The notes beneath the pieces are model-generated. The model searched no databases. It was not told where the DNA came from and saw nothing but the letters and a program-made list of their open reading frames with translations. Of a stretch of 64,000 bases of DNA, positions 1-64,000 are shown one piece after another. The DNA is taken from positions 62,001 through 126,000 of the forward strand of contig NZ_PXYA01000001.1 in assembly GCF_003841405.1 (NCBI RefSeq), written 5' to 3'. Position 1 is the first letter of the stretch, and every line of letters starts with the position of its first letter. The translations under genes and the position numbers were made by a program. This DNA is from Tetragenococcus halophilus subsp. halophilus DSM 20339 (GTDB lineage: Bacteria; Bacillota; Bacilli; Lactobacillales; Enterococcaceae).

Positions 1-684
1 ATCGAACAATCTGTGTCTTGGATTAAAGAAAAAATTCCAGCACAAACCTATCCCAAGCTACTTGATATAGGCTGCGGCCCAGGAATATATGCAGAAAAGT
101 TTGCTTTAGAGAATTATCAAGTAACGGGCGTTGACTTTTCCAAGCGATCGATTGATTATGCCAAAAAGTCCGCCCAGCAACATGGCTTAGCAAATATTTA
201 TTATTATCAAGACTATTTAGCAATGGATTTAAAACAAAGCTTTGATTTAGCTACATTAATCTATTGTGATTATGGTGCTTTATCGACTAAGGATCGTCAA
301 ACTTTACTGGATAATATTTATCAGCATTTAAAACCAGGTGGGAAATTATTACTTGATGTCTTTTCCCAAAAATTTTATCAACAATTTCAAGAAGAACAAA
401 AGTGGGAAAACTGTGAAAACGGAGGTTTTTGGCGTCCAGATGAGTATATTGCATTGTACGGAAATTATAAGTATTCGAATGATGTTACTTTAGAACAAAC
501 CACGATTGTTTCAGATACAGAAATTACACCTTATTATGTGTGGAATACTTGTTTTACAAAGGATGCATTGATAAAAGAAATGCAAGAAGCTGGTTTTGAG
601 TTTTGCGAAATTTTTAGCGATGTTACAGGACGAGCTTATAATGAAGAAAATAAGACGATGGCTATTATTATAGAAAAAAATTAG
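1..684 (+). CDS. Class I SAM-dependent methyltransferase (5' end outside window)
   Basis: Probable S-adenosylmethionine-dependent methyltransferase of the Rossmann-fold class I type; the substrate cannot be read from the sequence. The reading frame is open from the first base, so the true start lies upstream of the window. Motif I (LLDIGCGPG) lies near residue 22 and binds SAM. An acidic residue ends the second strand (VTGVDFS), followed by 'LKPGGKLLLDVF', typical of the motif III region. The C-terminal part resembles small-molecule methyltransferases. It is followed after 25 bases by a TspO gene on the same strand. Family call is firm; the physiological role is unknown. Confidence 0.85.
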   Translation: MEQSVSWIKEKIPAQTYPKLLDIGCGPGIYAEKFALENYQVTGVDFSKRSIDYAKKSAQQHGLANIYYYQDYLAMDLKQSFDLATLIYCDYGALSTKDRQTLLDNIYQHLKPGGKLLLDVFSQKFYQQFQEEQKWENCENGGFWRPDEYIALYGNYKYSNDVTLEQTTIVSDTEITPYYVWNTCFTKDALIKEMQEAGFEFCEIFSDVTGRAYNEENKTMAIIIEKN

Positions 685-709
685 TAAAAAAATTTAGGAG
701 GTCAAGTGT

Positions 710-1177
710 ATGAGAAAGTGGGTCGTTTGGTTAATAAGTGTCGTGGGTATTGAATTGACTGGGATTATTTCCGGATTTTTTGCAGGAGATATTCAAAGTG
801 TTTATCAACAATTGCAAAAACCGCCGCTATCGCCGCCTGGAAGTATCATTGGTACGATTTGGACCATCATATATGCGCTGATGGGGACAGCATTATTTTT
901 ATTGATTGTCTCTAAAGTTTCAAAAAAGATGAAAGCTTCGGCGATTACCTTGTTTGCCATACAACAAATTTTGAATTTTTCCTGGAGTATTCTATTTTTT
1001 GGCGGCAACCATTATTGGATTGCTACGCTGGTGATTATCGTGCTAATCGCCTTGATTATTTTCTGTATGCGTGTATTTTATTATATTAATAAAGCAGCTA
1101 GCTTCTTATTTGCTCCTTACTTAATCTGGTGTTTGTATGCCGGCTACTTATGTTTAGGACTTGCGATTTTAAATTAA
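710..1177 (+). CDS. TspO/MBR family membrane protein (tryptophan-rich sensory protein)
   Basis: A 155-residue integral membrane protein of the TspO/MBR (peripheral benzodiazepine receptor) family, which binds tetrapyrroles and influences oxidative or stress responses in other bacteria. The family signature 'KPPLSPPG' is near residue 42, followed by 'TIWTIIYALMG'. Five hydrophobic segments fit the five-helix fold and the length is typical. A good ribosome-binding site (AGGAGG) precedes the ATG. A strong bidirectional terminator follows, so this ends the rightward unit. The ligand and in vivo role cannot be deduced. Confidence 0.9.
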   Translation: MRKWVVWLISVVGIELTGIISGFFAGDIQSVYQQLQKPPLSPPGSIIGTIWTIIYALMGTALFLLIVSKVSKKMKASAITLFAIQQILNFSWSILFFGGNHYWIATLVIIVLIALIIFCMRVFYYINKAASFLFAPYLIWCLYAGYLCLGLAILN

Positions 1178-1222
1178 AAAAGAAGAAAAAAGTCTTTTTA
1201 TGAGGCTTTTTTCTTCTTTTTT
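1176..1222. terminator. Bidirectional intrinsic terminator
   Basis: A-rich left arm and T-rich right arm (about 1176-1194 and 1204-1222) form a near-perfect 17-19 bp stem with a U-run on either strand. It lies between convergent genes, overlapping the stop codons of tspO and the arsR-like gene, and would serve both. Confidence 0.8.
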
Positions 1223-1565
1223 ATTGATTTACTTCTTTTTCTTCTAATAGATTTAACAGTTGATCGATTAATTTTTTCATATCTTTGACATTATCAATCA
1301 TATTGGAGAAATAATAATAGTTTTTGGTGCCTTCACTACGAACAGAAACAATATTTGCTTGTTTTAAAATATTTAGATGGTGAGAAACAGCGGGTCTGGA
1401 TAACTGTGTAATTTCGGTTAAGTCGACGACACGCAATCCATCACAAGATTCTTGTTCTAATAAAGCCATAATAATAAGTTGTCTTTTTTCATCACCTAAC
1501 GCTAAAAGAAAATCTCTGGTGTCAGCAAATGCTGTTTTTAATTGTTGTAAATCTTGTTTTTCCAT
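1221..1565 (-). CDS. ArsR/SmtB-type winged-helix transcriptional regulator
   Basis: A 114-residue DNA-binding regulator. The recognition helix region 'ITQLSRPAVSHHLNILKQANIV' (about residues 52-73) is the classic ArsR-family motif, followed by the wing 'SVRSEGTKNYYYF'. No obvious metal-binding cysteine cluster is present (single Cys near residue 41), so it may sense something other than arsenite or zinc. A GAGGAG site precedes the ATG. It is transcribed leftward, just downstream of a GNAT acetyltransferase gene, with which it may form a two-gene unit. Target genes are unknown. Confidence 0.88.
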   Translation of the reverse strand: MEKQDLQQLKTAFADTRDFLLALGDEKRQLIIMALLEQESCDGLRVVDLTEITQLSRPAVSHHLNILKQANIVSVRSEGTKNYYYFSNMIDNVKDMKKLIDQLLNLLEEKEVNQ

Positions 1566-1591
1566 GATGAGCTCCTCTATGATTCATTTGT

Positions 1592-2074
1592 TTAATTAGT
1601 GGAATAATATTGATAGATAGGTAATTCAAAAATAAGCTGCCAGCCCTTTCTACCAGAATATTTTCTGCCGGTGTCATAAAAACCACCCTTTTTATACAAT
1701 TGAATAGCTTTAGTGTTTTCCTGGTTGACCCCTAAGATAATTGTCTTGATGTGAGGAAATTTCTCTTGAACAAAAGCGGGTAATTCCTTAAGCGCTTGTA
1801 AAGCAAAGCCTTTTCTAGCATATCTGCTATCAGTTGAAAAACTGCGTAGAAGGATACTATCCGTACGATCGGTATAATCATATTTATCTCTTCCTTCATC
1901 CAAAACAAAAAAAGTAACCAAATCATCGTGGTTCAAAGCTAAAATTCGATGCAACTCGCTACCTCGATGTGTTTGTAAAAGTGATTCTTGTGGGCTTTTA
2001 GAAAAGGTATCGTCGGCTAAGTAGTAGTTATTCAGGTAATCTTTATATTTTGCTGTGTATTCAATGAGTTTCAT
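1592..2074 (-). CDS. GNAT family N-acetyltransferase
   Basis: About 160 residues with the GNAT fold. The acetyl-CoA-binding loop is represented by 'RYARKGFALQAL' near residues 87-98. The C-terminal pattern 'NTKAIQLYKKGGFYDTGR' is the typical GNAT motif B with the Asn/Tyr pair. I chose the ATG at 2074 because an AGGTGG ribosome-binding site sits about 5 bases upstream; a TTG one codon earlier is also possible. It lies 26 bases upstream of the arsR-like gene on the same strand, which suggests co-transcription. The acceptor substrate is unknown. Confidence 0.85.
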   Translation of the reverse strand: MKLIEYTAKYKDYLNNYYLADDTFSKSPQESLLQTHRGSELHRILALNHDDLVTFFVLDEGRDKYDYTDRTDSILLRSFSTDSRYARKGFALQALKELPAFVQEKFPHIKTIILGVNQENTKAIQLYKKGGFYDTGRKYSGRKGWQLIFELPIYQYYSTN

Positions 2075-2187
2075 CAAACCACCTCGTTTTTAAATACTAT
2101 ACCATATTTATAAAACTAGGTGAAAAAGTTCCTATTTTATAACTTAATGTCTTTTTTAAAAGTTATGGTTAATTGAAAACATAATAG

Positions 2188-2216
2188 TTGACTAATATTC
2201 CCAAAAAGCATACGAT
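2188..2216 (+). promoter_or_regulatory. Candidate sigma-A promoter for the oxidoreductase operon
   Basis: TTGACT at 2188-2193 and TACGAT at 2211-2216 are separated by 17 bases and lie 53 bases before the GTG start of the MDR gene. The -10 matches consensus at 4 of 6 positions. Confidence 0.5.
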
Positions 2217-2268
2217 AATCTTCGTAAATTCAACGGTTTAAACCTTTGAACGATTAGGAGGAAAAAGC

Positions 2269-3282
2269 GTGGCACAAACGATGAAAGCAATGGGAATTTC
2301 TCATTATAAACAAGAAAAATTAGAAGAATTAACTTTACCTATGCCTGAAATTTCGGCTAATGAAGTATTAGTAGAAATTGTTGCTGCAAGTATTAACCCG
2401 GTTGATTTGAAAATTCGCGATGGAAAACTAAAAATGTTGTTAAGCTATGATATGCCCTTAGTTTTAGGCAATGATTTTGCCGGACGAATTGTAAAATTAG
2501 GCGATAAGGTAACAAAATTCAAGGTCGGTGATGAAGTTTACGGTCGACCACAAAAGTCTAAAATCGGCACATTTGCTGAATATATCGGTATTGACCAAGG
2601 AGATATTGCATTGAAGCCTAAAAATCTTACTTTTGAAGAAGCTGCATCGATTCCTTTGGTTGGCTTGACCAGTTATCAAGCCCTACACGATATTATGCAA
2701 GTAAAACCAGGCGATAAAGTATTAATCCAAGCTGGCTCTGGTGGCATTGGTACGATTGCGATTCAATTAGCTAAATTAATGGGCGTCTATGTCGCTACAA
2801 CAGCAAGTAACCGAGGCAAGGATTTAGTAACTCGTCTAGGTGCAGATCAAATAATTAACTATCATGAAGAAAATTTTGCGGAAGTCTTAAGTGATTATGA
2901 TGATGTCTTTGATACTTTAGGTGGTCAAAACTTGATGGATGGTTTTAGAATACTAAAACCAGGAGGTAACATAGTAACGATCAGCGGAACACCCAATGCT
3001 CGTTTTGGTAAAGAATATGGTGTCGGTTGGTTTAAAACCATGCTGTTTAGCCTCGCTTCATTTAAATTGACACGTTTAGAAAAGCAATACGACGTGAACT
3101 ATCACTTTCTATTCATGAAACCAAGTGATGAACAACTAGAAATTTTACGTGATTATATTGAAGATGGGAAATTAGAACCTATTGTGGATCGTGTATTTTC
3201 CTTTGAACAAACGCAAGAAGCTGTAGAATATTCAGAGTCTGGACATGCTAAAGGAAAAATCATAATTAAAATACAAGAATAA
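2269..3282 (+). CDS. NADP-dependent MDR oxidoreductase (quinone-oxidoreductase-like)
   Basis: A 337-residue medium-chain dehydrogenase/reductase. The N-terminal GroES-like domain carries 'ASINPVDLKIRDGKL' and 'PLVLGNDFAGRIVKLG'. The nucleotide-binding domain has 'VLIQAGSGGIGTIAIQLAKLMG' near residues 147-168. The structural and catalytic zinc cysteines are absent, so it belongs to the zinc-independent quinone reductase / enone reductase branch. Start is GTG at 2269 with AGGAGG 7 bases upstream. The next gene, an Hsp31/PfpI-like protein, follows after 17 bases, so the pair probably acts together on reactive carbonyls or quinones; that role is inferred from family and context. Confidence 0.88.
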   Translation: MAQTMKAMGISHYKQEKLEELTLPMPEISANEVLVEIVAASINPVDLKIRDGKLKMLLSYDMPLVLGNDFAGRIVKLGDKVTKFKVGDEVYGRPQKSKIGTFAEYIGIDQGDIALKPKNLTFEEAASIPLVGLTSYQALHDIMQVKPGDKVLIQAGSGGIGTIAIQLAKLMGVYVATTASNRGKDLVTRLGADQIINYHEENFAEVLSDYDDVFDTLGGQNLMDGFRILKPGGNIVTISGTPNARFGKEYGVGWFKTMLFSLASFKLTRLEKQYDVNYHFLFMKPSDEQLEILRDYIEDGKLEPIVDRVFSFEQTQEAVEYSESGHAKGKIIIKIQE

Positions 3283-3299
3283 TGAACGGAGTGGATTTG

Positions 3300-3974
3300 A
3301 TGAAAAAAATTCTCGTTGTGCTAACAAATACAGTAAAATATGGTGAAAAGAATGCAGCAACTGGTTTATGGCTAGGCGAAGCTACCGAATTTGTTGCTGA
3401 AGTGCAAAAACAAGGGTTTGAAGTAGATTATGTCAGTCCACAAGGTGGTTTTGTTCCTTTAGACCCACGTAGTATGAAATCGATCGACGACGAATCTTTT
3501 GCTGTCTATGAACAACGCCAATTCCAAGAAAAAGCACTGGCTCATTCATTGAAACCTAGCGAAGTGACGCCTGCTGATTATTGTGGGATTTATTACACAG
3601 GCGGCCATGGCGTGATGTGGGATTTTCCGAACAATCCCGAATTAGAAAAAATTAGTTTACAAATTTACGAAAATAATGGTTATGTGATGTCCGTTTGCCA
3701 CGGAATTGCAGGATTGTTATTTATGAAAAATAAAGATGGCGAATATTTTGTAAAAGACAAAAAGATTACAGGCTTTACGACAACAGAAGAACACCTGAGT
3801 GGAAAAAGTTCCGTTGTTCCATTTTATAATGAGAAAGTCGCTGAAGAACATGGCGCCCAGTTTGTCAAAGCAAGAGTCTTTAAATCATTTGCCGTACAGG
3901 ACGGACGAATCATCACAGGACAAAACCCATTTTCCGCCAAAGCAGTAGCAGAAAAGTTTTTAGAAAATATATAG
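3300..3974 (+). CDS. DJ-1/PfpI superfamily, Hsp31-like glutamine-amidotransferase-fold protein
   Basis: A 224-residue protein of the class I glutamine-amidotransferase-like fold. The nucleophile elbow 'VCHGIAGLL' places the catalytic Cys at about residue 133 with the adjacent His. 'YYTGGHGVMWDF' around residue 91 matches the Hsp31/HchA-type glyoxalase III or deglycase group. An ATG lies in frame at 3282, overlapping the preceding stop. I prefer ATG 3300 because CGGAGTGG lies 5-6 bases before it. It is probably translated from the same mRNA as the upstream oxidoreductase. Methylglyoxal or glycated-protein detoxification is the family-based guess. Confidence 0.85.
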   Translation: MKKILVVLTNTVKYGEKNAATGLWLGEATEFVAEVQKQGFEVDYVSPQGGFVPLDPRSMKSIDDESFAVYEQRQFQEKALAHSLKPSEVTPADYCGIYYTGGHGVMWDFPNNPELEKISLQIYENNGYVMSVCHGIAGLLFMKNKDGEYFVKDKKITGFTTTEEHLSGKSSVVPFYNEKVAEEHGAQFVKARVFKSFAVQDGRIITGQNPFSAKAVAEKFLENI

Positions 3975-4049
3975 CTGATCATGTGGATAAAAGCGCTGAA
4001 ATTCTTTATAAAGAGTTTTAGCGTTTTAGTTTTTATTGGATAGTAATGG

Positions 4050-4267
4050 ATTAGGGGCAACTTTTACGATGTGCCGCCAATCTATAAAATATTGGAGGCA
4101 ACTTTAGAGATGTGCCCCCAATCTATAAAACATTGGAGGCAACTCTTACGATGTGCCGCCAATCCATAAAATATTGGAGGCAACTTTAGAGATGTGCCCC
4201 CAATCTATAAGATATTGGAGGCAACTTTAGCGACATGTCCCCAATCCGTAAAATATTAGGTCCAACT
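4050..4267. repeat. 41-bp tandem hairpin array, family A (five units plus a partial)
   Basis: Unit boundaries ('ATTGGAGGCAACT' or close variants) fall at 4050, 4091, 4132, 4173, 4214 and 4255, exactly 41 bases apart. Each unit is a 32-base imperfect inverted repeat, opening with ATTGGAGGCA and closing with TGCCCCCAAT-like sequence, followed by a 9-base AT-rich spacer. Units alternate slightly in sequence (TTTAGAGATG versus CTTACGATG loops). No start codon or ribosome-binding site makes this look coding. It fills most of the 415 bases between the Hsp31-like gene and the GyrI-like pseudogene. Confidence 0.9.
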
Positions 4268-4389
4268 TATCTTTCATTAAAAAATATAAACTGTTTTAAA
4301 AAAGGTAGTGAAAACCATTTTAAAGCGTGTTACCGTTATTGATGAGGAACGATTAGCTAATCTTCTCAATATATTTTGGGAGGTAACAA

Positions 4390-4852
4390 ATGAATTATCA
4401 AATTGAAATTTTGGATAATTACAAAATGGTTCATGTTAGAAATATAGGGAAGTATGGAAGCCCTGAGAACTTTCAAATGATGGAAAACTTAAAAAAATGG
4501 ATTTCTCATAATCATTTAGAAGAAGACAAAAAGACTGAAGGGATTATTGGCATTGCACAAGGTAATCCTCAGCTTACACCAGTTGAACAATGTCGATTTG
4601 ATTTAATGCTGTTTACGGATAAAGATTTTTCCCAGGACTCTCAAGTAAATATGGGGGGATTTTGAAGGTGGAAAGTATGCAGTATTTACTGTGACTCATA
4701 CCACAGAAGCGGTCGATTCATTTTGGAAAAATATAGGTAAAACTATTTCTCAAAATCATTTAGATATTATAGCAAATGCGCCTATACTTGAACGCTACAA
4801 AGAAGAGGAAGGCGAAGACAAGATCTGTGAATTTTTAATACCAATGAAATAA
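4390..4852 (+). pseudogene. GyrI-like small-molecule-binding domain protein, frameshifted at a G6 tract
   Basis: The first part (about 88 residues, starting MNYQIEILDNYKMVHVRNI, with ribosome-binding site GGGAGG) matches the effector-binding domain found at the C-terminus of AraC regulators and in GyrI-like proteins. The frame ends at TGA just after a run of six G at about 4653-4658. With five G the frame would continue as 'GDFEGGKYAVFTVTHT...' to the TAA at 4850-4852, giving a complete domain of about 154 residues. No helix-turn-helix region precedes it. Either a one-base insertion inactivated the gene or the tract length is variable. Confidence 0.75.
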
Positions 4853-4896
4853 ATTATTTTCGTTCATAAGTCATAAAAAGTTAAGGGTGAATATTA

Positions 4897-5886
4897 CTGA
4901 GTTATAAAAGCTTATATTATTCAGAATTTGGTCAACCGGAATTGGTTATCCAAGAAACAAATAGAAGAATTTCGCATTTAGAGGAAGATGAAGCGCTCAT
5001 TGAAATGATGATGGCGCCCATTAATCCTTCCGATTTGATTCCTGTAACTGGAGCTTACGCCCACAGAATTCCCTTGCCCAGTACAGTTGGCTACGAAGGT
5101 GTTGGAGTTGTTAAAAAAGTTGGAAAAGCAGAGAATCAGTCATTAATAGGTAAAATGGTGTTACCTTTAAGAGAAGAGGGAACTTGGCAAGAGGGAGTAG
5201 TAATGAAAGCTAATCAGTTAATTATTGTTCCAGAAACTATCGATTATAAAATAGCTTGCCAAACTTATATCAATCCTATTACGGCCTGGTTGTTGTGTAC
5301 TCGAGTATTTACATTAAAAAAGCAAGATTTTTTATTAGTCAACGCCGGGAATTCTTCGATTGGAAAGATATTTATTCAACTTGCAAATATTTTAGGCTTT
5401 AAAATGATTTCGGTAGTTAGAAACGAGCAATATCGAGAACCGTTAAAGAAATTAGGTGCGGATTATGTGATTAACTCGGGAATAGAAAACGTTTTTGATG
5501 CGGTCATGGCAATAACGAAAGGAAAGGGCGTTCAAGCTGCTATCGATATGATTGGCAATTCAGCTGGAACAACTTTAGCTCGCTGTGTCAGAAATGGTGG
5601 AGATTTCCGTACGATTGGTTTGCTTTCAGGTCGTCAAGTGGACTTTCAATATATCGCGAATCATTTAACTATTACAGCAAAAATGTTTCACTTACGACAT
5701 TGGAGCGAAAATTGTTCCCTTGAAGAATGGCAAAAGCAGTTTGAGACAATCTTCCACTTAATAGATAAAAGAGAGCTGCAGCTAACTTTTCCGCAAATTG
5801 TTTATCCCTTTAGTCAATATAAACAAGCCATACAAAAAGCCTTAGATCCAACGGTAAAAGATAAAGTTTATCTTTCGTTTAATTAA
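4897..5886 (+). CDS. Zinc-independent MDR oxidoreductase (enoyl reductase-like), likely CTG start
   Basis: Medium-chain dehydrogenase/reductase of about 329 residues. 'APINPSDLIPVTGAY' and 'STVGYEGVGVVKKVG' mark the N-terminal domain, and 'LLVNAGNSSIGKIFIQLANILG' the cofactor-binding fold; the pattern resembles mitochondrial-type trans-2-enoyl-CoA reductases. The nearest ordinary start is TTG 4942, but the frame is open upstream as 'SYKSLYYSEFGQPE', which is the conserved first strand of the family. AAGGGTGA lies 6 bases before a CTG at 4897, so I place initiation there. An upstream in-frame stop at 4888 limits other choices. Substrate unknown. Confidence 0.8.
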   Translation: MSYKSLYYSEFGQPELVIQETNRRISHLEEDEALIEMMMAPINPSDLIPVTGAYAHRIPLPSTVGYEGVGVVKKVGKAENQSLIGKMVLPLREEGTWQEGVVMKANQLIIVPETIDYKIACQTYINPITAWLLCTRVFTLKKQDFLLVNAGNSSIGKIFIQLANILGFKMISVVRNEQYREPLKKLGADYVINSGIENVFDAVMAITKGKGVQAAIDMIGNSAGTTLARCVRNGGDFRTIGLLSGRQVDFQYIANHLTITAKMFHLRHWSENCSLEEWQKQFETIFHLIDKRELQLTFPQIVYPFSQYKQAIQKALDPTVKDKVYLSFN

Positions 5887-6115
5887 GCACATAAGAATAC
5901 AAAACTAATGGGGTTAAAACGTTATAAGCACATAAGCTTACCGAAGTTATGTGCTTAATTTAAATGTTTATTGTAAAAATGGGAGATTTCTCCAAAATAA
6001 GCACATAAGATCGGCGAACTAGTGTGGTTATCAGCAGATAAGCACATAAGTATGCAAAAGTAGTGTGGTTAAATCAGGCTAAGCACATAAGTTTCAATAA
6101 GTTGTGTGCTAAATC
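5885..6115. repeat. 41-bp tandem hairpin array, family B
   Basis: 'AAGCACATAAG' recurs at 5885, 5926, 5999, 6040 and 6081; the distances are 41, 73, 41 and 41. Each occurrence begins an imperfect inverted repeat of about 31-33 bases closing with TTATGTGCTT, AGTGTGGTT or GTTGTGTGCT, followed by a spacer of about 10 bases. The copy at 5926 is almost perfect (AAGCACATAA / TTATGTGCTT). The array starts within the stop region of the MDR gene and extends to about 110 bases before the glyoxalase II-like gene. Its sequence is unrelated to family A. Confidence 0.88.
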
Positions 6116-6223
6116 TACATTTTGACAATTTTTTATCATAAAAGTTTGCTAGCTATGATTTAACATATATTCATATTTACAGTAAAATGAATATAAGAAA
6201 AATGATAGAAAGCAGGAGATAAA

Positions 6224-6931
6224 ATGACAGTGACAGCTTTAGAAGCTTTATCGGATAATTATATTTGGCTTTATCAAAAGGATCAAAACCTTGTAGTTGT
6301 AGACCCAGGAGAAGCGCAGCCTGTGCTGGACTATTTAGCTAATCATGAAGAATTACATTTGACAGCTATTTTACTTACGCATAATCATGCTGACCACACT
6401 GGCGGTGTAAAAGAAATCGTAGCTGTATATCCGGGTACTACGGTTTATGGACCGGAAGAGTGTCGGGCCTATGCTACAAATATAGTTCATGAGGGCGAAA
6501 CCATTGATTTACTCGATCACAAATGGGAAATTATGTCAGTACCTGGACACACAAATGGGCATATCGCTTATTTAGTGGAGGATAAAGTTTTTTGTGGCGA
6601 TGCTTTATTTATGGCGGGTTGTGGCAGAGTCTTTACAGGAGATTACCAAGCGCAGTTTGAGACAGTTAATAAATTTGGACAACTAGCTGATGATACTAAA
6701 GTATATGCAGCTCACGAGTATTCAGACACCAATTTACGTTTTGCCAAAGAAGTGGACCCCTCAAATTCAGCAGTAAGTAAAGCACTAAAGAAAGTTCAGC
6801 AACAAAGAGAAAATAATGAACCAACATTGCCTTCGACAATCGAAATTGAAAAAGAAATCAACCCATTTATTCGTGCGAATGATTTTGATGAATTTGTTCA
6901 ATTAAGAAATAAACGTGATGGATTCAATTAA
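6224..6931 (+). CDS. gloB: Metallo-beta-lactamase-fold hydrolase, hydroxyacylglutathione hydrolase-like
   Basis: A 235-residue binuclear metal hydrolase. The THNHADH motif has His53, His55, Asp57 and His58. Later ligands are in 'VPGHTNGHIAY', 'CGDALFMAGCGRVFTGD' and 'YAAHEYSDTNLRFA', all in the order of glyoxalase II. The C-terminal region 'EKEINPFIRA' matches the substrate-binding helical domain of that enzyme. Glyoxalase II hydrolyses S-lactoylglutathione or another acyl-thiol, completing methylglyoxal detoxification. Ribosome-binding site AGGAGA precedes the ATG. A TTGACA at 6122 could be a -35 element, but no good -10 sits at 17 bases. The true thiol cofactor is not known. Confidence 0.88.
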   Translation: MTVTALEALSDNYIWLYQKDQNLVVVDPGEAQPVLDYLANHEELHLTAILLTHNHADHTGGVKEIVAVYPGTTVYGPEECRAYATNIVHEGETIDLLDHKWEIMSVPGHTNGHIAYLVEDKVFCGDALFMAGCGRVFTGDYQAQFETVNKFGQLADDTKVYAAHEYSDTNLRFAKEVDPSNSAVSKALKKVQQQRENNEPTLPSTIEIEKEINPFIRANDFDEFVQLRNKRDGFN

Positions 6932-7014
6932 TCGTAAGTGAGTAATTATCGTTGACTTTATGTATATACATCGTTTTTCCTATATAAAGGAAACCTTTTT
7001 AAGGAGTGATCATA

Positions 7015-7278
7015 ATGAATAATATTAAAGGTCAAACTCGTATTACACAGTGGGGAAATTCGATGATTATTCGAATCCCAAGTTATATTGTAAAACAATT
7101 AGGTTTAGAAGATAATCAAGCTTTAACTGTAACTACTCGAAATAATTCAATCGTTTTAACACCTATAAAAAAACAGCCGACTAATATTCATGACCTTTTT
7201 GCGGACTGGCAAGATGACGGTCAACGTGATCATGAGTTAGATTGGGGGAAAGCAGAAGGTAACGCGTTGCCTTGGTAA
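7015..7278 (+). CDS. MazE/AbrB-family antitoxin-like DNA-binding protein
   Basis: An 87-residue protein with the swapped-hairpin AbrB fold: 'TQWGNSMIIRIPSYIVKQLGL' is the MazE/SpoVT DNA-binding signature. The acidic, tryptophan-containing tail (FADWQDDG...ELDWGKAEG) is the toxin-binding part of MazE-like antitoxins. Start at ATG 7015 with AAGGAG eight bases before it; the GTG at 7006 overlaps the ribosome-binding site. The toxin gene downstream is ruined, so this is an orphan antitoxin, which may still autoregulate or neutralise a related toxin elsewhere. Confidence 0.85.
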   Translation: MNNIKGQTRITQWGNSMIIRIPSYIVKQLGLEDNQALTVTTRNNSIVLTPIKKQPTNIHDLFADWQDDGQRDHELDWGKAEGNALPW

Positions 7279-7615
7279 CACAAGGAGATATTTTTATGTG
7301 AACTTTAATCCAAGGTGAAGCCATAAACAGAGGACCCGACGTCCAGCAATTACTTTAAGCCATGACATGGTGCAACAAACAAGTAATATGACAATTGTAG
7401 CCCCCGTTAGCTCAACAAAACGTGGTTTTCCCATGTATTATTCTTTAGAAAGTACCAAAGTTGTTTATGGAAAAGTTTTATTGGACCAAACAATTGCATT
7501 AAACCTACAAGCAAGAAATGTAACTAAAGCAGACATTGTGGATCAGGTTTCTAAAAAAGAATTAACTGAGATCATCGCTATTTATAAATTCTTATTTAGC
7601 GTTGATGGTGAATAA
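7279..7615 (+). pseudogene. MazF/PemK-type toxin, inactivated
   Basis: Pieces of a MazF protein can be read in different frames. 'GDIF' is followed by 'VNFNPR' and a stop, then 'RRPAITLSHDMVQQTSN' continuing in frame to the TAA at 7613-7615. At least two small indels and a TGA break the N-terminal third, and no start codon with a ribosome-binding site remains upstream of the conserved strand. The last 82 codons are open from an internal ATG at 7367 but lack the N-terminal catalytic Arg-containing loop. The gene therefore cannot make a normal toxin. Confidence 0.82.
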
Positions 7616-7710
7616 TACAGCTTTACTCATCTTTTAATTGTAGTAAATATGTGTATTAATAAGTTATTTTATTGTCTTTGTTGCTATGTTCAATTGCATA
7701 AAATTTTAAT

Positions 7711-7745
7711 AAAACCAGGTAGCGATTTTTGACTACCTGGTTTTT
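7711..7745 (+). terminator. Intrinsic terminator after the mazE/mazF remnant
   Basis: AAAACCAGGTAG (7711-7722) pairs with CTACCTGGTTTTT (7733-7745) around a T-rich loop, giving a 12 bp stem with a U-tail. Confidence 0.85.
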
Positions 7746-7859
7746 CTAATATTTTGTCAAAGTAATGCTACTATGCAAAATTATCATTTCGAACCGGAGA
7801 GTGGGTGTCCTTTTTTACTAAAGAAGTTTACAAATTAGATAACAGGAAACGGAGCAATC

Positions 7860-8453
7860 TTATTTATTAGCAAACTGATCGTTATTAAGATCGTCATTCC
7901 AAATATATTCAATATCAGAGGCAATTTTTTCTGCTGTATTTTTGCCAAGCTGATCTGCAATAAAGCCTAGTGCCATATCCATTCCGGCAGACACCCCTGA
8001 AGAAGTATAATATTTATCTGCTACTACCCATCTAGCATTTTCCTGCCAAAGGACCGATTCATTCACGGATTTGACCCATTCGAAAGCTCTTTTGTTGCTG
8101 GTAGCTTTTTTTCCATTTAAAAGTCCAGTTTTTGCTAGCAAGGCGGCCCCTGTACAAACGGTTAATACATTTGTCTCTGTTAGACTGATTTGCTTTAATC
8201 TTTCGATCCATTCATGATCGTTTACTAAGATTCTAGTTCCTTTGCCTCCAGGAAGAATCAAAATACCTCCATTTGTCAAATGAGTGATAGGTTGTGTCAT
8301 CATTTCCACTCCTTGGCTACTTTTAACAAGCCCACCTTCCATAGAGTAATAATTCAAATTATAGCGATCTTGTAAGCGTCCGAAAATTTCTACTACGCCA
8401 AATAAATCCAACGTTTCAAATGCCTCAAAAACGAAAAAATTTACATTGATCAT
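7860..8453 (-). CDS. DJ-1/PfpI family protein (paralogue 1)
   Basis: A 197-residue protein of the DJ-1/PfpI fold. 'LTVCTGAALLAKTGLL' carries the nucleophile-elbow Cys at residue 100. 'FETLDLFGVVEIFGRL' near the N-terminus matches the GATase1 domain also seen in AraC-type regulators and isonitrile hydratase-like enzymes. I place the start at ATG 8453, aligned with the paralogue at 12515, with GAGGAGG about five bases upstream; a second ATG lies one codon earlier. The two paralogues flank a block with an IS3 element and a cyclase gene. Enzymatic activity is not established by sequence. Confidence 0.85.
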   Translation of the reverse strand: MINVNFFVFEAFETLDLFGVVEIFGRLQDRYNLNYYSMEGGLVKSSQGVEMMTQPITHLTNGGILILPGGKGTRILVNDHEWIERLKQISLTETNVLTVCTGAALLAKTGLLNGKKATSNKRAFEWVKSVNESVLWQENARWVVADKYYTSSGVSAGMDMALGFIADQLGKNTAEKIASDIEYIWNDDLNNDQFANK

Positions 8454-8610
8454 CATTGTCCTCCTCAGAATTAATAGGGTTATTTTATCATAGAATAGAA
8501 AAAAACATACGAATAAAGCTATATGATGATTAAATATGATACATTTGAAAATAATTTTGAAAAAACGCTTACTATGAGTTAAATACAAATCAAAATAGAG
8601 GAGCTTAATT

Positions 8611-9024
8611 ATGAACTAACCTAAAGGATTAAAAAGGGGAGCGAGTGGTATTGTAAGTTTATCAAATGGAATTGTAGAGAGGTTATTTGCGTTTCATCAA
8701 TTAAATCTTGGGAAACAAAGGTTGAAATCATTTGGTTTGAAATCTTCGACAATACTAAATTCGTTGAAAGGAGTGGACTACTTAAAGAACCATCCTAATG
8801 AAGCTCGTTCCCTGGATTTAAAAGTCACTTTTGCAGACGATTCAATTGCTGGAATTTTTTGTGTCATTGGAGGAAGTGACACCTAATTGTTTGACGGATC
8901 TTGTTTTGTTTCAAACTGGCTATATTTTATGTTGAATAAAGGAATCCAGAATTACTATTTGAGATTGAAAAGTTGGATAAAGGATTTAAGATTTGTTATT
9001 CGAGAATGGAATCTTGGATATTAA
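8611..9024 (+). pseudogene. Remnant of an LD-carboxypeptidase-like (peptidase family S66) gene
   Basis: An ATG at 8611 with a GAGGAG site 9-15 bases upstream is followed by a stop at codon 3. The frame then reads 'PKGLKRGASGIVSLSNGIVE', 'LKGVDYLKNHP' and 'FADDSIAGIFCVIGGSDT'. This order matches the N-terminal half of S66 peptidases (LdcA/MccF), where the GG-D-T segment precedes the substrate pocket. The nucleophile region and most of the C-terminal domain are missing or scrambled after about 8890. It is an old, non-functional copy. Confidence 0.55.
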
Positions 9025-9033
9025 ATGACGATA

Positions 9034-9103
9034 TTACTATCCGAAAAAGATGTAAATTTGATTAAAAACCTCAAAATTAGCAAAAGTCGGATAAGAAAAA
9101 GGG
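9034..9103. repeat. Hairpin repeat family E, left part (split by IS3)
   Basis: ACTATCCGA at about 9035 and TCGGATAAG at 9086-9095 form the same stem as the units right of the IS3 element, but with a longer loop (about 40 bases). The spacer is interrupted by the IS3 end at about 9104. Confidence 0.6.
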
Positions 9104-9271
9104 TGGTGTGCGGTCCGTCAATAGGACACGAAAAAAATAAACGCATTAAACCTAAAAATTGACGCAAAAGAAAGGCTGATTTGAACGATAAATGGGTCTT
9201 TCTTCTTTTGGTCATTTCATTGTTCGAGTCCAAAACACCTACCTGCCCCTTTCCCCCAAAAAAGAAGCTTC

Positions 9272-10180
9272 TTAGGCTGCTTGATAAAATCTCTCATGAT
9301 AAGTCATGGGAGGTAACACATTTAAACGTCGTTGAAAGCGTCGATGATTATAGTAATCTATATATTCGGTGATCATGTCGGTCAATTCTTGACGTGTTTC
9401 AAAGTGTCGACGATAATATTGCTCCCGTTTAAGCATACCCCAAAAACCTTCCATAGGGCCATTATCAATACATTTGCCCACGCGTGACATACTTTGAGTC
9501 ATTCCTAAATCGCGCAATTTTGTATGGAACTGTTTGCTTGTATATTGTTTGCCTCGATCACTATGAAAAATAGGTTGCGCTTTAGGCTCGGCCGTTACCG
9601 CTTGATCCAAAGTGTCTGTGACAAGGGAGAGGGGCATTTGATCACTGAGTTTATAAGCCACGATGCGTCGGTCATATAAATCAAGAATCGCACTTAAATA
9701 CATTCGGTGCTTCCGATCTCCGTTCCCATAACGAAATTCTGAAATATCCGTACACCATTTTTCATTCGGTGCTTCCGCATGAAAGTGACGATCAAGAATA
9801 TTTTCTGCCGTATGATAAGGATATTTCGCAGGGGTTGTCATACTATTGGCGGGTGATTTTATGGTCGATTGAATCTCTTCGTAACGACAAATATGCAAAA
9901 CACGTTTATCACTGACCGATAGGCCATAACGACCGTAAAGTTCGTCTCGAATGCGCCGATACCCCATATCTGGATGCGCTTGATGAATTTGTCGAATGGC
10001 TTGCGCCAATCGCTGATTTTTTCTCTCCCGATCACTTAATGGATGGTCACGCCAATGATAATAGGCAGAACGTGTGACTTGTAATAGGCGACATAGCGGT
10101 TGAATCGCATAGTTTTTTTCTTCATTTAAGTAAAAAATGATTTGATATTCCCTTAGGTGTTGGACTTGTCCGAGCGATTC
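9272..10180 (-). CDS. IS3-family transposase OrfB (DDE integrase core)
   Basis: Catalytic subunit of the IS3 transposase. 'RRIRDELYGRYGLSVSDKRV' is the HTH_21 domain. The DDE triad lies in 'KWCTDISEF', 'YLSAILDLYDRRIVAY' and 'GPMEGFWGMLKREQYY'. An internal ATG at 10009 gives only 245 residues; the frame stays open upstream ('QHLREYQIIFYLNEEKNYA') and overlaps the end of orfA. As usual in IS3 elements it is probably made as an OrfAB fusion by -1 frameshifting, so the given upstream boundary is approximate. Confidence 0.85.
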   Translation of the reverse strand, partial: ESLGQVQHLREYQIIFYLNEEKNYAIQPLCRLLQVTRSAYYHWRDHPLSDRERKNQRLAQAIRQIHQAHPDMGYRRIRDELYGRYGLSVSDKRVLHICRYEEIQSTIKSPANSMTTPAKYPYHTAENILDRHFHAEAPNEKWCTDISEFRYGNGDRKHRMYLSAILDLYDRRIVAYKLSDQMPLSLVTDTLDQAVTAEPKAQPIFHSDRGKQYTSKQFHTKLRDLGMTQSMSRVGKCIDNGPMEGFWGMLKREQYYRRHFETRQELTDMITEYIDYYNHRRFQRRLNVLPPMTYHERFYQAA

Positions 10181-10848
10181 CTCCTCTCGATTTCTTCCGC
10201 GGCTTTTAAAATATCATTTTCCATTCGTAAATAATCATTATGACGTTTGAGTTGGGCGTTCTCATCTCGCATTTTTTCCTCTGAGGTTCGAGAAGACAGG
10301 CTTCCTTTCCGTTTCCCTCGGCGATCTTCTAAACCTGCATAGCCCATCTGTTCATATTTCTGGACCCAATGATGAATATTTTGGTAAGGTACTTGATATT
10401 TGATCGCCATGCCTCGATAGTCTTTGTCATTCGCTAAACAATCCAAAACGATTTGGTAACGTTCTTTCTGCGTTGTCGTTCTTGTTTTACCCATGGAAAT
10501 CTTTTCCTTTCTTGTTTTAAAGTCTCCATAGGTATTATAACGCTTCAGCCACTCTGTAAGCGAACTTGGACTTCTTAAACCATACTTTTGGGCAATTTGC
10601 TCTAAGCTCCCTCGACCGTCTAAATAATCCCAAACAGCGTGTAACTTGGTTTCCCTTGAAAAATGAGGTTTTTTTATGGCGTTTTTTAGTCCAGCGGGGC
10701 CTTCATTTTGATATCGAATCACCCATCTTCTAAAAGCCGCTACGCTCACTTGCGCTTCATTGGCTGCCCCATGTTGACTGATTTCATCCCGAAGATAGTT
10801 TTCTACAATAGCGATTCGCTTTTCCTCGTTTGCTTCTTTACTTTGCAT
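10153..10848 (-). CDS. IS3-family transposase OrfA (helix-turn-helix)
   Basis: DNA-binding subunit of the IS3 element, about 231 residues. Several helix-turn-helix segments are visible ('AAFRRWVIRYQNEG', 'LRSPSSLTEWLKRYNTYG', 'VPYQNIHHWVQKYEQMG'). A C-terminal leucine-zipper-like stretch 'LKRHNDYLRMENDILKAA' fits the dimerisation region of IS150-type OrfA. Start at ATG 10848 is preferred because GGAGGGA lies 8 bases upstream; another ATG at 10863 precedes the ribosome-binding site. Confidence 0.87.
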   Translation of the reverse strand: MQSKEANEEKRIAIVENYLRDEISQHGAANEAQVSVAAFRRWVIRYQNEGPAGLKNAIKKPHFSRETKLHAVWDYLDGRGSLEQIAQKYGLRSPSSLTEWLKRYNTYGDFKTRKEKISMGKTRTTTQKERYQIVLDCLANDKDYRGMAIKYQVPYQNIHHWVQKYEQMGYAGLEDRRGKRKGSLSSRTSEEKMRDENAQLKRHNDYLRMENDILKAAEEIERRNRSDKSNT

Positions 10849-10911
10849 GCTTCTTCCCTCCATAAATTAGGATTTCCATTTTTTATTGTCCTATTTATGG
10901 TGAGCATACCA

Positions 10912-11034
10912 GGAAAATTACTATCCGAGAATGCAAAGACGGATAAAGAAAGCCATGGAAGACTATTCGAAAATGCAAAGATGGATAAAGAAAACCAGAA
11001 AGACTATCCAAGAATGCAAAGATGAATAAAAAAT
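10912..11034. repeat. 41/42-bp tandem hairpin array, family E, right part
   Basis: 'ACTATCC(G/A)AGAATGCAAAGA' begins at 10920, 11003 and, as the variant ACTATTCGAAAATGC, at 10962, spaced 42 and 41 bases. Each unit forms a short stem TATCC...GGATA with AAGA-rich spacers. Apparent ORFs across it on both strands only translate the repeats and have no ribosome-binding sites. Confidence 0.8.
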
Positions 11035-11080
11035 ATCCCATTTCGCAAAGTGTTGAGGGTTCAACAAAACAGGAAATGGG
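11030..11080 (-). terminator. Intrinsic terminator of the cyclase gene
   Basis: On the minus strand CCCATTTC (11080-11073) pairs with GAAATGGG (11044-11037), and the stem is followed by ATATTTTTT. It lies just downstream of the stop of the leftward cyclase-family gene. Confidence 0.6.
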
Positions 11081-11091
11081 GATTTTCAAAT

Positions 11092-11835
11092 TTAATTTTT
11101 CGGCACAATTGCAAATACTTCAGTGGGGAAACCTGGAGCAGCTAAGATGCGTGGCATAGCGGTAAAAATAATACTACCGACAGCTGGTACTTGATCTAAA
11201 TTGGCTAGCAGTTCATTTTGGTATTTATCTTCTTTTAGCCAGTATTGTTGGGCAGGCAAAAAGTTAGCTTCTGCGGCATTTGGACCGCTATCTGTGTTTA
11301 GTGTTTCGTGACCAATTGCAGTGATATTTCTTTTGCAACTCAAATATTCTAATGCTGGAATGGACCAACCTGGCGTATGCTCTACACCATTTTCATCTTT
11401 ATTTAAAAACTTCTCTTCGTCATCAAAGTTTTTATACCACCCGCTTGAAAAAGCGACAAAGCTACCTGCAGGAATTTCTCCATAACTTTCTTCAAATTCT
11501 TCCAAGTCTTCGACCGTTACAGCATATCCAGGATTTTCTTTTACTTTATCTTCCAAATGAAGAACATACAAAGGTAGCGCGCGTTCTTTTTGCGAAATAT
11601 CTAATATATCTCTTTTTCCTTGGGCAAAATGACTGGGCGCGTCAATATGGGTGCCGTGCGAATTTCCGATGCTATATTCCACGGAGTAAGAACCTGTTTC
11701 CTTGAGTGTTGAGATCGTCGTTTCTGACAGAGGGTTGAAGGTATGATACACCGGGATATCTTTTGTGACGACATGTGTTAAATTAACCCATTCGTAATCT
11801 TTTAATTTCGCAAGTAACTCGTGTAATTCGTACAT
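11092..11835 (-). CDS. Cyclase family / kynurenine-formamidase-like metal hydrolase
   Basis: A 247-residue protein of the cyclase family (PF04199). The metal-binding signature 'NSHGTHIDAPSHFA' lies near residue 58, and 'FVAFSSGWYKNF' plus 'AIGHETLNTDSGP' give the remaining conserved positions. Members hydrolyse cyclic or amide bonds in small molecules (for example N-formylkynurenine); no neighbour indicates the substrate. GGAGTGG lies before the ATG. It is followed by a terminator and separated from the DJ-1 paralogue upstream by about 90 bases, perhaps as one leftward unit. Confidence 0.85.
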   Translation of the reverse strand: MYELHELLAKLKDYEWVNLTHVVTKDIPVYHTFNPLSETTISTLKETGSYSVEYSIGNSHGTHIDAPSHFAQGKRDILDISQKERALPLYVLHLEDKVKENPGYAVTVEDLEEFEESYGEIPAGSFVAFSSGWYKNFDDEEKFLNKDENGVEHTPGWSIPALEYLSCKRNITAIGHETLNTDSGPNAAEANFLPAQQYWLKEDKYQNELLANLDQVPAVGSIIFTAMPRILAAPGFPTEVFAIVPKN

Positions 11836-11924
11836 CTTACCACTCCTTCTATGCTTTATTAATTTTACTCTACCAATGAAATCCTACTTTTGCATTAAAT
11901 ACGCTTATGTTTATAAAGTTACAT

Positions 11925-12515
11925 CTAAGAAATAAATAAGTCATTGTTAGGATCATCGTTCCAAACATACTCAATGTCAAAGGCAATTTTTTCTGCCGTT
12001 TTTCTTCCATGCTGGTCTGCAATAAAGCCCAAAGCCATATCCATTCCTGCAGATACCCCTGAGGAAGTATAATACTTACCTGAAACCACCCATCTAGCTT
12101 TTTCTTGCCAAAAAACGGATTTGTTAACAGATTTCACCCAATCGAACGCTCTTTTATTGCTGGTTGCTTTTTTATCATTTAAAAGTCCCGTTTTTGCTAG
12201 CAAGGCAGCTCCTGTACAGATTGTTAGAACATTAGAAGCTGATAGGCTAAGGTGTTTTAATTTTTTTATCCATTCTGAGTCCTTGACCAGCTTTCTAGTT
12301 CCCTTACCACCAGGAATAATCAGGATATCTTCATTTGTCAAATGAGCTATTGGTTGGGTCATCATTTCTGCGTTTTGGCTACTTTTAACGAGTCCGCCTT
12401 TCATAGAGTAGTAATTTAAGGTATAGATGTTAGTCAAACGACCAAAAATTTCTACAACACCGAATAGATCTAAAGATTCAAAATCATCAAATACCAAAAA
12501 ATTTACGTTGATCAT
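11925..12515 (-). CDS. DJ-1/PfpI family protein (paralogue 2)
   Basis: A 196-residue protein very similar to the one encoded at 7860-8453, with Cys100 in 'LTICTGAALLAKTGLL' and the same 'LDLFGVVEIFGRL' N-terminus. GGAGGA precedes ATG 12515. The strong similarity and shared orientation point to a duplication, with the intervening block later invaded by IS3 and repeats. A perfect 12-base palindrome lies about 80 bases upstream and may be an operator. Function is inferred only at the level of the family. Confidence 0.85.
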   Translation of the reverse strand: MINVNFLVFDDFESLDLFGVVEIFGRLTNIYTLNYYSMKGGLVKSSQNAEMMTQPIAHLTNEDILIIPGGKGTRKLVKDSEWIKKLKHLSLSASNVLTICTGAALLAKTGLLNDKKATSNKRAFDWVKSVNKSVFWQEKARWVVSGKYYTSSGVSAGMDMALGFIADQHGRKTAEKIAFDIEYVWNDDPNNDLFIS

Positions 12516-12593
12516 TGTTGTCCTCCTTTTATGACGCTTTTTACCATTTGTCTTGAAAAGAATAGAAAATTATTTTTCCTCCCAGTCCTTTCG

Positions 12594-12605
12594 TGATAAT
12601 TATCA
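12594..12605. promoter_or_regulatory. Perfect 12-bp palindrome, possible Fur/PerR-type operator
   Basis: TGATAATTATCA is a perfect palindrome in the intergenic region between the divergent DJ-1 gene and response-regulator gene. The GATAAT/ATTATC halves resemble Fur-family boxes, but a flanking extension is lacking on the left. Confidence 0.35.
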
Positions 12606-12718
12606 TATGCATACAGCATTAAAATTGTCAAAGTCTTATAGCTTTTAATTCTTTTTAACTGCCATTCATTATAACTGTCATTTTACTTTACTTTTTTAAA
12701 ATTGGAGAATGATTTTCA

Positions 12719-12932
12719 ATTTCTTTATTCAACTTTTTATGATTGAATAAAGAAATCAACTTTTATTGTTCAATAACGTAGACTAAATGAACACAAATTC
12801 GTTTTTTGTATATTTAACAACTAAGAAGAAGCCCTTTTCCTCTTTTTATTGGCATATTGAATAGTAAAAAGATAAAGTTTTATTCAATATTTGAATAATG
12901 AATAGTGGAATAAGAAAACATTATTCATTATT
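12719..12932. repeat. Irregular series of AT-rich perfect hairpins
   Basis: Three perfect inverted repeats: a 14 bp stem (12719-12732 with 12743-12756, 10-base loop), a 10 bp stem (12854-12863 with 12881-12890) and an 11 bp stem (12894-12904 with 12922-12932). The last two are 40 bases apart and all contain TTGAATA or TATTCA cores. They occupy the divergent 620-base intergenic region and are not followed by U-runs. Confidence 0.65.
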
Positions 12933-13085
12933 AGCCTGTGGGGATTTAACATCCCTTTGCAATGAACTTAAAAAAAAGTGGTCAAATAATAATGAAAAAA
13001 TCTTCATTAAATTTTTGTCCTATTTTTAAGACAAGCTTTTAAAAATGTCTGATAATAAATAAAGTGGGAAAATAGTACCCTTCTG

Positions 13086-13116
13086 TTACAATAAAAATAA
13101 ACATATCCTTTATAAT
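13086..13116 (+). promoter_or_regulatory. Candidate promoter of the two-component operon
   Basis: A perfect TATAAT at 13111-13116 lies 21 bases before the response-regulator ATG. The best -35 (TTACAA, 13086-13091) is 19 bases upstream of it, so the -35 is weak. Confidence 0.5.
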
Positions 13117-13136
13117 AGAGACAAGAGGTGGGGAAA

Positions 13137-13835
13137 ATGGAACCGTTAAACTTGTTATTAGTAGAAGATGAAGAAAGCTTGGCTAGTTTTATTCAAAGTG
13201 AATTACAGTTTGAAGGGTATAAGACGAGTTGGGAAAAAAATGGAGAAGCCGCGTTAGATACTTTTTTACAGTATAAAGAACAGTTCGATTTGATTTTGTT
13301 AGACTGGATGTTACCGGGATTAGACGGGATTACCATTGCTCGACGCATTCGTAAAGTAAGCAAGATACCAATTATTATGATGACCGCTCGTACACAAACG
13401 ACAGATATCGTGACCGGCTTAGATACTGGTTTAGATGACTATATCACCAAACCATTTGAAATTGAAGAGCTTTTTGCTCGTATTCGCGTAATTGAACGAC
13501 GGTTACAAGTGCAAAATGAAGAAAGTAACTTATTACACTACAAAAAAATTACAATGGATGTAGCTAAACACCAAGTGCAGGTAAAAGATGAATTGATTGA
13601 GCTGACACCAAAAGAATTTGGGATTTTATATCAATTAATGAAAGAGCCTGAAGTTGTCAAAAAACGCGATGACTTACTCAATGAAGTCTGGGGTTATGAT
13701 TATTTTGGGCAAACAAACGTGGTTGATGTATATATTCGCACCTTACGTAATAAATTAAAAGAAGTTGATGCAGACTCTTTTGTTCAAACCATTCGTGGGG
13801 TGGGTTATGTTTTGAGGGATCCTTATGAAAGTTAA
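13137..13835 (+). CDS. OmpR/PhoB-family response regulator (ArlR-like)
   Basis: A 232-residue two-component regulator. The receiver domain has the acidic pair in 'LVEDEES', phospho-acceptor Asp56 in 'LILLDWMLPGLDG' and the conserved Lys in 'YITKPFE'. The C-terminal winged helix 'LTPKEFGILYQL...VVDVYIRTLRNKL' is the OmpR type. ATG 13137 is chosen because AGAGGTGGGG lies just upstream; a GTG at 13128 overlaps that site. The gene overlaps the sensor kinase by 11 bases. The arrangement with a downstream PepSY protein resembles ArlRS-type systems of Firmicutes. The signal is unknown. Confidence 0.92.
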   Translation: MEPLNLLLVEDEESLASFIQSELQFEGYKTSWEKNGEAALDTFLQYKEQFDLILLDWMLPGLDGITIARRIRKVSKIPIIMMTARTQTTDIVTGLDTGLDDYITKPFEIEELFARIRVIERRLQVQNEESNLLHYKKITMDVAKHQVQVKDELIELTPKEFGILYQLMKEPEVVKKRDDLLNEVWGYDYFGQTNVVDVYIRTLRNKLKEVDADSFVQTIRGVGYVLRDPYES

Positions 13836-15147
13836 ACAAACAGCTAAACGACAATTAACCGTGCGATTTATGGGTTTATTTGCATTGATATTATTGTTAA
13901 TGAATGTCATTTTTATTGGTGTGTCTATCGCCTTTGTCTATGACTATGTTTCTGATCGCAGTGAGCATATTTTTGAAACGATCGAAAAGAGTGATCCATC
14001 CCAACAAAATTGGTCTGATTGGGTTGATAGCTATGTGATACAAGATGAAGGAGAAGTGCTGCAAGTACGCTTGCCAAATGGTGAAAGCTATTATTCAGAA
14101 GACGCAGAAGAGACATTTGCTGATGTTTCTCAAGGAAGAAATATTCCGTTTTTAGAACATTTTGTATTTGTAGACGACGACCGTTATTATTATGAAGAAA
14201 AAGAGATTGGTGATGCTGAAGTATCTTTAATTATTGATAGTGAAGCCATTGCCGATATTGTTACCAGTTTATTGCTGGTCAATTTTTTGCTCAATGTCGT
14301 TGGTTTAATCGTGGGTGCGCTACTCATTTACTGGATGGTAGGCCGTTGGAGCCAAAAATTAAGTAAGATGTCGAACGAATTGAATCAATTGGAGGAAACG
14401 CAAGGGTATTTAACTGTGCCAGAAGATCCTCAGGAGATTTATCAAGTAGCCACGGCATTTAATACATTAGTGGAAAAACAACGAGAGGCGATTGAGCGTG
14501 AAAAACAATTTGTAAGTGACGCTTCCCATGAATTACGAACGCCGATAGCAGCGATTCGCGGGCATGTTAACTTGATTCAACGAAGAAGTGAGACGCACCC
14601 AGAAGTCATCCCGCAGTCTTTGGAATTTATCGATAAAGAATCCAAGCGTATTGAATTATTAAGTGAGCAATTGCTAACATTAGGACGTGTAGAAAATAAG
14701 AATAAATTAGAAAATATTGATTTTTCATCACTTGTAACGCAAGAAGTAGAAAACATGGAGTTGACATCTGGAAGAAAAATTACCTTACAAGTAGCACCAG
14801 AAATTTATATCAAAGCAGCTAAAACTGATTTGCAACAAATTATCCAAAATTTGCTAGAAAATGCTTTGAAGTATGCGCCAACAGGTGAAATCAAGCTATC
14901 GCTGCAAAAAAATGAGAAGATCTGCTTACAAATTGCCGATCAAGGCATTGGGATTGCGGATGATGAAAAAGAGAAAGTCTTCGAGCGCCTTTATCGTATT
15001 GATCAGTCACGCTCTAGTGAAGTGAATGGCTCAGGGATTGGTTTATCTATCGTAAAAGCCCTAGTTACAAAATACCAAGGCACCATTCAGATAGAGGACA
15101 ATCAACCGAAAGGAACCATATTTATGATTACCTTCCCTAAAAAATGA
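13825..15147 (+). CDS. Sensor histidine kinase with HAMP domain (ArlS-like)
   Basis: A 440-residue membrane kinase, partner of the regulator it overlaps. Transmembrane helices lie at about residues 15-40 and 150-173, enclosing an acidic extracytoplasmic domain of about 110 residues. A HAMP linker follows, then the H-box 'SDASHELRTPIAAIRGH' with His235. The N-box 'NLLENALKYAP' and G-boxes 'DQGIGIADDE' and 'GSGIGLSIV' complete the ATPase domain. All catalytic motifs are present. The unusually acidic sensor domain and the downstream PepSY protein may reflect an envelope or ionic stress signal; this is inference. Confidence 0.92.
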   Translation: MKVKQTAKRQLTVRFMGLFALILLLMNVIFIGVSIAFVYDYVSDRSEHIFETIEKSDPSQQNWSDWVDSYVIQDEGEVLQVRLPNGESYYSEDAEETFADVSQGRNIPFLEHFVFVDDDRYYYEEKEIGDAEVSLIIDSEAIADIVTSLLLVNFLLNVVGLIVGALLIYWMVGRWSQKLSKMSNELNQLEETQGYLTVPEDPQEIYQVATAFNTLVEKQREAIEREKQFVSDASHELRTPIAAIRGHVNLIQRRSETHPEVIPQSLEFIDKESKRIELLSEQLLTLGRVENKNKLENIDFSSLVTQEVENMELTSGRKITLQVAPEIYIKAAKTDLQQIIQNLLENALKYAPTGEIKLSLQKNEKICLQIADQGIGIADDEKEKVFERLYRIDQSRSSEVNGSGIGLSIVKALVTKYQGTIQIEDNQPKGTIFMITFPKK

Positions 15148-15241
15148 AGAAATTTTCATCAGATTTATGTTCTTTTTTGATTTTTTTAAATGAAATTCTT
15201 GCTAATATAAAGATAGAAAAACAGGAAGGAAGGGAAATAAG

Positions 15242-15805
15242 ATGAAACATTTCAAAAAGACAATGATTGGAAGTATTGCAGTTGCAGCGGTTTTTATCGT
15301 AGGCGGAAGTTATGCTTGGGCTTCAACCAGTGATAAAGAACTTGATAATTCTGATCCGGATAAAATTGAAGTAACAGAAGAGGAAGCTCTGGATACTTTT
15401 GCTGATGAATATGGGAAAAAAGTTGAAAGCATCGAATTAGAACCTACTCGCGATGGCTACGTATATGAAGTGGAAAGCTATGATAATGAAACGGAATATA
15501 ATACGGATATCGATGCAGCTTCTGGAGATATTATTGATAACAGAAGTGATAAAGATGATGAAGACGATGACGAAGAGGAAACTCGTTATGAACTAAATCA
15601 AAAAGATGCCATTAGCCAAAAAGAAGCGACGGATATCGCAGAAAAAGAAGCTAATAGCGGAAAAGCTCGCGAATGGAAATTAGAACGTGTTTCTGATGAT
15701 AAGCAAACTTGGGAAGTCAATGTTCTTGAAAAAGGAAACGAAACAGAAGTCACTATTGATGCAGAAAACGGTGAAGTATTAGAAGTAGAAGAAGACGACG
15801 ATTAA
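15242..15805 (+). CDS. Secreted PepSY-domain protein, highly acidic
   Basis: A 187-residue exported protein. The N-terminus has a positively charged start and a hydrophobic stretch (about residues 6-25) ending in 'SYAWA', a plausible signal peptide. Two PepSY repeats follow: about 42-100 ('EEALDTFADEYG...VYEVESYDNETEYNTDIDAASGDI') and about 115-185 ('ISQKEATDIAEKEA...WEVNVLEKGNETEVTIDAENGEV'), separated by a DDEDDDEEE linker. PepSY domains often inhibit proteases or modulate sensor kinases. It sits 94 bases after the kinase gene with its own GGAAGG site and a terminator behind it, so it is likely the third gene of the operon. Confidence 0.85.
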   Translation: MKHFKKTMIGSIAVAAVFIVGGSYAWASTSDKELDNSDPDKIEVTEEEALDTFADEYGKKVESIELEPTRDGYVYEVESYDNETEYNTDIDAASGDIIDNRSDKDDEDDDEEETRYELNQKDAISQKEATDIAEKEANSGKAREWKLERVSDDKQTWEVNVLEKGNETEVTIDAENGEVLEVEEDDD

Positions 15806-15809
15806 AGTA

Positions 15810-15843
15810 AAAAGCTCATTGTCAATTTTGGCAATGAGCTTTT
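15810..15843. terminator. Bidirectional intrinsic terminator
   Basis: AAAAGCTCATTG (15810-15821) pairs with CAATGAGCTTTT (15832-15843) between the convergent pepSY gene and the small membrane-protein gene. Confidence 0.85.
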
Positions 15844-15853
15844 AATTGCGTAT

Positions 15854-16075
15854 TTACATTAACTGTATGATTCTATAGATGATTATACTTGCGATAATAA
15901 TCATGAAAACACCGCTAACACGGTTCATAATTAAAGCAGCGTGGGAAGGTTCGGCATCTTTTATCCGCCAACCAATTTCTAACCACCAGCCTGTTTTAGG
16001 TGAAAAAATATTAATAAAACCAAAAATAAGTACAATAATAGCTATTGTGATAATAAAAAGATATGTTAGATTCAT
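15854..16075 (-). CDS. Small two-helix membrane protein (DUF6199-like)
   Basis: About 73 residues with hydrophobic helices at residues 4-24 and 50-70, separated by a conserved-looking loop 'TGWWLEIGWRIKDAEPSHAALIMNR'-type segment rich in Trp and ending in an Arg/Gly. This pattern fits the uncharacterised DUF6199 small membrane proteins. I choose ATG 16075 because GAGGTGG precedes it; a GTG at 16087 overlaps the ribosome-binding site. It is convergent with the PepSY gene. No function can be assigned. Confidence 0.7.
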   Translation of the reverse strand: MNLTYLFIITIAIIVLIFGFINIFSPKTGWWLEIGWRIKDAEPSHAALIMNRVSGVFMIIIASIIIYRIIQLM

Positions 16076-16265
16076 AAACTTCACCACCTCTCATAAGTTG
16101 AATTTTTACGTACACAAATGTTGCAAATAATGAAGTGTTTCAATTTATTAGACGAATACATTTTTGACAGGTGAAGTTTAATTCCATTCACTAAAGCGTA
16201 TCTTTATCATAAACGCAAGCGCTTTTATTTGTCCACTAATAAGGTCATAGATTTCTAAATATCAA

Positions 16266-16294
16266 GCAAAAAAGCCCCTTTTAAAAGGAGCTTT
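16266..16294 (-). terminator. Intrinsic terminator of the leftward Bce-type ABC operon
   Basis: AAAGCCCCTTTT (16271-16282) pairs with AAAAGGAGCTTT (16283-16294) with one internal mismatch. On the minus strand the stem is followed by a T-run. Confidence 0.8.
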
Positions 16295-16307
16295 CATTTT
16301 GTGTAAG

Positions 16308-18104
16308 CTATTCTTTTTTCTCTAAAACAATATCGGTGTATAACCAGACCGTTAACAAATAATAAAGCAGATATAAGATGAAGAAGATAAGAAACGGTAA
16401 CCAAATGCCGGCATAAGGTTCGGTAATTAAAGAAGTAAACATTTTTAGACCAAATAACACATGAATAGCGCCTAAAATTCCCGGTGCTAAAAATAATACC
16501 ACAATTTCTCTTCTGATCGATTTTTTTAATAAACTCATTCGCGTACCAATTTTATTTAGCATGTTGTAACGAGCAACGTCACTGGCTGCTCCTGATAGGA
16601 TTTTAAACATCAAGCAACTCGCTAGCATTGTCAAAAAAGCGATGCCGAGGAAAAATCCCATAAACTCAAGTCCAGAGAACATTTCATTGTAGAGTGTGTA
16701 AATGTCATATTTTTGGTTCATAGAAAATTGATCTTGGGCTAAAGATGGATTTTGTTTTACATTTTCAGCAACAATTTTTCCAACAGCATCTTTTTGGGCC
16801 ATAAAATCTTTAACTTGAACAACTTGTAAGCGACTGCTTGCCTGATTAAGCTCATTAAACTCATCTGCAGCGACCATCGATATCTCTTTTCCCTGTTGCT
16901 CGGGAAGCAATAAGGTCCGTAGACTATCCATCTTAGCTTCATCATTAGCTAATTCTTCACCAGAATAAGTGGTTTTTTTAGGCGTTGTGTCATAGTAAAT
17001 CGCGTTTAAAGGTTCTTCATCAAACTGTTCTTGGTTAAAATAAACCGTATCTTCATCTTCTTTTAGCTGATAACTAAGGTCTAAAGTCGGATTTAGCTCT
17101 TCGACTTGTTTTTGATCAGCATCTTGTGCGTTATTTAAGAATAAGTCATAAGTAGAGGTTTGCTCAGTCATTTTCGGAATTTCCTTGTGAAAACCTAATC
17201 CGACAGTTAACGCGCCTAGTGCTAAAGCGAAAATGATCGATACCATCGAAAGCATTTTAGTATAGTCTTGAATACGAAAGCTTAACTGCGATAATGTAAA
17301 GTTATTTAAATTTTTCAGTCTTAATTTATCGGAGCGTTTCAAAAGATTTAAACCAAAAATCATGACAGAATGAAAAACGAAATAGCTTCCTAATACAATT
17401 GTAAATAAAGCGATGATTAGCGCGAGTAAACCAATCTTGTCAACACTATTCATCATGTAATAGCCAATTCCGAGTAAGACCAGCCCACTGATGGCTTCTA
17501 GGGCTAATACTACTGGCTTACGTCGTGAGGCAGTCGGCATTTCGTTTGCTTTTAATAAAGATAAAATCGGCTTTCTGACGATTGAAGAAGCGTTAATTGT
17601 CGCGGCCAATAAAAATAAGATCGTAAAAAAGATTAATGTAAGAAGGAGCGCTTTAGCGCTGAAGGCGGAAAAATTTGTTACTTGAATGTCCAGTTGATTG
17701 GTCAAAAGTTTGCTTACAATAGAGGACAATCCAACACCTATAATAGCGCCTAGAAGTGTTGCCCAAAGACCGATAATAAACGTTTCGATAAAAATCAGCA
17801 GAGCGATTTTACGTTGTTTAGCGCCTAACATCATAAACATCGCATAGTCTTTTTGTCGCATACTCATCAAAAAAGAATTGGCATATAAAATATAAACTAA
17901 GGTGATAATACCAAGCAAAACAGAGCCTAGCTGAAAAATAATACCTGTCATAGCTACAGGAGAATTACTTGATAAAAAAGCATCGTTACTTGCCATAGAT
18001 TGAAACATATAAAATATTCCTGCGGCAATCATTAGTCCAGAAAAAAGAACTGCGTAATCGCGCCAGCGTCCTTTAAGTCCAGTCAGTGATAATTTTAAAA
18101 GCAT
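16308..18104 (-). CDS. FtsX-like ABC transporter permease (BceB-type)
   Basis: A 598-residue permease with ten predicted membrane segments and one large extracellular domain (about residues 300-480, opening near 'KEIPKMTEQTSTYDLFL') between helices. This is the layout of BceB/VraG-type permeases that protect against cell-wall-active peptides such as bacitracin. The N-terminal 'RQKDYAMFMMLGAKQRKIA' and C-terminal 'YNMLNKIGTRMSLLKKSIRREI' are FtsX-domain motifs. It lies 13 bases downstream of its ATPase gene, with AGGAGGTG before the ATG. Unlike the system at 30.6-35.1 kb, no dedicated kinase/regulator pair is adjacent. Confidence 0.9.
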   Translation of the reverse strand: MLLKLSLTGLKGRWRDYAVLFSGLMIAAGIFYMFQSMASNDAFLSSNSPVAMTGIIFQLGSVLLGIITLVYILYANSFLMSMRQKDYAMFMMLGAKQRKIALLIFIETFIIGLWATLLGAIIGVGLSSIVSKLLTNQLDIQVTNFSAFSAKALLLTLIFFTILFLLAATINASSIVRKPILSLLKANEMPTASRRKPVVLALEAISGLVLLGIGYYMMNSVDKIGLLALIIALFTIVLGSYFVFHSVMIFGLNLLKRSDKLRLKNLNNFTLSQLSFRIQDYTKMLSMVSIIFALALGALTVGLGFHKEIPKMTEQTSTYDLFLNNAQDADQKQVEELNPTLDLSYQLKEDEDTVYFNQEQFDEEPLNAIYYDTTPKKTTYSGEELANDEAKMDSLRTLLLPEQQGKEISMVAADEFNELNQASSRLQVVQVKDFMAQKDAVGKIVAENVKQNPSLAQDQFSMNQKYDIYTLYNEMFSGLEFMGFFLGIAFLTMLASCLMFKILSGAASDVARYNMLNKIGTRMSLLKKSIRREIVVLFLAPGILGAIHVLFGLKMFTSLITEPYAGIWLPFLIFFILYLLYYLLTVWLYTDIVLEKKE

Positions 18105-18117
18105 TTGTGTTCACCTC

Positions 18118-18870
18118 CTATTGTTCTAAAGTTCCTAGAATCTTTAATATTTGTCTATAAAAACTTTCTCGACTTTGGTCGTTTCTTTTGACTTCTTGTT
18201 GGATGACACCATCTTGGATAAATAAAATCCGTTTACAGTAACTAGCAGAAAAAGGATCGTGGGTTACAAGTAAGATGGAAATCTGGTCATTTTGATTTAA
18301 TTCTTTCATGGTGTCCAGCAAATCACGTGAACTTTGCGAATCAAGAGCGCCCGTAGGTTCATCACCTAATAAGATGGCAGGTTGAGTCACTAAAGCACGA
18401 GCGGCGGCTACCCGTTGTTTTTGCCCACCAGAAATTTCTGCTGGGTACTTTTCTAAAATGGCATCAATTGATAATCGCTGCGCGATTTGATTTACTCTTT
18501 TTTTGATTTCCTTAGCGTTAACACCTTGAAGTGAAAGGGGGACCGCAATATTCTCAGAAGCCGTTAGATTTTCTAAAAGGTTAAATTCTTGAAAGATAAA
18601 TCCTATTTCTTGACTACGAAAATCCGCAATCTGGTTACCCTTTAGTTTTGTGACGTCATTTCCGTCGATGGTGATTGTTCCATCTGTTGGTTTATCAAGC
18701 GTGGCTAATAAATTTAACAAGGTCGATTTACCCGAACCAGAAGGGCCCATAATACCGATAAATTCTCCTTTTTCCACAGTAAAAGAAAGTTGTTTTAACG
18801 CCTCAGTTTGTTCTCCTTGCGCTTTACCATAAACTTTTCTCAAATCTTGTGCATCGACAATTTTTTCCAT
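18118..18870 (-). CDS. ABC transporter ATP-binding protein (BceA-type)
   Basis: ATPase subunit of the Bce-type exporter. Walker A 'GPSGSGKSTLLN' lies near residue 41, the Q-loop in 'EIGFIFQEFNLL', the signature 'SGGQKQRVAAARAL', Walker B 'AILLGDEPTGALDS' and the H-loop His in 'LLVTHDPFS'. This belongs to the MacB/LolD/BceA branch. I choose ATG 18870, since GAGGAGG is 8 bases upstream; the ATG at 18876 would leave only 2 bases. All catalytic residues are present. A short direct repeat about 190 bases upstream could be a regulator-binding site. Confidence 0.9.
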   Translation of the reverse strand: MEKIVDAQDLRKVYGKAQGEQTEALKQLSFTVEKGEFIGIMGPSGSGKSTLLNLLATLDKPTDGTITIDGNDVTKLKGNQIADFRSQEIGFIFQEFNLLENLTASENIAVPLSLQGVNAKEIKKRVNQIAQRLSIDAILEKYPAEISGGQKQRVAAARALVTQPAILLGDEPTGALDSQSSRDLLDTMKELNQNDQISILLVTHDPFSASYCKRILFIQDGVIQQEVKRNDQSRESFYRQILKILGTLEQ

Positions 18871-19059
18871 GTTCATTTCCTCCTCATAGTTTTTCTTTCG
18901 TATTTAGGATGTCAATTTCTTTGACTGGTTCATAAGTTGTCACGCTTCTTTTTTGTTTTAAGTACAATTCCAACCAAAAATTTTTGCAAAAGATTTCCTC
19001 CCTGTTATTTGATGATAGACTTATCTTAATAAGAGAAACTTTCGAATCTTTTTCGTAAA

Positions 19060-19078
19060 TCTTACAAAAGTCTTACAA
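19060..19078 (-). promoter_or_regulatory. 11-bp-spaced direct repeat, candidate response-regulator site
   Basis: TCTTACAA occurs at 19060-19067 and 19071-19078, one helical turn apart (TTGTAAGA on the minus strand). OmpR-family regulators bind direct repeats with this spacing. It lies upstream of the leftward Bce-type operon. Confidence 0.4.
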
Positions 19079-19080
19079 TA

Positions 19081-19128
19081 CAAAAATACTCCATAATGAT
19101 TAGCTTGCTTCTCTAATCATTATGGAGT
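19081..19128 (-). terminator. Intrinsic terminator of the HxlR-type regulator gene
   Basis: A perfect 16 bp stem (19088-19103 with 19113-19128, 9-base loop). On the minus strand the stem is followed by ATTTTTGT. Confidence 0.85.
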
Positions 19129-19141
19129 TAGTAATGTTTTT

Positions 19142-19513
19142 TTACATCTCTATAAAACCGTCATAATCCCTTAATAAAGTAACATCTTCGCCATCTGTTT
19201 GTGCTTGTTTAATCCGTTTTTCTCCCCAAATAGACATGGAAACTAGAATATCTCGTAATGTCTTTCCTTCTTCTGTTAAAGCGTAGACGACTTTAGGGGG
19301 AACTTGGTTATAAACTTCTCGAGCAATAATCTGATCTTTTTCCAACTCTCTAAGTTGTTGTGTTAGCATTTTTTGCGTAACGTTAGGGAGCTTTCTTTTT
19401 AATTCTCCTGAGCGTAAGGGTCCATGTCCTAAATTACATAATATAATAGGTTTCCATTTTCCACCGATAACATCTAAAGTAGCCTCAATGCCCATTTGAT
19501 ATATTTTACTCAT
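19142..19513 (-). CDS. HxlR-family winged-helix regulator
   Basis: A 123-residue MarR-like regulator of the HxlR/DUF24 type. 'VIGGKWKPIILCNLGHGPLR' (about residues 15-34) is the family hallmark, followed by 'MLTQQLRELEKDQIIAREVY' as recognition helix and wing. A Cys in 'ILCNLG' (about residue 26) could be a redox or electrophile sensor, though the sensing Cys of YodB-type proteins lies nearer the N-terminus. It is divergent from an old-yellow-enzyme gene and probably controls it, as HxlR regulators commonly govern adjacent quinone or flavin reductases. Confidence 0.88.
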   Translation of the reverse strand: MSKIYQMGIEATLDVIGGKWKPIILCNLGHGPLRSGELKRKLPNVTQKMLTQQLRELEKDQIIAREVYNQVPPKVVYALTEEGKTLRDILVSMSIWGEKRIKQAQTDGEDVTLLRDYDGFIEM

Positions 19514-19554
19514 GATAAATCCTCTTTTCTTCCAATAGGAACTTTTTGGTATCT

Positions 19555-19604
19555 ATAGCACTTTATAGTGCGTACTTACGTATTCTTCTTCGTAGATTTA
19601 TACT
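19555..19604 (+). promoter_or_regulatory. Divergent promoter/operator region of the HxlR / OYE pair
   Basis: GCACT-TTAT-AGTGC forms a short palindrome near 19558-19571 and GTACTTACGTA follows directly. A -10-like TATACT is at 19599-19604 reading toward the flavin oxidoreductase. No good -35 sits upstream, consistent with a regulated promoter. Confidence 0.4.
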
Positions 19605-19659
19605 AACATATGTAAAGCAAAAGAAAAGAGCTTTGCTAAAAAATAAGGAGTGTTGAACT

Positions 19660-20847
19660 ATGGCAGATTATCAATTTTTAGAACCTTTACAATTTAACAA
19701 TGGCATCACCTTAAAGAATAAAATAGTCATGGCACCTATGACTACAATGTCTAGCTTTTATAATGGCAAGATTACGCAAGATGAGCTTAATTATTTTGCT
19801 GCTAGAGCTGGAGGTCCAGGTATGATTGTCACTTCAGTAGCTAATGTTTCTGATAATGGAAAAGGTTTTGAAGGCGAACTTTCTGTAGCACACGATGAAA
19901 TGCTACCAGGGTTAAAAAACCTAGCAGCTACGATCAAAAAGGATGGCGCAAAGGCGATTTTGCAGATTTTTAATGCAGGTAGAAAATCAACCTCACAAGT
20001 GTTGCGGGGAGAAACCCCTGTAAGTGCTAGTGCGATTGCAGCAGAATTTCCTCCAGGTTTGGAAACACCACGAGCATTAGAACAAGAAGAAGTTGAACAA
20101 ATCATTAAAAACTTTGGAGCTGCTACAAGAAGAGCCATTCAAGCGGGTTTTGATGGTGTGGAATTACATGGAGCAAATACTTATTTGTTACAACAATTTT
20201 ATTCTGCCAATTCTAACCAACGTTCTGATGAATGGGGCGGCGATCGAGAAAAACGTTTGAGATTTCCACTTGCGGTTATTAAAGAAGTGACGGAAACGAT
20301 CGAAAAGTATGCAACAGATCCATTTTTATTAGGTTATAGAATTTCACCAGAAGAAGTTGAAACGCCAGGTATTCGTTTAGAAGATACTTTATATCTTGCC
20401 GAAACAATTAAAAAGCAAGTGGATTATATTCATCTATCTATGGGAAGTTACAAACGTACGTCATTAAATGATGAAACAGACACGACGCCTATTTTGAAAA
20501 AATTTGCGGAAAAAATCGCCAACGAAATTCTGCTTATCGGCGTAGGTTCGGTTGAACTTCCGAAAGATGCTGAAGAAATGATAGACGGCGGCGCTGACTT
20601 AGTGGCTATTGGTCGTGAACTTTTACGTGAACCCCGTTGGGTAGAAAAAGTAATGATGGGCGATGAAGCAAGCATTCGTACGACAATGAGTTTTGCAGAT
20701 ATGGAAGAATTAGGCATTTCAGGAGCTATGCAAACTTATTTGAAAGAATCATTTGGCAGTGTAATGAACTTTACACCTGATGGCAAAAAAGCAGAAAATT
20801 ACCAAAACCAAGCGGCTCCAATGGAAGGTTTTGAAAAGAAACTGTAA
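19660..20847 (+). CDS. NADH-dependent flavin oxidoreductase (old yellow enzyme family)
   Basis: A 395-residue FMN enzyme with a TIM-barrel. 'NKIVMAPMTTMSS' near residue 24 begins the FMN-binding barrel. 'FDGVELHGANTYLLQQFYS' (about 165-183) carries the substrate-binding His/Asn pair, and 'NQRSDEWGGDREKRLRFPL' the family signature. 'GGADLVAIGRELLREPRW' binds the FMN phosphate. There is no C-terminal iron-sulphur or NADH domain, so it is a single-domain OYE that would reduce activated C=C bonds, quinones or nitro compounds. Control by the divergent HxlR gene is likely. Confidence 0.92.
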   Translation: MADYQFLEPLQFNNGITLKNKIVMAPMTTMSSFYNGKITQDELNYFAARAGGPGMIVTSVANVSDNGKGFEGELSVAHDEMLPGLKNLAATIKKDGAKAILQIFNAGRKSTSQVLRGETPVSASAIAAEFPPGLETPRALEQEEVEQIIKNFGAATRRAIQAGFDGVELHGANTYLLQQFYSANSNQRSDEWGGDREKRLRFPLAVIKEVTETIEKYATDPFLLGYRISPEEVETPGIRLEDTLYLAETIKKQVDYIHLSMGSYKRTSLNDETDTTPILKKFAEKIANEILLIGVGSVELPKDAEEMIDGGADLVAIGRELLREPRWVEKVMMGDEASIRTTMSFADMEELGISGAMQTYLKESFGSVMNFTPDGKKAENYQNQAAPMEGFEKKL

Positions 20848-21104
20848 GTTGAAGTAGAGGAGCTTTTATAACTAAAAAAGTTTGTTTTATGAAAGTAAAC
20901 TCCAGATATAGACTCAGTTGGTTTCCAGGGAACCTAATGAAACGTTTACTATCTTTGATTTTTCAGGGGTTAAATTATGATTTCACTCCTGTCTTTGTCC
21001 ATATCAAAAGTGTCTATTACTTATAAAATAAATGGTATAGCATCTCTAAATCTAAGCTAAATTTGAAATGCTCATACTGTGGCACTATGAAGAAGCTTAC
21101 TTCA
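20848..21104. other. Intergenic stretch, no recognisable gene
   Basis: Between the flavin oxidoreductase and the short transcription unit. An ATG at 20889 opens a frame of about 44 codons with no convincing ribosome-binding site and no family match that I recognise. I see no repeat or terminator here. Confidence 0.4.
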
Positions 21105-21309
21105 TTGAATAATCCGCTTTTGTATGCTATACTTCCTTATATAAGGAAAGAGGGATTGTTATGAACAACCCCTCAATGACAGCACCGTTTAAGACGGTGA
21201 CAGAAAACATTATTTAATTAAAAATAACCGTCGCCCTGCTAAAAATGGACCCTAGTTAATAGACACTGATAAAAAACCGTCAGTGGACCTATTATCTAGG
21301 GTCTTTTTT
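21105..21309 (+). ncRNA. Short transcription unit with strong promoter, mini-ORF and terminator
   Basis: TTGAAT (21105-21110) and TATACT (21128-21133) are 17 bases apart with an extended TG, a strong sigma-A promoter. A ribosome-binding site (GAAAGAGGG) precedes an 18-codon ORF (21161-21217; MNNPSMTAPFKTVTENII). Then comes untranslated RNA containing 'ATAACCGTCGCCCTGC', and a strong terminator ends at about 21309. The predicted RNA is about 170 nt. The layout resembles type I toxin messages of Gram-positive cocci, but the peptide is not hydrophobic. It may be a decayed toxin locus or a small RNA. Confidence 0.45.
21248..21309. terminator. Strong bipartite terminator
   Basis: GACCCTAG (21248-21255) pairs with CTAGGGTC (21296-21303). 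An inner stem AATAG-CACTGA / TCAGTG-CTATT extends it, and T6 follows. It ends the short unit and faces the 3' end of the leftward MDR gene. Confidence 0.85.
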
Positions 21310-21315
21310 ATCCAA

Positions 21316-22329
21316 CTATTCTTTATCAGCGATTTTCACAATTTGTTTACCGATATTTTCGCCACTAAATAAACCTAAAAAGGCATCAGGTGTTTGATGG
21401 AAACCATCGTAAATCGTTTCTTCAAATTTTAACTCACCGTTAGCCACTTTCTTTTCTAGTGCTTCATAAGCTTCATCAAAAGAATCTGCAAAATCAGCCA
21501 CGAGTAATCCTTGCATTTTTGCGCGAGAGTTGATCAAAAAGCGTTGGACGCGTAGACCAATGTCTTCTTCACCTTCTTTAAGATTGTAAGAAGAAATTGC
21601 ACCACAAACTGGGATACGGGCAAAAACGTTAAGTAATGGCCAAACCGCTTCAGAAATTTCACCGCCTACATTTTCATAATAAACATCGATTCCGTCAGGG
21701 CAAGTCTCTTGTAATTGTTCGCTCACATTACCTTTCTTATATTCAACCGCTGCATCATAGCCTAATGTTTCAGTGATATATTGGGCTTTTTTCTCAGAAC
21801 CAACAATACCGACCACCCGTGCACCAACACTTTTAGCTAGCTGCCCTGCAACTTGTCCTACAGCACCAGCTGCGCCTGAAACTACTACAGTTTCCCCTTT
21901 TTTGGGTTCACCGATGTGCATCATTCCAAAATAAGCCGTTAGAGCAGGCATACCTAAGACACTTAAGGCGTTACTTGGTTTTAAATGATCTGTTTGCACT
22001 TTACGTACTTCTGAAGGCTTAACGACATTATATTCTTGGAAATTCGTTGTACCTGTGACTAAATCTCCTTTAGAAAATTCATTACTATTAGATTGAACAA
22101 CTTCACTTACGGTACTTCCATATAAAGCTTTGCCCACTTCAAAAGGTGCAGAATAAGAAGGCGCATCGGACATTCTGCCACGCATATACGGATCAACTGA
22201 GAGATATAAAGTTTTGACTAATATTTCGCCTTGCCCTGCTTCAAAAACATCAATGTTTTTATACTCGAAAGTATTATCATCGGGTAAACCATTCGGACGT
22301 TCTTTTAGAATTAATTGTTCTTGTTGCAT
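21316..22329 (-). CDS. NADP-dependent oxidoreductase, PTGR/CurA-type
   Basis: A 337-residue MDR enzyme of the prostaglandin reductase / leukotriene B4 dehydrogenase / CurA group. 'LYLSVDPYMRGRMSD' near residue 46 is the group signature, 'VVVSGAAGAVGQVAGQLAKSVGARVVG' the NADPH-binding fold, and 'YYENVGGE' the conserved turn. No zinc ligands are present. GGAGGT precedes ATG 22329. The family reduces alpha,beta-unsaturated aldehydes and ketones, which fits the electrophile-defence theme of the neighbouring flavin reductase; that theme is inferred. Confidence 0.9.
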   Translation of the reverse strand: MQQEQLILKERPNGLPDDNTFEYKNIDVFEAGQGEILVKTLYLSVDPYMRGRMSDAPSYSAPFEVGKALYGSTVSEVVQSNSNEFSKGDLVTGTTNFQEYNVVKPSEVRKVQTDHLKPSNALSVLGMPALTAYFGMMHIGEPKKGETVVVSGAAGAVGQVAGQLAKSVGARVVGIVGSEKKAQYITETLGYDAAVEYKKGNVSEQLQETCPDGIDVYYENVGGEISEAVWPLLNVFARIPVCGAISSYNLKEGEEDIGLRVQRFLINSRAKMQGLLVADFADSFDEAYEALEKKVANGELKFEETIYDGFHQTPDAFLGLFSGENIGKQIVKIADKE

Positions 22330-22490
22330 TTATATTACCTCCGCTTAATATATTTTCTGTACAATAAAAGTGTAGCACGGATAATATCTGAACGTAAAAA
22401 AATTACAACCTCTTAAATGGTTTTTTATCAGGAATAAGCGTAGTATAATAAAATGGGTGAAATGAATATACCTAGTAGGAAGTGAATTAT

Positions 22491-23432
22491 ATGAAAATTA
22501 TTATAGCCGGAGCCGGAGCTATGGGAAGTCGTTTTGGGCTAATGTTACATCGTGCGAATCATGAAGTTGTTTTAGTGGATGGTTGGCAAGAACACATTGA
22601 TGCAATCAATAAAAATGGATTACAAGCTAATTTTAACGGAGAAAAAATAGTTGAAAATATTTCTGCCTATAATCAAAATGAGATTGCAAAGGTTGATTTT
22701 TCAGCAGATTTGGTGATTTTATTTACTAAAGCTATGCAGTTAGATTCCATGTTGCAATCTATTAATAGTCTTTTACATGAAGATACGAAGGTACTTTGTC
22801 TACTAAACGGCATTGGTCATGAAGATATGATTAAAAAATATGTACCTTATCAAAATATTTTCTTAGGAAATACTATGTGGACTTCCGGTCTGCAAGGCCC
22901 AGGAAAAGTGAAACTATTTGGCGATGGTTCGATTGACTTACAAAACTTAGCACAAGGCCAAGAACAAGCAGCCAATACAATTGTTGAGGCATTGAACCGA
23001 GCTGATTTAAATGCAAAGTATTCTTCTAATATTTTGTCCTCTATTTATAAAAAGGCATGTGTGAATGGAAGTGTCAATGGACTATGCACTGTTTTAGAAT
23101 GTAACATCGCTAGTCTTGGTGCAAGCAGTTACGCCAACATTATTATTTCTCAAATTGTCGATGAATTTATCGCAATTGCTAACGCACAAAATATTTTCCT
23201 AGACAAAGACGAAGTTTTAACACAAATAAAATCAAGTTTTGATCCAGAAACAATAGGTTTACATTATCCATCAATGTATCAGGATTTAATCGATAATAAA
23301 CGTTTAACTGAGATCGACTATATTAATGGCGTGATTGTTAGAAAAGGAAAACAATACCAAATACCAACGCCTTATTGTAACTTTTTAACAGAATTGATTC
23401 ATTCCAAAGAGGAAATTTTAGGTGTTAGTTAA
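22491..23432 (+). CDS. Ketopantoate reductase family protein (PanE/ApbA-like)
   Basis: A 313-residue NADPH-dependent reductase. The N-terminal Rossmann motif 'IIAGAGAMGSRFG' starts at residue 3. 'LFTKAMQLDSML' and 'CLLNGIGHEDMIKKYVP' are typical, and the C-terminal helical domain has 'YKKACVNGSVNGLCTVL' with the catalytic Lys region, plus 'YPSMYQDL'. ApbA/PanE enzymes make pantoate for coenzyme A, but paralogues are common and no other pantothenate gene is nearby. ATG 22491 follows an AGGAAGTG site; an upstream GTG lies inside that site. A TATAAT at 22444 is the probable -10. Confidence 0.85.
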   Translation: MKIIIAGAGAMGSRFGLMLHRANHEVVLVDGWQEHIDAINKNGLQANFNGEKIVENISAYNQNEIAKVDFSADLVILFTKAMQLDSMLQSINSLLHEDTKVLCLLNGIGHEDMIKKYVPYQNIFLGNTMWTSGLQGPGKVKLFGDGSIDLQNLAQGQEQAANTIVEALNRADLNAKYSSNILSSIYKKACVNGSVNGLCTVLECNIASLGASSYANIIISQIVDEFIAIANAQNIFLDKDEVLTQIKSSFDPETIGLHYPSMYQDLIDNKRLTEIDYINGVIVRKGKQYQIPTPYCNFLTELIHSKEEILGVS

Positions 23433-23525
23433 AAATAAGATTATCAGAATAATTAAAAAATTTGATTTAGCAGCAATGGTATACAAGGACTAATAGTTAA
23501 AATGGAAGAATTTTCAAAAAATAGC

Positions 23526-23554
23526 TTGACAAAGTTTTGACTATTCTCTATACT
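23526..23554 (+). promoter_or_regulatory. Consensus sigma-A promoter of the methionine T-box operon
   Basis: TTGACA (23526-23531) and TATACT (23549-23554) with exactly 17 bases between them, immediately upstream of the T-box leader. Confidence 0.85.
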
Positions 23555-23560
23555 AATTTG

Positions 23561-23842
23561 CAAATCACAGATAAAGCGATAATAGAGAAGAGTAACTATT
23601 GCGTTTGTTAAAGAGAGCCCGGATGGTGTGAAAGGGTGCAAATAAATTTAGTGAAGATGAGCTCTAAGCTTTTTGTTCAGTTAGCGCTGAATAAACGGGA
23701 AAGCAGCCGATATACTGCCGGGTATCATGCGTACCGTTGAGATATTGGCTGTGAGGTCGATATGAATAAGGGTGGTAACACGAAAAGTCTTCGTCCCTTT
23801 GTTTATTAGAAATAATAAGCAAAGGGATGGAGATTTTTTTTT
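23561..23842 (+). ncRNA. T-box riboswitch leader, methionine specifier
   Basis: The leader shows the T-box core AGGGTGGTAACACG at 23769-23782, the region that pairs with the tRNA acceptor end. Upstream, stem I begins near AGAGAGC (about 23612) and closes with GCTCT at 23661-23665. The putative specifier is ATG at 23657-23659, just before the closing strand, so uncharged tRNA-Met is the expected ligand. A terminator (GTCCCTTTG / CAAAGGGAT, then T8) ends at about 23842. Downstream are a methionine-binding lipoprotein, an SAH nucleosidase and a methionine-synthase-like enzyme, which supports the Met assignment. Confidence 0.93.
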
Positions 23843-23924
23843 ATCTCTAAAAACATATAAGGGGGAAGAATTTGCTTGTTTGTTGGCGTATCATTAGTTG
23901 TTTAAACATTAAGGAAGGTGACAC

Positions 23925-24788
23925 ATGAAAAAAATAAGTTTATATATAGGTGCAACAATTTTTTTACTGCTTTTAGGTGCTTGTGGAAATAGTGGGTCTG
24001 CAGAACAAGAGGGTGCACAGCAAAATGATGGTGTTGTTCATATCAGTTCAGTAGATTCGGATGCGGAAGTTTGGGATTATATCGCAAACTCAGATGCAGC
24101 CCAAGAGGCGGGACTTGAAATTGAGGTAACAGAAATCACAGGAGGAACACAGTCCAATAATGCTGTGGCAGATGGCGATGTAGACGCGAATGCTTTTCAG
24201 TCTATTGAATATTTAAAAAGTTATAACGAAGAAAGTGAAACAAATTTAATTCCTATAGCGACAACTTATATGGAACCTATGGGATTATACTCAGACAAGT
24301 ATGATTCTGTGGAAGATCTTCCTAATGGTGCTCAGGTAGCGCTAGCAGATAATCCAGCAAATACCGCACGAGGATTGCGCCTATTAGAATCGGCTGGATT
24401 GATTACACTAGAAGAGGACTTTGATGATGGGCTGGGTACACCTGATGATATTGCAGAAAATCTTAAAAATCTCGAGTTTAGCTTAATTGATGATCTGACG
24501 GGCCCTCGTGTTTTATCTGATTTGGATTTAATTCCAATCAGTAACACGGTCGCACTTGAAGGGGGGCTAAATGTATTAGAAGATGCTATTTATCATGAAG
24601 AAGTTAATGATGACAATAAAGGGAATTTTAACATTATTGCAGTCCAAGAAGGAAGAGAAGATGAAGAAGATCTGCAAAAGCTAGGAGAAATCTATCATGA
24701 CCCTGAAATCCAAGAGTATATAGATGAAGAATTTGAAGGTACCAAAGTAGAAGTAGACGAATCAATTGATGAAGTTTGGGGGGAATAA
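23925..24788 (+). CDS. metQ: MetQ/NlpA-family methionine-binding lipoprotein
   Basis: A 287-residue extracytoplasmic substrate-binding lipoprotein. The signal sequence ends in the lipobox 'LLGAC' with the lipidated Cys at residue 20. 'DANAFQSIEYLKSYNEE' and 'GLYSDKYDSVEDLPNGAQVALADNPANTARGLRLLESAGLI'-type segments match the MetQ periplasmic-binding fold. Under a Met T-box it should bind D/L-methionine and deliver it to a MetNI transporter, but no metN or metI gene is adjacent. It is the first gene of the operon and its stop is one base from the next start. Confidence 0.9.
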   Translation: MKKISLYIGATIFLLLLGACGNSGSAEQEGAQQNDGVVHISSVDSDAEVWDYIANSDAAQEAGLEIEVTEITGGTQSNNAVADGDVDANAFQSIEYLKSYNEESETNLIPIATTYMEPMGLYSDKYDSVEDLPNGAQVALADNPANTARGLRLLESAGLITLEEDFDDGLGTPDDIAENLKNLEFSLIDDLTGPRVLSDLDLIPISNTVALEGGLNVLEDAIYHEEVNDDNKGNFNIIAVQEGREDEEDLQKLGEIYHDPEIQEYIDEEFEGTKVEVDESIDEVWGE

Positions 24789-24789
24789 A

Positions 24790-25503
24790 GTGAAAATTGC
24801 TATTATTGCGGCGATGCAAGAAGAAGTAACTCCTTTTCGTGAATTCTTCACACAACGTAAACAAATTTGGCAAAAAGGAAAGACTGTTATTGAAAAACTC
24901 AACGAAGATGTTTATTTAGTTGAATCAGGTATTGGTAAAGTAAATGCGGCTGCTAGTACGGCTTGGTTATGTGAACATGTCGCACCCGATTTAATTATTA
25001 ATACTGGAACTACTGGTACTTTTCATGCAAATGCAGCCTTAGGAGAAATACTTCTTAGCGATCGTTTTGTTTATAGTGATGTGGATGCGACAGGCTTTGA
25101 CTATCAATATGGTCAAGTGCCTCAGATGCCAGCTGATTATCCGATTAGCCATGCTCTTTTGCAAGAAGTTGAAAAGTTATTTGCTGTTCACAATATTACT
25201 TATCATTTAGGAACGATTGTAACTGCGGATTCTTTTATGAGTGATGATGCCACTATCAACACAATACGCAAAAATTTTCCAGACTTGATAGGTTCGGATA
25301 TGGAAAGTTGCGCAATTGCTCAAGTAGCTAGTTTTTATAATATTCCGATACTCAATGTGCGCGCAATTTCGGATAAGGTAGGAGATAAAGCACCACAGAT
25401 GTTTGATGATTCAGTGGATAACGTGAGCGTTCAAGCATTTCAAGCTGTTCAAATTCTTTTAAATAGCTTATCAAAGGATGCTGTAGATAAAAAAATTAAA
25501 TAA
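24790..25503 (+). CDS. mtnN: 5'-methylthioadenosine/S-adenosylhomocysteine nucleosidase
   Basis: A 237-residue PNP/UDP-phosphorylase-fold enzyme that splits adenine from MTA and SAH, feeding methionine salvage. 'IIAAMQEEV' carries the catalytic Glu near residue 10, 'INTGTTGTFHANAALGEILLSD' the ribose site, 'SDMESCAIAQVA' the substrate Glu and 'RAISDKVGD' the catalytic Asp. I use GTG 24790, one base after the metQ stop, with a G-rich Shine-Dalgarno inside the metQ end. An in-frame ATG at 24766 would overlap metQ by 23 bases. Translational coupling with metQ is likely. Confidence 0.93.
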   Translation: MKIAIIAAMQEEVTPFREFFTQRKQIWQKGKTVIEKLNEDVYLVESGIGKVNAAASTAWLCEHVAPDLIINTGTTGTFHANAALGEILLSDRFVYSDVDATGFDYQYGQVPQMPADYPISHALLQEVEKLFAVHNITYHLGTIVTADSFMSDDATINTIRKNFPDLIGSDMESCAIAQVASFYNIPILNVRAISDKVGDKAPQMFDDSVDNVSVQAFQAVQILLNSLSKDAVDKKIK

Positions 25504-25587
25504 AAAAAGGATGATATAAAGGAAGAGAGCCAGTTCTCAAAAGTATTTAAAAATAATAAATAAAAAGATAATACAGGAGGAATTATA

Positions 25588-26751
25588 ATGGCAGATACAA
25601 AATTAAAACAACAATCACCTTATCGTTATGACATCGTCGGTAGTTTCTTAAGACCCGAGGCGTTAAAGCAAGCTAGAGAAGATTTTGAGCAAGGAAACAT
25701 CTCGGCAGAAGAATTAAAAGAAGTAGAAGATCAGGCAATTATTGATTTAATAAAGAAACAGGAAGAAGTTGGACTTAACGCTGTAACGGACGGTGAGTTT
25801 CGTCGTAGTTGGTGGCATTTAGATTTCTTTTGGGGACTCAATGGTGTTACAAAAGCAGCAAGTGATAAAGGCTATCAGTTTAAAGACAAGGAAACTCGAG
25901 CAGAAACTGCTAGACTAACAGGTAAACTGGGTGGAAAAAATCATCCCTTTGTAGAACATTTTCGTTTTGCAAAAGAACATGCAAAAGAAGATACGGAAGT
26001 AAAATTAACGATACCAGCCCCTGCACAATTTTGGGCAGAATTGGCTAGACCGGAAAATGAAGCATCAACTAAAGAAATATATTCAACAACAGAAGCCTTA
26101 GTTGACGGGATTATTTCCGCCTATCGAGAAGCGATATCGGAATTTTATGCTGCAGGTGTTAAAACCTTACAAATCGATGATTGTACTTGGGGAATGTTAG
26201 CAGCTGGCACTTCTATGACAAATGGTATTCCAGAAAAAGTGGCTAGTAAAGAGCGCGCTAGGGCTGAAAAAGAAGCGGAAGAACAAAAACGGTTGTTTGT
26301 TACTTTAAATAATGCAATTATCGACAATCAACCACAAGATCTTGTGATCAACACACACATTTGTCGAGGAAATTATCAGTCAACTTGGTCCTCTTCAGGT
26401 GGCTATGATAATGTGTCTAGCCCCTTATTTGACCAAGAAAATGTCAACGCTTATTATCTAGAATACGATAGTGATCGTGCAGGCGGTTTTTCACCTTTAG
26501 CTAATGTAACAGCTGGAAAGAAGGTGGTTTTAGGCTTAGTGACTTCTAAATCAGGAAGTTTAGAAAATCGGGAAGATATTATCGCTCGCATCAAAGAAGC
26601 AAGTCAGTTTGTTCCTTTAGAAAATTTATGTCTTAGTCCTCAATGTGGTTTTGCCTCCACTGAAGAAGGAAATATTTTAACCGAAGAACAGCAATGGAAT
26701 AAAATAAGATTTATCAAAGACATTGCCCAAGAAGTATGGAAAGATGCTTAA
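25588..26751 (+). CDS. Cobalamin-independent methionine synthase C-terminal-domain enzyme (YxjG-type)
   Basis: A 387-residue single-domain relative of MetE. The N-terminal 'YDIVGSFLRPEALKQAR' and 'EEVGLNAVTDGEFRRSWWHLDFFWGL' bind substrate. Zinc ligands are expected in 'NTHICRGNYQS' (His and Cys near residue 260), a Glu, and the Cys of 'CLSPQCGFAST' near residue 355. YxjG/YxjH-type enzymes methylate homocysteine using a donor other than the usual folate form in some species. The T-box operon position supports a role in methionine synthesis. GGAGGA precedes the ATG and a terminator follows. Confidence 0.88.
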   Translation: MADTKLKQQSPYRYDIVGSFLRPEALKQAREDFEQGNISAEELKEVEDQAIIDLIKKQEEVGLNAVTDGEFRRSWWHLDFFWGLNGVTKAASDKGYQFKDKETRAETARLTGKLGGKNHPFVEHFRFAKEHAKEDTEVKLTIPAPAQFWAELARPENEASTKEIYSTTEALVDGIISAYREAISEFYAAGVKTLQIDDCTWGMLAAGTSMTNGIPEKVASKERARAEKEAEEQKRLFVTLNNAIIDNQPQDLVINTHICRGNYQSTWSSSGGYDNVSSPLFDQENVNAYYLEYDSDRAGGFSPLANVTAGKKVVLGLVTSKSGSLENREDIIARIKEASQFVPLENLCLSPQCGFASTEEGNILTEEQQWNKIRFIKDIAQEVWKDA

Positions 26752-26760
26752 TTTAACAGC

Positions 26761-26802
26761 AAAAGTCCAGATCTATAAAAGAATAGGTCTGGACTTTTTT
26801 TA
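26761..26802 (+). terminator. Intrinsic terminator of the methionine operon
   Basis: AAGTCCAGATCT (26763-26774) pairs with AGGTCTGGACTT (26785-26796) with a G-U pair, followed by T7. Confidence 0.88.
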
Positions 26803-26921
26803 GGTTAAAAAAGCCAGATTGTATTATTTTTTATAGGAAAAAATTGCTATAATAGATTTATAAGAAAGAAATTTTTTTAGTGATGAAATGAGTAAAGATG
26901 ATAAAAGAAAGGTGGGAAAAG

Positions 26922-27422
26922 ATGTTATATAAAAGTAAATATGCATCACCTTTAGGCAATCTCCTAATATTAGCTGACAACAGTTCTGTGTTGGGGCTAT
27001 GGTTTGAAGATCAGAAATATTACGGTGCTTCCTATTCTTTAGAAGAAGCTGTTTATCAAGAAAACCGTGTGATAAAGAAAGTAAAAGAGTGGTTGAGTGA
27101 CTATTTCGACGGAAGAAAACCTGCAAAAGAGCATTTATCATTAGCTCCTAAAGTTACAGATTTTCGTCAAAAGGTATTATCAATTTTGCAAACTGTACCT
27201 TATGGACAAACAATTACTTATCAGCAAATCCTTGATAAATTAAAAGAAAATTACGGTGAAAACGTCGGATCAGCACGAGCTGTTGGTGGCGCTGTAGGAC
27301 ATAATCCTATTTCGATCATTATCCCTTGTCATAGAGTCATTGGAAGCGATGGTTCTCTGACCGGTTATGCAGGAGGGATCGAAAGAAAATTAAAACTGCT
27401 TACTTTAGAAGACATTCGATGA
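26922..27422 (+). CDS. ogt: Methylated-DNA--protein-cysteine S-methyltransferase
   Basis: A 166-residue suicide repair enzyme that removes alkyl groups from O6-guanine. The 'IIPCHRVIGSDGSLTGYAGGIERK' region holds the acceptor Cys at residue 136. 'VPYGQTITYQQI' (about 94-105) is the DNA-binding helix entry and 'GSARAVGGAVGHNPI' the Arg finger region. Start at ATG 26922, since AAAGGTGG lies just upstream; an ATG at 26898 precedes that site. A TGCTATAAT extended -10 at 26845-26853 may be its promoter. It forms a pair with the Ada-type gene 15 bases downstream. Confidence 0.93.
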   Translation: MLYKSKYASPLGNLLILADNSSVLGLWFEDQKYYGASYSLEEAVYQENRVIKKVKEWLSDYFDGRKPAKEHLSLAPKVTDFRQKVLSILQTVPYGQTITYQQILDKLKENYGENVGSARAVGGAVGHNPISIIIPCHRVIGSDGSLTGYAGGIERKLKLLTLEDIR

Positions 27423-27437
27423 GAGGAGGTTTATTGT

Positions 27438-27986
27438 GTGAGTGTAACAAAAACTGAGTGGCAGGCCATAAAAGCTAATAATAAGTATTATGATGATATC
27501 TTTTGGTATGCAGTCAAAAGTACTCGGATTTTTTGTCGCCCCTCTTGTCTTTCAAGATTACCCAAAAAAGAAAATATAGAAATTTATTATACAAAAGAAG
27601 GGGCTGTACAGGCAGGTTACAGACCTTGTAAAAGATGCCAACCCTTAGGTGAGCCAGTTAGCAATCAGGAATGGGTAAGAGAAATTGATACGATTTTACT
27701 TCATAACTATCAGCAGAAGTTAACCCTAGAAGAATTAGCTCACTTAGCACGAGGTTCAGAATCATATTTACGCCACACTTATAAAGCAATTACTGGGATA
27801 ACCCCACAAAAACGATTGATGAATATTCGTCTAACTATGGCAAAAAAAGGATTGTTGGAAACAAATCGAACCGTCAAAGAAATTGCTGAAAGCGTAGGGA
27901 TGGAAAATGTCGCTTACTTTATCAAAAAGTTTGGCGAGTATTACGATGACTCTCCTTTACAATTTAGGAGAAAATACATCAAATAA
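27438..27986 (+). CDS. adaA: Ada-type methylphosphotriester transferase / AraC regulator (AdaA)
   Basis: A 182-residue protein with an Ada zinc domain and an AraC helix-turn-helix domain. The four zinc Cys follow the exact Ada spacing: Cys33, Cys37, Cys64 and Cys67 ('FCRPSC' and 'RPCKRC'); one accepts methyl groups from DNA phosphotriesters and turns the protein into an activator. 'LTLEELAHLARGSESYLRHTYKAITG' and 'VKEIAESVGMENVAYFIKKF' are the two AraC helices. GAGAGGAGG precedes the GTG start. It probably controls its own adaptive response together with ogt. Confidence 0.92.
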   Translation: MSVTKTEWQAIKANNKYYDDIFWYAVKSTRIFCRPSCLSRLPKKENIEIYYTKEGAVQAGYRPCKRCQPLGEPVSNQEWVREIDTILLHNYQQKLTLEELAHLARGSESYLRHTYKAITGITPQKRLMNIRLTMAKKGLLETNRTVKEIAESVGMENVAYFIKKFGEYYDDSPLQFRRKYIK

Positions 27987-28010
27987 AATGACTCCTCCAA
28001 AATCATAAAA

Positions 28011-28106
28011 AATGGTGGTATCATTAAAAAGATGCCAGCAATTGAAAAATTATTGGAGGGACATCAAAAAAGTTCCCACCAATATTTGTAAATTATGGTG
28101 GGAACA
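28011..28106. repeat. Family A hairpin repeats (two full modules plus a half)
   Basis: A 32-base imperfect hairpin at 28011-28042 and another at 28052-28083 (ATTGGAGGGAC...GTTCCCACCAAT) are 41 bases apart. A third left arm starts at about 28094. Module length and spacing equal those at 4050-4267. It lies between the convergent adaA and yitT-like genes, where it may act as a terminator. Confidence 0.85.
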
Positions 28107-28121
28107 AGGAATATTTTTATC

Positions 28122-28967
28122 TTAATTGATATTGATAAAGCCACTACCTAATACATCTCTAACATCATGAATGGCCAAAAATGCATGTTCGTCTTCCTTA
28201 TTGACAAGCTTTTTAATCCTAGTAACTTGTGATTGCGGTACAACAACATAAAGCATGGTTCTTTGATTTTTACTATAACCACCGCTACCTGTTAATAACG
28301 TTGAACCTCTGCCTGTAAAATCATTGATTTTATTACTGATTTCCTCATTCTTATTAGATATAATGGTAACCACCTTTTTAGGGTTAAAACCTTCAATAAT
28401 AAAGGAGGTAGCTCTTTCTGTTACAAACAGCATAATGATAGTAAATAAAACATTTTCTATAGGAAGTACTAAAAGAAAAGATAGGACAACTAGACCATCC
28501 AACATAAAAATTCCTTGAGAAGTTTTTATATCCAGATATTTGTTGAGGACTTTAGCTATAACTGAAGTTCCGCCTAGGGTACTACCTGTTGAGATCACTA
28601 GACCCGCGCCAATACCTATAACAGCACCCCCGAACACAGAGTTTATAACAAAGTCGTCGACACCTAAATTGATTCCTTCGGTTAAATTCAGAAAGAAAGA
28701 AAGTGCAGTGTTGGCGATCACAGTATAAATTGCTGTGGTTTTACTTAAAAATTTCCAACCGACAAAAACGACTAAAGTGTTTATAATCAAAGATGTTAAG
28801 GCGGGCGAAAGGCCAAGCGTATACCTTAAAGCCAAAGATATCCCGACAGTACCTCCATCTCCTAAATTTGCTCCAAGTAGAAAACAGTTAACACCGAGCG
28901 CATTGATAAAAGTTCCTATGAAACAAAGTATGATATTTTTATAATGTTTATTAATAAATTTAGCCAT
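28122..28967 (-). CDS. YitT family membrane protein (DUF161/DUF2179)
   Basis: A 281-residue protein with an N-terminal membrane part of five or six helices (to about residue 190) and a soluble C-terminal DUF2179 domain ('GRGSTLLTGSGGYSKNQRTMLYVVVPQSQVTRIKKLV'-type segment, about residues 220-275). 'GLVISTGSTLGGTSVIAKVLNKYLDIKTSQGIF' is typical of the YitT family. The family is widespread in Firmicutes; its function is not established, although some members have been linked to transport. GGAGTG precedes ATG 28967. It appears to be a single gene. Confidence 0.88.
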   Translation of the reverse strand: MAKFINKHYKNIILCFIGTFINALGVNCFLLGANLGDGGTVGISLALRYTLGLSPALTSLIINTLVVFVGWKFLSKTTAIYTVIANTALSFFLNLTEGINLGVDDFVINSVFGGAVIGIGAGLVISTGSTLGGTSVIAKVLNKYLDIKTSQGIFMLDGLVVLSFLLVLPIENVLFTIIMLFVTERATSFIIEGFNPKKVVTIISNKNEEISNKINDFTGRGSTLLTGSGGYSKNQRTMLYVVVPQSQVTRIKKLVNKEDEHAFLAIHDVRDVLGSGFININ

Positions 28968-29090
28968 TACTACACTCCTTTCTCCCCTTGAAAATATAAT
29001 AAGCTGCTTTAAAGCAGTCTATAAGCTTGCAAGAGTTATTAATAATCCTGGAATAGGATAGCATATTTTTTATTGTATAATCTACTAAAA

Positions 29091-29124
29091 AAGCTTGAAA
29101 ATTTACTGAAATCAAGCATTTTTT
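29091..29124. terminator. Hairpin with U-run on both strands
   Basis: GCTTGA (29093-29098) pairs with TCAAGC (29112-29117), with T7 after it on the plus strand and T6 on the minus strand. It lies between the upstream region of the yitT-like gene and the end of the ProX gene. Confidence 0.5.
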
Positions 29125-29129
29125 TCAAT

Positions 29130-29157
29130 GAAAAAGGCAAGTATTTAAGTACTTGCC
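29130..29157 (-). terminator. Intrinsic terminator of the ProX-type gene
   Basis: GGCAAGTA (29136-29143) pairs with TACTTGCC (29150-29157); on the minus strand T5 follows. Confidence 0.8.
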
Positions 29158-29186
29158 TCCAATTCGGTATTCTTTTGTAAAATGAA

Positions 29187-29678
29187 TTAAGCAAAATTTA
29201 ATTGATGGATTTCATGTTTTGTTTCTTTTATAAATTGCAAGAGCTGCTCAAAAGTAATAAAAACAGTAGCAGTGTTATCATTAGGGTGAAGACCAATGAC
29301 ATTTGCGTCTTTTAAATGACTATCTACATAAACAGTCACATCGTTCTGTTTGTCATTTAATAAACCAAATGGACTGACAGCTCCTTTAGCTAAGCCTAAG
29401 TATTTTTCAAGCCGTTCTTCAGAGGCAAAAGATAAGCGAGAAGAGGCAATCATTGTTTTAACTTCTTTTAAATCTATATTTTGATCCTCTTCAACCACAA
29501 GCAGATAGTGTTCTTTCCCATTGCCATTTCTTAAAAATAAATTTTTAGCAACGGTGGAATGCGCTGGAAAATCCAGGGCTTTCATTTCTTCTATTGTGTA
29601 AACAGCCGGGTGCTCAATCCTTTGAAAATCAATATTCATTTCTTCTAACTTTGCATAGACGAGTTGTTTTTGTTCTAT
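29187..29678 (-). CDS. ProX-type prolyl-tRNA deacylase (YbaK/EbsC superfamily), atypical start
   Basis: A trans-editing enzyme that hydrolyses mischarged Ala-tRNA-Pro. 'EHPAVYTIEEMKALDFPAHSTVAKNLFLRNG' leads to the conserved Lys/Asn, and 'LGLAKGAVSPFGLLND' is the ProX/PrdX motif. The first ATG (29639) would drop the N-terminal helix that family members have. In-frame codons upstream read 'EQKQLVYAKLEE', as expected for that helix. AAGGAG lies 7 bases before an ATA at 29676-29678, and no ATG, GTG or TTG is available in between. I give the extended version; a truncated 150-residue product from 29639 is the alternative. Confidence 0.85.
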   Translation of the reverse strand: MEQKQLVYAKLEEMNIDFQRIEHPAVYTIEEMKALDFPAHSTVAKNLFLRNGNGKEHYLLVVEEDQNIDLKEVKTMIASSRLSFASEERLEKYLGLAKGAVSPFGLLNDKQNDVTVYVDSHLKDANVIGLHPNDNTATVFITFEQLLQFIKETKHEIHQLNFA

Positions 29679-29872
29679 AAAAGATCTCCTTATAGCTTTA
29701 TTATTAATAATAAATTATCATGGTATAAAGATGTTCTCAAGTTTTAGATAATTGTTATCAATTAGAAAATAGTTAACTCTTTTTTAAGAAATTAATTAAT
29801 TCTTTTTTAGTATTTTATCGTTATATTGAGAATAGAAAATATTCTTAATAGGAGAGTTAAAGGAGCAAGATT

Positions 29873-30484
29873 ATGGAAGAGAAAAAAGGATATATACTAT
29901 TAACCGATACGGGAACGCTGTTTACTAAGTTTATTAGGCTGTATACACATCATCCTTACAATCATGCTTCCATTGCTTTTACTTCTGATTTGTCGGAAGT
30001 TTATAGCTTTGGCAGAAAGCATATAAGAAATCCATTTATTGGTGGGTTTATCGAGGAAAATATCAGAACGGGGCTACTTAAAAAAGCGCACTGTGCAGTT
30101 TACTCTTTTGATATTACACAAGAGCAATTAGAACAAATGGAGTTATATGTTGAACAAATAAAAGCAGAAAAAGAATATTATCATTATAATTTTATTGGTT
30201 TATTTGGTTTTTTAATCAATAGACCTATAAAAAGAGATCATGTATTTTTCTGTTCACAATTTGTCGCTTCAGTACTGGCAGAATGCGAGTTTAATACTTT
30301 TGAAAAACCATTATCTTTAGTTGCGCCGCAAGATTTAAAAGAAATTCCTACATTACAGTTAGAATTTCAAGGAAAACTAAGTGATTACTATAACAACGCA
30401 GCAATAAATGAAGCAAAGCCTTCGTTCTTCTCTCAATTATTTTCAATGGAAATATGGGTGGGGTCGTTGATCAATCGTCACTAG
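29873..30484 (+). CDS. YiiX/YebB-like NlpC/P60-superfamily cysteine hydrolase
   Basis: A 203-residue papain-like protein. 'YNHASIAFTSDLSEVYSFGRK' near residue 27 has the conserved His, and 'VFFCSQFVASVL' near residue 126 carries the candidate nucleophile Cys. This matches the permuted NlpC/P60 group (YiiX/YebB-like), in which His precedes Cys. No signal peptide is present, so it is probably cytoplasmic. A substrate (lipid-, amide- or peptidoglycan-type) cannot be inferred. AAAGGAG precedes the ATG. It lies 83 bases before the Bce-type response regulator on the same strand. Confidence 0.78.
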   Translation: MEEKKGYILLTDTGTLFTKFIRLYTHHPYNHASIAFTSDLSEVYSFGRKHIRNPFIGGFIEENIRTGLLKKAHCAVYSFDITQEQLEQMELYVEQIKAEKEYYHYNFIGLFGFLINRPIKRDHVFFCSQFVASVLAECEFNTFEKPLSLVAPQDLKEIPTLQLEFQGKLSDYYNNAAINEAKPSFFSQLFSMEIWVGSLINRH

Positions 30485-30567
30485 TGTTTAAACAGCTGAA
30501 AATATTAGACAGAAAGCTTGGATTAAGGCATACTAAAGGAAAATATGGGAAGAAAAGAGGTGCCGTC

Positions 30568-31239
30568 ATGAAAATATTTATCGTTGAAGATGATGAAGTG
30601 ATTGCTAATAAAATCAAACAACATCTAGTAAAATGGGATTATGAAAGTTTGATTGCAAAGGATTTTCAAAACATTTTGTCAGCGCTTGTTTCCTTTGATC
30701 CGCAGCTAGTTTTGCTTGATATCACCCTTCCTTTTTTTGACGGTTACCATTGGTGTCGGGAAATGCGGAAAATTTCCAGTGTGCCGATTATTTTTATCTC
30801 CTCGGCTATAGATAATCTGAATATTCTTCGTGCAATTGAGATGGGAGCCGATGATTATATTACAAAACCCTTTGACTTGGAAATTTTAATGGCAAAAATA
30901 CAAGCGCTTCTTCGTCGTAGTTACGACTTTAGTGATTCCAATGACTTAATTGAACATCGTGGTTTAATTTTTAATAGCAGCAACTTTACGATTTCCTATC
31001 AAGACCATGAGATGGAACTGACAAAAAACGAAGCAAAAGTTTTCCAAAAGTTAATGGAAAATAAAGGACATATTGTCTCTCGGAAAAAGCTCATGCTTTA
31101 TCTATGGGAATCAGATAGTTATGTGGATGATAGCGCACTGTATACCAATATCAATCGTTTAAGGAAAAAGTTAGCTGAAATGGGCTTAGAGGATTTTGTT
31201 CGTACAAAAAAAGGAGAAGGTTATCTTATTGAAAACTAA
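30568..31239 (+). CDS. OmpR-family response regulator of a Bce-type module
   Basis: A 223-residue regulator. Receiver: acidic pair in 'VEDDEVI', Asp51 in 'LVLLDITLPFFDGY', Lys in 'YITKPFDLE'. DNA-binding: 'LTKNEAKVFQKLMENKGHIVSRKKLMLYLW' and 'YTNINRLRKKLAEMG'. This composition and the neighbouring genes match BceR/VraR-type regulators. ATG 30568 is used because AGAGGTG lies upstream; the frame extends further upstream but without a better start. It overlaps the kinase gene, which starts inside its last codons. It should activate the adjacent ABC genes on exposure to cell-wall-active peptides. Confidence 0.9.
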   Translation: MKIFIVEDDEVIANKIKQHLVKWDYESLIAKDFQNILSALVSFDPQLVLLDITLPFFDGYHWCREMRKISSVPIIFISSAIDNLNILRAIEMGADDYITKPFDLEILMAKIQALLRRSYDFSDSNDLIEHRGLIFNSSNFTISYQDHEMELTKNEAKVFQKLMENKGHIVSRKKLMLYLWESDSYVDDSALYTNINRLRKKLAEMGLEDFVRTKKGEGYLIEN

Positions 31240-32227
31240 AGGTGTGCTACTACTCCAATATCTATACAAACAAAGAATGTTTCTTTTTCTCTGTCTCTTT
31301 TTTGCTGTGGTTAATATTGTAGTGGGCTATGTTTATCAATTGCCGCTAGAAAGAGCTTTATTAAGCATTGTTATCAGCAGTTTTGTAGTTATTATTATGG
31401 GTGTTTTTGATTTTTACCATTTCTATACCAAACGTACTCAATTAGCTCGTCTTAAAAGTTCTGAAGAGGTCACATTCAAAGACTTACCTGAAAGCAATGG
31501 TTCTGTTGAAAAGGACTATCAAGTAATTATTCAAAAAATAAACCAGCAGCTTTTAGCTTTAGAAAATGAAGCGGCACACACTGAACAAGAAATTTTGGAT
31601 TATTTCACAACTTGGGTCCATCAGATTAAGGTACCGATTGCAGCACTTCATTTAATTTTACAAGAAGATGAAGCAGAAGTTTCAGATGAGTTGGAAGAAC
31701 AACTATTTAAAATTGATCAGTACGTAAATTTGATTTTACAGTATGTCCGCTTGGAAAGTTCTTCCACCGATTATCATTTTCAAGAAGTGGATGTAGATGA
31801 CTTAATTCGAGAAAATATTAAAAAGTACGCTCCTTCTTTTATCCGAAAAAAACTTACGCTACATTATGAGATGATTCATCTTCGTGTTGTTACTGATGCC
31901 AAGTGGCTAAGTTTTGTCATCGATCAACTACTTTCTAATGCCTTAAAGTACACTCATGAAGGATCAATATCGATTTATTTAGAAAATCAGTCTTTAGTTA
32001 TCGAAGATACAGGTATTGGTATTTCAGCAGAAGATTTACCTAGAGTGGGTCAAAGAAATTTCACAGGATTTACGGGACGCCAACAAAAAAATGCTACGGG
32101 CATTGGCTTTTACCTGTCCAAACAAGTGATTCAGAAATTAGGGCACCAGCTTTTCCTATCTTCCAAAGCTAAAAAAGGGACAAAAGTATCTATACATTTT
32201 GACAAACAGGAAATGATTACAAAATAA
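31229..32227 (+). CDS. Intramembrane-sensing histidine kinase (BceS-type)
   Basis: A 332-residue kinase with two close N-terminal helices (about residues 15-35 and 38-58) and almost no extracytoplasmic domain, as in BceS kinases that receive their signal from the ABC transporter. The H-box 'TTWVHQIKVPIAALHL' has His131, the N-box is 'QLLSNALKYTHEG', and G-boxes are 'EDTGIGISAED' and 'ATGIGFYLSKQV'. I start at TTG 31229, since AAAGGAGAAGG lies 8 bases before it. A terminator separates this gene from the ABC genes, which therefore have their own promoter. Confidence 0.9.
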   Translation: MKTKGVLLLQYLYKQRMFLFLCLFFAVVNIVVGYVYQLPLERALLSIVISSFVVIIMGVFDFYHFYTKRTQLARLKSSEEVTFKDLPESNGSVEKDYQVIIQKINQQLLALENEAAHTEQEILDYFTTWVHQIKVPIAALHLILQEDEAEVSDELEEQLFKIDQYVNLILQYVRLESSSTDYHFQEVDVDDLIRENIKKYAPSFIRKKLTLHYEMIHLRVVTDAKWLSFVIDQLLSNALKYTHEGSISIYLENQSLVIEDTGIGISAEDLPRVGQRNFTGFTGRQQKNATGIGFYLSKQVIQKLGHQLFLSSKAKKGTKVSIHFDKQEMITK

Positions 32228-32254
32228 AGCAATCTAACAAAACTGTTAGAAAAT

Positions 32255-32300
32255 AAAGAGAAATGCCAGCTTAAATTATAGAAAGGCATTTCTCTTTTTT
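32255..32300 (+). terminator. Intrinsic terminator after the Bce-type kinase
   Basis: AAAGAGAAATGCC (32255-32267) pairs with GGCATTTCTCTTT (32285-32297), with T-run. Confidence 0.88.
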
Positions 32301-32354
32301 GCTATCGTTAGATTAACAAAGAAATATCACTACTTAGAAAGTGAGGAGCTAAAA

Positions 32355-33086
32355 ATGAGTCTTCTACAAGTACAAGAATTAAAGAAAGTATATAGCAATC
32401 GATTCGGAAAAAATAAGTTGGAAGCCTTGGCGAATCTTTCTTTTTCTGTTGAAAGTGGAGAATATATTGCCATTATGGGCGAATCGGGTTCTGGCAAAAC
32501 AACCTTACTGAATATTTTAGCAGCGCTGGATCGTCCGACAAATGGCAAAGTATTATTAAATGATCAAGATATCGTACAAATTTCGGAAAAAGATATTTCA
32601 AAATTCCGACGTGAAAATCTAGGATTTGTTTTCCAAGATTTTAATCTATTAGATACTTTTTCTTTAAAAGATAATATTTTTTTACCTTTAGTTCTATCAG
32701 GAAAGAAGCATGAAATGATGGAAGAAAAACTAAAACCCATTGCGGAAAAATTAGGCATATTAGAATTGCTAGAGAAATTTCCTTACGAAGTATCTGGTGG
32801 GCAAAAACAACGGGCTGCAGTGGCGCGGGCACTTATTGCTAGTCCGGCTTTGGTTTTAGCTGATGAACCGACAGGAGCGCTAGATTCAAAATCAACCAAC
32901 GAACTGCTCACCCTTTTTAATCAAATTAATGATGAAGGACAAACGATTTTAATGGTCACACATAGTATCGAAGCAGCTAGTCATGCCAAACGCGTTCTTT
33001 TTTTAAAGATGGCAATGTGTTTCATGAATTATATAAAGGAGAAGAAAGTAGCGAGCAGATGTTTCAAAAAATTTCACAGACACTAA
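32355..33086 (+). CDS. BceA-type ABC ATPase with C-terminal -1 frame change at U-UUU-UUA
   Basis: ATPase of the Bce module. Walker A 'GESGSGKTTLLN', 'LGFVFQDFNLLD', signature 'SGGQKQRAAVARAL', Walker B 'LVLADEPTGALDS' and 'MVTHSIEAAS' are all intact. After 'RVLFL' the annotated frame continues as an atypical basic tail to the TAA at 33084-33086. In the -1 frame the sequence continues 'KDGNVFHELYKGEESSEQM', the expected C-terminus, to TAA at 33119-33121, overlapping the permease start. The switch point is T-TTT-TTA (32999-33005) followed by AAG. So the normal protein needs either a -1 ribosomal frameshift or a reversion of a one-base deletion. Confidence 0.85.
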   Translation: MSLLQVQELKKVYSNRFGKNKLEALANLSFSVESGEYIAIMGESGSGKTTLLNILAALDRPTNGKVLLNDQDIVQISEKDISKFRRENLGFVFQDFNLLDTFSLKDNIFLPLVLSGKKHEMMEEKLKPIAEKLGILELLEKFPYEVSGGQKQRAAVARALIASPALVLADEPTGALDSKSTNELLTLFNQINDEGQTILMVTHSIEAASHAKRVLFLKMAMCFMNYIKEKKVASRCFKKFHRH

Positions 33087-33113
33087 CTGTATTGAGTGCA
33101 GGAGAGGATTATT

Positions 33114-35129
33114 ATGCATAATGGATTTTACGCAAAATTAGCCTTACAAAGTATTCGCGAAAACAGCCGACTTTACAATCCATTTATTATCTCAAGTATT
33201 GTTTCTGTTATGATGACCTTCGTTATTTTAAGCTTATCTGTCAATAGCGGTTTGAAACAAATCCCTGGAGGCGCGAACCTACAAACAATTTTAGCTTTAG
33301 GCTATGTGATATTAGTTCTGTTTTCTGCGATATTTTTGTTTTATATGAATAGTTTTCTCATGAAAAATCGAAAAAAAGAATTTGGTATTTATAACATTTT
33401 AGGCATGGATAAAAAACATATAAGCAAGATCCTTTCCTATGAGATTCTTTTTATTTATTTCGTTAGCTTAATTGTCGGGCTTATAGCAGGATTGTTGTTA
33501 AATAAAGTCGCGACGCTTCTTATTCGACGTATGTTAGCTGCGCCTGTCTCTTTGGGCTTTGAGCTTTCTATGCAGCCGATCTTATGGACCTCAGCTTTCT
33601 TTCTCTTGATTTTTCTTGCAGTTTTACTTGTGAATATCTATCAAGTCAGGCTTGCTAATCCCATTGAATTATTAAAAGCAAGCAATACAGAGGAGAAAGA
33701 ACCTAAAATAAAAATTGTATGGACCATTATTGCTTTACTTTTAATGGGCGTCGGTTACTATTTAGCATTAACGATTCAGTCACCTATTTTAGGGATGCAG
33801 TTAGTCTTTTTAGCCATTTTAATCGTAATTGCTGCTACTTACTTATTGTTTACTACAGGAACAATTACTTTTTCGAAGCTACTTAAAAAGAATAAAAGAT
33901 ACTATTATCAAACCAAACATTTTATACCGATTTCCGGTATGCTTTATCGCATGAAAAAAAATGCAGTAGGTTTGGCCAATATTTCTATTTTATCAGTCGG
34001 TGTTGTTTTAATGTTTTCTATTGCGGCTTCCTTGTATTTAACGACGGATAATTCAGTGAATACACAGTATCCGCGTGATGTGATTTCTGAAGTGAAAGTA
34101 GGTAATAGTGATGCAGAAACAGAGGATACCACAAAAACAAGAATACAAGAGGTTGTCGAACAGATTTCAGCGGAGACCAATATTCAAGTAGAGGACTTCC
34201 TATCTTACACTTATCTAAATTTTCCGGCACAACGAGACAAAAATGGTTTTACGCTCACACAAGATGTTTACTCAACGCAAACGAACCAAACACCAGCCAA
34301 TCTTTATTTTGTTGATCAAGATAATTATCAGGAAATTTCGGGGGATCAATTAGATTTAGCAGAAAACGAAGTGGTTGTTCACGGGACAGTACAAGCTTAT
34401 AAAGCGAACACATTGTCCTTATTAAATCAACAATTTGAGGTAAGAGAAGAAGATAATATTGAAGAGTTTGCTATAGGAAATGAAACGTCAAATGCGGTAA
34501 ATGATGGTTACTATATCATTGTTAGCTCTCCTGAAGTATTACAAGAAATTGATCAAAGCCAACAAGATGTTTTACAGGAGATGACGACACCCACCAGCGT
34601 TTTCTCACAATTTGATTTAGTAAATGCTACAAAAGAGGAGAAAATTGATTTTTCCAATCATTATCAAGATAAAATAAATGAAGAAAAGATGAATATTACC
34701 AATGTTGACACAAGAGTAGAGGCTAACGGTAACTTTCGTGCGTTAAGAGGAGGCGTCTTATTTCTCGTTTTAAACTTAGCGTTATTATTGTTGATGATGA
34801 CAGTATTAATCATTTATTATAAACAAATTTCAGAAGCTTACGATGACAAAGAACGTTTTCGGATTATGCGTAATGTTGGATTAAGCGATGCAGAGATTAA
34901 ACAAGCTATTCGTTCGCAAATGTTAAGCGTCTTTTTCTTGCCGGTATTTGTCACCGGCGTCCATACACTCGTGATGTTGCCGCTGATGAAAAAAGGGATG
35001 GTTTTAGTGATGTTAAATCAAGTGAACTTATTTCCGCTGAGTCTATTCCTAGCGTTTGTTATCTTTTTGCTGGTTTACATTATGATTTATAGAATTACTG
35101 CCAAGACTTACTATAAAATCGTCAAATAA
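33114..35129 (+). CDS. BceB-type ABC permease (FtsX-like)
   Basis: A 671-residue permease with ten predicted helices and a large extracellular loop (about residues 310-540, rich in Gln, Asn, Glu and Asp) between helices 7 and 8, as in BceB/VraG. 'NRKKEFGIYNILGMDKKHISKIL' and the C-terminal 'DKERFRIMRNVGLSDAEIKQAIRSQM' are FtsX motifs. ATG 33114 has AGGAGAGG upstream and overlaps the ancestral stop of the ATPase gene in its alternative frame, which implies translational coupling. With the kinase and regulator it makes a complete peptide-antibiotic sensing and resistance module. Confidence 0.92.
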   Translation: MHNGFYAKLALQSIRENSRLYNPFIISSIVSVMMTFVILSLSVNSGLKQIPGGANLQTILALGYVILVLFSAIFLFYMNSFLMKNRKKEFGIYNILGMDKKHISKILSYEILFIYFVSLIVGLIAGLLLNKVATLLIRRMLAAPVSLGFELSMQPILWTSAFFLLIFLAVLLVNIYQVRLANPIELLKASNTEEKEPKIKIVWTIIALLLMGVGYYLALTIQSPILGMQLVFLAILIVIAATYLLFTTGTITFSKLLKKNKRYYYQTKHFIPISGMLYRMKKNAVGLANISILSVGVVLMFSIAASLYLTTDNSVNTQYPRDVISEVKVGNSDAETEDTTKTRIQEVVEQISAETNIQVEDFLSYTYLNFPAQRDKNGFTLTQDVYSTQTNQTPANLYFVDQDNYQEISGDQLDLAENEVVVHGTVQAYKANTLSLLNQQFEVREEDNIEEFAIGNETSNAVNDGYYIIVSSPEVLQEIDQSQQDVLQEMTTPTSVFSQFDLVNATKEEKIDFSNHYQDKINEEKMNITNVDTRVEANGNFRALRGGVLFLVLNLALLLLMMTVLIIYYKQISEAYDDKERFRIMRNVGLSDAEIKQAIRSQMLSVFFLPVFVTGVHTLVMLPLMKKGMVLVMLNQVNLFPLSLFLAFVIFLLVYIMIYRITAKTYYKIVK

Positions 35130-35144
35130 AAAAGAGGTGATATT

Positions 35145-35429
35145 ATGCCGTTATCAATGACCGATTTACTCATTGTATTGATTACAGTATTTGGGGGCGT
35201 GGGACTTCAGATTTGGTTATCTACCAGAAAACATTTTTGGTGGGGGCTTGTTTTGCCCCTTCTATCATTAGGTTATTCTATTTATATGGTTCCGCAAGTT
35301 TCGTTTTATCCAGAAATGAATACCTATTTTAAGATGGGGATGTATATCCAGCAAAATATGTTAACAATTGCTTTACTGGTTATTTACGGAATCTGTCAGT
35401 GGCGTTTGTACCAAAAGCATCGAAGGTAA
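35145..35429 (+). CDS. Small three-helix membrane protein in the Bce operon
   Basis: A 94-residue protein with hydrophobic stretches at about residues 6-24, 30-50 and 68-87, and a basic C-terminus (YQKHRR). It begins 15 bases after the permease stop with AAGAGGTG before the ATG, so it belongs to the Bce operon. I do not recognise a family. A modulator of the kinase or transporter is possible from position alone. Confidence 0.7.
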   Translation: MPLSMTDLLIVLITVFGGVGLQIWLSTRKHFWWGLVLPLLSLGYSIYMVPQVSFYPEMNTYFKMGMYIQQNMLTIALLVIYGICQWRLYQKHRR

Positions 35430-35487
35430 CAGAGCTAATAAAAGCAGGGAAATTATAATTTTTTTGCTTTATTGTATTTAAAAACAA

Positions 35488-35547
35488 AAAGAGACAAATC
35501 GGAAGACTTGCTTTTAAAGTTGAAGAAGTATTCCGGTTTGTCTCTTT
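35488..35547 (+). terminator. Long stem-loop after the Bce operon
   Basis: A 17-base arm at 35488-35504 (AAAGAGACAAATCGGAA) pairs with 35531-35547 with one G-U pair; the loop is 26 bases. The T-run is short (ATTTGG), so termination efficiency is uncertain. Confidence 0.6.
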
Positions 35548-35578
35548 ATTTGGTTAGATGTATAAACAAGATTTCAGC

Positions 35579-35695
35579 TTATTCATCTCGTAATTTCTCA
35601 TTAGGATAAGTGATATATTGGGTTAAATCGCCATCAATTGGAGGTGTTGCCATAAATTTCATATCCGGATATAAATTATAGCGGCCTGTGCGAAC
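35579..35695 (-). pseudogene. Fragment of a sorbitol-dehydrogenase-type zinc MDR gene
   Basis: About 38 codons on the minus strand read 'GRYNLYPDMKFMATPPIDGD' and then 'LTQYITYP' before a stop. This is the segment following the structural-zinc lobe in sorbitol/xylitol dehydrogenases (pattern GRYNLCPD..F.ATPP.DG). Both ends are lost: there is no start, no zinc-binding Cys cluster and no cofactor domain. A deletion remnant. Confidence 0.65.
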
Positions 35696-35747
35696 AATTA
35701 TATATTAACACCTCATTTATTATGTGCAAGATTGAACAAAACCTGAT

Positions 35748-35777
35748 GAAAAAACCGCCTTTCAAAAAGAAAGGCGA
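35748..35777 (-). terminator. Intrinsic terminator of the MFS pseudogene
   Basis: CGCCTTTC (35757-35763 region) pairs with GAAAGGCG (35769-35776); on the minus strand it is followed by GTTTTTTC. Confidence 0.8.
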
Positions 35778-35790
35778 TCCATTCTAAAAT

Positions 35791-36980
35791 TTAAGCTTCT
35801 AAACTTTCCGTAAATTGGGCGTTCTTACGATTTAACATCAGTGTTAGTACCAATGTAATTGCAGCAAGAACGGCACCTCCTGGCCCGAGAGCTTGCATAC
35901 CAACATTTTGTGCGATTTGACTTCCAACAGCAGAACCTATGGCAATTCCAATATTGGAAAAGATCGAATTAAAAGAAGATGCTAACACCATAGATTGAGG
36001 ATAACTATTTTCTGCAATACCTATCATATGCAATTGAATAGGCGAATTGAGTAGATACATCGTCAAACCAATCAACATTAAATCAATAAAACCCGCCCAA
36101 TGTATATTTAACAAAACAGGCAAACATCCTAATAAGAAAATTTCAGCAATATAAACTTTCGGCATGTAAGCAAACCACGTCTTTCCGCGATTTTACCACT
36201 CAATTGATTACTTATAAGGGACATGAAACCATAAGCTGTAAAAGCTAAGGTCACTAACGAAGGCGCAATCCCTAATTCTGTCGAAAAAATAGGACGCAGG
36301 TAGGTGTACACAGCATAAATACCGGCAATGCTGAACATGGTAACGAAAGCACTTAATTGTATCCGTGAATCTTTAAAAATAGCTAACTGGTCAGAAAAAC
36401 GTGTAGCTCCTGAAGATTTTTGCCGCAGATCATCAGGTAAACTTATCTTAAGGAAAAACAACAAGATAAAGCTAAGTCCAGCAATGAGGTAAAAAGCAGA
36501 ACGCCAACCAAATTGTGTGCTTAAGAATGTACCCAATGGAACCCCAAAAACAGAAGCGATACTAAAACCTGAAAATATCCAAGCGATAAGCCAAGCGCGT
36601 CTTTCCATCGGAGCTAAATAAGTCGCAAAAGCCATAATCACGGAGATGCCTGAACCAGAAACAACAGCTACGACAACGCGGGAAAGTGTTAAAACAGCAT
36701 ACGTTGGTGCCATAGCAGTGACAAAGTTTCCGATAGTAAATATACTCATCAGGAATAATAAAACATTAAGCAAACGTTTTTGCCCAATTAAAGTAGTCAC
36801 AAAAGGCGTGCTAATAGCATAAGATAATGCGAAAATGGTGACCAAATAACCCGCTGTAGAAACATCTACAGGAAAAGAAGCAGCGATATCATCTAAGATA
36901 CCTACGATAATAAATTCACTAAAGCCTAAAAGAAACGACGTTAAAATCAAAATGAAACTTTGCGTTTTAAACTTTTGCAT
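35791..36980 (-). pseudogene. MFS efflux transporter, broken by a frameshift
   Basis: The two parts together give a 12-helix major facilitator of about 395 residues of the AraJ/YdhP-like drug or sugar efflux group. The N-terminal part runs from ATG 36980 (GAGGTG upstream) through 'FSEFIIVGILDDIAASFPVDVSTAGYLVTIFALSYAI' and 'RSAFYLIAGLSF' to 'GKIAERRGL', then shifts frame near 36165-36180 and stops at 36129. The C-terminal part continues in another frame from 'MPKVYIAEIFLLG' to the stop at 35791. The lesion falls at the start of helix 8-9, so a functional transporter is unlikely. Confidence 0.85.
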
Positions 36981-37162
36981 GGGAAAACACCTCATTCTAT
37001 TTTTTAAAAGAAATCATAGCGGCTTGGTTTATAACCAGCCTGTATATCTATAAGGTGTTTTCCCAGCTTTGGTTTACATTTTTCTCCCCAATCTAAAATC
37101 CAAGCCACCATCATCACTTCCTTACTTTTCATTTCGTATGTCTTTAAAAAGACGACCGTAAT

Positions 37163-37191
37163 AGTCTAGCAAGATAGATTTTTATAGTCAA
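37163..37191 (-). promoter_or_regulatory. Candidate promoter of the MFS pseudogene
   Basis: On the minus strand TTGACT (37191-37186), 17 bases, TAGACT (37168-37163), about 180 bases before the MFS start. Confidence 0.45.
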
Positions 37192-37321
37192 CAACTTTGT
37201 TTAAGAAAGGGGAGTCTTTAATCATATGGATTGCTGCCAAGATTGTGTGTTTCCTTTTATGAATATCAATTAGAAATTCTTCTAGTTAACTCGTTTTTTT
37301 ATAGTGATGAAGAAAAAATAA

Positions 37322-37529
37322 AATATCCAAGCTTTAGTTGGTCCAGACCATCGGAAATTGATTCCTATAACTGTATTGACTGGAAGTATTTTTTTAGTCG
37401 TTGTAGATATTTTAGCTCGTACTATGGTTGAAAATAATGAATTACCTATTGGCATCTTTACGTCAATCGTTGGCGCGCCATTTTTTGCATTTATCATGAT
37501 TCAAAAAAATTATCAATTCAAAGACTAGT
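37322..37529 (+). pseudogene. C-terminal remnant of a FecCD/BtuC-type iron ABC permease
   Basis: The frame from 37322 reads 'ALVGPDHRKLIPITVLTGSI' and continues through 'DILARTMVENNELPIGIFTS' to 'FFAFIMIQKNYQFKD' and a stop, matching the last two helices and conserved 'GPDHR...P.G..T...G.P.F' of FecCD-family permeases. The first eight or so helices are absent, and the region upstream (37200-37320) holds only short broken frames. It is directly followed by the matching ATPase and binding-protein genes. The transporter encoded here lacks a working permease. Confidence 0.82.
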
Positions 37530-37542
37530 CAGGAGTAATGTT

Positions 37543-38307
37543 ATGAACCTTAATGTTGAAAACGTAGAAATTTTTCAAGGAACAAATAAAGTGATTAAAG
37601 GAATTGATCTACAAGTACATGATCACTCTTTCACTGCTTTATTGGGTCCTAATGGTAGTGGGAAGTCTACCTTATTAAAATCTGTATATCGCGTATTAGA
37701 ACCTAAAAGCGGTACTATTTATTTAAATGATTTGAACTTAAAAAATACGCCAACTAAAAAAATTGCCCAGCAAATGTCTGTGGTGTCACAGTTTCAAAAT
37801 AATAGTTTTGATTTTACCGTAAAAGAAATCGTTCTAATGGGAAGAACGCCTCATTTACGTGCTTTAGAAAAAGAAAGTGTCCATGATTACGAATTAGTAG
37901 AAGAAGCCTTGGTAAAAACAGGCCTGTGCAAATTACGAGATCGGCCTATTTCCCAACTATCTGGAGGAGAAAAGCAACGTGTTTGTCTTGCTAGAGCGAT
38001 TGTTCAAGCACCTACTTTAATGATTTTAGATGAACCAAGTAATCATTTGGATATCAAGTATCAATTAGAAAGTCTTCGTGTGATTAAACAATTAGGTGTA
38101 AATACTTTAGTGGCTTTACATGATATTTCATTAGCCGCACAATTTTGTGATTATATCTATTTTATAAAGGAAGGAGAAGTGAAATATTACGGTAGACCGA
38201 AAGTGGTTATCACAAAAGAAATTTTAAAGGATATTTATGAAGTGGATTGTGAAGTCTACAACGACCCGAAAACGCAAAATTTATTGATAAGTTATTATAC
38301 ATTTTAG
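37543..38307 (+). CDS. Iron/haem/cobalamin-type ABC transporter ATP-binding protein
   Basis: A 254-residue ATPase of the FecE/FepC/BtuD branch. Walker A 'GPNGSGKSTLLK' is near residue 34, Q-loop 'MSVVSQFQ', signature 'LSGGEKQRVCLARAI', Walker B 'LMILDEPSNHLD' and H-loop 'VALHDISLA'. 'VKEIVLMGRTPHLRAL' is typical of iron-chelate importers. It follows the permease remnant by 13 bases and precedes the binding-protein gene by 18 bases, so these were one operon. With the permease truncated, the ATPase needs a partner elsewhere to be useful. The sequence itself is intact. Confidence 0.88.
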   Translation: MNLNVENVEIFQGTNKVIKGIDLQVHDHSFTALLGPNGSGKSTLLKSVYRVLEPKSGTIYLNDLNLKNTPTKKIAQQMSVVSQFQNNSFDFTVKEIVLMGRTPHLRALEKESVHDYELVEEALVKTGLCKLRDRPISQLSGGEKQRVCLARAIVQAPTLMILDEPSNHLDIKYQLESLRVIKQLGVNTLVALHDISLAAQFCDYIYFIKEGEVKYYGRPKVVITKEILKDIYEVDCEVYNDPKTQNLLISYYTF

Positions 38308-38325
38308 ACTAAAGGAGAGAATCAG

Positions 38326-39360
38326 ATGAAGCAACGATCTATCTATTTGATAAGCGCATTATTTGTAGTTTTACTTTTATTAACAGCTTGTAATTCACAA
38401 CAAACAGAAGGACAGGAGGCTACTGCTAATACTGAAGAACAAGTCGATGAAAATGAGACGACTTACCCTCTAGAGATAGATGTGACAGACGCTGAGGGAA
38501 ATACTCAGACCCAAAAATTTGAAGAAGCACCTGAGCGAGTGGTGACAAATAACCTGTCTTCAATTGAGATTTTGTTAGAATTGGGCTTAAAAGATAAAAT
38601 TGTCGGCACTACTCAACCAGATAATGAAGTTACTGGGAAATTTGCAGAAGATGTTGATGATATCCCAGTGATTGGCGATAAGATGAATGTATCCAAGGAA
38701 ACAGTTGCAGAGTACGCACCTGATATTGTCGTAGGACGTGAAATGTCATTTGATGATGATTCAATGGGGTCAGTCTCCACTTTAAATGAACTAGGCGCAC
38801 AAACTTATATACAAACGGCAAGTGGTATGTCCACGAATCCTCCTTTGACTGCAGTAATCGATGATGTACGTACTTTAGGACAAATTTTTAATGTGAATGA
38901 ACGTGCTGAAAAATATGCTGAAGAATTGGAACAACGTCTACAAGATGTTATAGAAAAAGCCGATGAGAACAAAGGAGAGGAAGAATTAACGCTTCTTCCA
39001 ATGGTGGCCTATGATGATTCTGATTCAACATTTGCAGCATTTAACATTTCAGAAGGTTTACAAAGCGACCTGCTTGAACAGTTAAATGTGCAACCTGCAA
39101 TTGAAGGGAGTAGCTCAGATCCTTCTTTAGAAACAATCATTAATGCTGATCCTGACATTATTCTCTACGTTACAGCTGATCGTAATGCGGATTTAGACGA
39201 AACAGCGGTGGAAAGTATTACAAATGAACCATTACTTAAAGATGTGAGCGCGATTAAAGAAAATAGAATATACACAACAACTTACGACGACTTTATGGAC
39301 TATGGTCCTCGTACCTTTGATACATTAGAGATGCTTGGAGAAGAATTATACGAAGATTGA
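38326..39360 (+). CDS. Iron-chelate/cobalamin-type ABC substrate-binding lipoprotein
   Basis: A 344-residue lipoprotein with a signal sequence ending in lipobox 'LLTAC' (Cys near residue 22), an acidic linker, then a FecB/BtuF-type binding domain. 'PERVVTNNLSSIEILLELGLKDKIVGTTQ' and 'EYAPDIVVGREMSF' fit the first lobe, and 'ADPDIILYVTADRN' with 'NRIYTTTYDDFMDYGPRTFDTLEMLGEELY' the second. Ligand (siderophore, haem or corrinoid) cannot be told. AAAGGAGAG precedes the ATG. A terminator follows about 100 bases downstream, and a group II intron has entered right behind it. Confidence 0.88.
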   Translation: MKQRSIYLISALFVVLLLLTACNSQQTEGQEATANTEEQVDENETTYPLEIDVTDAEGNTQTQKFEEAPERVVTNNLSSIEILLELGLKDKIVGTTQPDNEVTGKFAEDVDDIPVIGDKMNVSKETVAEYAPDIVVGREMSFDDDSMGSVSTLNELGAQTYIQTASGMSTNPPLTAVIDDVRTLGQIFNVNERAEKYAEELEQRLQDVIEKADENKGEEELTLLPMVAYDDSDSTFAAFNISEGLQSDLLEQLNVQPAIEGSSSDPSLETIINADPDIILYVTADRNADLDETAVESITNEPLLKDVSAIKENRIYTTTYDDFMDYGPRTFDTLEMLGEELYED

Positions 39361-39464
39361 GTGAACTTTGGATAATAAATAACCTTTCTTCATTCGGCGG
39401 AGAATGAACTTCAGAAGTGGGTGAAAGCTTGCATACAAATTCTTATACTTTCGTTTTAGTAAGT

Positions 39465-39493
39465 ATCGCACAAAAAAGTGCGATATTTTTTTA
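39465..39493 (+). terminator. Intrinsic terminator of the iron ABC operon; intron target
   Basis: ATCGCAC (39465-39471), loop A6, GTGCGAT (39478-39484), then A and T7. The group II intron begins two bases after the U-run, the usual target geometry of class C introns. Confidence 0.88.
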
Positions 39494-39494
39494 T

Positions 39495-41381
39495 GTGTGC
39501 CAGGCATGGCATTTATCTAGCTAGTGAAAGTCTAGTCACGGGTAGTTACCGCCAAGTGTAGCGAGCCACAAGCCGAAATCAGCGATGATGGGGTGAAGGA
39601 AGTGGTGGCGCAAATCTCTTGAACCTACGCACAGGAACTTGATGAGGCTAAATGGTGGATAAGGCTGCATATCAAGCCGAAGTCCAAAAGGTAAACGTAA
39701 AACCAAGACAGTAAATCAAGAGGTTGTGGAGAGAAAGATAAGTGTCTTACCCTGGGAGATCTTACGGACGTTTGCGAACGGTCGAAAAAGGTTTGTCGTA
39801 AGAAGTCAGCCGAGGCCATAGTAGCTATGATATTACATGTAGTGAAGGGCTGAATGTTTGTATAGTGTGAATCGCTAGAAGAAAATATCCAAGCAGTCCG
39901 GAAACGAGGATACCCTAGAACGGTAGAACGTAACTATCGATGGGAAAAGTAGTGAGGACGATCTTGGATCCATCTACACCTAGAGGAGGAACAGCGCATG
40001 AGATTCATTGAAAAGATCACGAGTCATCAAAATATGAGACAAGCCATCGAGCAGGTCAGAAAGAATAAAGGCGCTCCGGGTGTTGATAAAATGACAGTCA
40101 ACGAACTTGACCATTACTTCTATCAACATGGACGAGACCTTGTTCAGGAGATTCGATCGATGACCTATCGACCTAAGGCAGTCAAGCGAGTCTATATCCC
40201 TAAAGCCGATGGAAAACAAAGACCTTTAGGGATTCCAAGCGTGGTAGACCGTGTGGTACAACAAGCAACCGCGCAACAACTGAGTCACATTTTCGATGTT
40301 CACTTCAGTGAAAGCAGTTATGGTTTTCGTCCCCATCGAAGTGCACATCAAGCGATTGGAAAAGCACTCGATTACTTGAATGAAGGTTATGAATGGCTCA
40401 TTGATATGGACATTGAGAAATATTTTGATACGGTTCATCATGATAAATTAATCTCGACCCTTAGAGAACGGGTCAAAGATAGAGAAACGCTTCACTTAAT
40501 ACGTGTTTTCTTAAAAGCAGGGATTATGGAAAATGGCTTTGTTCGTCCGAATGAAACGGGCGTTCCGCAAGGCGGACCTTTAAGTCCCATTTTAGCGAAT
40601 ATTTATCTGGACAAATTGGATAAAGAACTAGAAGCAAGAGGACTCTATTTTGTCCGTTATGCGGATGATACGGATATCTTTGTCAAAAGTGAGCGGGCAG
40701 CCAATCGTGTAATGAAATCTATTACGAGTTGGATTGAAAGAAAGCTTTTCTTACGAGTGAACGTCACAAAAACCAAGGTGGTACGACCGACACAGAGTCA
40801 ATTTTTAGGGTTTACCTTCTGGAAGAACCAGAAGGGTTGGCAGTGTAAACCGAGCAAAGTCAGTAAAACAAAGCTCTATGATAAAACGAAAGCCATCCTT
40901 AAAAGAAAACAGGCTGTGTCACGACCCTTAGCGGTGACATTCACGAAACTCAACCAAACGATAAGAGGCTGGATCAATTACTACCGTATCGGGAATATGA
41001 AAACCTATCTAGCAAAGTTTGGGCAATGGTTACGACATAAAGTCCGAGTGATCATCATAAAGCAATGGAAACTGCCACAACGAATCTATACGAATCTACA
41101 ACAATTAAACCGATTATTCAAATGCCATTTTACCAAAGAAAATATTTATAAGGTGGCAAATTCGAGATTAGGTTGGTATAGGAAATGTGGCATGGACGTC
41201 GTCAATTTTACCCTAAGTCCGAAAGTTTTAGCCATAAAGAAAAAGGATCGACCTGGATTGGTCAATCCTTTAAATTACTATCTTAATCAAGCGTGAAAAC
41301 AATACAAATGGAGCGCCGTATACGAGAAGCGTACGTACGGTGCGACGGGAGGGGCGGAAATTTATTTCCCCTCTACCCTAT
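39495..41381 (+). mobile_element. Group II intron, probably class C (IIC)
   Basis: The 5' end starts with GTGTGCC, the conserved group II GUGYG motif. The 3' end has a domain V-like hairpin at 41311-41343 (GAGCGCCGTA...TACGGTGC, with the CGC triad of class C introns). A domain VI stem (GGGAGGGG / CCCCTCTACCC) follows and ends near 41381. It carries one reverse-transcriptase ORF without an endonuclease domain. Insertion immediately after an intrinsic terminator is typical of class C. The 3' boundary is accurate to a few bases only. Confidence 0.88.
39998..41296 (+). CDS. ltrA: Group II intron-encoded reverse transcriptase/maturase
   Basis: A 432-residue reverse transcriptase. RT blocks are visible in order: 'KNKGAPGVDKMTVNEL', 'KRVYIPKADGKQRPLGIPSVVDRVVQQA', 'SYGFRPHRSAHQAI', 'WLIDMDIEKYFDTVHHDKL', 'GVPQGGPLSPILANIYLDKLD' and the catalytic 'FVRYADDTDIFV' with YADD at residue 221. 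The maturase X domain includes 'INYYRIGNMKTYLAKFGQWLRHKVRV'. No HNH endonuclease follows, as in class C proteins. AGGAGG precedes the ATG. It splices and mobilises the surrounding intron. Confidence 0.95.
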   Translation: MRFIEKITSHQNMRQAIEQVRKNKGAPGVDKMTVNELDHYFYQHGRDLVQEIRSMTYRPKAVKRVYIPKADGKQRPLGIPSVVDRVVQQATAQQLSHIFDVHFSESSYGFRPHRSAHQAIGKALDYLNEGYEWLIDMDIEKYFDTVHHDKLISTLRERVKDRETLHLIRVFLKAGIMENGFVRPNETGVPQGGPLSPILANIYLDKLDKELEARGLYFVRYADDTDIFVKSERAANRVMKSITSWIERKLFLRVNVTKTKVVRPTQSQFLGFTFWKNQKGWQCKPSKVSKTKLYDKTKAILKRKQAVSRPLAVTFTKLNQTIRGWINYYRIGNMKTYLAKFGQWLRHKVRVIIIKQWKLPQRIYTNLQQLNRLFKCHFTKENIYKVANSRLGWYRKCGMDVVNFTLSPKVLAIKKKDRPGLVNPLNYYLNQA

Positions 41382-41464
41382 TTCTTTTCTGATGATATTC
41401 TTTTAATTAAGCTAATAAAAGTTGAACAAAAAAGTTTGCTTAATAATTTCTGGGAGGACATTTG

Positions 41465-41845
41465 ATGGATAATAAAAAAATTGCTATTCAATATTTTGAA
41501 GCTGTAGAAGCTAGAAGTCATGAAAAAATTATGGAATTATTTCATGAAAACTGTGAAGTGTTTTTTGCTGCTTTTGGTATTGCAAAAGGATGGGATGCTT
41601 TTGAACAAGTAAACAAGCAATTGGTACAGTATTTTAAACAATTATTTTTTAGAAAAGAAGCGTTTATCTTTACAGTAGAAAAAAATCGAATCGTTGTAGA
41701 AGGCACCGAATATGGTCAACTGTCAGAAGGTCAAACAATTGAAAATAACCATTTCTGCAATGTATTTGAAATTAATGAAGAGAATGGTCTAATCCAGCGT
41801 ATGTATGCTTATACAGACCCTAATTTAGGCTTAAATGTTAATTAG
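41465..41845 (+). CDS. SnoaL/NTF2-like family protein
   Basis: A 126-residue protein with the NTF2-like cone fold. 'AIQYFEAVEARSHEKIMELFHENCEVFFAAFG' begins the long helix and first strand, and 'ENNHFCNVFEINEENGLIQRMYAYTDPNLGL' the final strands. Such proteins are small-molecule isomerases, binding modules or stress proteins; no catalytic set can be assigned. GGGAGG is 8 bases before ATG 41465; a TTG one codon earlier is less likely. It lies between the intron and the amylase gene on the same strand. Confidence 0.72.
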   Translation: MDNKKIAIQYFEAVEARSHEKIMELFHENCEVFFAAFGIAKGWDAFEQVNKQLVQYFKQLFFRKEAFIFTVEKNRIVVEGTEYGQLSEGQTIENNHFCNVFEINEENGLIQRMYAYTDPNLGLNVN

Positions 41846-41937
41846 AGCGTTTTTCTTCGGATAAGTTGTGTATTATAGTATGATACTCTTAACTTATTAG
41901 TTGTGTAGGAATGAAATACACAAGAACGGAGATAACT

Positions 41938-43410
41938 ATGAGCCTAAATGGATTAATGATGCAATATTTTGAATGGGATTTACCTAATGATGGCAAACAT
42001 TGGCAGAGGTTACGTGACGATGCTAAGCATCTTAGCGAAAAGGGAATTACGGCAGTATGGATTCCTCCTTGTTTCAAAGGGACAGGGCAAGAGGATGTGG
42101 GTTATGGGGTCTATGATTTGTATGATCTCGGTGAATTTGATCAAAAAGGAACGGTACGCACGAAGTATGGAACAAAAGAAGAACTGCATGAGGCTATTGA
42201 TGCTCTACATGAGTATGGTATTCAAGTATACGCAGATGTTGTATTAAATCATAAAGCAGCTGCAGATGAAACTGAAAACTTTCAAGCCTTTCGAGTGGAT
42301 GAAAACAATCGTCAAAAAGCGATTAGTGACGAACACGAAATTGAAGGCTGGCCCCATTTCTATTTTCCAGGAAGAGAGAAAAAATACTCAGATTTTGAAT
42401 GGCACTGGTGTCATTTTTCCGGCGTATCTAGAGACGAAAAAACAGATACTGAGGGGATTTTTCAAATTGTTGGTGAAGGAAAAGGTTGGGCCGACGATGA
42501 TGAAGTGTCTAATGAATTTGGCAACTTTGATTATTTGATGTTTGCAGACATTGATTATGGACATGAAGAAGTTTTGGAAGAGACAAAACAATGGATTAAA
42601 TGGTTTATCAATGAAACGGGAATTGATGGTATTCGTTTAGATGCGGTAAAACATATTAAACGTTCAGTTATTGATGGACTGGTTGACTATGTTCGAGAAG
42701 AATTCGGTCAAGATTTCTTTTTTGTCGCAGAATATTGGGAACAAGATACAGAAGTATTGGAAGAATATTTAGAAAAACAGGATTTTGATTTTTCCATGAT
42801 GGATGTGCGCTTCCATTACGCTTTACATGAAGCTTCTATCGATCCGGATAATTATGATCTAACGCAGTTGTTTGACGGTACTTTACATCTTGACAATGCC
42901 AAGTATGCAGTTACCTTTGTGGATAATCATGACTCGCAACCTGGACAATCTTTAGAATCCTTTGTAGAGCCTTGGTTCAAACCTTTAGCTTATGGCATTA
43001 TTTTGCTTAGTTCTTATGGTTATCCTTGTTTATATTATCCCGATTACTACGGTTATTATGCAGAAGATGTGGATTATGGTGGGAGTCAGGAACTTATCGA
43101 TAAGTTGCTTTATATAAGGCGACAATTTGCTTATGGTGAAACAGAAGGTTATCTAGACGATCCAAGATGTATTGGTTTTACACGAAGTGGCGATGACGAA
43201 CACCCAGTAGGATGTGCGGTAGTTATTTCTACAAATGATGAAAATGAAAAAGAAATGAATGTCGGAAGCCTGCACGCCGGTGAAACTTATGTTGATGTTA
43301 TCGGATATCGAGAAGAAGAAGTAACTATTGAAGAAGATGGCTCTGCTGTCTTTGCGGTGGGTGCTGGCTCGATTTCGGTATGGGTACCGAAGGAAAAAAT
43401 TGAGAAATAA
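41938..43410 (+). CDS. Intracellular alpha-amylase (GH13)
   Basis: A 490-residue glycoside hydrolase of family 13, close to cytoplasmic amylases (no signal peptide). Conserved regions are in order: 'VYADVVLNHKA', 'GIRLDAVKHIKR' with nucleophile Asp235, 'FFVAEYWEQD' with acid/base Glu265, and 'FVDNHDSQPGQ' with transition-state Asp332. It would cleave alpha-1,4 bonds of maltodextrins or glycogen inside the cell. Start at ATG 41938 follows ACGGAGA; the in-frame ATG at 41911 extends the protein by nine residues with no ribosome-binding site. Confidence 0.94.
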   Translation: MSLNGLMMQYFEWDLPNDGKHWQRLRDDAKHLSEKGITAVWIPPCFKGTGQEDVGYGVYDLYDLGEFDQKGTVRTKYGTKEELHEAIDALHEYGIQVYADVVLNHKAAADETENFQAFRVDENNRQKAISDEHEIEGWPHFYFPGREKKYSDFEWHWCHFSGVSRDEKTDTEGIFQIVGEGKGWADDDEVSNEFGNFDYLMFADIDYGHEEVLEETKQWIKWFINETGIDGIRLDAVKHIKRSVIDGLVDYVREEFGQDFFFVAEYWEQDTEVLEEYLEKQDFDFSMMDVRFHYALHEASIDPDNYDLTQLFDGTLHLDNAKYAVTFVDNHDSQPGQSLESFVEPWFKPLAYGIILLSSYGYPCLYYPDYYGYYAEDVDYGGSQELIDKLLYIRRQFAYGETEGYLDDPRCIGFTRSGDDEHPVGCAVVISTNDENEKEMNVGSLHAGETYVDVIGYREEEVTIEEDGSAVFAVGAGSISVWVPKEKIEK

Positions 43411-43515
43411 ATGATAAATCTTTAAAAGTAATTAATGAAAAAACAACTTGCATTTTTTATCATAGGGTGGTAGGATAATTAAGGTGTTAAATGAAAAGCT
43501 AATATATTTATTTTT

Positions 43516-43588
43516 GGGCTGTTAGCTCAGTTGGCAGAGCAACTGACTCTTAATCAGTGGGTCGAGGGTTCGAGCCCCCCACAGCCCA
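43516..43588 (+). tRNA. tRNA-Lys (anticodon CTT)
   Basis: A full cloverleaf of 73 bases. The acceptor stem GGGCTGT pairs with ACAGCCC plus discriminator A. The D-arm is AGCTCAGTTGGCAGAGC, the anticodon arm ACTGA-CTCTTAA-TCAGT with anticodon CTT, and the T-arm GAGGGTTCGAGCCCCC-like. CCA is not encoded. A terminator follows at once. Confidence 0.95.
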
Positions 43589-43605
43589 TTGGGTGCCAAA
43601 CCCAC

Positions 43606-43665
43606 GAGGAGAAGAATGTTGGTGCGAAAAGCACTTCGAAAACATTTCTTGCTCCTCTTTTTTTG
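43606..43665 (+). terminator. Intrinsic terminator after tRNA-Lys
   Basis: GAGGAGAAGAA (43606-43616) pairs with TTCTTGCTCCTC (about 43646-43657) around a nested stem, followed by T7. Confidence 0.85.
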
Positions 43666-43809
43666 TTTAAAATAATTTAGCTAAAATTAGAAAAATAACC
43701 CTATTGCCAATAATTTTCCATTTCCTAGTTTTATTTTTTAAGTGAACGTGGGGTATTTCTGGGAATTTATTCTCAATTGCTGCTGAGCGAACATGGATTA
43801 AGTATTGTA

Positions 43810-44004
43810 ATGTTCATTCAACAATCGAACGAACACTGTTTAAGCGTTAGGGTGTTCATTCAACAATCGAATGAACACTGTTTAAGCGTTAGAGTATTCA
43901 TTCAATAATCGAACGAACATTGTTTAAGCGTTAGAATGTTCATTCAACAATCGAACGAACATTGTTTAAGCGTTAGAGTGTTCATTCAACAATCGAATGA
44001 ACAC
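43810..44004. repeat. 42-bp tandem hairpin array, family C (five units)
   Basis: TGTTCATTCAA (one copy TATTCATTCAA) begins at 43811, 43853, 43895, 43937 and 43979, exactly 42 bases apart. Each unit forms a hairpin GTGTTCATTC-AACAATC-GAATGAACAC (a perfect 10 bp stem in the best copies) followed by the 15-base spacer TGTTTAAGCGTTAGA. Loop and spacer are nearly invariant. Non-coding on both strands as far as I can see. Confidence 0.92.
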
Positions 44005-44464
44005 TATCTCCCAACGTTTTTGTTCATTATATTTGTGTAGTCATAGAATTAAATTGAAAAATTGTACATCTGATTCATATTGATCTACTGGAGAAGATTG
44101 GTTTAATATATAGAAGTCACTAACTTCTAGAAAGTGTCTAAAATAACCTTTCATTCGTCTTTTACAGTTCTTTTACACATATAATCAAACCGATTCTCTA
44201 TATTGTTTAAAAAGAATAGGATTTCAACTGAGTATGACTCATTTTTTACGACCTTATTCTTAACGTTGGGGATCATATGGGCAACGCGTCATAAAAATAT
44301 ATTATTAAATATTTTTACTGCAAAGAATGTTCATTTTAGACTTTCTAACAAAAGAAAGAATCTGTAAGTATCCTAAATTTCTACAAACCTAAGCGTGAGC
44401 GCAAATCTTTCTAATAATATTGATGTTAGATTCGTTTTATATCTACATTTTCATCTTAACTATT
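44005..44464. other. Intergenic stretch without recognisable features
   Basis: Between array C and the ISL3 element. Only short broken reading frames, AT-rich, no ribosome-binding site linked to a plausible ORF. I see nothing further here. Confidence 0.5.
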
Positions 44465-46041
44465 AAAAAAGCTCTCCAATTTTATGGCTCTATAATTTCT
44501 AGTGTTGGTAAACAAGAATCAATTTCTTGTAGCCAATGCTAGTTTTTTTATGTTTTCTGAGCAAAATATAAAACAGACACCTTGAAAACTCGTAGAATAA
44601 AGTTACCAAACAAATATCCAAAGGAGTGTTTCAAGATGTCCATCTCTCATTATACTAAAGAAATCCTAGATATCCTAGATGTAAACCTAACTTTTGCAGA
44701 AAATTGTTTTCAAAAAGAAGCCATCAACGGCGACATTTGTTTTGTTTTTTATGGTCGGCTTTCTTATCGTCCGCAAGCCTGTTTTCACTGTGGCGAAGAA
44801 GAAACCGCCTGTTTAATGAAATGGGGGTTTAAGGAAGTGACGATTCAACTCAACGATGTGAGTGAATACAAAACCTTACTTAAAATGAAGAAGCAACGTT
44901 TTCGTTGTAAAACTTGCGGGAAAACGTCTATCGCCGAAACCAGTGTCGCAGATCGTCATTGTTCGATCGCTCGTCGTGTCAAACTCGCCATTGCAGAAAA
45001 ATTATCGCAACCCTTATCGATGTCAATGGTCGCTCGGTTGAAGCATGTTTCGCCGACAACGGTTTTACGTGTGCTTCACAGTTTTCAACCCAAACAGCTA
45101 TCTCCCAATACTTCCTTACCAGAAGTGCTTTGTTTTGACGAATTTCAATCGGTCAAACGGGTTTCTGGCGCCATGAGTTTTATTATGATGAACGGGGAAA
45201 CGCGGCAGCTCTTAGAGATTGTCGCCAATCGACAACTGCCTCATTTAGAAGCATATTTTGCACGTTATCCTCGAGAGGAAAGAGCCAAGGTGCACTATGT
45301 CGTTTCGGATTTTTACAGTCCGTATGCCTCCTTAGTCAAAACCCTTTTTCCTAATGCCCAGTTAGTCATTGATCGTTTCCATATGAGCCAACATATTGGA
45401 CGAGCTTTCCAACAACAGCGGAAACAAGTGATGAACACCTTTCACCGTCGGCAAAAGGAATATAAGCACCTCAAAAAATACTGGAAACTTCTACAGAAAA
45501 AAGCTTGGACGCTTGATTATAAAAATCGATATTGGCGGCCTAGTTTTCGGGATCATTTAACCGAGCAAGAGATTGTCGATCGCTTATTACGTTATCATTC
45601 TGCCCTTAGACAAGGCTATAAACTCTATCAATCCTTTCTTTCCGCATTTCATAAGCAAGACACAGCACGTTTTGATCAATTACTGAAAACCGATGGGTCC
45701 CAGCTTTCTGACCCGTTTCAGCCTGTAATCAAGACCTTCCGAAAATATCGAAAAGAGATTCATCTTGCTTTGACAGTGCCTTATTCTAACGGTCCTTTAG
45801 AAGGGTTAAATAATCATATTAAAGTGCTAAAACGAGTCGCTTATGGGTTCCATAGCTTTGAGAACTTTCGGCAACGGATCTTTTTATACCGAGGAAAATA
45901 TTTCCAACCTGGTTCCTTACCTATACAAGCGAAAAAAAGCAGCTAGACAATAGCGTCTAACTGCTTCCTTTATTCGTCGTGTTTTCTTTACCAACACTAT
46001 TTGACAAAGAGTCAATTTTATTAGACTTGGAGAGCTTTTTT
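44465..46041 (+). mobile_element. ISL3-family insertion sequence
   Basis: Inverted repeats AAAAAAGCTCTCCAA (left, 44466-44479) and its complement TTGGAGAGCTTTTTT (right, to 46041). Inner matching segments AGTGTTGGTAAA occur at both ends. It encloses one intact ISL3 transposase. A target duplication was not evident. Confidence 0.85.
44636..45946 (+). CDS. ISL3-family transposase
   Basis: A 436-residue transposase. The N-terminal zinc-ribbon has 'ACFHCGEEE' and 'RFRCKTCGKTSIAE'. A helix-turn-helix follows ('MSMVARLKHVSPTTVLRVLHSF'), then the DDE core: 'LCFDEFQSVK', 'HYVVSDFYSPYASLVKTLFPNAQLVIDRFHM' and 'VPYSNGPLEGLNNHIKVLKRVAYGF'. AAGGAG lies before ATG 44636; a TTG frame extension upstream has no ribosome-binding site. 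The reading frame is intact, so the element may still move. Confidence 0.93.
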   Translation: MSISHYTKEILDILDVNLTFAENCFQKEAINGDICFVFYGRLSYRPQACFHCGEEETACLMKWGFKEVTIQLNDVSEYKTLLKMKKQRFRCKTCGKTSIAETSVADRHCSIARRVKLAIAEKLSQPLSMSMVARLKHVSPTTVLRVLHSFQPKQLSPNTSLPEVLCFDEFQSVKRVSGAMSFIMMNGETRQLLEIVANRQLPHLEAYFARYPREERAKVHYVVSDFYSPYASLVKTLFPNAQLVIDRFHMSQHIGRAFQQQRKQVMNTFHRRQKEYKHLKKYWKLLQKKAWTLDYKNRYWRPSFRDHLTEQEIVDRLLRYHSALRQGYKLYQSFLSAFHKQDTARFDQLLKTDGSQLSDPFQPVIKTFRKYRKEIHLALTVPYSNGPLEGLNNHIKVLKRVAYGFHSFENFRQRIFLYRGKYFQPGSLPIQAKKSS

Positions 46042-46069
46042 ATTTGCTAATTTCATTTTTACAAATGTA

Positions 46070-46347
46070 TTACGAGAAAAAATAGTGCATACCTATAATT
46101 AATGTTACTAGAATGTTAATGAATACAGTTATTGAAAATTTTTCTACATTCATTGATCGAAAACTTCGATTATTCATCGAATAGTAAGTAATTGGAGTTC
46201 CTATAATAATTGCGCCTAATACACAAACAAGTGCCCCCATATTAATTGCCTAGTAAATATAAAATTAAATAGAAGTATAGCAGTGTGGTGTAGGACTAGA
46301 GTAAGCAGTAGTTCTTTAAAAGAAAGTTGATTCTTTTTTTGCTTCAT
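46070..46347 (-). pseudogene. Small membrane protein gene of unknown family, frameshifted
   Basis: On the minus strand an ATG at 46347 with GAGGTGAAG upstream begins 'MKQKKNQLSFKELLLTLVLHH' and runs into a transmembrane stretch. The frame then stops near 46216. In a second frame the sequence continues as 'MGALVCVLGAIIIGTPITYY' and ends 'VFINILVTLIIGMHYFFS' at 46070. Joined, they give about 92 residues with three helices. A one-base loss around 46240-46250 is the simplest explanation. It abuts the ISL3 right end. No family recognised. Confidence 0.42.
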
Positions 46348-46569
46348 CTTTCTTCACCTCATTTTTATCTCATTGAATTTTATAACAGTCTACCACTTAC
46401 TAATAGTTTTTTACGTCAATTAGCTAAGTTAATTATGATTGCAACGACGAAGAGCTTTCATGCAAAAGAACAGTTAACAATGAGGTTCTATAACAACATA
46501 TCTACTGCTATCTTAACGATACCGGTCGTTTCATACACTCGAGCTTCTTCCTTCTTTTGAGTTTTTCCA

Positions 46570-48441
46570 TTAGCTCTTGGGTTGACTTTCTTCAACAAAA
46601 TATACTTTATACCAGGTAAGGAAAGAATAAATTGTCCAAATTTTACGTCGAGCATCGATTTCTTGTTGGTAATTACGATCCAACAGATCTAAGATTTTTC
46701 CTTGGTCAAAAAAATCAGCAGCAAAATCAGATGAAAAAACGTCACGAACTTGATGATAAAATTGCTCTTCATGTAGCCAATCTTTGATTGGTACTGGAAA
46801 ACCTAATTTTTTACGATTGGCCCATTCCTCAGGTAAATGACGATGAGCGGCTTTACGGAAGGCGTATTTTGTCTCTTTACTATTTAACAAATATTTGGAT
46901 GGGATTTTTTCAGCAACTTCCATTAAACGGGTATCCAATAAAGGAGTTCGTGCTTCAAGGGAATGTGCCATGGTCATTTTATCTGCCTTTAATAAAATAT
47001 CTTTGGGCATCCATTGATGCATATCTAAGTATTGCATTTTTTTCAAATCCGGCAGGTCGGGGACTTTTTGATATTGTTTGTGTACGATATCGTGTACCGA
47101 TTCGCTTTGCTGGTAAGTTGGTTGCAAGTAATCTGCAGCTTCATCTTCATCAAACACAAAGGCTTGGCCAATAAAAAAATCTTCCGCCGGTGCGATGGAT
47201 TGGTACAAATGAAGTCTTCCATGAAAGTTATGCGCATTTTTTAAACGGCTTGCTAAGCGATAACGTGACTTTTTAGGTAATTTCTTTAACCCTTGAGCAA
47301 AGACACGGACCATCTTGGAGTTAGAGGAGAAGCCATATTCTGTGTAACCAGCAAAAAGTTCATCAGCTCCTTCCCCTGAAAGAACCACTTTGACATGTTC
47401 TCGAGCTAACTTCGCTAAAAAGTAAAGAGGAACACAAGAAGCATTGGAAGAAGGCTCATCCAGATGGTATTGGATCTCAGGAAAGGCATTAAAGGCTTCT
47501 TCAGATTCAATCACACGTGAGTAGTTACGTAAGTTTAAAATGTCTGTTAGTTTTTTAGCTTCGGAAGATTCGTTGTAGGTGTGTTCACCAAAGCCAATGG
47601 AAAACGTATATTGAGGTTTGGCTAGCGTCGTCACTAAGCTAGAATCTACCCCACTCGATAAAAACGTTCCGACTTCAACATCACTAATCAGATGAGCGTT
47701 TGTTGTTTCTTGAACGGCCTGGTCAATCAAATCCACCGCTTCTTTTTCTGTCATATTTTCTTCCGTATATTCCATATCCCAATATTGGGTGAATGTTACT
47801 TCGCCATTTTTTACGAAAAAATAGTGTCCTTCTGGAACACGATAGACATCTTTAAAAAATGTTTCGTCTGTTGCGGGGTACTGAAACGTCATGTATGGTT
47901 TTAAGGCGCCTGGATTCACTTGTTTTTCGAATGCTGGATGATCCAAGAAGCTTTTAATTTCTGAACCAAACATAAAGGTATTATTTTTATGATAATAATA
48001 TAATGGCTTAATTCCGAAGTGATCGCGAGCGCCAAACAGTTCTTGCTTTTCTCTATCCCAAATCGCAAAAGTAAACATTCCACGTAGTTTTTGAACGATT
48101 TCTGTTCCATATTCTTCATAGCCATGTAAGATAACTTCTGTATCCGCGCTTGTCTTGAAAACATGCCCTTTATCTTGGAGATCTTGTTGCAACTCTTGAT
48201 AGTTATAAATTTCTCCATTAAAAATAATCGCTTTTGTGTCGTTTTCGTTGAAAATGGGCTGGTTACCACATTTTAAATCAATAATACTTAAGCGTCGGAA
48301 CCCTAGTCCCACGCCTTCATCAATAAATTGGCCTGTGTTATCGGGGCCTCTATGTACGATTCGTGCCATCATTTGTTCTAACTGATCTGCTTTTTCATCT
48401 TTTGAATAAGTTGTATTCACAAATCCAACAATCCCACACAT
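46570..48441 (-). CDS. asnB: Asparagine synthase (glutamine-hydrolysing)
   Basis: A 623-residue enzyme converting aspartate and glutamine to asparagine with ATP. Processing of Met exposes the catalytic Cys of 'CGIVGF', which fixes the start at ATG 48441 rather than four codons upstream. The amidotransferase domain has 'IVHRGPDNTGQF', 'IIFNGEIYNYQEL' and 'SADTEVILHGYEEYG'. The synthetase domain has the ATP-pyrophosphatase loop 'FLSSGVDSSLV', 'VVLSGEGADELFAGY' and 'DMHQWMPKDILLKADKMTMAHSLEARTPLLD'. It appears monocistronic. Length and all motifs are normal. Confidence 0.95.
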   Translation of the reverse strand: MCGIVGFVNTTYSKDEKADQLEQMMARIVHRGPDNTGQFIDEGVGLGFRRLSIIDLKCGNQPIFNENDTKAIIFNGEIYNYQELQQDLQDKGHVFKTSADTEVILHGYEEYGTEIVQKLRGMFTFAIWDREKQELFGARDHFGIKPLYYYHKNNTFMFGSEIKSFLDHPAFEKQVNPGALKPYMTFQYPATDETFFKDVYRVPEGHYFFVKNGEVTFTQYWDMEYTEENMTEKEAVDLIDQAVQETTNAHLISDVEVGTFLSSGVDSSLVTTLAKPQYTFSIGFGEHTYNESSEAKKLTDILNLRNYSRVIESEEAFNAFPEIQYHLDEPSSNASCVPLYFLAKLAREHVKVVLSGEGADELFAGYTEYGFSSNSKMVRVFAQGLKKLPKKSRYRLASRLKNAHNFHGRLHLYQSIAPAEDFFIGQAFVFDEDEAADYLQPTYQQSESVHDIVHKQYQKVPDLPDLKKMQYLDMHQWMPKDILLKADKMTMAHSLEARTPLLDTRLMEVAEKIPSKYLLNSKETKYAFRKAAHRHLPEEWANRKKLGFPVPIKDWLHEEQFYHQVRDVFSSDFAADFFDQGKILDLLDRNYQQEIDARRKIWTIYSFLTWYKVYFVEESQPKS

Positions 48442-48622
48442 TGCTCTTGTCACCTTTTCACTATAGTTTAGTTAAAATTTCATTTACGTCAACAGTAACA
48501 ATGTACCACATGAATGGATGATCGTAAAACATTAGTAGTTAAATAATAAAAAAATTATTTTTTATTATTTATATGACTATATTGACACAGCTAGAAGTAA
48601 AATTCTTTTCGTGAAAGTTAAC

Positions 48623-50301
48623 CCTGAATGATTTATAAATTTTTCCAAGAATGATTCAATCCTTGGTATGCTCATTTTTCTAAAAGTTTAGTTGCTTCAC
48701 CTTTTGGGTGTACAAAAAGAACGCACTTCGTGTTATTGTAAAGTCGACAAAACATAACAATAAGGAGTGCGTTCTTATGTCTTTCACTTTACAACAAAAA
48801 CCATTAATGTTCAATTCTCAAAAGAAAATTTCTATCGCCAATGATGGGGGCGCCTTAACCAATGATGCCGGAATGGTATTGGTTGCCGAATTTTTAAAGA
48901 AGATTCATTTTGATCAGTTATTAAATGAACGGATTTATATCAACGATGGCCGCAAATTTTCACATCATTCCTGGCTAGAAATCTTGAAACAATGGCTTTA
49001 TCAATTGATTGCGGGATATTCACGCGATCGAGACGCCAATAAAGTGCAATACGATCGCCTCTTTCAAGAAGCGCTTCAACAAGAAAACCTTAGTTCGCAG
49101 TCCATGCTTTCGACCTTTCTGCATACATTAACGACAGAAAATGTGTCGCAACTTTCACAAGTAGCCAAAGACTTAGCGGATCTATGGTTAGACCATGACA
49201 ATACACAACACTTAGTGCTCGATTTTGATTCGACGGCTTGTCCCACCTACGGGGAACAAGAAGAAGCCGAGTTTATCTATCACTATGGCATCAATGGCTA
49301 TCATCCGTTTGTCACTTTTGAAGGATTGACCGGGCTTGCTTTAGATGTTCGCCATCGTCACGGAAAATCCTATACGTCTACCCATGCCGAAGATTATCTC
49401 GAGGAGATGTTAGATCGATATCAGCAGCGATCCAGTGATCCTCTGATCATGGTTCGTGGAGATAGCGGATTTGCCAAGCCCGAAATTTTTTCCCATTGCG
49501 AAGACCGTCAAGTCCGTTATGTGATCAAACTCAAAAGCAACGCCCGTTTGCTCGACCACATTCAACATCAAGTCCTTTATCAAGATGACACCGATTATAC
49601 GAAAACCGAACAGCAATATTTTCTAATGGACTATCGGGCTAACAAATGGCGACAATCACGTCGAGTCGCCATGAAAGCCACTCGTCTTGCCGGGTCCTTA
49701 CTTTTTAGCGATTTTCAGTTTATCGTTACAAACTTTGAGAATCTCGATCCCAAGACGATTTTTCAACTCTATCAAAAACGAGGGAACATGGAAAACTTCA
49801 TTAAAGAAATGAAAGGCGGCTTCTTTGCCGAAAAAACAGATAGCGCTTCGTTTACCGCCAATCAAGCGCGTTTAGCCTTAAGTTTTATGGCTTACAACAT
49901 TATTCACTTGATGAAGCATCTAACCTTTCCTTCGACAGAAAAAGCGACAGTGATCGATACCATCCGTTTTAAACTGTTTCATATAGCAGGCAGAATGACG
50001 GCGCATGCACGACAAATTCAAATCCATCTTTCGAATACGAATGTTTATGACACTTTATTCTGGGACGTTCTTGCCAGAATCCAGCGACTGAATCTATAAA
50101 AATGAGAAAAAAAGAAGAAAAAATAGCGTCTTGATTTTCGCCTTAAAGACATTCTAGGAAGAAGTATGTTCACTTTTAGATATAGAAAGTTGTCCAGCAC
50201 CGTCATTTGCCAAAAAAGGCAAAGAAATGATTCAATAACATCAAAAAGACGCTTTCATTCGGCACGAAAGTTATCCACAAGCTTTTTAGAAATCATCCAG
50301 G
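48623..50301 (+). mobile_element. IS1380-family element, copy 1
   Basis: Ends CCTGAATGATTTATAAA (left) and complement of CCTGGATGATTTCTAAA (right), flanked by a perfect 5-base target duplication TTAAC (48618-48622 and 50302-50306). It contains one intact transposase gene. A second, diverged copy lies at 57602-59275. Confidence 0.93.
48777..50099 (+). CDS. IS1380-family transposase
   Basis: A 440-residue DDE transposase. 'ISIANDGGALTNDAGMVLVAEFL' begins the family domain. The first catalytic Asp is in 'HLVLDFDSTACPTYG', the second in 'IMVRGDSGFAKPEIF', and the Glu in 'QLYQKRGNMENFIKEMKGGFFAEKTDS', as in IS1380/IS1678-type enzymes. ATG 48777 follows AAGGAG. The frame upstream of the ATG is open but lacks a ribosome-binding site. 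Intact and probably active. Confidence 0.93.
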   Translation: MSFTLQQKPLMFNSQKKISIANDGGALTNDAGMVLVAEFLKKIHFDQLLNERIYINDGRKFSHHSWLEILKQWLYQLIAGYSRDRDANKVQYDRLFQEALQQENLSSQSMLSTFLHTLTTENVSQLSQVAKDLADLWLDHDNTQHLVLDFDSTACPTYGEQEEAEFIYHYGINGYHPFVTFEGLTGLALDVRHRHGKSYTSTHAEDYLEEMLDRYQQRSSDPLIMVRGDSGFAKPEIFSHCEDRQVRYVIKLKSNARLLDHIQHQVLYQDDTDYTKTEQQYFLMDYRANKWRQSRRVAMKATRLAGSLLFSDFQFIVTNFENLDPKTIFQLYQKRGNMENFIKEMKGGFFAEKTDSASFTANQARLALSFMAYNIIHLMKHLTFPSTEKATVIDTIRFKLFHIAGRMTAHARQIQIHLSNTNVYDTLFWDVLARIQRLNL

Positions 50302-50350
50302 TTAACTATTCTGTGTTAAACTTAAAAAGAAAAATTGGAGGTATTTATGT

Positions 50351-50785
50351 ATGCATACTGGAGTGGAAGTGGATATTGTCGTAAATGACGCATTAAAGGC
50401 TTTTGCAACTTATCAAGAAATTTTTGCGACAGAATTGATCGAAAAAACAGATTTTCCTAAGGGACAAAATGAAGTGGTGTTTACGATTTATGATACACGT
50501 ATTCATTTGCTAGATGAAAATCTTGACGCTGGAATGCAAGCGCCTAAAGAAACTGTGGTACCGATTTGGTTAAATGTAATGGTTCCTGATATCAAAGAAA
50601 CTTTTCAACGCGCAATGGATCATGGCTGGCAAGAATTAATGCCGTTAACAAATATGTCTGACTTTGGTGTAACCAATGCTGTCGTGGCCGATACGTTTGG
50701 TTACCAATGGATGTTGCATCAAATTCATAAAGAAGTTTCTTTTGAAGAACGTCAAGCAATGTTTGAACAGGGAATGGATGAATAA
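50351..50785 (+). CDS. VOC superfamily (glyoxalase/PhnB-like) protein
   Basis: A 144-residue vicinal-oxygen-chelate fold protein of the PhnB/YycE-like group. 'VDIVVNDALKAFATYQEIFATELIEKT' begins the first beta-alpha-beta module. 'EVVFTIYDTRIHLLDENLDAG' and 'VPIWLNVMVPDIKETFQRAMDHGWQELMPLTNMSDFGVTNAVVADTFGYQWMLHQ'-type segments complete the two modules. TTGGAGGT precedes the ATG. The IS1380 element ends 49 bases upstream and probably separated the gene from its original promoter. Substrate unknown. Confidence 0.8.
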   Translation: MHTGVEVDIVVNDALKAFATYQEIFATELIEKTDFPKGQNEVVFTIYDTRIHLLDENLDAGMQAPKETVVPIWLNVMVPDIKETFQRAMDHGWQELMPLTNMSDFGVTNAVVADTFGYQWMLHQIHKEVSFEERQAMFEQGMDE

Positions 50786-50909
50786 TGTTTTGTTGAGATG
50801 ACTTTCACAATTAGAAATTTTTAAAGAGTTGAAGAGATTTTTTTATGTAAAAAAGATAAGGCAAAGCCCTCATTTAACAGTAAAAGACTTTTAAAAAATT
50901 GTGAATAAA

Positions 50910-50956
50910 ACACAACAATTAGTGTTCCTCTGATTCACAAACACAAGATATGGTAT
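50910..50956 (+). promoter_or_regulatory. Pair of NrdR-type boxes upstream of nrdHEF
   Basis: ACACAACAATTAGTGT (50910-50925) is a good palindromic NrdR box, and ACACAAGATATGGTAT (50941-50956) a weaker one. They start 31 bases apart, about three helical turns, as in known nrd promoters, and lie just upstream of the candidate promoter. Confidence 0.65.
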
Positions 50957-50963
50957 TTTTCTA

Positions 50964-50993
50964 TTGACTTTTGTTTATTACTCATTATATGAT
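50964..50993 (+). promoter_or_regulatory. Promoter of nrdHEF
   Basis: TTGACT (50964-50969), 18-base spacer, TATGAT (50988-50993), 40 bases before the nrdH ATG. Confidence 0.65.
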
Positions 50994-51033
50994 AGACACA
51001 GTTAATCAAACGAAATACCAAGGAGGAACGACT

Positions 51034-51258
51034 ATGAATATTACACTGTTCTCTAAAAATAATTGCATGCAATGCAAAATGACAAAACGCTTTTTAGCTG
51101 AAAATAATATTAATTTTGAAGAGGTTAATATCGATAATGAACCTAACGCATTGGATTGGTTAAAAGAGCAAGGTTTCCAAAGTGTTCCAGTAATTACTTC
51201 AGATGCGACTACGGTGGTTGGGTTCCGTCCTGACCAGTTGCGTCAACTAGCAAGTTAA
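51034..51258 (+). CDS. nrdH: Glutaredoxin-like protein NrdH
   Basis: A 74-residue thioredoxin-fold electron donor for class Ib ribonucleotide reductase. The redox motif 'CMQC' sits at residues 10-13, and 'FQSVPVI' carries the cis-Pro. The C-terminal 'VVGFRPDQLRQL' is the NrdH signature that docks thioredoxin reductase. AAGGAGG precedes ATG 51034. It is the first gene of nrdHEF. A stem-loop between nrdH and nrdE (about 51283-51335, with a T-rich end) may lower read-through. Confidence 0.93.
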   Translation: MNITLFSKNNCMQCKMTKRFLAENNINFEEVNIDNEPNALDWLKEQGFQSVPVITSDATTVVGFRPDQLRQLAS

Positions 51259-51369
51259 TTCTTTCTTTGAACAAATTCAAAAAAGACTGGGATTTGTCCG
51301 TCACTTCTGACTCACAAGTCCTTGTTTTTTATTTTTTTCCCATTATTTTATAGATAAGGTTGTGTATGC

Positions 51370-53532
51370 ATGAGTTTAAAAACATTAAAAGATGTCAGTT
51401 ACTTTAAACTTAATAATGAAATTAATCGCCCGGTGAATGGTCAAATTCCGCTAAATAAGGATCAGGAAGCTTTAGAAGCTTTCTTTAGAGAAAACGTAGA
51501 ACCAAATACAATGAAGTTTGATTCTGCTATAGATAAGATGAATTATTTGGTCGAAAATGAGTTTTTAGACGAAACGTTTATTCAAAAATATACGCCAGAA
51601 TTTTTGGAAGAGTTTTATGCGTTTTTAGATAATCAAAATTTCCGCTTCCATTCTTTTATGGCAGCTTATAAGTTTTATTCCCAATATGCTTTAAAAACGA
51701 ATGATGGTAGCCAATATTTGGAAAGGTTTGAAGACCGCGTAGCGATTAATGCTTTGTATTTCGCTGATGGAGACGAACAGTTGGCGCTTGATCTAGCAGA
51801 TGAAATGATTCATCGACGTTATCAACCGGCAACCCCTTCATTTTTAAATGCCGGAAGAAAACGCGGTGGAGAATTGGTTTCTTGCTTTTTAGTACAGTTA
51901 ACCGATGATATGAACGCTATTGGTCGTGGTATTAACTCGGCGCTACAACTTTCTCGCATTGGCGGCGGTGTAGGCATTACATTGTCTAATTTGCGCGAAG
52001 CTGGTGCACCTATTAAAGGTTATGAAGGCGCCGCTAGTGGTGTTGTACCCGTTATGAAATTGTTTGAAGATAGCTTTAGTTATTCAAATCAATTAGGTCA
52101 ACGCCAAGGTGCGGGTGTGGTTTACTTAAATGTTTTCCATCCAGACATCATTAGCTTTTTATCCGCTAAGAAGGAAAACGCTGATGAAAAAGTTCGTGTG
52201 AAGACATTATCTCTAGGTGCAATTGTACCGGATAAATTTTACGAGCTTACAAGAAAAAATGAAGACATGTATTTATTTAGCCCTTACAGTGTTGAAAAAG
52301 AATACGGCGTCCCATTTTCTTATGTAGACATCACAGAAGAATATGATCGTTTGGTGCACAATCCAAATATTCGCAAAACCAAAATCCGTGCGCGTGAATT
52401 AGAAGATGAAGTTTCAAAACTACAACAAGAATCAGGTTATCCTTATATCATTAACATTGACACGGCTAATCGGGCCAACCCAATTGATGGTAAGATCATC
52501 ATGAGTAATTTATGTTCTGAAATTTTACAAGTACAAAAACCTTCAGTCATTAATGGCAAGCAAGATTACGAAGTACTTGGTACAGATATCAGCTGTAATT
52601 TAGGCTCAACCAATATTGGCAACTTAATGGACAGTCCTGATTTTGGAAAATCTGTGCAAACCATGACGCGTGCTTTAACTTTTGTGACAGATTCTTCAGA
52701 TATTGACGTTGTCCCAACCATTCAAAATGGGAACCATTTAAATCATACCATCGGTTTAGGCGCGATGGGCTTACACAGTTATTTTGCGAAAAATCATATG
52801 GAATATGGTTCTCCTGAATCTATCGAATTTACGGATCTTTATTTCATGTTGTTAAACTACTGGACATTAGTTGAAAGTAACAACATCGCAAAAGAACGGG
52901 GAACAACTTTCCATAACTTCGAAAATTCGGATTACGCTGATGGCAGCTATTTTGCTTCCTATATTGCAGATGCACCTCAACCAAAATCTGATAAAGTACA
53001 ATCTTTATTTGAAGGAGTCTTTATTCCAAGTGCAGAGGATTGGCAAGCGCTTAGCGACGAAGTGCAAAAATATGGTTTGTATCACCAAAACCGTTTAGCA
53101 GTTGCGCCAACGGGTTCAATTTCTTATATTAATGACACAAGCGCTAGTATTCATCCAATTACTCGTTTAATTGAAGAACGGCAAGAAAAGAAAATTGGGA
53201 AAATTTATTACCCAGCTGCTCATTTAGATAATGATACAATTGGTTACTACACTTCAGCTTATGATACCGATATGCGTAAAGTGATTGATATTTATGCTGC
53301 AGCACAAAAACACGTAGACCAAGGCATGAGTTTAACACTGTTTTTACGTTCGGAAATTCCTGAAGGGCTTTACGAATGGAAGACAGATACGAATAAACAA
53401 ACGACACGTGATTTGAATATTTTAAGAAACTATGCTTTTCATAAAGGCATTAAATCCATTTATTATGTACGTACGTTTACTGAAGATGAAGAAGAAATCG
53501 GCAGCAATCAATGTGAAAGCTGTGTCATCTAA
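51370..53532 (+). CDS. nrdE: Class Ib ribonucleoside-diphosphate reductase, alpha subunit
   Basis: A 720-residue catalytic subunit reducing NDPs to dNDPs. Active-site Cys residues lie in 'LVSCFLVQLTDDM' and 'GTDISCNLGSTNI'; the radical-bearing Cys is in 'IMSNLCSEILQ'. The C-terminal shuttle pair is in 'NQCESCVI'. 'APTGSISYINDTSASIHPI' is the conserved loop, and the C-terminal Tyr radical-transfer pair is in 'GIKSIYYVR'. No N-terminal ATP-cone is present, as usual for NrdE. It lies in order nrdH-nrdE-nrdF; the flavodoxin gene nrdI, usually part of this operon, is not in the window. Confidence 0.96.
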   Translation: MSLKTLKDVSYFKLNNEINRPVNGQIPLNKDQEALEAFFRENVEPNTMKFDSAIDKMNYLVENEFLDETFIQKYTPEFLEEFYAFLDNQNFRFHSFMAAYKFYSQYALKTNDGSQYLERFEDRVAINALYFADGDEQLALDLADEMIHRRYQPATPSFLNAGRKRGGELVSCFLVQLTDDMNAIGRGINSALQLSRIGGGVGITLSNLREAGAPIKGYEGAASGVVPVMKLFEDSFSYSNQLGQRQGAGVVYLNVFHPDIISFLSAKKENADEKVRVKTLSLGAIVPDKFYELTRKNEDMYLFSPYSVEKEYGVPFSYVDITEEYDRLVHNPNIRKTKIRARELEDEVSKLQQESGYPYIINIDTANRANPIDGKIIMSNLCSEILQVQKPSVINGKQDYEVLGTDISCNLGSTNIGNLMDSPDFGKSVQTMTRALTFVTDSSDIDVVPTIQNGNHLNHTIGLGAMGLHSYFAKNHMEYGSPESIEFTDLYFMLLNYWTLVESNNIAKERGTTFHNFENSDYADGSYFASYIADAPQPKSDKVQSLFEGVFIPSAEDWQALSDEVQKYGLYHQNRLAVAPTGSISYINDTSASIHPITRLIEERQEKKIGKIYYPAAHLDNDTIGYYTSAYDTDMRKVIDIYAAAQKHVDQGMSLTLFLRSEIPEGLYEWKTDTNKQTTRDLNILRNYAFHKGIKSIYYVRTFTEDEEEIGSNQCESCVI

Positions 53533-53557
53533 AGTTTAGAAACAAGGAGGCGCAAAA

Positions 53558-54526
53558 ATGGCAAACACTTATTATGAAGCCATTAATTGGAACGAAATCG
53601 AAGATTTTATTGATAAATCAACATGGGAAAAGTTAACTGAGCAATTTTGGCTAGATACGCGGATTCCTTTGTCAAACGACTTAGATGACTGGCGTAGCTT
53701 AAGTGAACAAGAAAAACAACTTGTGGGATATGTATTTGGTGGTTTAACTCTATTAGATACCATACAATCTGAAAATGGGATGGAGCGTCTTCGCGAAGAC
53801 GCTCGCACACCGCATGAAGAAGCAGTTTTAAATAATATTCAATTTATGGAGTCTGTTCATGCGAAAAGTTATTCTTCAATTTTTACCACTTTGAATACGA
53901 AAGCGGAAATTGATGATATTTTTGAGTGGACTAATACTAATGAATATTTGCAGAAAAAAGCCGAACGTATCAATGAAATCTATAAAAATGGTTCACCTTT
54001 ACAAAAAAAGGTAGCCAGTGTCTTTTTGGAAACTTTCCTATTTTATTCAGGTTTTTATACACCGCTGTATTATTTAGGAAATAACAAGTTGGCAAATGTG
54101 GCAGAAATTATCAAGTTGATTATCCGCGATGAATCAGTTCATGGTACCTATATTGGTTACAAATTCCAATTAGGATTCAACGAACTTTCTGAAAAAGAAC
54201 AAGAAGAAATGAAAAATTGGATGTATGATCTTCTTTTTGAATTATATGAAAATGAAGAACATTATACGGAACAACTTTATGACGATATTGGCTGGACCGA
54301 AGAAGTAAAGACCTTCTTACGTTATAATGCCAACAAGGCTTTGATGAATATGGGGCAAGATCCGTTGTTCCCTGATGGCGCGAATGATGTCAATCCGATT
54401 GTTATGAATGGGATTTCCACAGGAACCAGCAACCATGATTTCTTCTCACAAGTCGGTAATGGTTATTTGCTTGGAACTGTTGAAGCGATGAGTGATGATG
54501 ATTATATGATAGGATTAGATGATTAG
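53558..54526 (+). CDS. nrdF: Class Ib ribonucleoside-diphosphate reductase, beta subunit
   Basis: A 322-residue radical-generating subunit with a dimanganese or diiron centre. Metal ligands are in 'LTLLDTIQSENGM', 'FMESVHAKSYS' and 'FLETFLFYSGFYTPL' (with the radical Tyr nearby) plus 'LIIRDESVHGTYIGYKFQLG'. The C-terminal tail 'EAMSDDDYMIGLDD' docks to NrdE. AAGGAGG precedes the ATG, 25 bases after nrdE. A strong terminator follows, ending the operon. In class Ib enzymes cofactor assembly needs NrdI, which must be encoded elsewhere. Confidence 0.96.
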   Translation: MANTYYEAINWNEIEDFIDKSTWEKLTEQFWLDTRIPLSNDLDDWRSLSEQEKQLVGYVFGGLTLLDTIQSENGMERLREDARTPHEEAVLNNIQFMESVHAKSYSSIFTTLNTKAEIDDIFEWTNTNEYLQKKAERINEIYKNGSPLQKKVASVFLETFLFYSGFYTPLYYLGNNKLANVAEIIKLIIRDESVHGTYIGYKFQLGFNELSEKEQEEMKNWMYDLLFELYENEEHYTEQLYDDIGWTEEVKTFLRYNANKALMNMGQDPLFPDGANDVNPIVMNGISTGTSNHDFFSQVGNGYLLGTVEAMSDDDYMIGLDD

Positions 54527-54542
54527 TTAATAAAATTTTGCG

Positions 54543-54595
54543 CTAGGTATTTTATGTTTAACTTAACGATAAACATAAAATACCTAGTTTTTTTG
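54543..54595 (+). terminator. Strong terminator of nrdHEF
   Basis: An 18-base perfect stem (54543-54560 with 54570-54587) with a 9-base loop, followed by T7. Confidence 0.93.
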
Positions 54596-54627
54596 TTTCA
54601 TTTGAAAAATATTAATAAATAACTGCT

Positions 54628-54720
54628 ATTGGAGGCAACTCTGCAAACTTGCTACCAATTTAACTTATTGGAGGTAGATTAAAAAAGTTGCCACCAATAA
54701 TTATATAAAAGTGGAGGAAT
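54628..54720. repeat. Family A hairpin repeats (two modules plus a fragment)
   Basis: Two 32-base imperfect hairpins at 54628-54659 (ATTGGAGGCAAC...TTGCTACCAAT) and 54667-54698 (ATTGGAGGTAG...GTTGCCACCAAT), 39 bases apart, then a partial left arm near 54709. Same module as at 4050 and 28011. It lies after the nrdF terminator. Confidence 0.85.
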
Positions 54721-54829
54721 GTAGGGATAAATATGGATCATTTTATCTTGATACAAATTAATATAGAAATTTCCCCTCTTTATGATTTATACTTGAATAA
54801 ATTATAGAAAAATTTACTTAGGAGAAAAT

Positions 54830-55261
54830 ATGTTAAGCAATAAAATTGCGACACAGCAAGACGAAGGACAAATTATTGCCTTATGGGACAAAAGCGTGAC
54901 AGCTACGCATGATTTTTTAAGTCAAGAAGATAAAGTTCGAATTCGGAAAGAAATTCCAAGTTATTTTCCTTTTTTAGATATTCGACTTTGGTATGATATG
55001 GATAATTTGCTAGGTTTTAGCGGTCAAAATGAAAAATATTTAGAGATGCTTTTTATCGATCCCCAATTTACAGCTAAAGGTTATAGAACAGCTATTTTGC
55101 AAGAACTAATCACAAAATATGGTATTACTGGTGTTGATGTAAATGAACAAAATACTGTGGCTAAGAAATTTTATTTGAAAAATGGCTTTCTGATTATGGG
55201 TCGTTCCAGTGTAGACGGTCAAAACCGTCCATACCCTTTACTGCACCTAACTAATAGCTGA
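54830..55261 (+). CDS. GNAT family N-acetyltransferase (YjaB/PhnO-like)
   Basis: A 143-residue acetyltransferase. 'IIALWDKSVTATHDFLSQED' near the N-terminus is a pattern shared with YjaB-type enzymes. 'LEMLFIDPQFTAKGYRTAILQELITKYG' is the acetyl-CoA-binding motif A, although the usual Gly-x-Gly is reduced to KGYRTA. 'VDVNEQNTVAKKFYLKNGFLIMGRS' is motif B. AGGAGA precedes the ATG. The weakened pyrophosphate loop could lower activity. The acceptor is unknown. Confidence 0.85.
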   Translation: MLSNKIATQQDEGQIIALWDKSVTATHDFLSQEDKVRIRKEIPSYFPFLDIRLWYDMDNLLGFSGQNEKYLEMLFIDPQFTAKGYRTAILQELITKYGITGVDVNEQNTVAKKFYLKNGFLIMGRSSVDGQNRPYPLLHLTNS

Positions 55262-55265
55262 ACTG

Positions 55266-55593
55266 GGCTAGTCCCTCTACATGATGCGTCTTTTCTATTA
55301 GAAAGAACTGCGACTTGGTTTGCAGAAAAATGGAAGGCCTCTATTACAAGTTATAAAAAAACATACAAGACTGTATTAATAACTCTAACACCGTGCCCCA
55401 GTGGTATGTAGGCATGAATGCTAAAGACGAGATTATTTTAGGAGCAGGAGTAATTGGAAATAACTATCATAAACGTAAAGATTTAACGCCTAATGTATAT
55501 GCGTTGTACGTGGAAGAAAACTATTGGAAACAACGATTAGCTTCGATTATTTTAAATTTTATTCGTCAAGATTTTGAGCGAAGCGAGCGGTAG
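55266..55593 (+). pseudogene. Second GNAT acetyltransferase, degraded
   Basis: An N-terminal piece in one frame ('ERTATWFAEKWK') is followed, in another frame, by 'NSNTVPQWYVGMNAKDEIIL', 'GAGVIGNNYHKRKDLTPNVY' and 'ALYVEENYWKQRLASIILNF'. This matches a known GNAT subfamily up to the acetyl-CoA loop, where the expected R/Q-G-x-G/A is damaged ('KQRLAS') and the rest is lost after 'RQDFERSER'. At least one frameshift near 55385 and a C-terminal truncation make it non-functional. Confidence 0.7.
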
Positions 55594-55822
55594 ACAGTTT
55601 TTGTTTATAAATATTGCTTATGATTATATACGTTAGCTAGGCTCTATGTCTGAAAAGAGGTTCAGCAATTGTGTCTTCGACTTTCCATTTCCTCTGTTTT
55701 TTATAGTCCTTGCTTTTCAAATTTAGTTTATATTTAGAAACACTAAACTATAGTTTTTCTATAAGTGGGTAATCTATTTTCTAAGCGGTAAACATCAAAG
55801 ATAGAGAGTAAAATCCAAAACG

Positions 55823-56100
55823 ACTCCCTATGTTTGAAAAGATAGGGAACGTTTCTCAGATTTACTCCCTGAGAAATAAAAGACAGGGAATAGATTGAAA
55901 AAAGACTACCTGTTATTAGTGTAAATTAGCATAAAATTATATAATTATGGCAAAAAAGAAGAAACATAGGGGTTGAATAGCTGATTTACTCCCTATGTTC
56001 AACATGTTAGGTAGTAAAATTGCAATTTAACCCCTGAAAAGCCAAAGATAGGGAACGTTTCGTTAATTGACTCCCTGTAAATTGATAGAAACTATATCTG
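55823..56100. repeat. 41-bp tandem hairpin array, family D
   Basis: ACTCCCT or close variants begin at 55823, 55864, 55905, 55988, 56029 and 56070; the distances are 41, 41, 83, 41 and 41. A degenerate unit explains the 83. Each unit pairs ACTCCCT(AT) with (AT)AGGGAA or CAGGGAA about 20 bases later, followed by an AT-rich spacer. The sequence is unrelated to families A-C. It fills a 970-base region with no intact gene. Confidence 0.85.
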
Positions 56101-56184
56101 AAGTTTACTTTCAGAAAACGAGCTTTCTTTTTAGTTAAAAAGCTCCGCTACTTCATTTACAGGTTTTTTCAAAACCTTCCAACA

Positions 56185-56484
56185 TTTAATGCTGTCTTTG
56201 ATACTGCAGGAATTTTAGATCGTACGGACATTCTTAAGTAAGGGGGAGAACTGATCACGGTAAGTGATGACGATGTTAGTAATGAAGTAAAACAACATAT
56301 ATCGTTTGCCAAACAAAACCATGTGTCTATTAATCAAAGAGACTTACAAGACACAATTCAGTTTACTCTAGATAAAAAATTATAAACAAGGGTAACGGCA
56401 GTTTATTCCGTCAATGAAATTCAAACCGCTTTAAAAGATGCTAACCAAAGCAGTAATAATGGAAAAACCGTGATTGTCTTTTGA
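56185..56484 (+). pseudogene. C-terminal remnant of an MDR oxidoreductase gene
   Basis: One frame of 99 codons with two internal stops reads 'FNAVFDTAGILDRTDILK', stop, 'GGELITVSDDDVSNEVKQHI', then a second stop and 'VTAVYSVNEIQTALKDANQS' to 'GKTVIVF'. The order matches the last third of alcohol-dehydrogenase-like MDR proteins (D..FDT.G...L..GG.L..VS ... Y.. .I..A......GK.V). The N-terminal and nucleotide-binding parts are absent. An old remnant followed by a terminator. Confidence 0.7.
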
Positions 56485-56493
56485 GAAAAACAA

Positions 56494-56531
56494 CCCCAGC
56501 TTTTGTAAGAACTCAATGACAAAAGCTGGGG
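56494..56531. terminator. Bidirectional intrinsic terminator
   Basis: CCCCAGCTTTTGT (56494-56506) pairs perfectly with ACAAAAGCTGGGG (56519-56531); T-rich on both outer sides. It serves the leftward dehydrogenase gene. Confidence 0.85.
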
Positions 56532-56566
56532 ATTTTCCTATTTAAAAATATATCGTAGCTAAACGA

Positions 56567-57518
56567 TTAATCAACACGATTAATAGGTTCACCTTTGGCA
56601 AAAGCCGTGATATTATCTTGAATCAATGAAAGCAGGCGTTTTCTGGTTTCTAGACCGCGCCAACCCATGTGAGGCGTTATGATAACATTATCCATATCAT
56701 ATAGCGGGCTATCATCAGGCAGTGGTTCTTTTTCTTGGACGTCTAAACCAGCGCCAGCAATGTCTCCACTTTGGATGGCTTGAATCAGTGCTTTTTCATC
56801 AACTAAAACCACCACGTGCTGTGTTAATTAAATAAGCTGTTGATTTCATCATAGCTAAGGTATCTTCATTTATGGTATGTTTAGTTTCATCGTTTAAAGG
56901 ACAATTCAGCGAAACAAAATCGCTTTGTTTAAATAATTCTTCTTTGGTAGTAAAGTGGACGCCATCTTGGTCTTCTCTAGGTGTACGAGTCGCTACTAAA
57001 ATCTTCATACCTAAAGCTTGGGCGATTTTGATAATTTCTTTACCTACATTACCATAACCAATCACACCTAATGTTTTCCCATTTACTTCCATATGTTCGA
57101 CCATAAGATGTTTTTGGAAATTATCATGATTGCCTTCTGCTAACATGCGAATTTGTTTTTGCATGGAGCTAGCTAAGTTTAAAATAAACATGATGCCCGT
57201 ATGAGCCACTCTTTGTGTACTGTAAGCTGGAATATTACATAAAGCAATTCCTTTTTCATGAATTGCATCCATATCGATATTATTAAAGCCAGTACCAGCC
57301 TCACAAATCATTTTTACGCTATCGGGAAATTGACGAATAATGTCTCCAGGTACAGGCATCTCTTTTGTGACGACGATATTGAACCCATCGACACGTTCCA
57401 AGATTTTTTCTTTAGGCGTTTCATCATAGACAACAACTTCAGAAGCAATGTTTGAGTAATCAACATTCCCATCGTAATTTACGACACTGCCGTTTAATAC
57501 CACTGTTTTATCATTCAT
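56567..57518 (-). pseudogene. D-2-hydroxyacid dehydrogenase, frameshifted
   Basis: NAD-dependent D-2-hydroxyacid dehydrogenase of about 316 residues. The first part from ATG 57518 contains the NAD site 'TLGVIGYGNVGKEIIKIAQALG' and ends '...LINTARGGFS' with a stop. The second part continues 'LVDEKALIQAIQSGDIAGAGL' and 'NVIITPHMGW' with the catalytic His. Joining them needs removal of one T from a T4 run near 56813, giving the canonical 'NTARGGLVDE'. All catalytic residues (Arg, Glu, His) exist but not in one frame. The mutation looks recent because everything else is intact. Confidence 0.88.
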
Positions 57519-57601
57519 TATTATAAATCCTCCATTTCGACTGAAACTATTATTACGACTTCATTTTAATATTTATCGTTGTTAATTACAATTAAAGCCC
57601 T

Positions 57602-59275
57602 CCTGAATGATTTATAAATTTTTCCCAGGATCATTCAATCCTTGGCATGTGCTTTTTTCTAAAGGTTGAGTTGCTTCACCTTCTGGGTGTACAAAAAGAA
57701 CGCACTTCGTGTTATTGTAAAGTCAACGAAACATAACAATAAGGAGTGCGTTCTTATGTCTTTCACTTTACAACAAAATTCTCTTACATTCAATAAGCAA
57801 AAAGCCATCTTGATCGCCAATGACGGTGGCACCTTAACCAATGACGCGGGGCTCGTCTTACTTTCGGAGTTTCTAAATCAAATTCGTTTTGATTCCCTGT
57901 TAGCGCAATACGTTCATATTCCAGAGTATCGTGCCTTCGCCCAACATGAATGGCTGGATGTCGTAAAACAATGGCTATATCAATTGATCGCTGGTTATTC
58001 TCGAGACCGAGACGCCAACACCTTACAATATGATCGCCTTTTTAAGGAAGCATTGAAACAAGAACGCCTTAGTTCGCAATTTATGATGTCTACTTTGCTT
58101 CATACCTTGACAGAAGAAAATGTTAATCAACTATTACAAGTGGCGAAAAAACTTGGCGATTTAGGCATGGACCAGCAAAACAGCCAACAACTCGTGCTTG
58201 ATCTGGATTCCACCTGTTGTCCCACTTACGGAAAGCAAGAAGCAGGGGAATATATTTACCACTATGGCCTCAATGGGTATCATCCATTTGTGGCATTTGA
58301 AGGTTTAACCGGATTGGCATTAGATGTTCGCCATCGTCATGGCAAATCTTATACCTCCACCCACGCCGAAGATTATCTCGTAGAAATGTTGGCGCATTAC
58401 CAACAACGTTCGAGTGATCCCACAATGCTTGTACGCGGGATAGTGGCTTTGCCAAACCGGAAATTTATAAACAATGTGAGTGTCGAGGCGCCCATTATGT
58501 GATTAAATTGAAAAATAACGTACGGTTGATTCATTATGCGCAACATCTTGTCCAATATACCAACGGTACGGACTACACAAAGTCCGAACATCAATATTTT
58601 AAGATGGCTTATCAAGCAGATTCTTGGGACCGATCTCGAACAGTAGCCATCAAGGCTACTCGAAAAGCCGAAACTTTACTTTTTTCCGAATTTCAATTTG
58701 TGGTGACCGATTTCGCTCATCTTTCGCCCCAAACCATTTTTCAGCTCTATCAAAAACGAGGGAATATGGAAAACTTCATTAAAGAAATGAAGACCGGATT
58801 TTTCGCTGATAAAACGGACAGTCCTTCCTTTTTAGCGAATAAGGTTCGCTTAGCCCTAAGTTTTATCGCCTATAATATCATCCACTTGATGAAACAGCTG
58901 ACTTTTCCGCAAGAGAAAAAGACGACGGTGATTGACACGATCCGTTTTCAACTATTTCATATTGCTGGAAAAGTCACAGAACACGCGCGTCAAGTGCAAA
59001 TTCACTTATCAAGTACGAATGTTTACAACACGCTTTTTTGGGAAGTCCTTACACGAATTCAGCGATTGAATCTCTAGTTTACTTTTCCCCTTTTCCTCTT
59101 GATAAAAAAGGCTTGGCTTTCATTCTCTAGGAAGAATTTTATCTTTTTTTAGCGTCGTTCGATCATCCCTTTCTATTCTTTATTCAAAAGCGGCGATAAA
59201 AAGGGAAAATAACATAAAAGTCACCTCGTTGAACAGTCGAATGCGTTATCCACAAATTTTTATAAATCATTCAGG
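57602..59275 (+). mobile_element. IS1380-family element, copy 2 (inactive)
   Basis: Ends CCTGAATGATTTATAAA and its complement TTTATAAATCATTCAGG, flanked by a perfect 5-base duplication GCCCT (57597-57601 and 59276-59280). The transposase gene is frameshifted. The element inserted in the intergenic region between the leftward D-2-hydroxyacid dehydrogenase and the rightward ornithine-cyclodeaminase-type gene. Confidence 0.93.
57755..59077 (+). pseudogene. IS1380-family transposase, frameshifted
   Basis: Related to the transposase at 48777-50099 across its length, with the same start and 'MSFTLQQ' N-terminus. Near 58437 the expected 'VRGDSGFAKPE' is read as 'VRGIVALPNRK' because one G of a G-run is missing; the frame ends at 58502 and continues in another frame from about 58499 to 59077. 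The second catalytic Asp (in RGDSG) is therefore lost from the first product. Confidence 0.92.
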
Positions 59276-59647
59276 GCCCTTTTTACTTATTAATTTAATA
59301 GACAAAATTGAAAACGTTTTTTAAAGGTGTTAGGAGATGTTATACTATGATTAATAATTATCAAAGGAGGAATAATAAAGTGCTTAATATTTCCGAAAAA
59401 GATATAAAAGAATATTATTCGATGGAAGAGTGTATGAAAGCAGTTCAAGATGCTTTTCGTTTATTTTCCCAGGGAAAAGTAGAGGTTCCTTTAAGAACAC
59501 AAATTAAAAATGAAGAGGGTACAGGGACCTATTTATGTATGCCGGCTTACTGCCAGGAGTATGACGCTTCTTGTGTTAAAGTGTTAAATATGTTTCCAGG
59601 AAATGTAGAAAAAGGATTGCCTACCATTAATGCCCAGATTTTAGTTA

Positions 59648-61214
59648 CTAAAACTTGAAAGTTCAAAAATACAGTTCATCCCTTGATAAATAAACGTTTT
59701 TTGATACAAAAATAGCATGAACGACTCAAAACTTGGTATAATAGAATTACCAAAAAACCAATAACCAAGGAGTGTTCATGCCATGTCAATTATAACACAA
59801 AAAACGTCAAATTCAGAAAAAATTTCTACCTCTGTGTCTGATTTTTTTCATCGGTTCCATGTAGCTTCTGCGTTGAAAAAATCAAACGCAGTCCATAAAA
59901 GGGGTTTTTCGGTTCCTGTTATTTTTTCTTTTTTATTGGCCTCGATCTTTACCAACGGTTCTACCTATCGGTTTTACCAAAAGCAAAAGGAACAGCTATC
60001 ATTTTCAGATAAAACATTTCGCAACGTTTTGAATGATCCGCACATTCATTGGCAAAAATCACTGATCTTAGTGGCTAAATCCGTCATTACTTTCCTACGT
60101 CCATTGACGGATGATGCCCGAAAAACCACATTTATCGTGGATGACTCCATGTATACCCGCTCGAATGCGAAAAAAGTGGAATGTGCCGCTTTACAATACG
60201 ACCATGCCAAGAAAAAATATTTCAAAGGATTTCGTTATTTACAATTAGGCTGGAGTGATGGCAACAGCTTTGTCCCCGTCGCTTTTTCCTTGCTCTCCGG
60301 GAAAAGAAAGCTCCAATCTGATCTTGATATCGGGGACCAACGCACGAATAGGGGGAAACGTAAAGCTCAAGCGCTTCGTAAAGGCACAGAAGTGACACTG
60401 GAACTGCTTCGATCGGCTTTGAACCAAGGGATCCATGCGGATTATGTCTTATTCGATACTTGGTTTTCCAGTCCCAAAATGTTCCAACAGATCCGTGACC
60501 TGAAATGCCACTGCGTAGCGATGGTCAAACGTAGTCAAAAGATCTACTACCGTTATCAAGGCCAAAAGATGGATGTCAAAGAAATCTTCAAACGAAATAA
60601 AAAGCGCCGCGGTCGTTCTCGCTATCTTTTGAGTGTCCAAGTAGAAGCTGTCGTAGAAGGGAAAATCCTTCCCATTAAGTTGGTATATATTCGCAATCGC
60701 AATAAACGAAACGACTATTTGGTCTTAGCTTCGACCGATATCGATCTGACCGAAGACGAGATCATTCAGCTCTATGCTAGACGCTGGTCGGTGGAAGTCT
60801 ACTTCAAGATGTGCAAACAATACTTAAAATTAGCCAAGTACCAAGGGATTTCTTATGACGGGATCTTTGCGCATACGACACTGGTAGCTATCGGTTATAT
60901 GATCCTAGCGGTGCAAGAACGTGAAAGTAAAGACGACCGAACGCTTGGCGAGTTATTTTATCTTCTCATTGATGAGCTTTCTGAGCTTTCTGTATCGGAA
61001 GCCATTCTGCAATTACTCGTTTTATTCCAAGAAGCTTTTGCGGATGAATATGTTTTGGATGAAGCCGTATTAAATAACATTATCGAACAGTTCCTTGAAA
61101 AACTACCTTCCTCTATACAAAAACAGCTCAAGCAAGCAGGTTGAAGTTAATTTTGTGCATGAGATCCTTGGTATACCAAGGGATACGTATCGAAAAGTAG
61201 GTTTCAAGTTTTAG
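59648..61214 (+). mobile_element. IS4-type insertion sequence, copy 1
   Basis: Terminal inverted repeats CTAAAACTTGAAA (59648) and TTTCAAGTTTTAG (ending 61214), with TTA on both sides as a short target duplication. It carries one intact transposase gene and splits the ornithine-cyclodeaminase-type gene. A second copy at the right end of the window shares the 3' end and most of the coding sequence. Confidence 0.92.
59783..61144 (+). CDS. IS4-family transposase, copy 1
   Basis: A 453-residue DDE transposase. The catalytic Asp residues are in 'TTFIVDDSMYTRSNAK' and 'YVLFDTWFSSPKMF'. The Glu lies in the IS4 signature 'YARRWSVEVYFKMCKQYLKLAKYQG' (Y-(2)-R-(3)-E-(6)-K). AAGGAG precedes the ATG. The frame is intact, so this copy may be active. 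The N-terminus 'MSIITQKTSNSEKISTSV' is the variable part compared with the second copy. Confidence 0.93.
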   Translation: MSIITQKTSNSEKISTSVSDFFHRFHVASALKKSNAVHKRGFSVPVIFSFLLASIFTNGSTYRFYQKQKEQLSFSDKTFRNVLNDPHIHWQKSLILVAKSVITFLRPLTDDARKTTFIVDDSMYTRSNAKKVECAALQYDHAKKKYFKGFRYLQLGWSDGNSFVPVAFSLLSGKRKLQSDLDIGDQRTNRGKRKAQALRKGTEVTLELLRSALNQGIHADYVLFDTWFSSPKMFQQIRDLKCHCVAMVKRSQKIYYRYQGQKMDVKEIFKRNKKRRGRSRYLLSVQVEAVVEGKILPIKLVYIRNRNKRNDYLVLASTDIDLTEDEIIQLYARRWSVEVYFKMCKQYLKLAKYQGISYDGIFAHTTLVAIGYMILAVQERESKDDRTLGELFYLLIDELSELSVSEAILQLLVLFQEAFADEYVLDEAVLNNIIEQFLEKLPSSIQKQLKQAG

Positions 61215-61925
61215 TTATGGATACTGAAACTGGGGTAATTAATGGCTTAGTGGATGGAACATATGTGACGCAGCTAAGAACAGGAGCTGCTAGTGGTGTA
61301 GCATTTAGATTATTAGCCAAAAGACACTGTGAAATCGGCGCTTTAATCGGTACAGGCGGGCAAGCAGCCACACAACTTGAAGCCATGTTAACAGCAAAAG
61401 AGCTAAAAGAAGTTCGTGTTTATGACCTTGATTTTGAACGGGCGAAAAATTTTGCAGAAAGCATGCGTAAATCTTTAGCAAAATTTCCAACTGAAATTAT
61501 TGCCGTGGCAGATGCTGATGAAGCCATTGATAACGCTGATTTAATCACAACGGTAACTTCTTCTACGCAAGCGGTTTTTGATGGAAATAAAGTAAAAGCT
61601 GGTGCTACGATTTCAGGTGTAGGCTCTTATCAACCACATATGCAAGAAATCCCAGTTGAATTATTAAAAAGAGCTTCAAAAATATATTTTGACTCACAAG
61701 AAGCAGTCTTAGCTGAAGCTGGAGATTTACTTGTGCCATTAGATAAAGGAGAAATAACTAAAGATAAATTTACAGGTGATATCGGTCAGCTTGCAAGCAA
61801 TGAATTAGTAGGCAGAGAAAACGATGAAGAAATTATTCTATTTGAAACAGTGGGAATTGCTGCCCAAGATTTGATGACTGCTAAGTCGATTTTTACAAAA
61901 ATACAAGAAAATGATTAGAATGACA

Positions 61926-61958
61926 AATTCCTGCCTGTTTTATTTTTAGGCAGGAATT
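61926..61958. terminator. Stem-loop between convergent pseudogenes
   Basis: AATTCCTGCCT (61926-61936) pairs with AGGCAGGAATT (61948-61958). U-runs are weak on both sides, so it is at best a modest terminator. Confidence 0.55.
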
Positions 61959-61971
61959 AATATTGGAATAA

Positions 61972-62490
61972 TTAAGGTAAGCTCAATTTAGTTGTTCTAC
62001 CACCGTCCACAGTAAAGACTTGTCCGGTGATAAAGCTTGCCTCATCCGCTGCTAGAAAAGCGACAAGTGCAGCGACTTCCTCTGGGGTGCCACTACGACC
62101 AATAGGATGAATTTTTCCGATATTTTGCTTAAAAGTTTCTGCATCAGAAGAATTTTCAATCATATCAATATTTAATGCTGTATCGATCCAACCTGGTGCA
62201 ACAGCATTACAACGAATCCCATCCTCACCATGGTCTACAGCAACAGCGTGAGTTAAGCCTTGAATGCCAGCTTTTGAAACGCTATAAGCGACATGTTTAG
62301 GATTGGAAGCTTGTCCCTCCACTGATCCTGTGTTGACAATATTGCCTTTCGTTTGTCGTAAATAGGGAAGCGCTGCTTTAATCATTAAAAAAGGCGCAGT
62401 AAGATTGATGTTCATGTTTTTTTGCCAATCTGTAAGCGACATTTCTTCGATACCTGCTTCTACCATCATCCCAGCATTATTAATCAATAT
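61972..62490 (-). pseudogene. Short-chain dehydrogenase/reductase, 5' part removed by IS4-type insertion
   Basis: The remaining 172 codons read '[19 protein letters not shown]', then the catalytic Ser in 'IVNTGSVEG' and the Tyr/Lys pair in '[10 protein letters not shown]', ending '[20 protein letters not shown]'. This is the C-terminal two thirds of a classical SDR. The N-terminal cofactor motif (TGxxxGIG) would lie beyond the IS inserted at 62491 and is not in the window. Functional loss is near certain in this copy. Confidence 0.9.
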
Positions 62491-64000
62491 CTAAAACTTG
62501 AAATATAAAAAGTACACATTAAGCCTATGGTATCAAGCAAAAGGACGATAAATTTCATTTCAAGCAACCTTTTTTAACTGTCTTTGTGTTGATTGAGGTA
62601 GTTTTTGTATAAACTGACTCATGATGTTATTTAAAGTTTCTTCAGAAAGGATCATCTCGTTCGCAAATACTTCCTTAAAAAGCTCGAGAAGTTGGACGAT
62701 AGCTTCTGAAAAACTAATATCAGATAGTTCTTCAATCATCAAATAAAATAACTCGCCCATCGTTCGTTCATCGGCTTGTTCACGATGTTGGACAGCCAGA
62801 ATGAGATAACTAACGGCGACTGTAATGGTATGCGCAAAAATCCCATCATAAGAAAGCCCTTGGTACTTGGCTAGACGGAGATGTTGTTTACAGATTTTAA
62901 AATACACTTCGATCGACCAGCGTTTTCCATATAGCTGAATGATTTCATCTTCGTTCAAAGAAAGATCGGTTGTAGCCAAGACAAGATAATCATTCCGCTT
63001 GTTGCGATTTCTCACATACACAAGCTTAATTGGAAGTATCTTACCCTCCAATTCAGATTCAACACAAACAGAAAGAAGATATCTTGAACGACCTCTTCGC
63101 TTTTTCTCTATTTGAAAAATAGTCTTTACATCGACCCACTCGCCGTGATAGCGATAATAGACTTTTTTTGAACGTTTCACCATACAAACGGCATGAAGGT
63201 TGAGTCCGCGCAAAGCATGAAACATTTTCGGGCTTGAAAACCACGAATCAAAGAGCACATACTTTGCCTGTATTCCTTCTTTTAGAGCAGCTTGAAGAAG
63301 CTCTATGAGTACGTCGGTTCCTTTGCGTTGTGCTTGTGCTTTTCTTCTCCCAGCGTGTGTCCGATGATCTATTTTCTCTACTTCACGTACTTTCTTACTT
63401 GCGGACAAAAGGCTAAACGCCACAGGCAAAAAGGTATTGCCATCGCTCCAACCAAGTTGAAGAAAACGAAAGCCTTTCTTGTTTTTGTGGTCAGTATGAT
63501 CGTATTGCCAACCACAAAGCTCTACATTTTTCGCATTCAAACGCTCATACATGGAATCATCTACGATAAACACTTCTTTACGATCCTTTTCTGTCAACGG
63601 ACGAATGAAAGCAATGACCTGTTTGGATAAGAGAATCAAGAAGCGTTGCCAGTTAATTTTCCCATTGTTTAGTAGGTTGCGAAACGTTTTATCTGAAAAT
63701 CCTAACTCCTCCTGATGAAGTTGGAAGTCACGGAAAGCAGAGCGATTGGAAAAGAGGGTGGTTACAAGGTAGCGAAAAAGCACGAGAAAGTTCACTCCTT
63801 TTTCCTTTTGTGCATTCGATTTTTTCGCAATAGTGGATACATTAAACCGTTGGAAAAAAGTATCAATGGAGGATGAAATTTCGTTTTTATTTTGGTTGTT
63901 TGATGTTATAATTGACATAGCATGAACACTCCTTGGTAGATGGTTTTTTAGTCAATTCTATTTTACCAATTTGGAAAGGTTCGTGCTATTTTTATTAGAA
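62491..64000 (-). mobile_element. IS4-type insertion sequence, copy 2 (runs off the window)
   Basis: The left boundary CTAAAACTTGAAA at 62491 is identical to the end of copy 1. The other end lies beyond 64000. The gene reads leftward and is intact. It has removed or displaced the start of the SDR gene. Confidence 0.9.
62560..63918 (-). CDS. IS4-family transposase, copy 2
   Basis: A 452-residue paralogue of the copy-1 transposase. Motifs 'EVFIVDDSMYERLNAK', 'YVLFDSWFSSPKMFHALRGL' and 'YGKRWSIEVYFKICKQHLRLAKYQG' provide the DDE residues in the same spacing. AAGGAG precedes ATG 63918. Many substitutions across the length show that the two copies are not a recent duplicate, yet both have intact frames. 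Confidence 0.92.
   Translation of the reverse strand: MSIITSNNQNKNEISSSIDTFFQRFNVSTIAKKSNAQKEKGVNFLVLFRYLVTTLFSNRSAFRDFQLHQEELGFSDKTFRNLLNNGKINWQRFLILLSKQVIAFIRPLTEKDRKEVFIVDDSMYERLNAKNVELCGWQYDHTDHKNKKGFRFLQLGWSDGNTFLPVAFSLLSASKKVREVEKIDHRTHAGRRKAQAQRKGTDVLIELLQAALKEGIQAKYVLFDSWFSSPKMFHALRGLNLHAVCMVKRSKKVYYRYHGEWVDVKTIFQIEKKRRGRSRYLLSVCVESELEGKILPIKLVYVRNRNKRNDYLVLATTDLSLNEDEIIQLYGKRWSIEVYFKICKQHLRLAKYQGLSYDGIFAHTITVAVSYLILAVQHREQADERTMGELFYLMIEELSDISFSEAIVQLLELFKEVFANEMILSEETLNNIMSQFIQKLPQSTQRQLKKVA

Follow-up and report, generated by a model that had tools for sequence, protein, structure and literature searches.

Tandem arrays with a 41- or 42-bp period in Tetragenococcus: candidate binding sites for a protein that reads spacing

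Dispersed repeats in bacteria are usually defined by their sequence or by a hairpin. The Enterococcus faecalis repeats (EFAR), which occur in the same bacterial family as Tetragenococcus, are palindromic and intergenic and span 42-650 bp. The F-plasmid centromere sopC (parS-F) comprises twelve 43-bp tandem repeats and ten 16-bp inverted repeats that are bound by ParB-F (PMC6238139). BusR, a tetrameric c-di-AMP regulator, reads the motif GAC-N22-GTC, and a change in its spacing by +5 or -10 bp abolishes binding; a BusR site of T. halophilus is cited in the same source (PMC8517857). Two further element types are REP/BIME with Y1 (RAYT) transposases, which are dispersed, extragenic, palindromic, and clustered (PMC3733652), and the modular, intergenic BOX elements of pneumococci, in which a central module is repeated in tandem a variable number of times between boxA/boxC ends and for which an RNA fold is predicted (PMC3049150).

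The arrays described here are short, numerous, and intergenic in a salt-loving lactic acid bacterium. Like sopC, they consist of tandem units of about four helical turns (here 41 or 42 bp, with putative binding) and contain nearly one dyad per unit. Unlike sopC, they lie at many chromosomal loci, belong to several site families, and hold 2-11 units in family A. An extra ParB was rejected as the binder, since ParB_N is not expanded (a single copy in eight of nine Tetragenococcus genomes and two copies in G008, against 1-3 in each of 32 other genomes), and a plasmid or phage origin was set aside, as one A array (L012) had no plasmid or phage match at E<=1e-5. BusR offers a precedent for a spacing-reading protein; however, GAC-N22-GTC was not seen by eye in the family consensus units (family H has GAC-N19-GTC), and a BusR-type expansion was discarded because its effector domain, TrkA_C, is present in 2-4 copies in Tetragenococcus versus 0-5 elsewhere. 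The arrays share the general properties of REP/BIME and BOX, but differ from the former in their lack of arm covariation and, in the sampled DNA, of lone A units and in their fixed 41/42-bp period, and from the latter in their ends, at which no shared modules such as boxA/boxC were noticed by eye. REP/RAYT identity was also dismissed because Y1 transposases showed neither expansion nor link and because, in the draft genome G007, which has A, B, and C matches, nothing matched Y1_Tnp at E<=0.001. A CRISPR array, with conserved repeats and unique spacers of ~30 bp, was ruled out by the A spacer, which is 9 bp long and common to units. No description of such arrays was found in titles and abstract openings of the Tetragenococcus literature with tandem repeats or an inverted repeat (few of them subscription papers), and Tetragenococcus was in none of the matches listed from the broader literature. 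The conserved property here is the spacing, and its persistence while sequence changes points to a chromosome-binding assembly in this food-fermentation genus.

The features of the window, i.e., the whole 64-kb stretch of DNA that was analysed, are collected in Table 1. The initial annotation had described at least five tandem families with a unit of 41 or 42 bp and a dyad in each unit, which is borne out for A, B, C, and E (at 10920). Family D is degenerate, and at 9034 family E proved to be one widely spaced inverted pair rather than a tandem array. The B array is composed of two units, a 32-bp linker at about 5966-5997, and three further units, and a period of 155 was likewise detected in it. 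The C array lies downstream of a tRNA-Lys (43515-43589). The D blocks gave no TRF row at score >=40, and by eye their units start with ACTCCCT or ACTACCT types.

Table 1. Arrays and adjoining features in the window.
Feature	Coordinates	Strand	Description
Terminator-like hairpin of upstream gene	3990..4027	+	Directly before array A; consensus match only
Family A array	4050..4245	+	Five dyads (ATTGGNGGCA-12-TGCCNCCAAT, 9-bp spacer), spacing exactly 41 bp
Family B array	5884..6120	+	Units at 5884, 5925, 5998, 6039, 6080; spacings 41-73-41-41
Family E array	10920..11030	+	42 bp, 2.7 copies; adjoins IS3-like element
Further family A pair	28011..28083	-	41 bp; absent from the initial annotation
Family C array	43811..44005	+	42 bp, 4.6 copies by TRF (five dyads)
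Further family A pair	54628..54698	+	39 bp apart, irregular spacing; absent from the initial annotation
Family D, first degenerate block	55823..55920	+	Starts 55823, 55864, 55905 (41 bp), by eye
Family D, second degenerate block	55988..56090	+	Starts 55988, 56029, 56070 (41 bp), by eye

Relatives were scanned for arrays of about 41 bp. Among 23 distinct arrays (period >=25, >=2.2 copies) in the sampled Tetragenococcus DNA, which comprised the window plus 20-kb stretches, 20 of them from its own genome and 20 from two congeners, 20 have a period of 41 or 42 bp and three have periods of 27, 33, and 88, a concentration beyond chance; this sample is biased, as ten of the 20 own-genome stretches were picked for family A matches and at least three congener (G003/G005) stretches overlap places already known as matches. 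Six other Enterococcaceae genomes, sampled in 40 stretches (800 kb), yielded five qualifying places, not one of them a 41/42-bp array; EFAR resemble the arrays as palindromic intergenic repeats of the same family. In the window, in G005, and in the own-genome stretches picked for A, spacings between hairpin centres peak near 20-21, 41-42, 62-63, and 82-84; the peaks are weak in G003 and in the remaining ten own-genome stretches, and the six other Enterococcaceae genomes lack them. The motif ACAT-N15-ATGT, twice at 41 bp, occurs in 5 of 395 Lactobacillales genomes, all within the eight Tetragenococcus sampled (it is missing from G003, G006, and G007), and its reversed control in none of the 395. 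The arrays are largely real and genus-wide, and are limited to Tetragenococcus in the samples searched.

Within each family the period is nearly exact. Chain links of family A measure 41 (90), 42 (13), and 40 bp (1) or, at >=66% match, 41 (98), 42 (3), 82 (4), and 83 bp (2); those of the other families measure 42 (25) and 84 bp (1) in C, 41 (25) and 42 bp (1) in F, and 41 (15) and 82 bp (2) in G. Each of the 13 C arrays for which TRF gives a row has a period of 42 bp (the C place L175 has no row), and family E has 42 bp in the window versus 41 bp in L106; families D, E, and H are represented by 11, 5, and 5 units. Lone A units (<=3 mismatches) numbered zero among 17 clusters in 864 kb. No A spacing of 31 or 52 bp, the other helical multiples, was seen; such spacings might be expected if helical phase alone mattered. 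Family B has a second spacing of 73 (8), 72 (2), or 75 bp (1) among 11 links, a count that leaves out the window copy of L043, and one H array has spacings of 41-73-41. The B linkers are dissimilar: nine of them have a mean identity of 0.59 versus 0.50 when shuffled, mostly 0.44-0.67 between groups. Because intergenic indels are rare anyway (about 1 per 15 substitutions; 8 versus 121 in four short alignments), the constant linker length is only suggestive of selection and was dropped as proof of it. The B spacing of ~73 bp is near seven turns, from which the idea of a protein reading the spacing gains support.

On balance, the arrays are probably, though by no means securely, dispersed sequence-specific dsDNA-binding sites for one or more putative multimeric proteins, which would assemble a nucleoprotein array at about four-turn spacing. 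Each unit would contain a pair of half-sites, about 10-14 bp long and inverted relative to each other, and neighbouring dyads, 41 or 42 bp apart, would be presented on one face of the DNA, so that multimeric protein(s) could bind neighbours there, occupy adjacent dyads, and build the array, while arrays gain and lose whole units. The near-exact family period, the conservation of half-sites without covariation, the absence of lone A units, and the ~73-bp links fit the initial suggestion that a multimeric protein reads the four-turn period, but no such protein was found. The copying mechanism offered there as an alternative may seed new arrays, but the unit changes seen are of whole units at one locus. 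We infer that such a protein exists and multimerises, that helical phasing causes the period, and that sites and protein co-evolve. By analogy with the BusR molecular ruler, the candidate protein may read spacing, and by analogy with sopC the arrays may serve chromosome organisation or insulation at convergent junctions. The geometry looks less like a set of hairpins than like a fixed-spacing docking rail for a putative DNA-binding protein, and the arrays provide a naturally occurring set on which the reading of periodic DNA by proteins can be tested. A bolder version, conceivable but rather doubtful, is a dispersed centromere-like system of dozens of small arrays, in which site families are read by related ruler-type proteins and specificity turns over while the assembly holds the geometry (dyads at 41-42 bp, ~73-bp links in B and H), the spacing being the conserved information. 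A single protein could hardly read the half-sites of A, G, and D/E in addition to those of the ATGT group described below, and one A pair 39 bp apart, the 42-bp links among the A links (13 of 104), and the two periods of E count against the binding-site reading.

The arrays could instead be selfish or neutral satellite DNA, spread, expanded, and contracted by unequal recombination, with a period inherited from a founder and no host protein reader, which appears unlikely but deserves serious consideration. Arrays are missing or collapsed at some orthologous loci, so that no single array is essential, and between relatives the unit number at a locus differs by whole units; these differences suit a satellite, as do higher-order repeats of 82 and 123 bp in A arrays. 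Where an array is missing (family B in G007; in G005, family A at a thioredoxin-like gene), no target-site duplication was found, the junctions not being clean. An ATGT core, 8-11 bp from the dyad axis, is common, in a fixed register, to families B, C, F, and H, of which B and C share one register; none of 5000 permutations and none of 5000 random registers was equally good, and the test was rerun without family K because K overlaps F arrays. The initial claim of convergence among unrelated sequences therefore fails for these four families, in which common descent explains part of the period and the common period can be plain inheritance. On the other hand, A, G, and D/E have no detectable relation to the ATGT group, which counts against a satellite. 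So does the retention of the 41/42-bp length although spacers change, and of the arms despite divergent loop centres and spacers: at eight of the ten A arm pairs, 84-98 of 100 units, all located via their arms, retain the consensus, and in one orthologous array located by its flanks, a small sample, three species pairs kept 15, 16, and 15 of 16 arm positions, 8, 9, and 10 of 12 loop positions, and 3, 9, and 3 of 9 spacer positions.

With regard to location, the arrays favour gene 3' ends and convergent junctions, where, on the satellite reading, insertions would harm least. Convergent junctions hold 28 of 64 arrays versus 88 of 485 gaps (Fisher p 1.3e-5), and divergent gaps 3 of 64 versus 109 of 485 (Fisher p 4e-4), after nine of 88 arrays were removed as duplicates and D, E, and K left out, orthologous loci remaining; with D, E, and K included, 31 are convergent, 35 codirectional, and 4 divergent (n=70). 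When the two nearest ORFs on either side of the arrays were compared all against all, the common neighbours were mostly orthologous housekeeping ORFs, and no DNA-binding gene stood out among them by eye.

It is quite improbable that the unit is the core site of a tyrosine-type site-specific recombinase that adds or removes whole units. Lox- and dif-like sites have inverted arms around an asymmetric centre, a geometry approached by H units (about 13-7-13 bp) and by A units, whose centres are asymmetric and mostly in one orientation per array, and the difference at one locus is exactly 41 bp. However, such sites require neither an array nor a fixed spacing, and no recombinase gene is common to the neighbouring ORFs that were compared, two on either flank.

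In contrast to protein-binding half-sites, RNA or DNA hairpin elements (terminators, mRNA-stability elements, or cruciforms) under selection for base pairing are very improbable: the inverted repeat in each unit of every family, the terminator-like hairpin within 120 bp of 11 of 31 arrays (versus 15% of random genomic, not intergenic, positions), and one H unit in L038 that looks compensated by eye would suit them, but excess pairing is lacking in six of the seven families examined, 33 of the 46 distinct A units leave arm position 6 unpaired, and in the window Rfam at gathering scores matched only group II intron parts and one tRNA. Some arrays also lie beyond a terminator, as judged by eye. 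Observed versus shuffled arm pairing is 1486 versus 1493+-8 in A, 492 versus 502+-7 in B, 485 versus 526+-8.5 in C (fewer than shuffled), 95 versus 93+-5 in D, 239 versus 240+-3 in F, and 159 versus 161+-2 in G; only K (13 units) is slightly above, with 88 versus 83.5+-2.2. Among the 46 distinct A units, the covariation score equals that of shuffles (0.064 versus 0.064+-0.010), and pairs changed on both sides (3 versus 1.9+-0.6) and further pair types (12 versus 10.3+-1.1) are slightly above them. The dyads are conserved as half-site sequence, not as base pairs, and are probably not hairpins; inverted repeats need a covariation test before they are labelled as such. Mismatches are unevenly divided between types in A (G-T 122, A-C 77) and G (17 and 6, respectively) and less so in B, C, D, and F, and a smaller oriented A set has 35 G-T and 43 A-C mismatches.

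A period of 41 or 42 bp was found in 20 of 23 Tetragenococcus arrays (counted at a period of at least 25 and at least 2.2 copies; the window, plus 400 kb each from its own genome and from two congeners), while the same thresholds yielded no 41/42-bp array in six other Enterococcaceae genomes (800 kb sampled), which largely bears out the common architecture proposed in the initial annotation. Array density in this sample is not unbiased, since family A hits guided the choice of ten own stretches, and some of the stretches from congeners cover known hits; such picking does not explain the arrays of families C, E, F, G, and H. The period also appears in the spacing of hairpin centres: it is clear in the window, in the stretches picked for A, and in the congener G005, weak in the other own stretches and in G003, and absent from the six other Enterococcaceae genomes. 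In a genome-contig search, an exact pattern made of one family A unit and the half-site that follows matched 11 stretches, all from Tetragenococcus, and all matches bar one (42) imply 41 bp, though 32 to 50 were permitted. Four of the five families first described in the window (A, B, C, and E) have TRF rows; family D shows only starts recurring at 41 bp, with no TRF row, and the E copy at 9034 is no array.

Repeat arrays and neighbouring features in the window
Feature	Position	Period (bp)	Remark
Array A	4056-4257	41	TRF
GyrI-like gene	4390-4852		downstream of array A; two ORFs (4390-4665; second from 4691), possibly a frameshifted pseudogene
Array B	5997-6108	41	TRF
IS3-like element	9272-10863		rve, HTH_21; beside array E
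Array E	10920-11030	42	TRF
A pair	28011
Group II intron	39576-41381		Rfam matches; surrounds the maturase ORF
Reverse transcriptase/maturase ORF	39998-41296		RVT_1, GIIM
Array C	43811-44005	42	TRF
ISL3-type transposase	44582-45946		PF01610; downstream of array C
A pair	54628

Each unit consists of one dyad, i.e., two inverted half-sites, and a spacer; the layout in family A is ATTGGNGGCA, 12 bp, TGCCNCCAAT, and 9 bp, and the links inside A chains are 41 (90), 42 (13), and 40 bp (1). When units were taken at a match of at least 66% to a reference, consecutive spacings were 41 (98), 42 (3), 82 (4), and 83 (2) in A, 42 (25) and 84 (1) in C, 41 (25) and 42 (1) in F, 41 (15) and 82 (2) in G, and 41 (6) in K. 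The period is 42 in all 13 family C arrays having a TRF row, and family E has 42 in the window and 41 in another genome stretch, L106. None of the A units with at most three mismatches in 864 kb is alone: there are 16 chains, each of 2-11 units, and a single pair spaced at 39 bp, in a sample where the picking of ten stretches by array hits favours arrays. Family B has a higher-order organisation that comprises, where complete, three units and a longer link of 73 (8), 72 (2), or 75 bp (1) (n=11, five species, window copy left out). Nine of its linkers have a mean pairwise identity of 0.59 (0.50 when shuffled) and fall into groups, the identity being 0.72-0.95 inside a group and mostly 0.44-0.67 across groups. 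In G005, one H array has 41-73-41 spacing, and an exact search for long H links (spacings 53-81) in nine Tetragenococcus genomes returned only this locus, at 73. Both 41 and 42 bp appear to lie near 4 helical turns, and 73 bp near 7. The H array in L216 (G004:C6) is interrupted by an N run, an assembly gap or masked stretch.

The units had been described as hairpins, a claim that is not supported in six of the seven families tested. The arm-shuffle test, which covered A, B, C, D, F, G, and K, presumes that arm changes would be compensated if pairing were selected. Within-unit Watson-Crick pairs were equal to or below those of shuffled arms (within the shuffle spread) in all but K (13 units), which has a small excess (88 vs 83.5±2.2). 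Across 46 distinct A units, arm pairing was 87.6% (88.7% shuffled), the covariation score was 0.064 both observed and shuffled, double changes were slightly commoner than shuffled (3 vs 1.9 pairs), and arm position 6 was unpaired in 33 of the units. The conserved feature of A units is the half-site sequence. Because these units were found by their arms, one orthologous array located by its flanks was also compared; the three pairwise comparisons of its consensus units among the own genome, G004, and G007 agree at 15, 16, and 15 of 16 positions in the arms, 8, 9, and 10 of 12 in the loop, and 3, 9, and 3 of 9 in the spacer. The array units are probably not hairpins, and the natural reading of half-site conservation is that the dyad would be bound as double-stranded DNA.

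The families had also been taken as unrelated in sequence, which stands for A, G, and D/E, with no detectable relation, but not for B, C, F, and H, which share ATGT 8-11 bp outward from the dyad axis, as does K, which overlaps F. For B, C, F, and H alone, an equally good register occurred in none of 5000 column permutations and none of 5000 random registers, the C axis being one chosen of two possible and H resting on five units. ACAT-N15-ATGT repeated at 41 bp has 82 occurrences, spread over 5 of 395 Lactobacillales genomes; these five belong to the eight Tetragenococcus in the sample (G003, G006, and G007 have none), and the reversed control gave zero among the 395. The shared core and this tandem, confined to Tetragenococcus in the sample, argue that the period common to B, C, F, and H is explained by common descent. 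Between a gene with a cold-shock domain and one resembling RNase J (named by eye), the T. halophilus group has F, whereas G003 and G008 have B.

Relatives differ by whole units at one locus, a variation that the initial annotation had proposed to look for. The C array beside tRNA-Lys has 5 units in the window, 3 in G005, and 2 in G004; array A has 5, with 7 in G004 and 5 in G007; and in G002 the F array next to the cold-shock gene is shorter by exactly 41 bp, at 96% overall identity. Another F array, present in G001 and G002, corresponds to about one degenerate unit in the own genome (flank identity to G002 of 98% and 90%), B is absent from G007, and one G003 A array is absent from G005. No target duplications were recognised. 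A G001 stretch (L050, about 4000-4760) is 98% identical to window 3940-4420 rightward from inside array A and differs in the left flank, as if a rearrangement had ended within the array.

In the simplest account, the arrays would be bound by one multimeric DNA-binding protein, or by a set of related proteins, for which two or more dyads four turns apart are required; recombination between units would make arrays grow and shrink, and selection would maintain half-sites and spacing. F-plasmid sopC contains twelve 43-bp repeats whose dyads are bound by ParB, a precedent for such geometry nucleating a large complex (PMC6238139). The tetrameric BusR binds GAC-N22-GTC and loses binding at gap changes of +5 or -10 bp, which shows a way for a protein to measure spacing (PMC8517857). 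On present evidence neither is the binder, because eight of nine Tetragenococcus genomes have a single ParB, the consensus units are without the BusR motif, and the BusR-type effector domain (TrkA_C) is not expanded. A REP/RAYT transposase (Y1_Tnp) is not required in G007.

With regard to location, the 64 arrays that remain for families A, B, C, F, G, and H (duplicates removed, both neighbours required) comprise 28 convergent, 33 codirectional, and 3 divergent cases, vs 88, 288, and 109 of 485 background gaps. The p-values (1.3e-5 and 4e-4) are optimistic, because orthologous loci, which remain in the count, are not independent and gene calling followed a simple ORF rule. A terminator-like hairpin lies within 120 bp of the edge in 11 of 31 arrays, vs 15% of random genomic positions, a control not limited to intergenic DNA.

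Some other tandem repeats were also detected. An unassigned 42-bp repeat of 4.4 copies in G006 (L224:197-388) may be coding. Repeats of 99-122 bp in about two copies occur in other Enterococcaceae (L136:14489-14733, L138:10056-10283, L154:16229-16487, and L139:4224-4453), which we guess are perhaps EFAR-like. A distinct dispersed element of ~70 bp, in some places arrayed in tandem with a period of 88-92 bp (L020:15267-15336, L018:11166-11383, and L032:16765-16944, read by eye as one element), has dozens of matches across Tetragenococcus.
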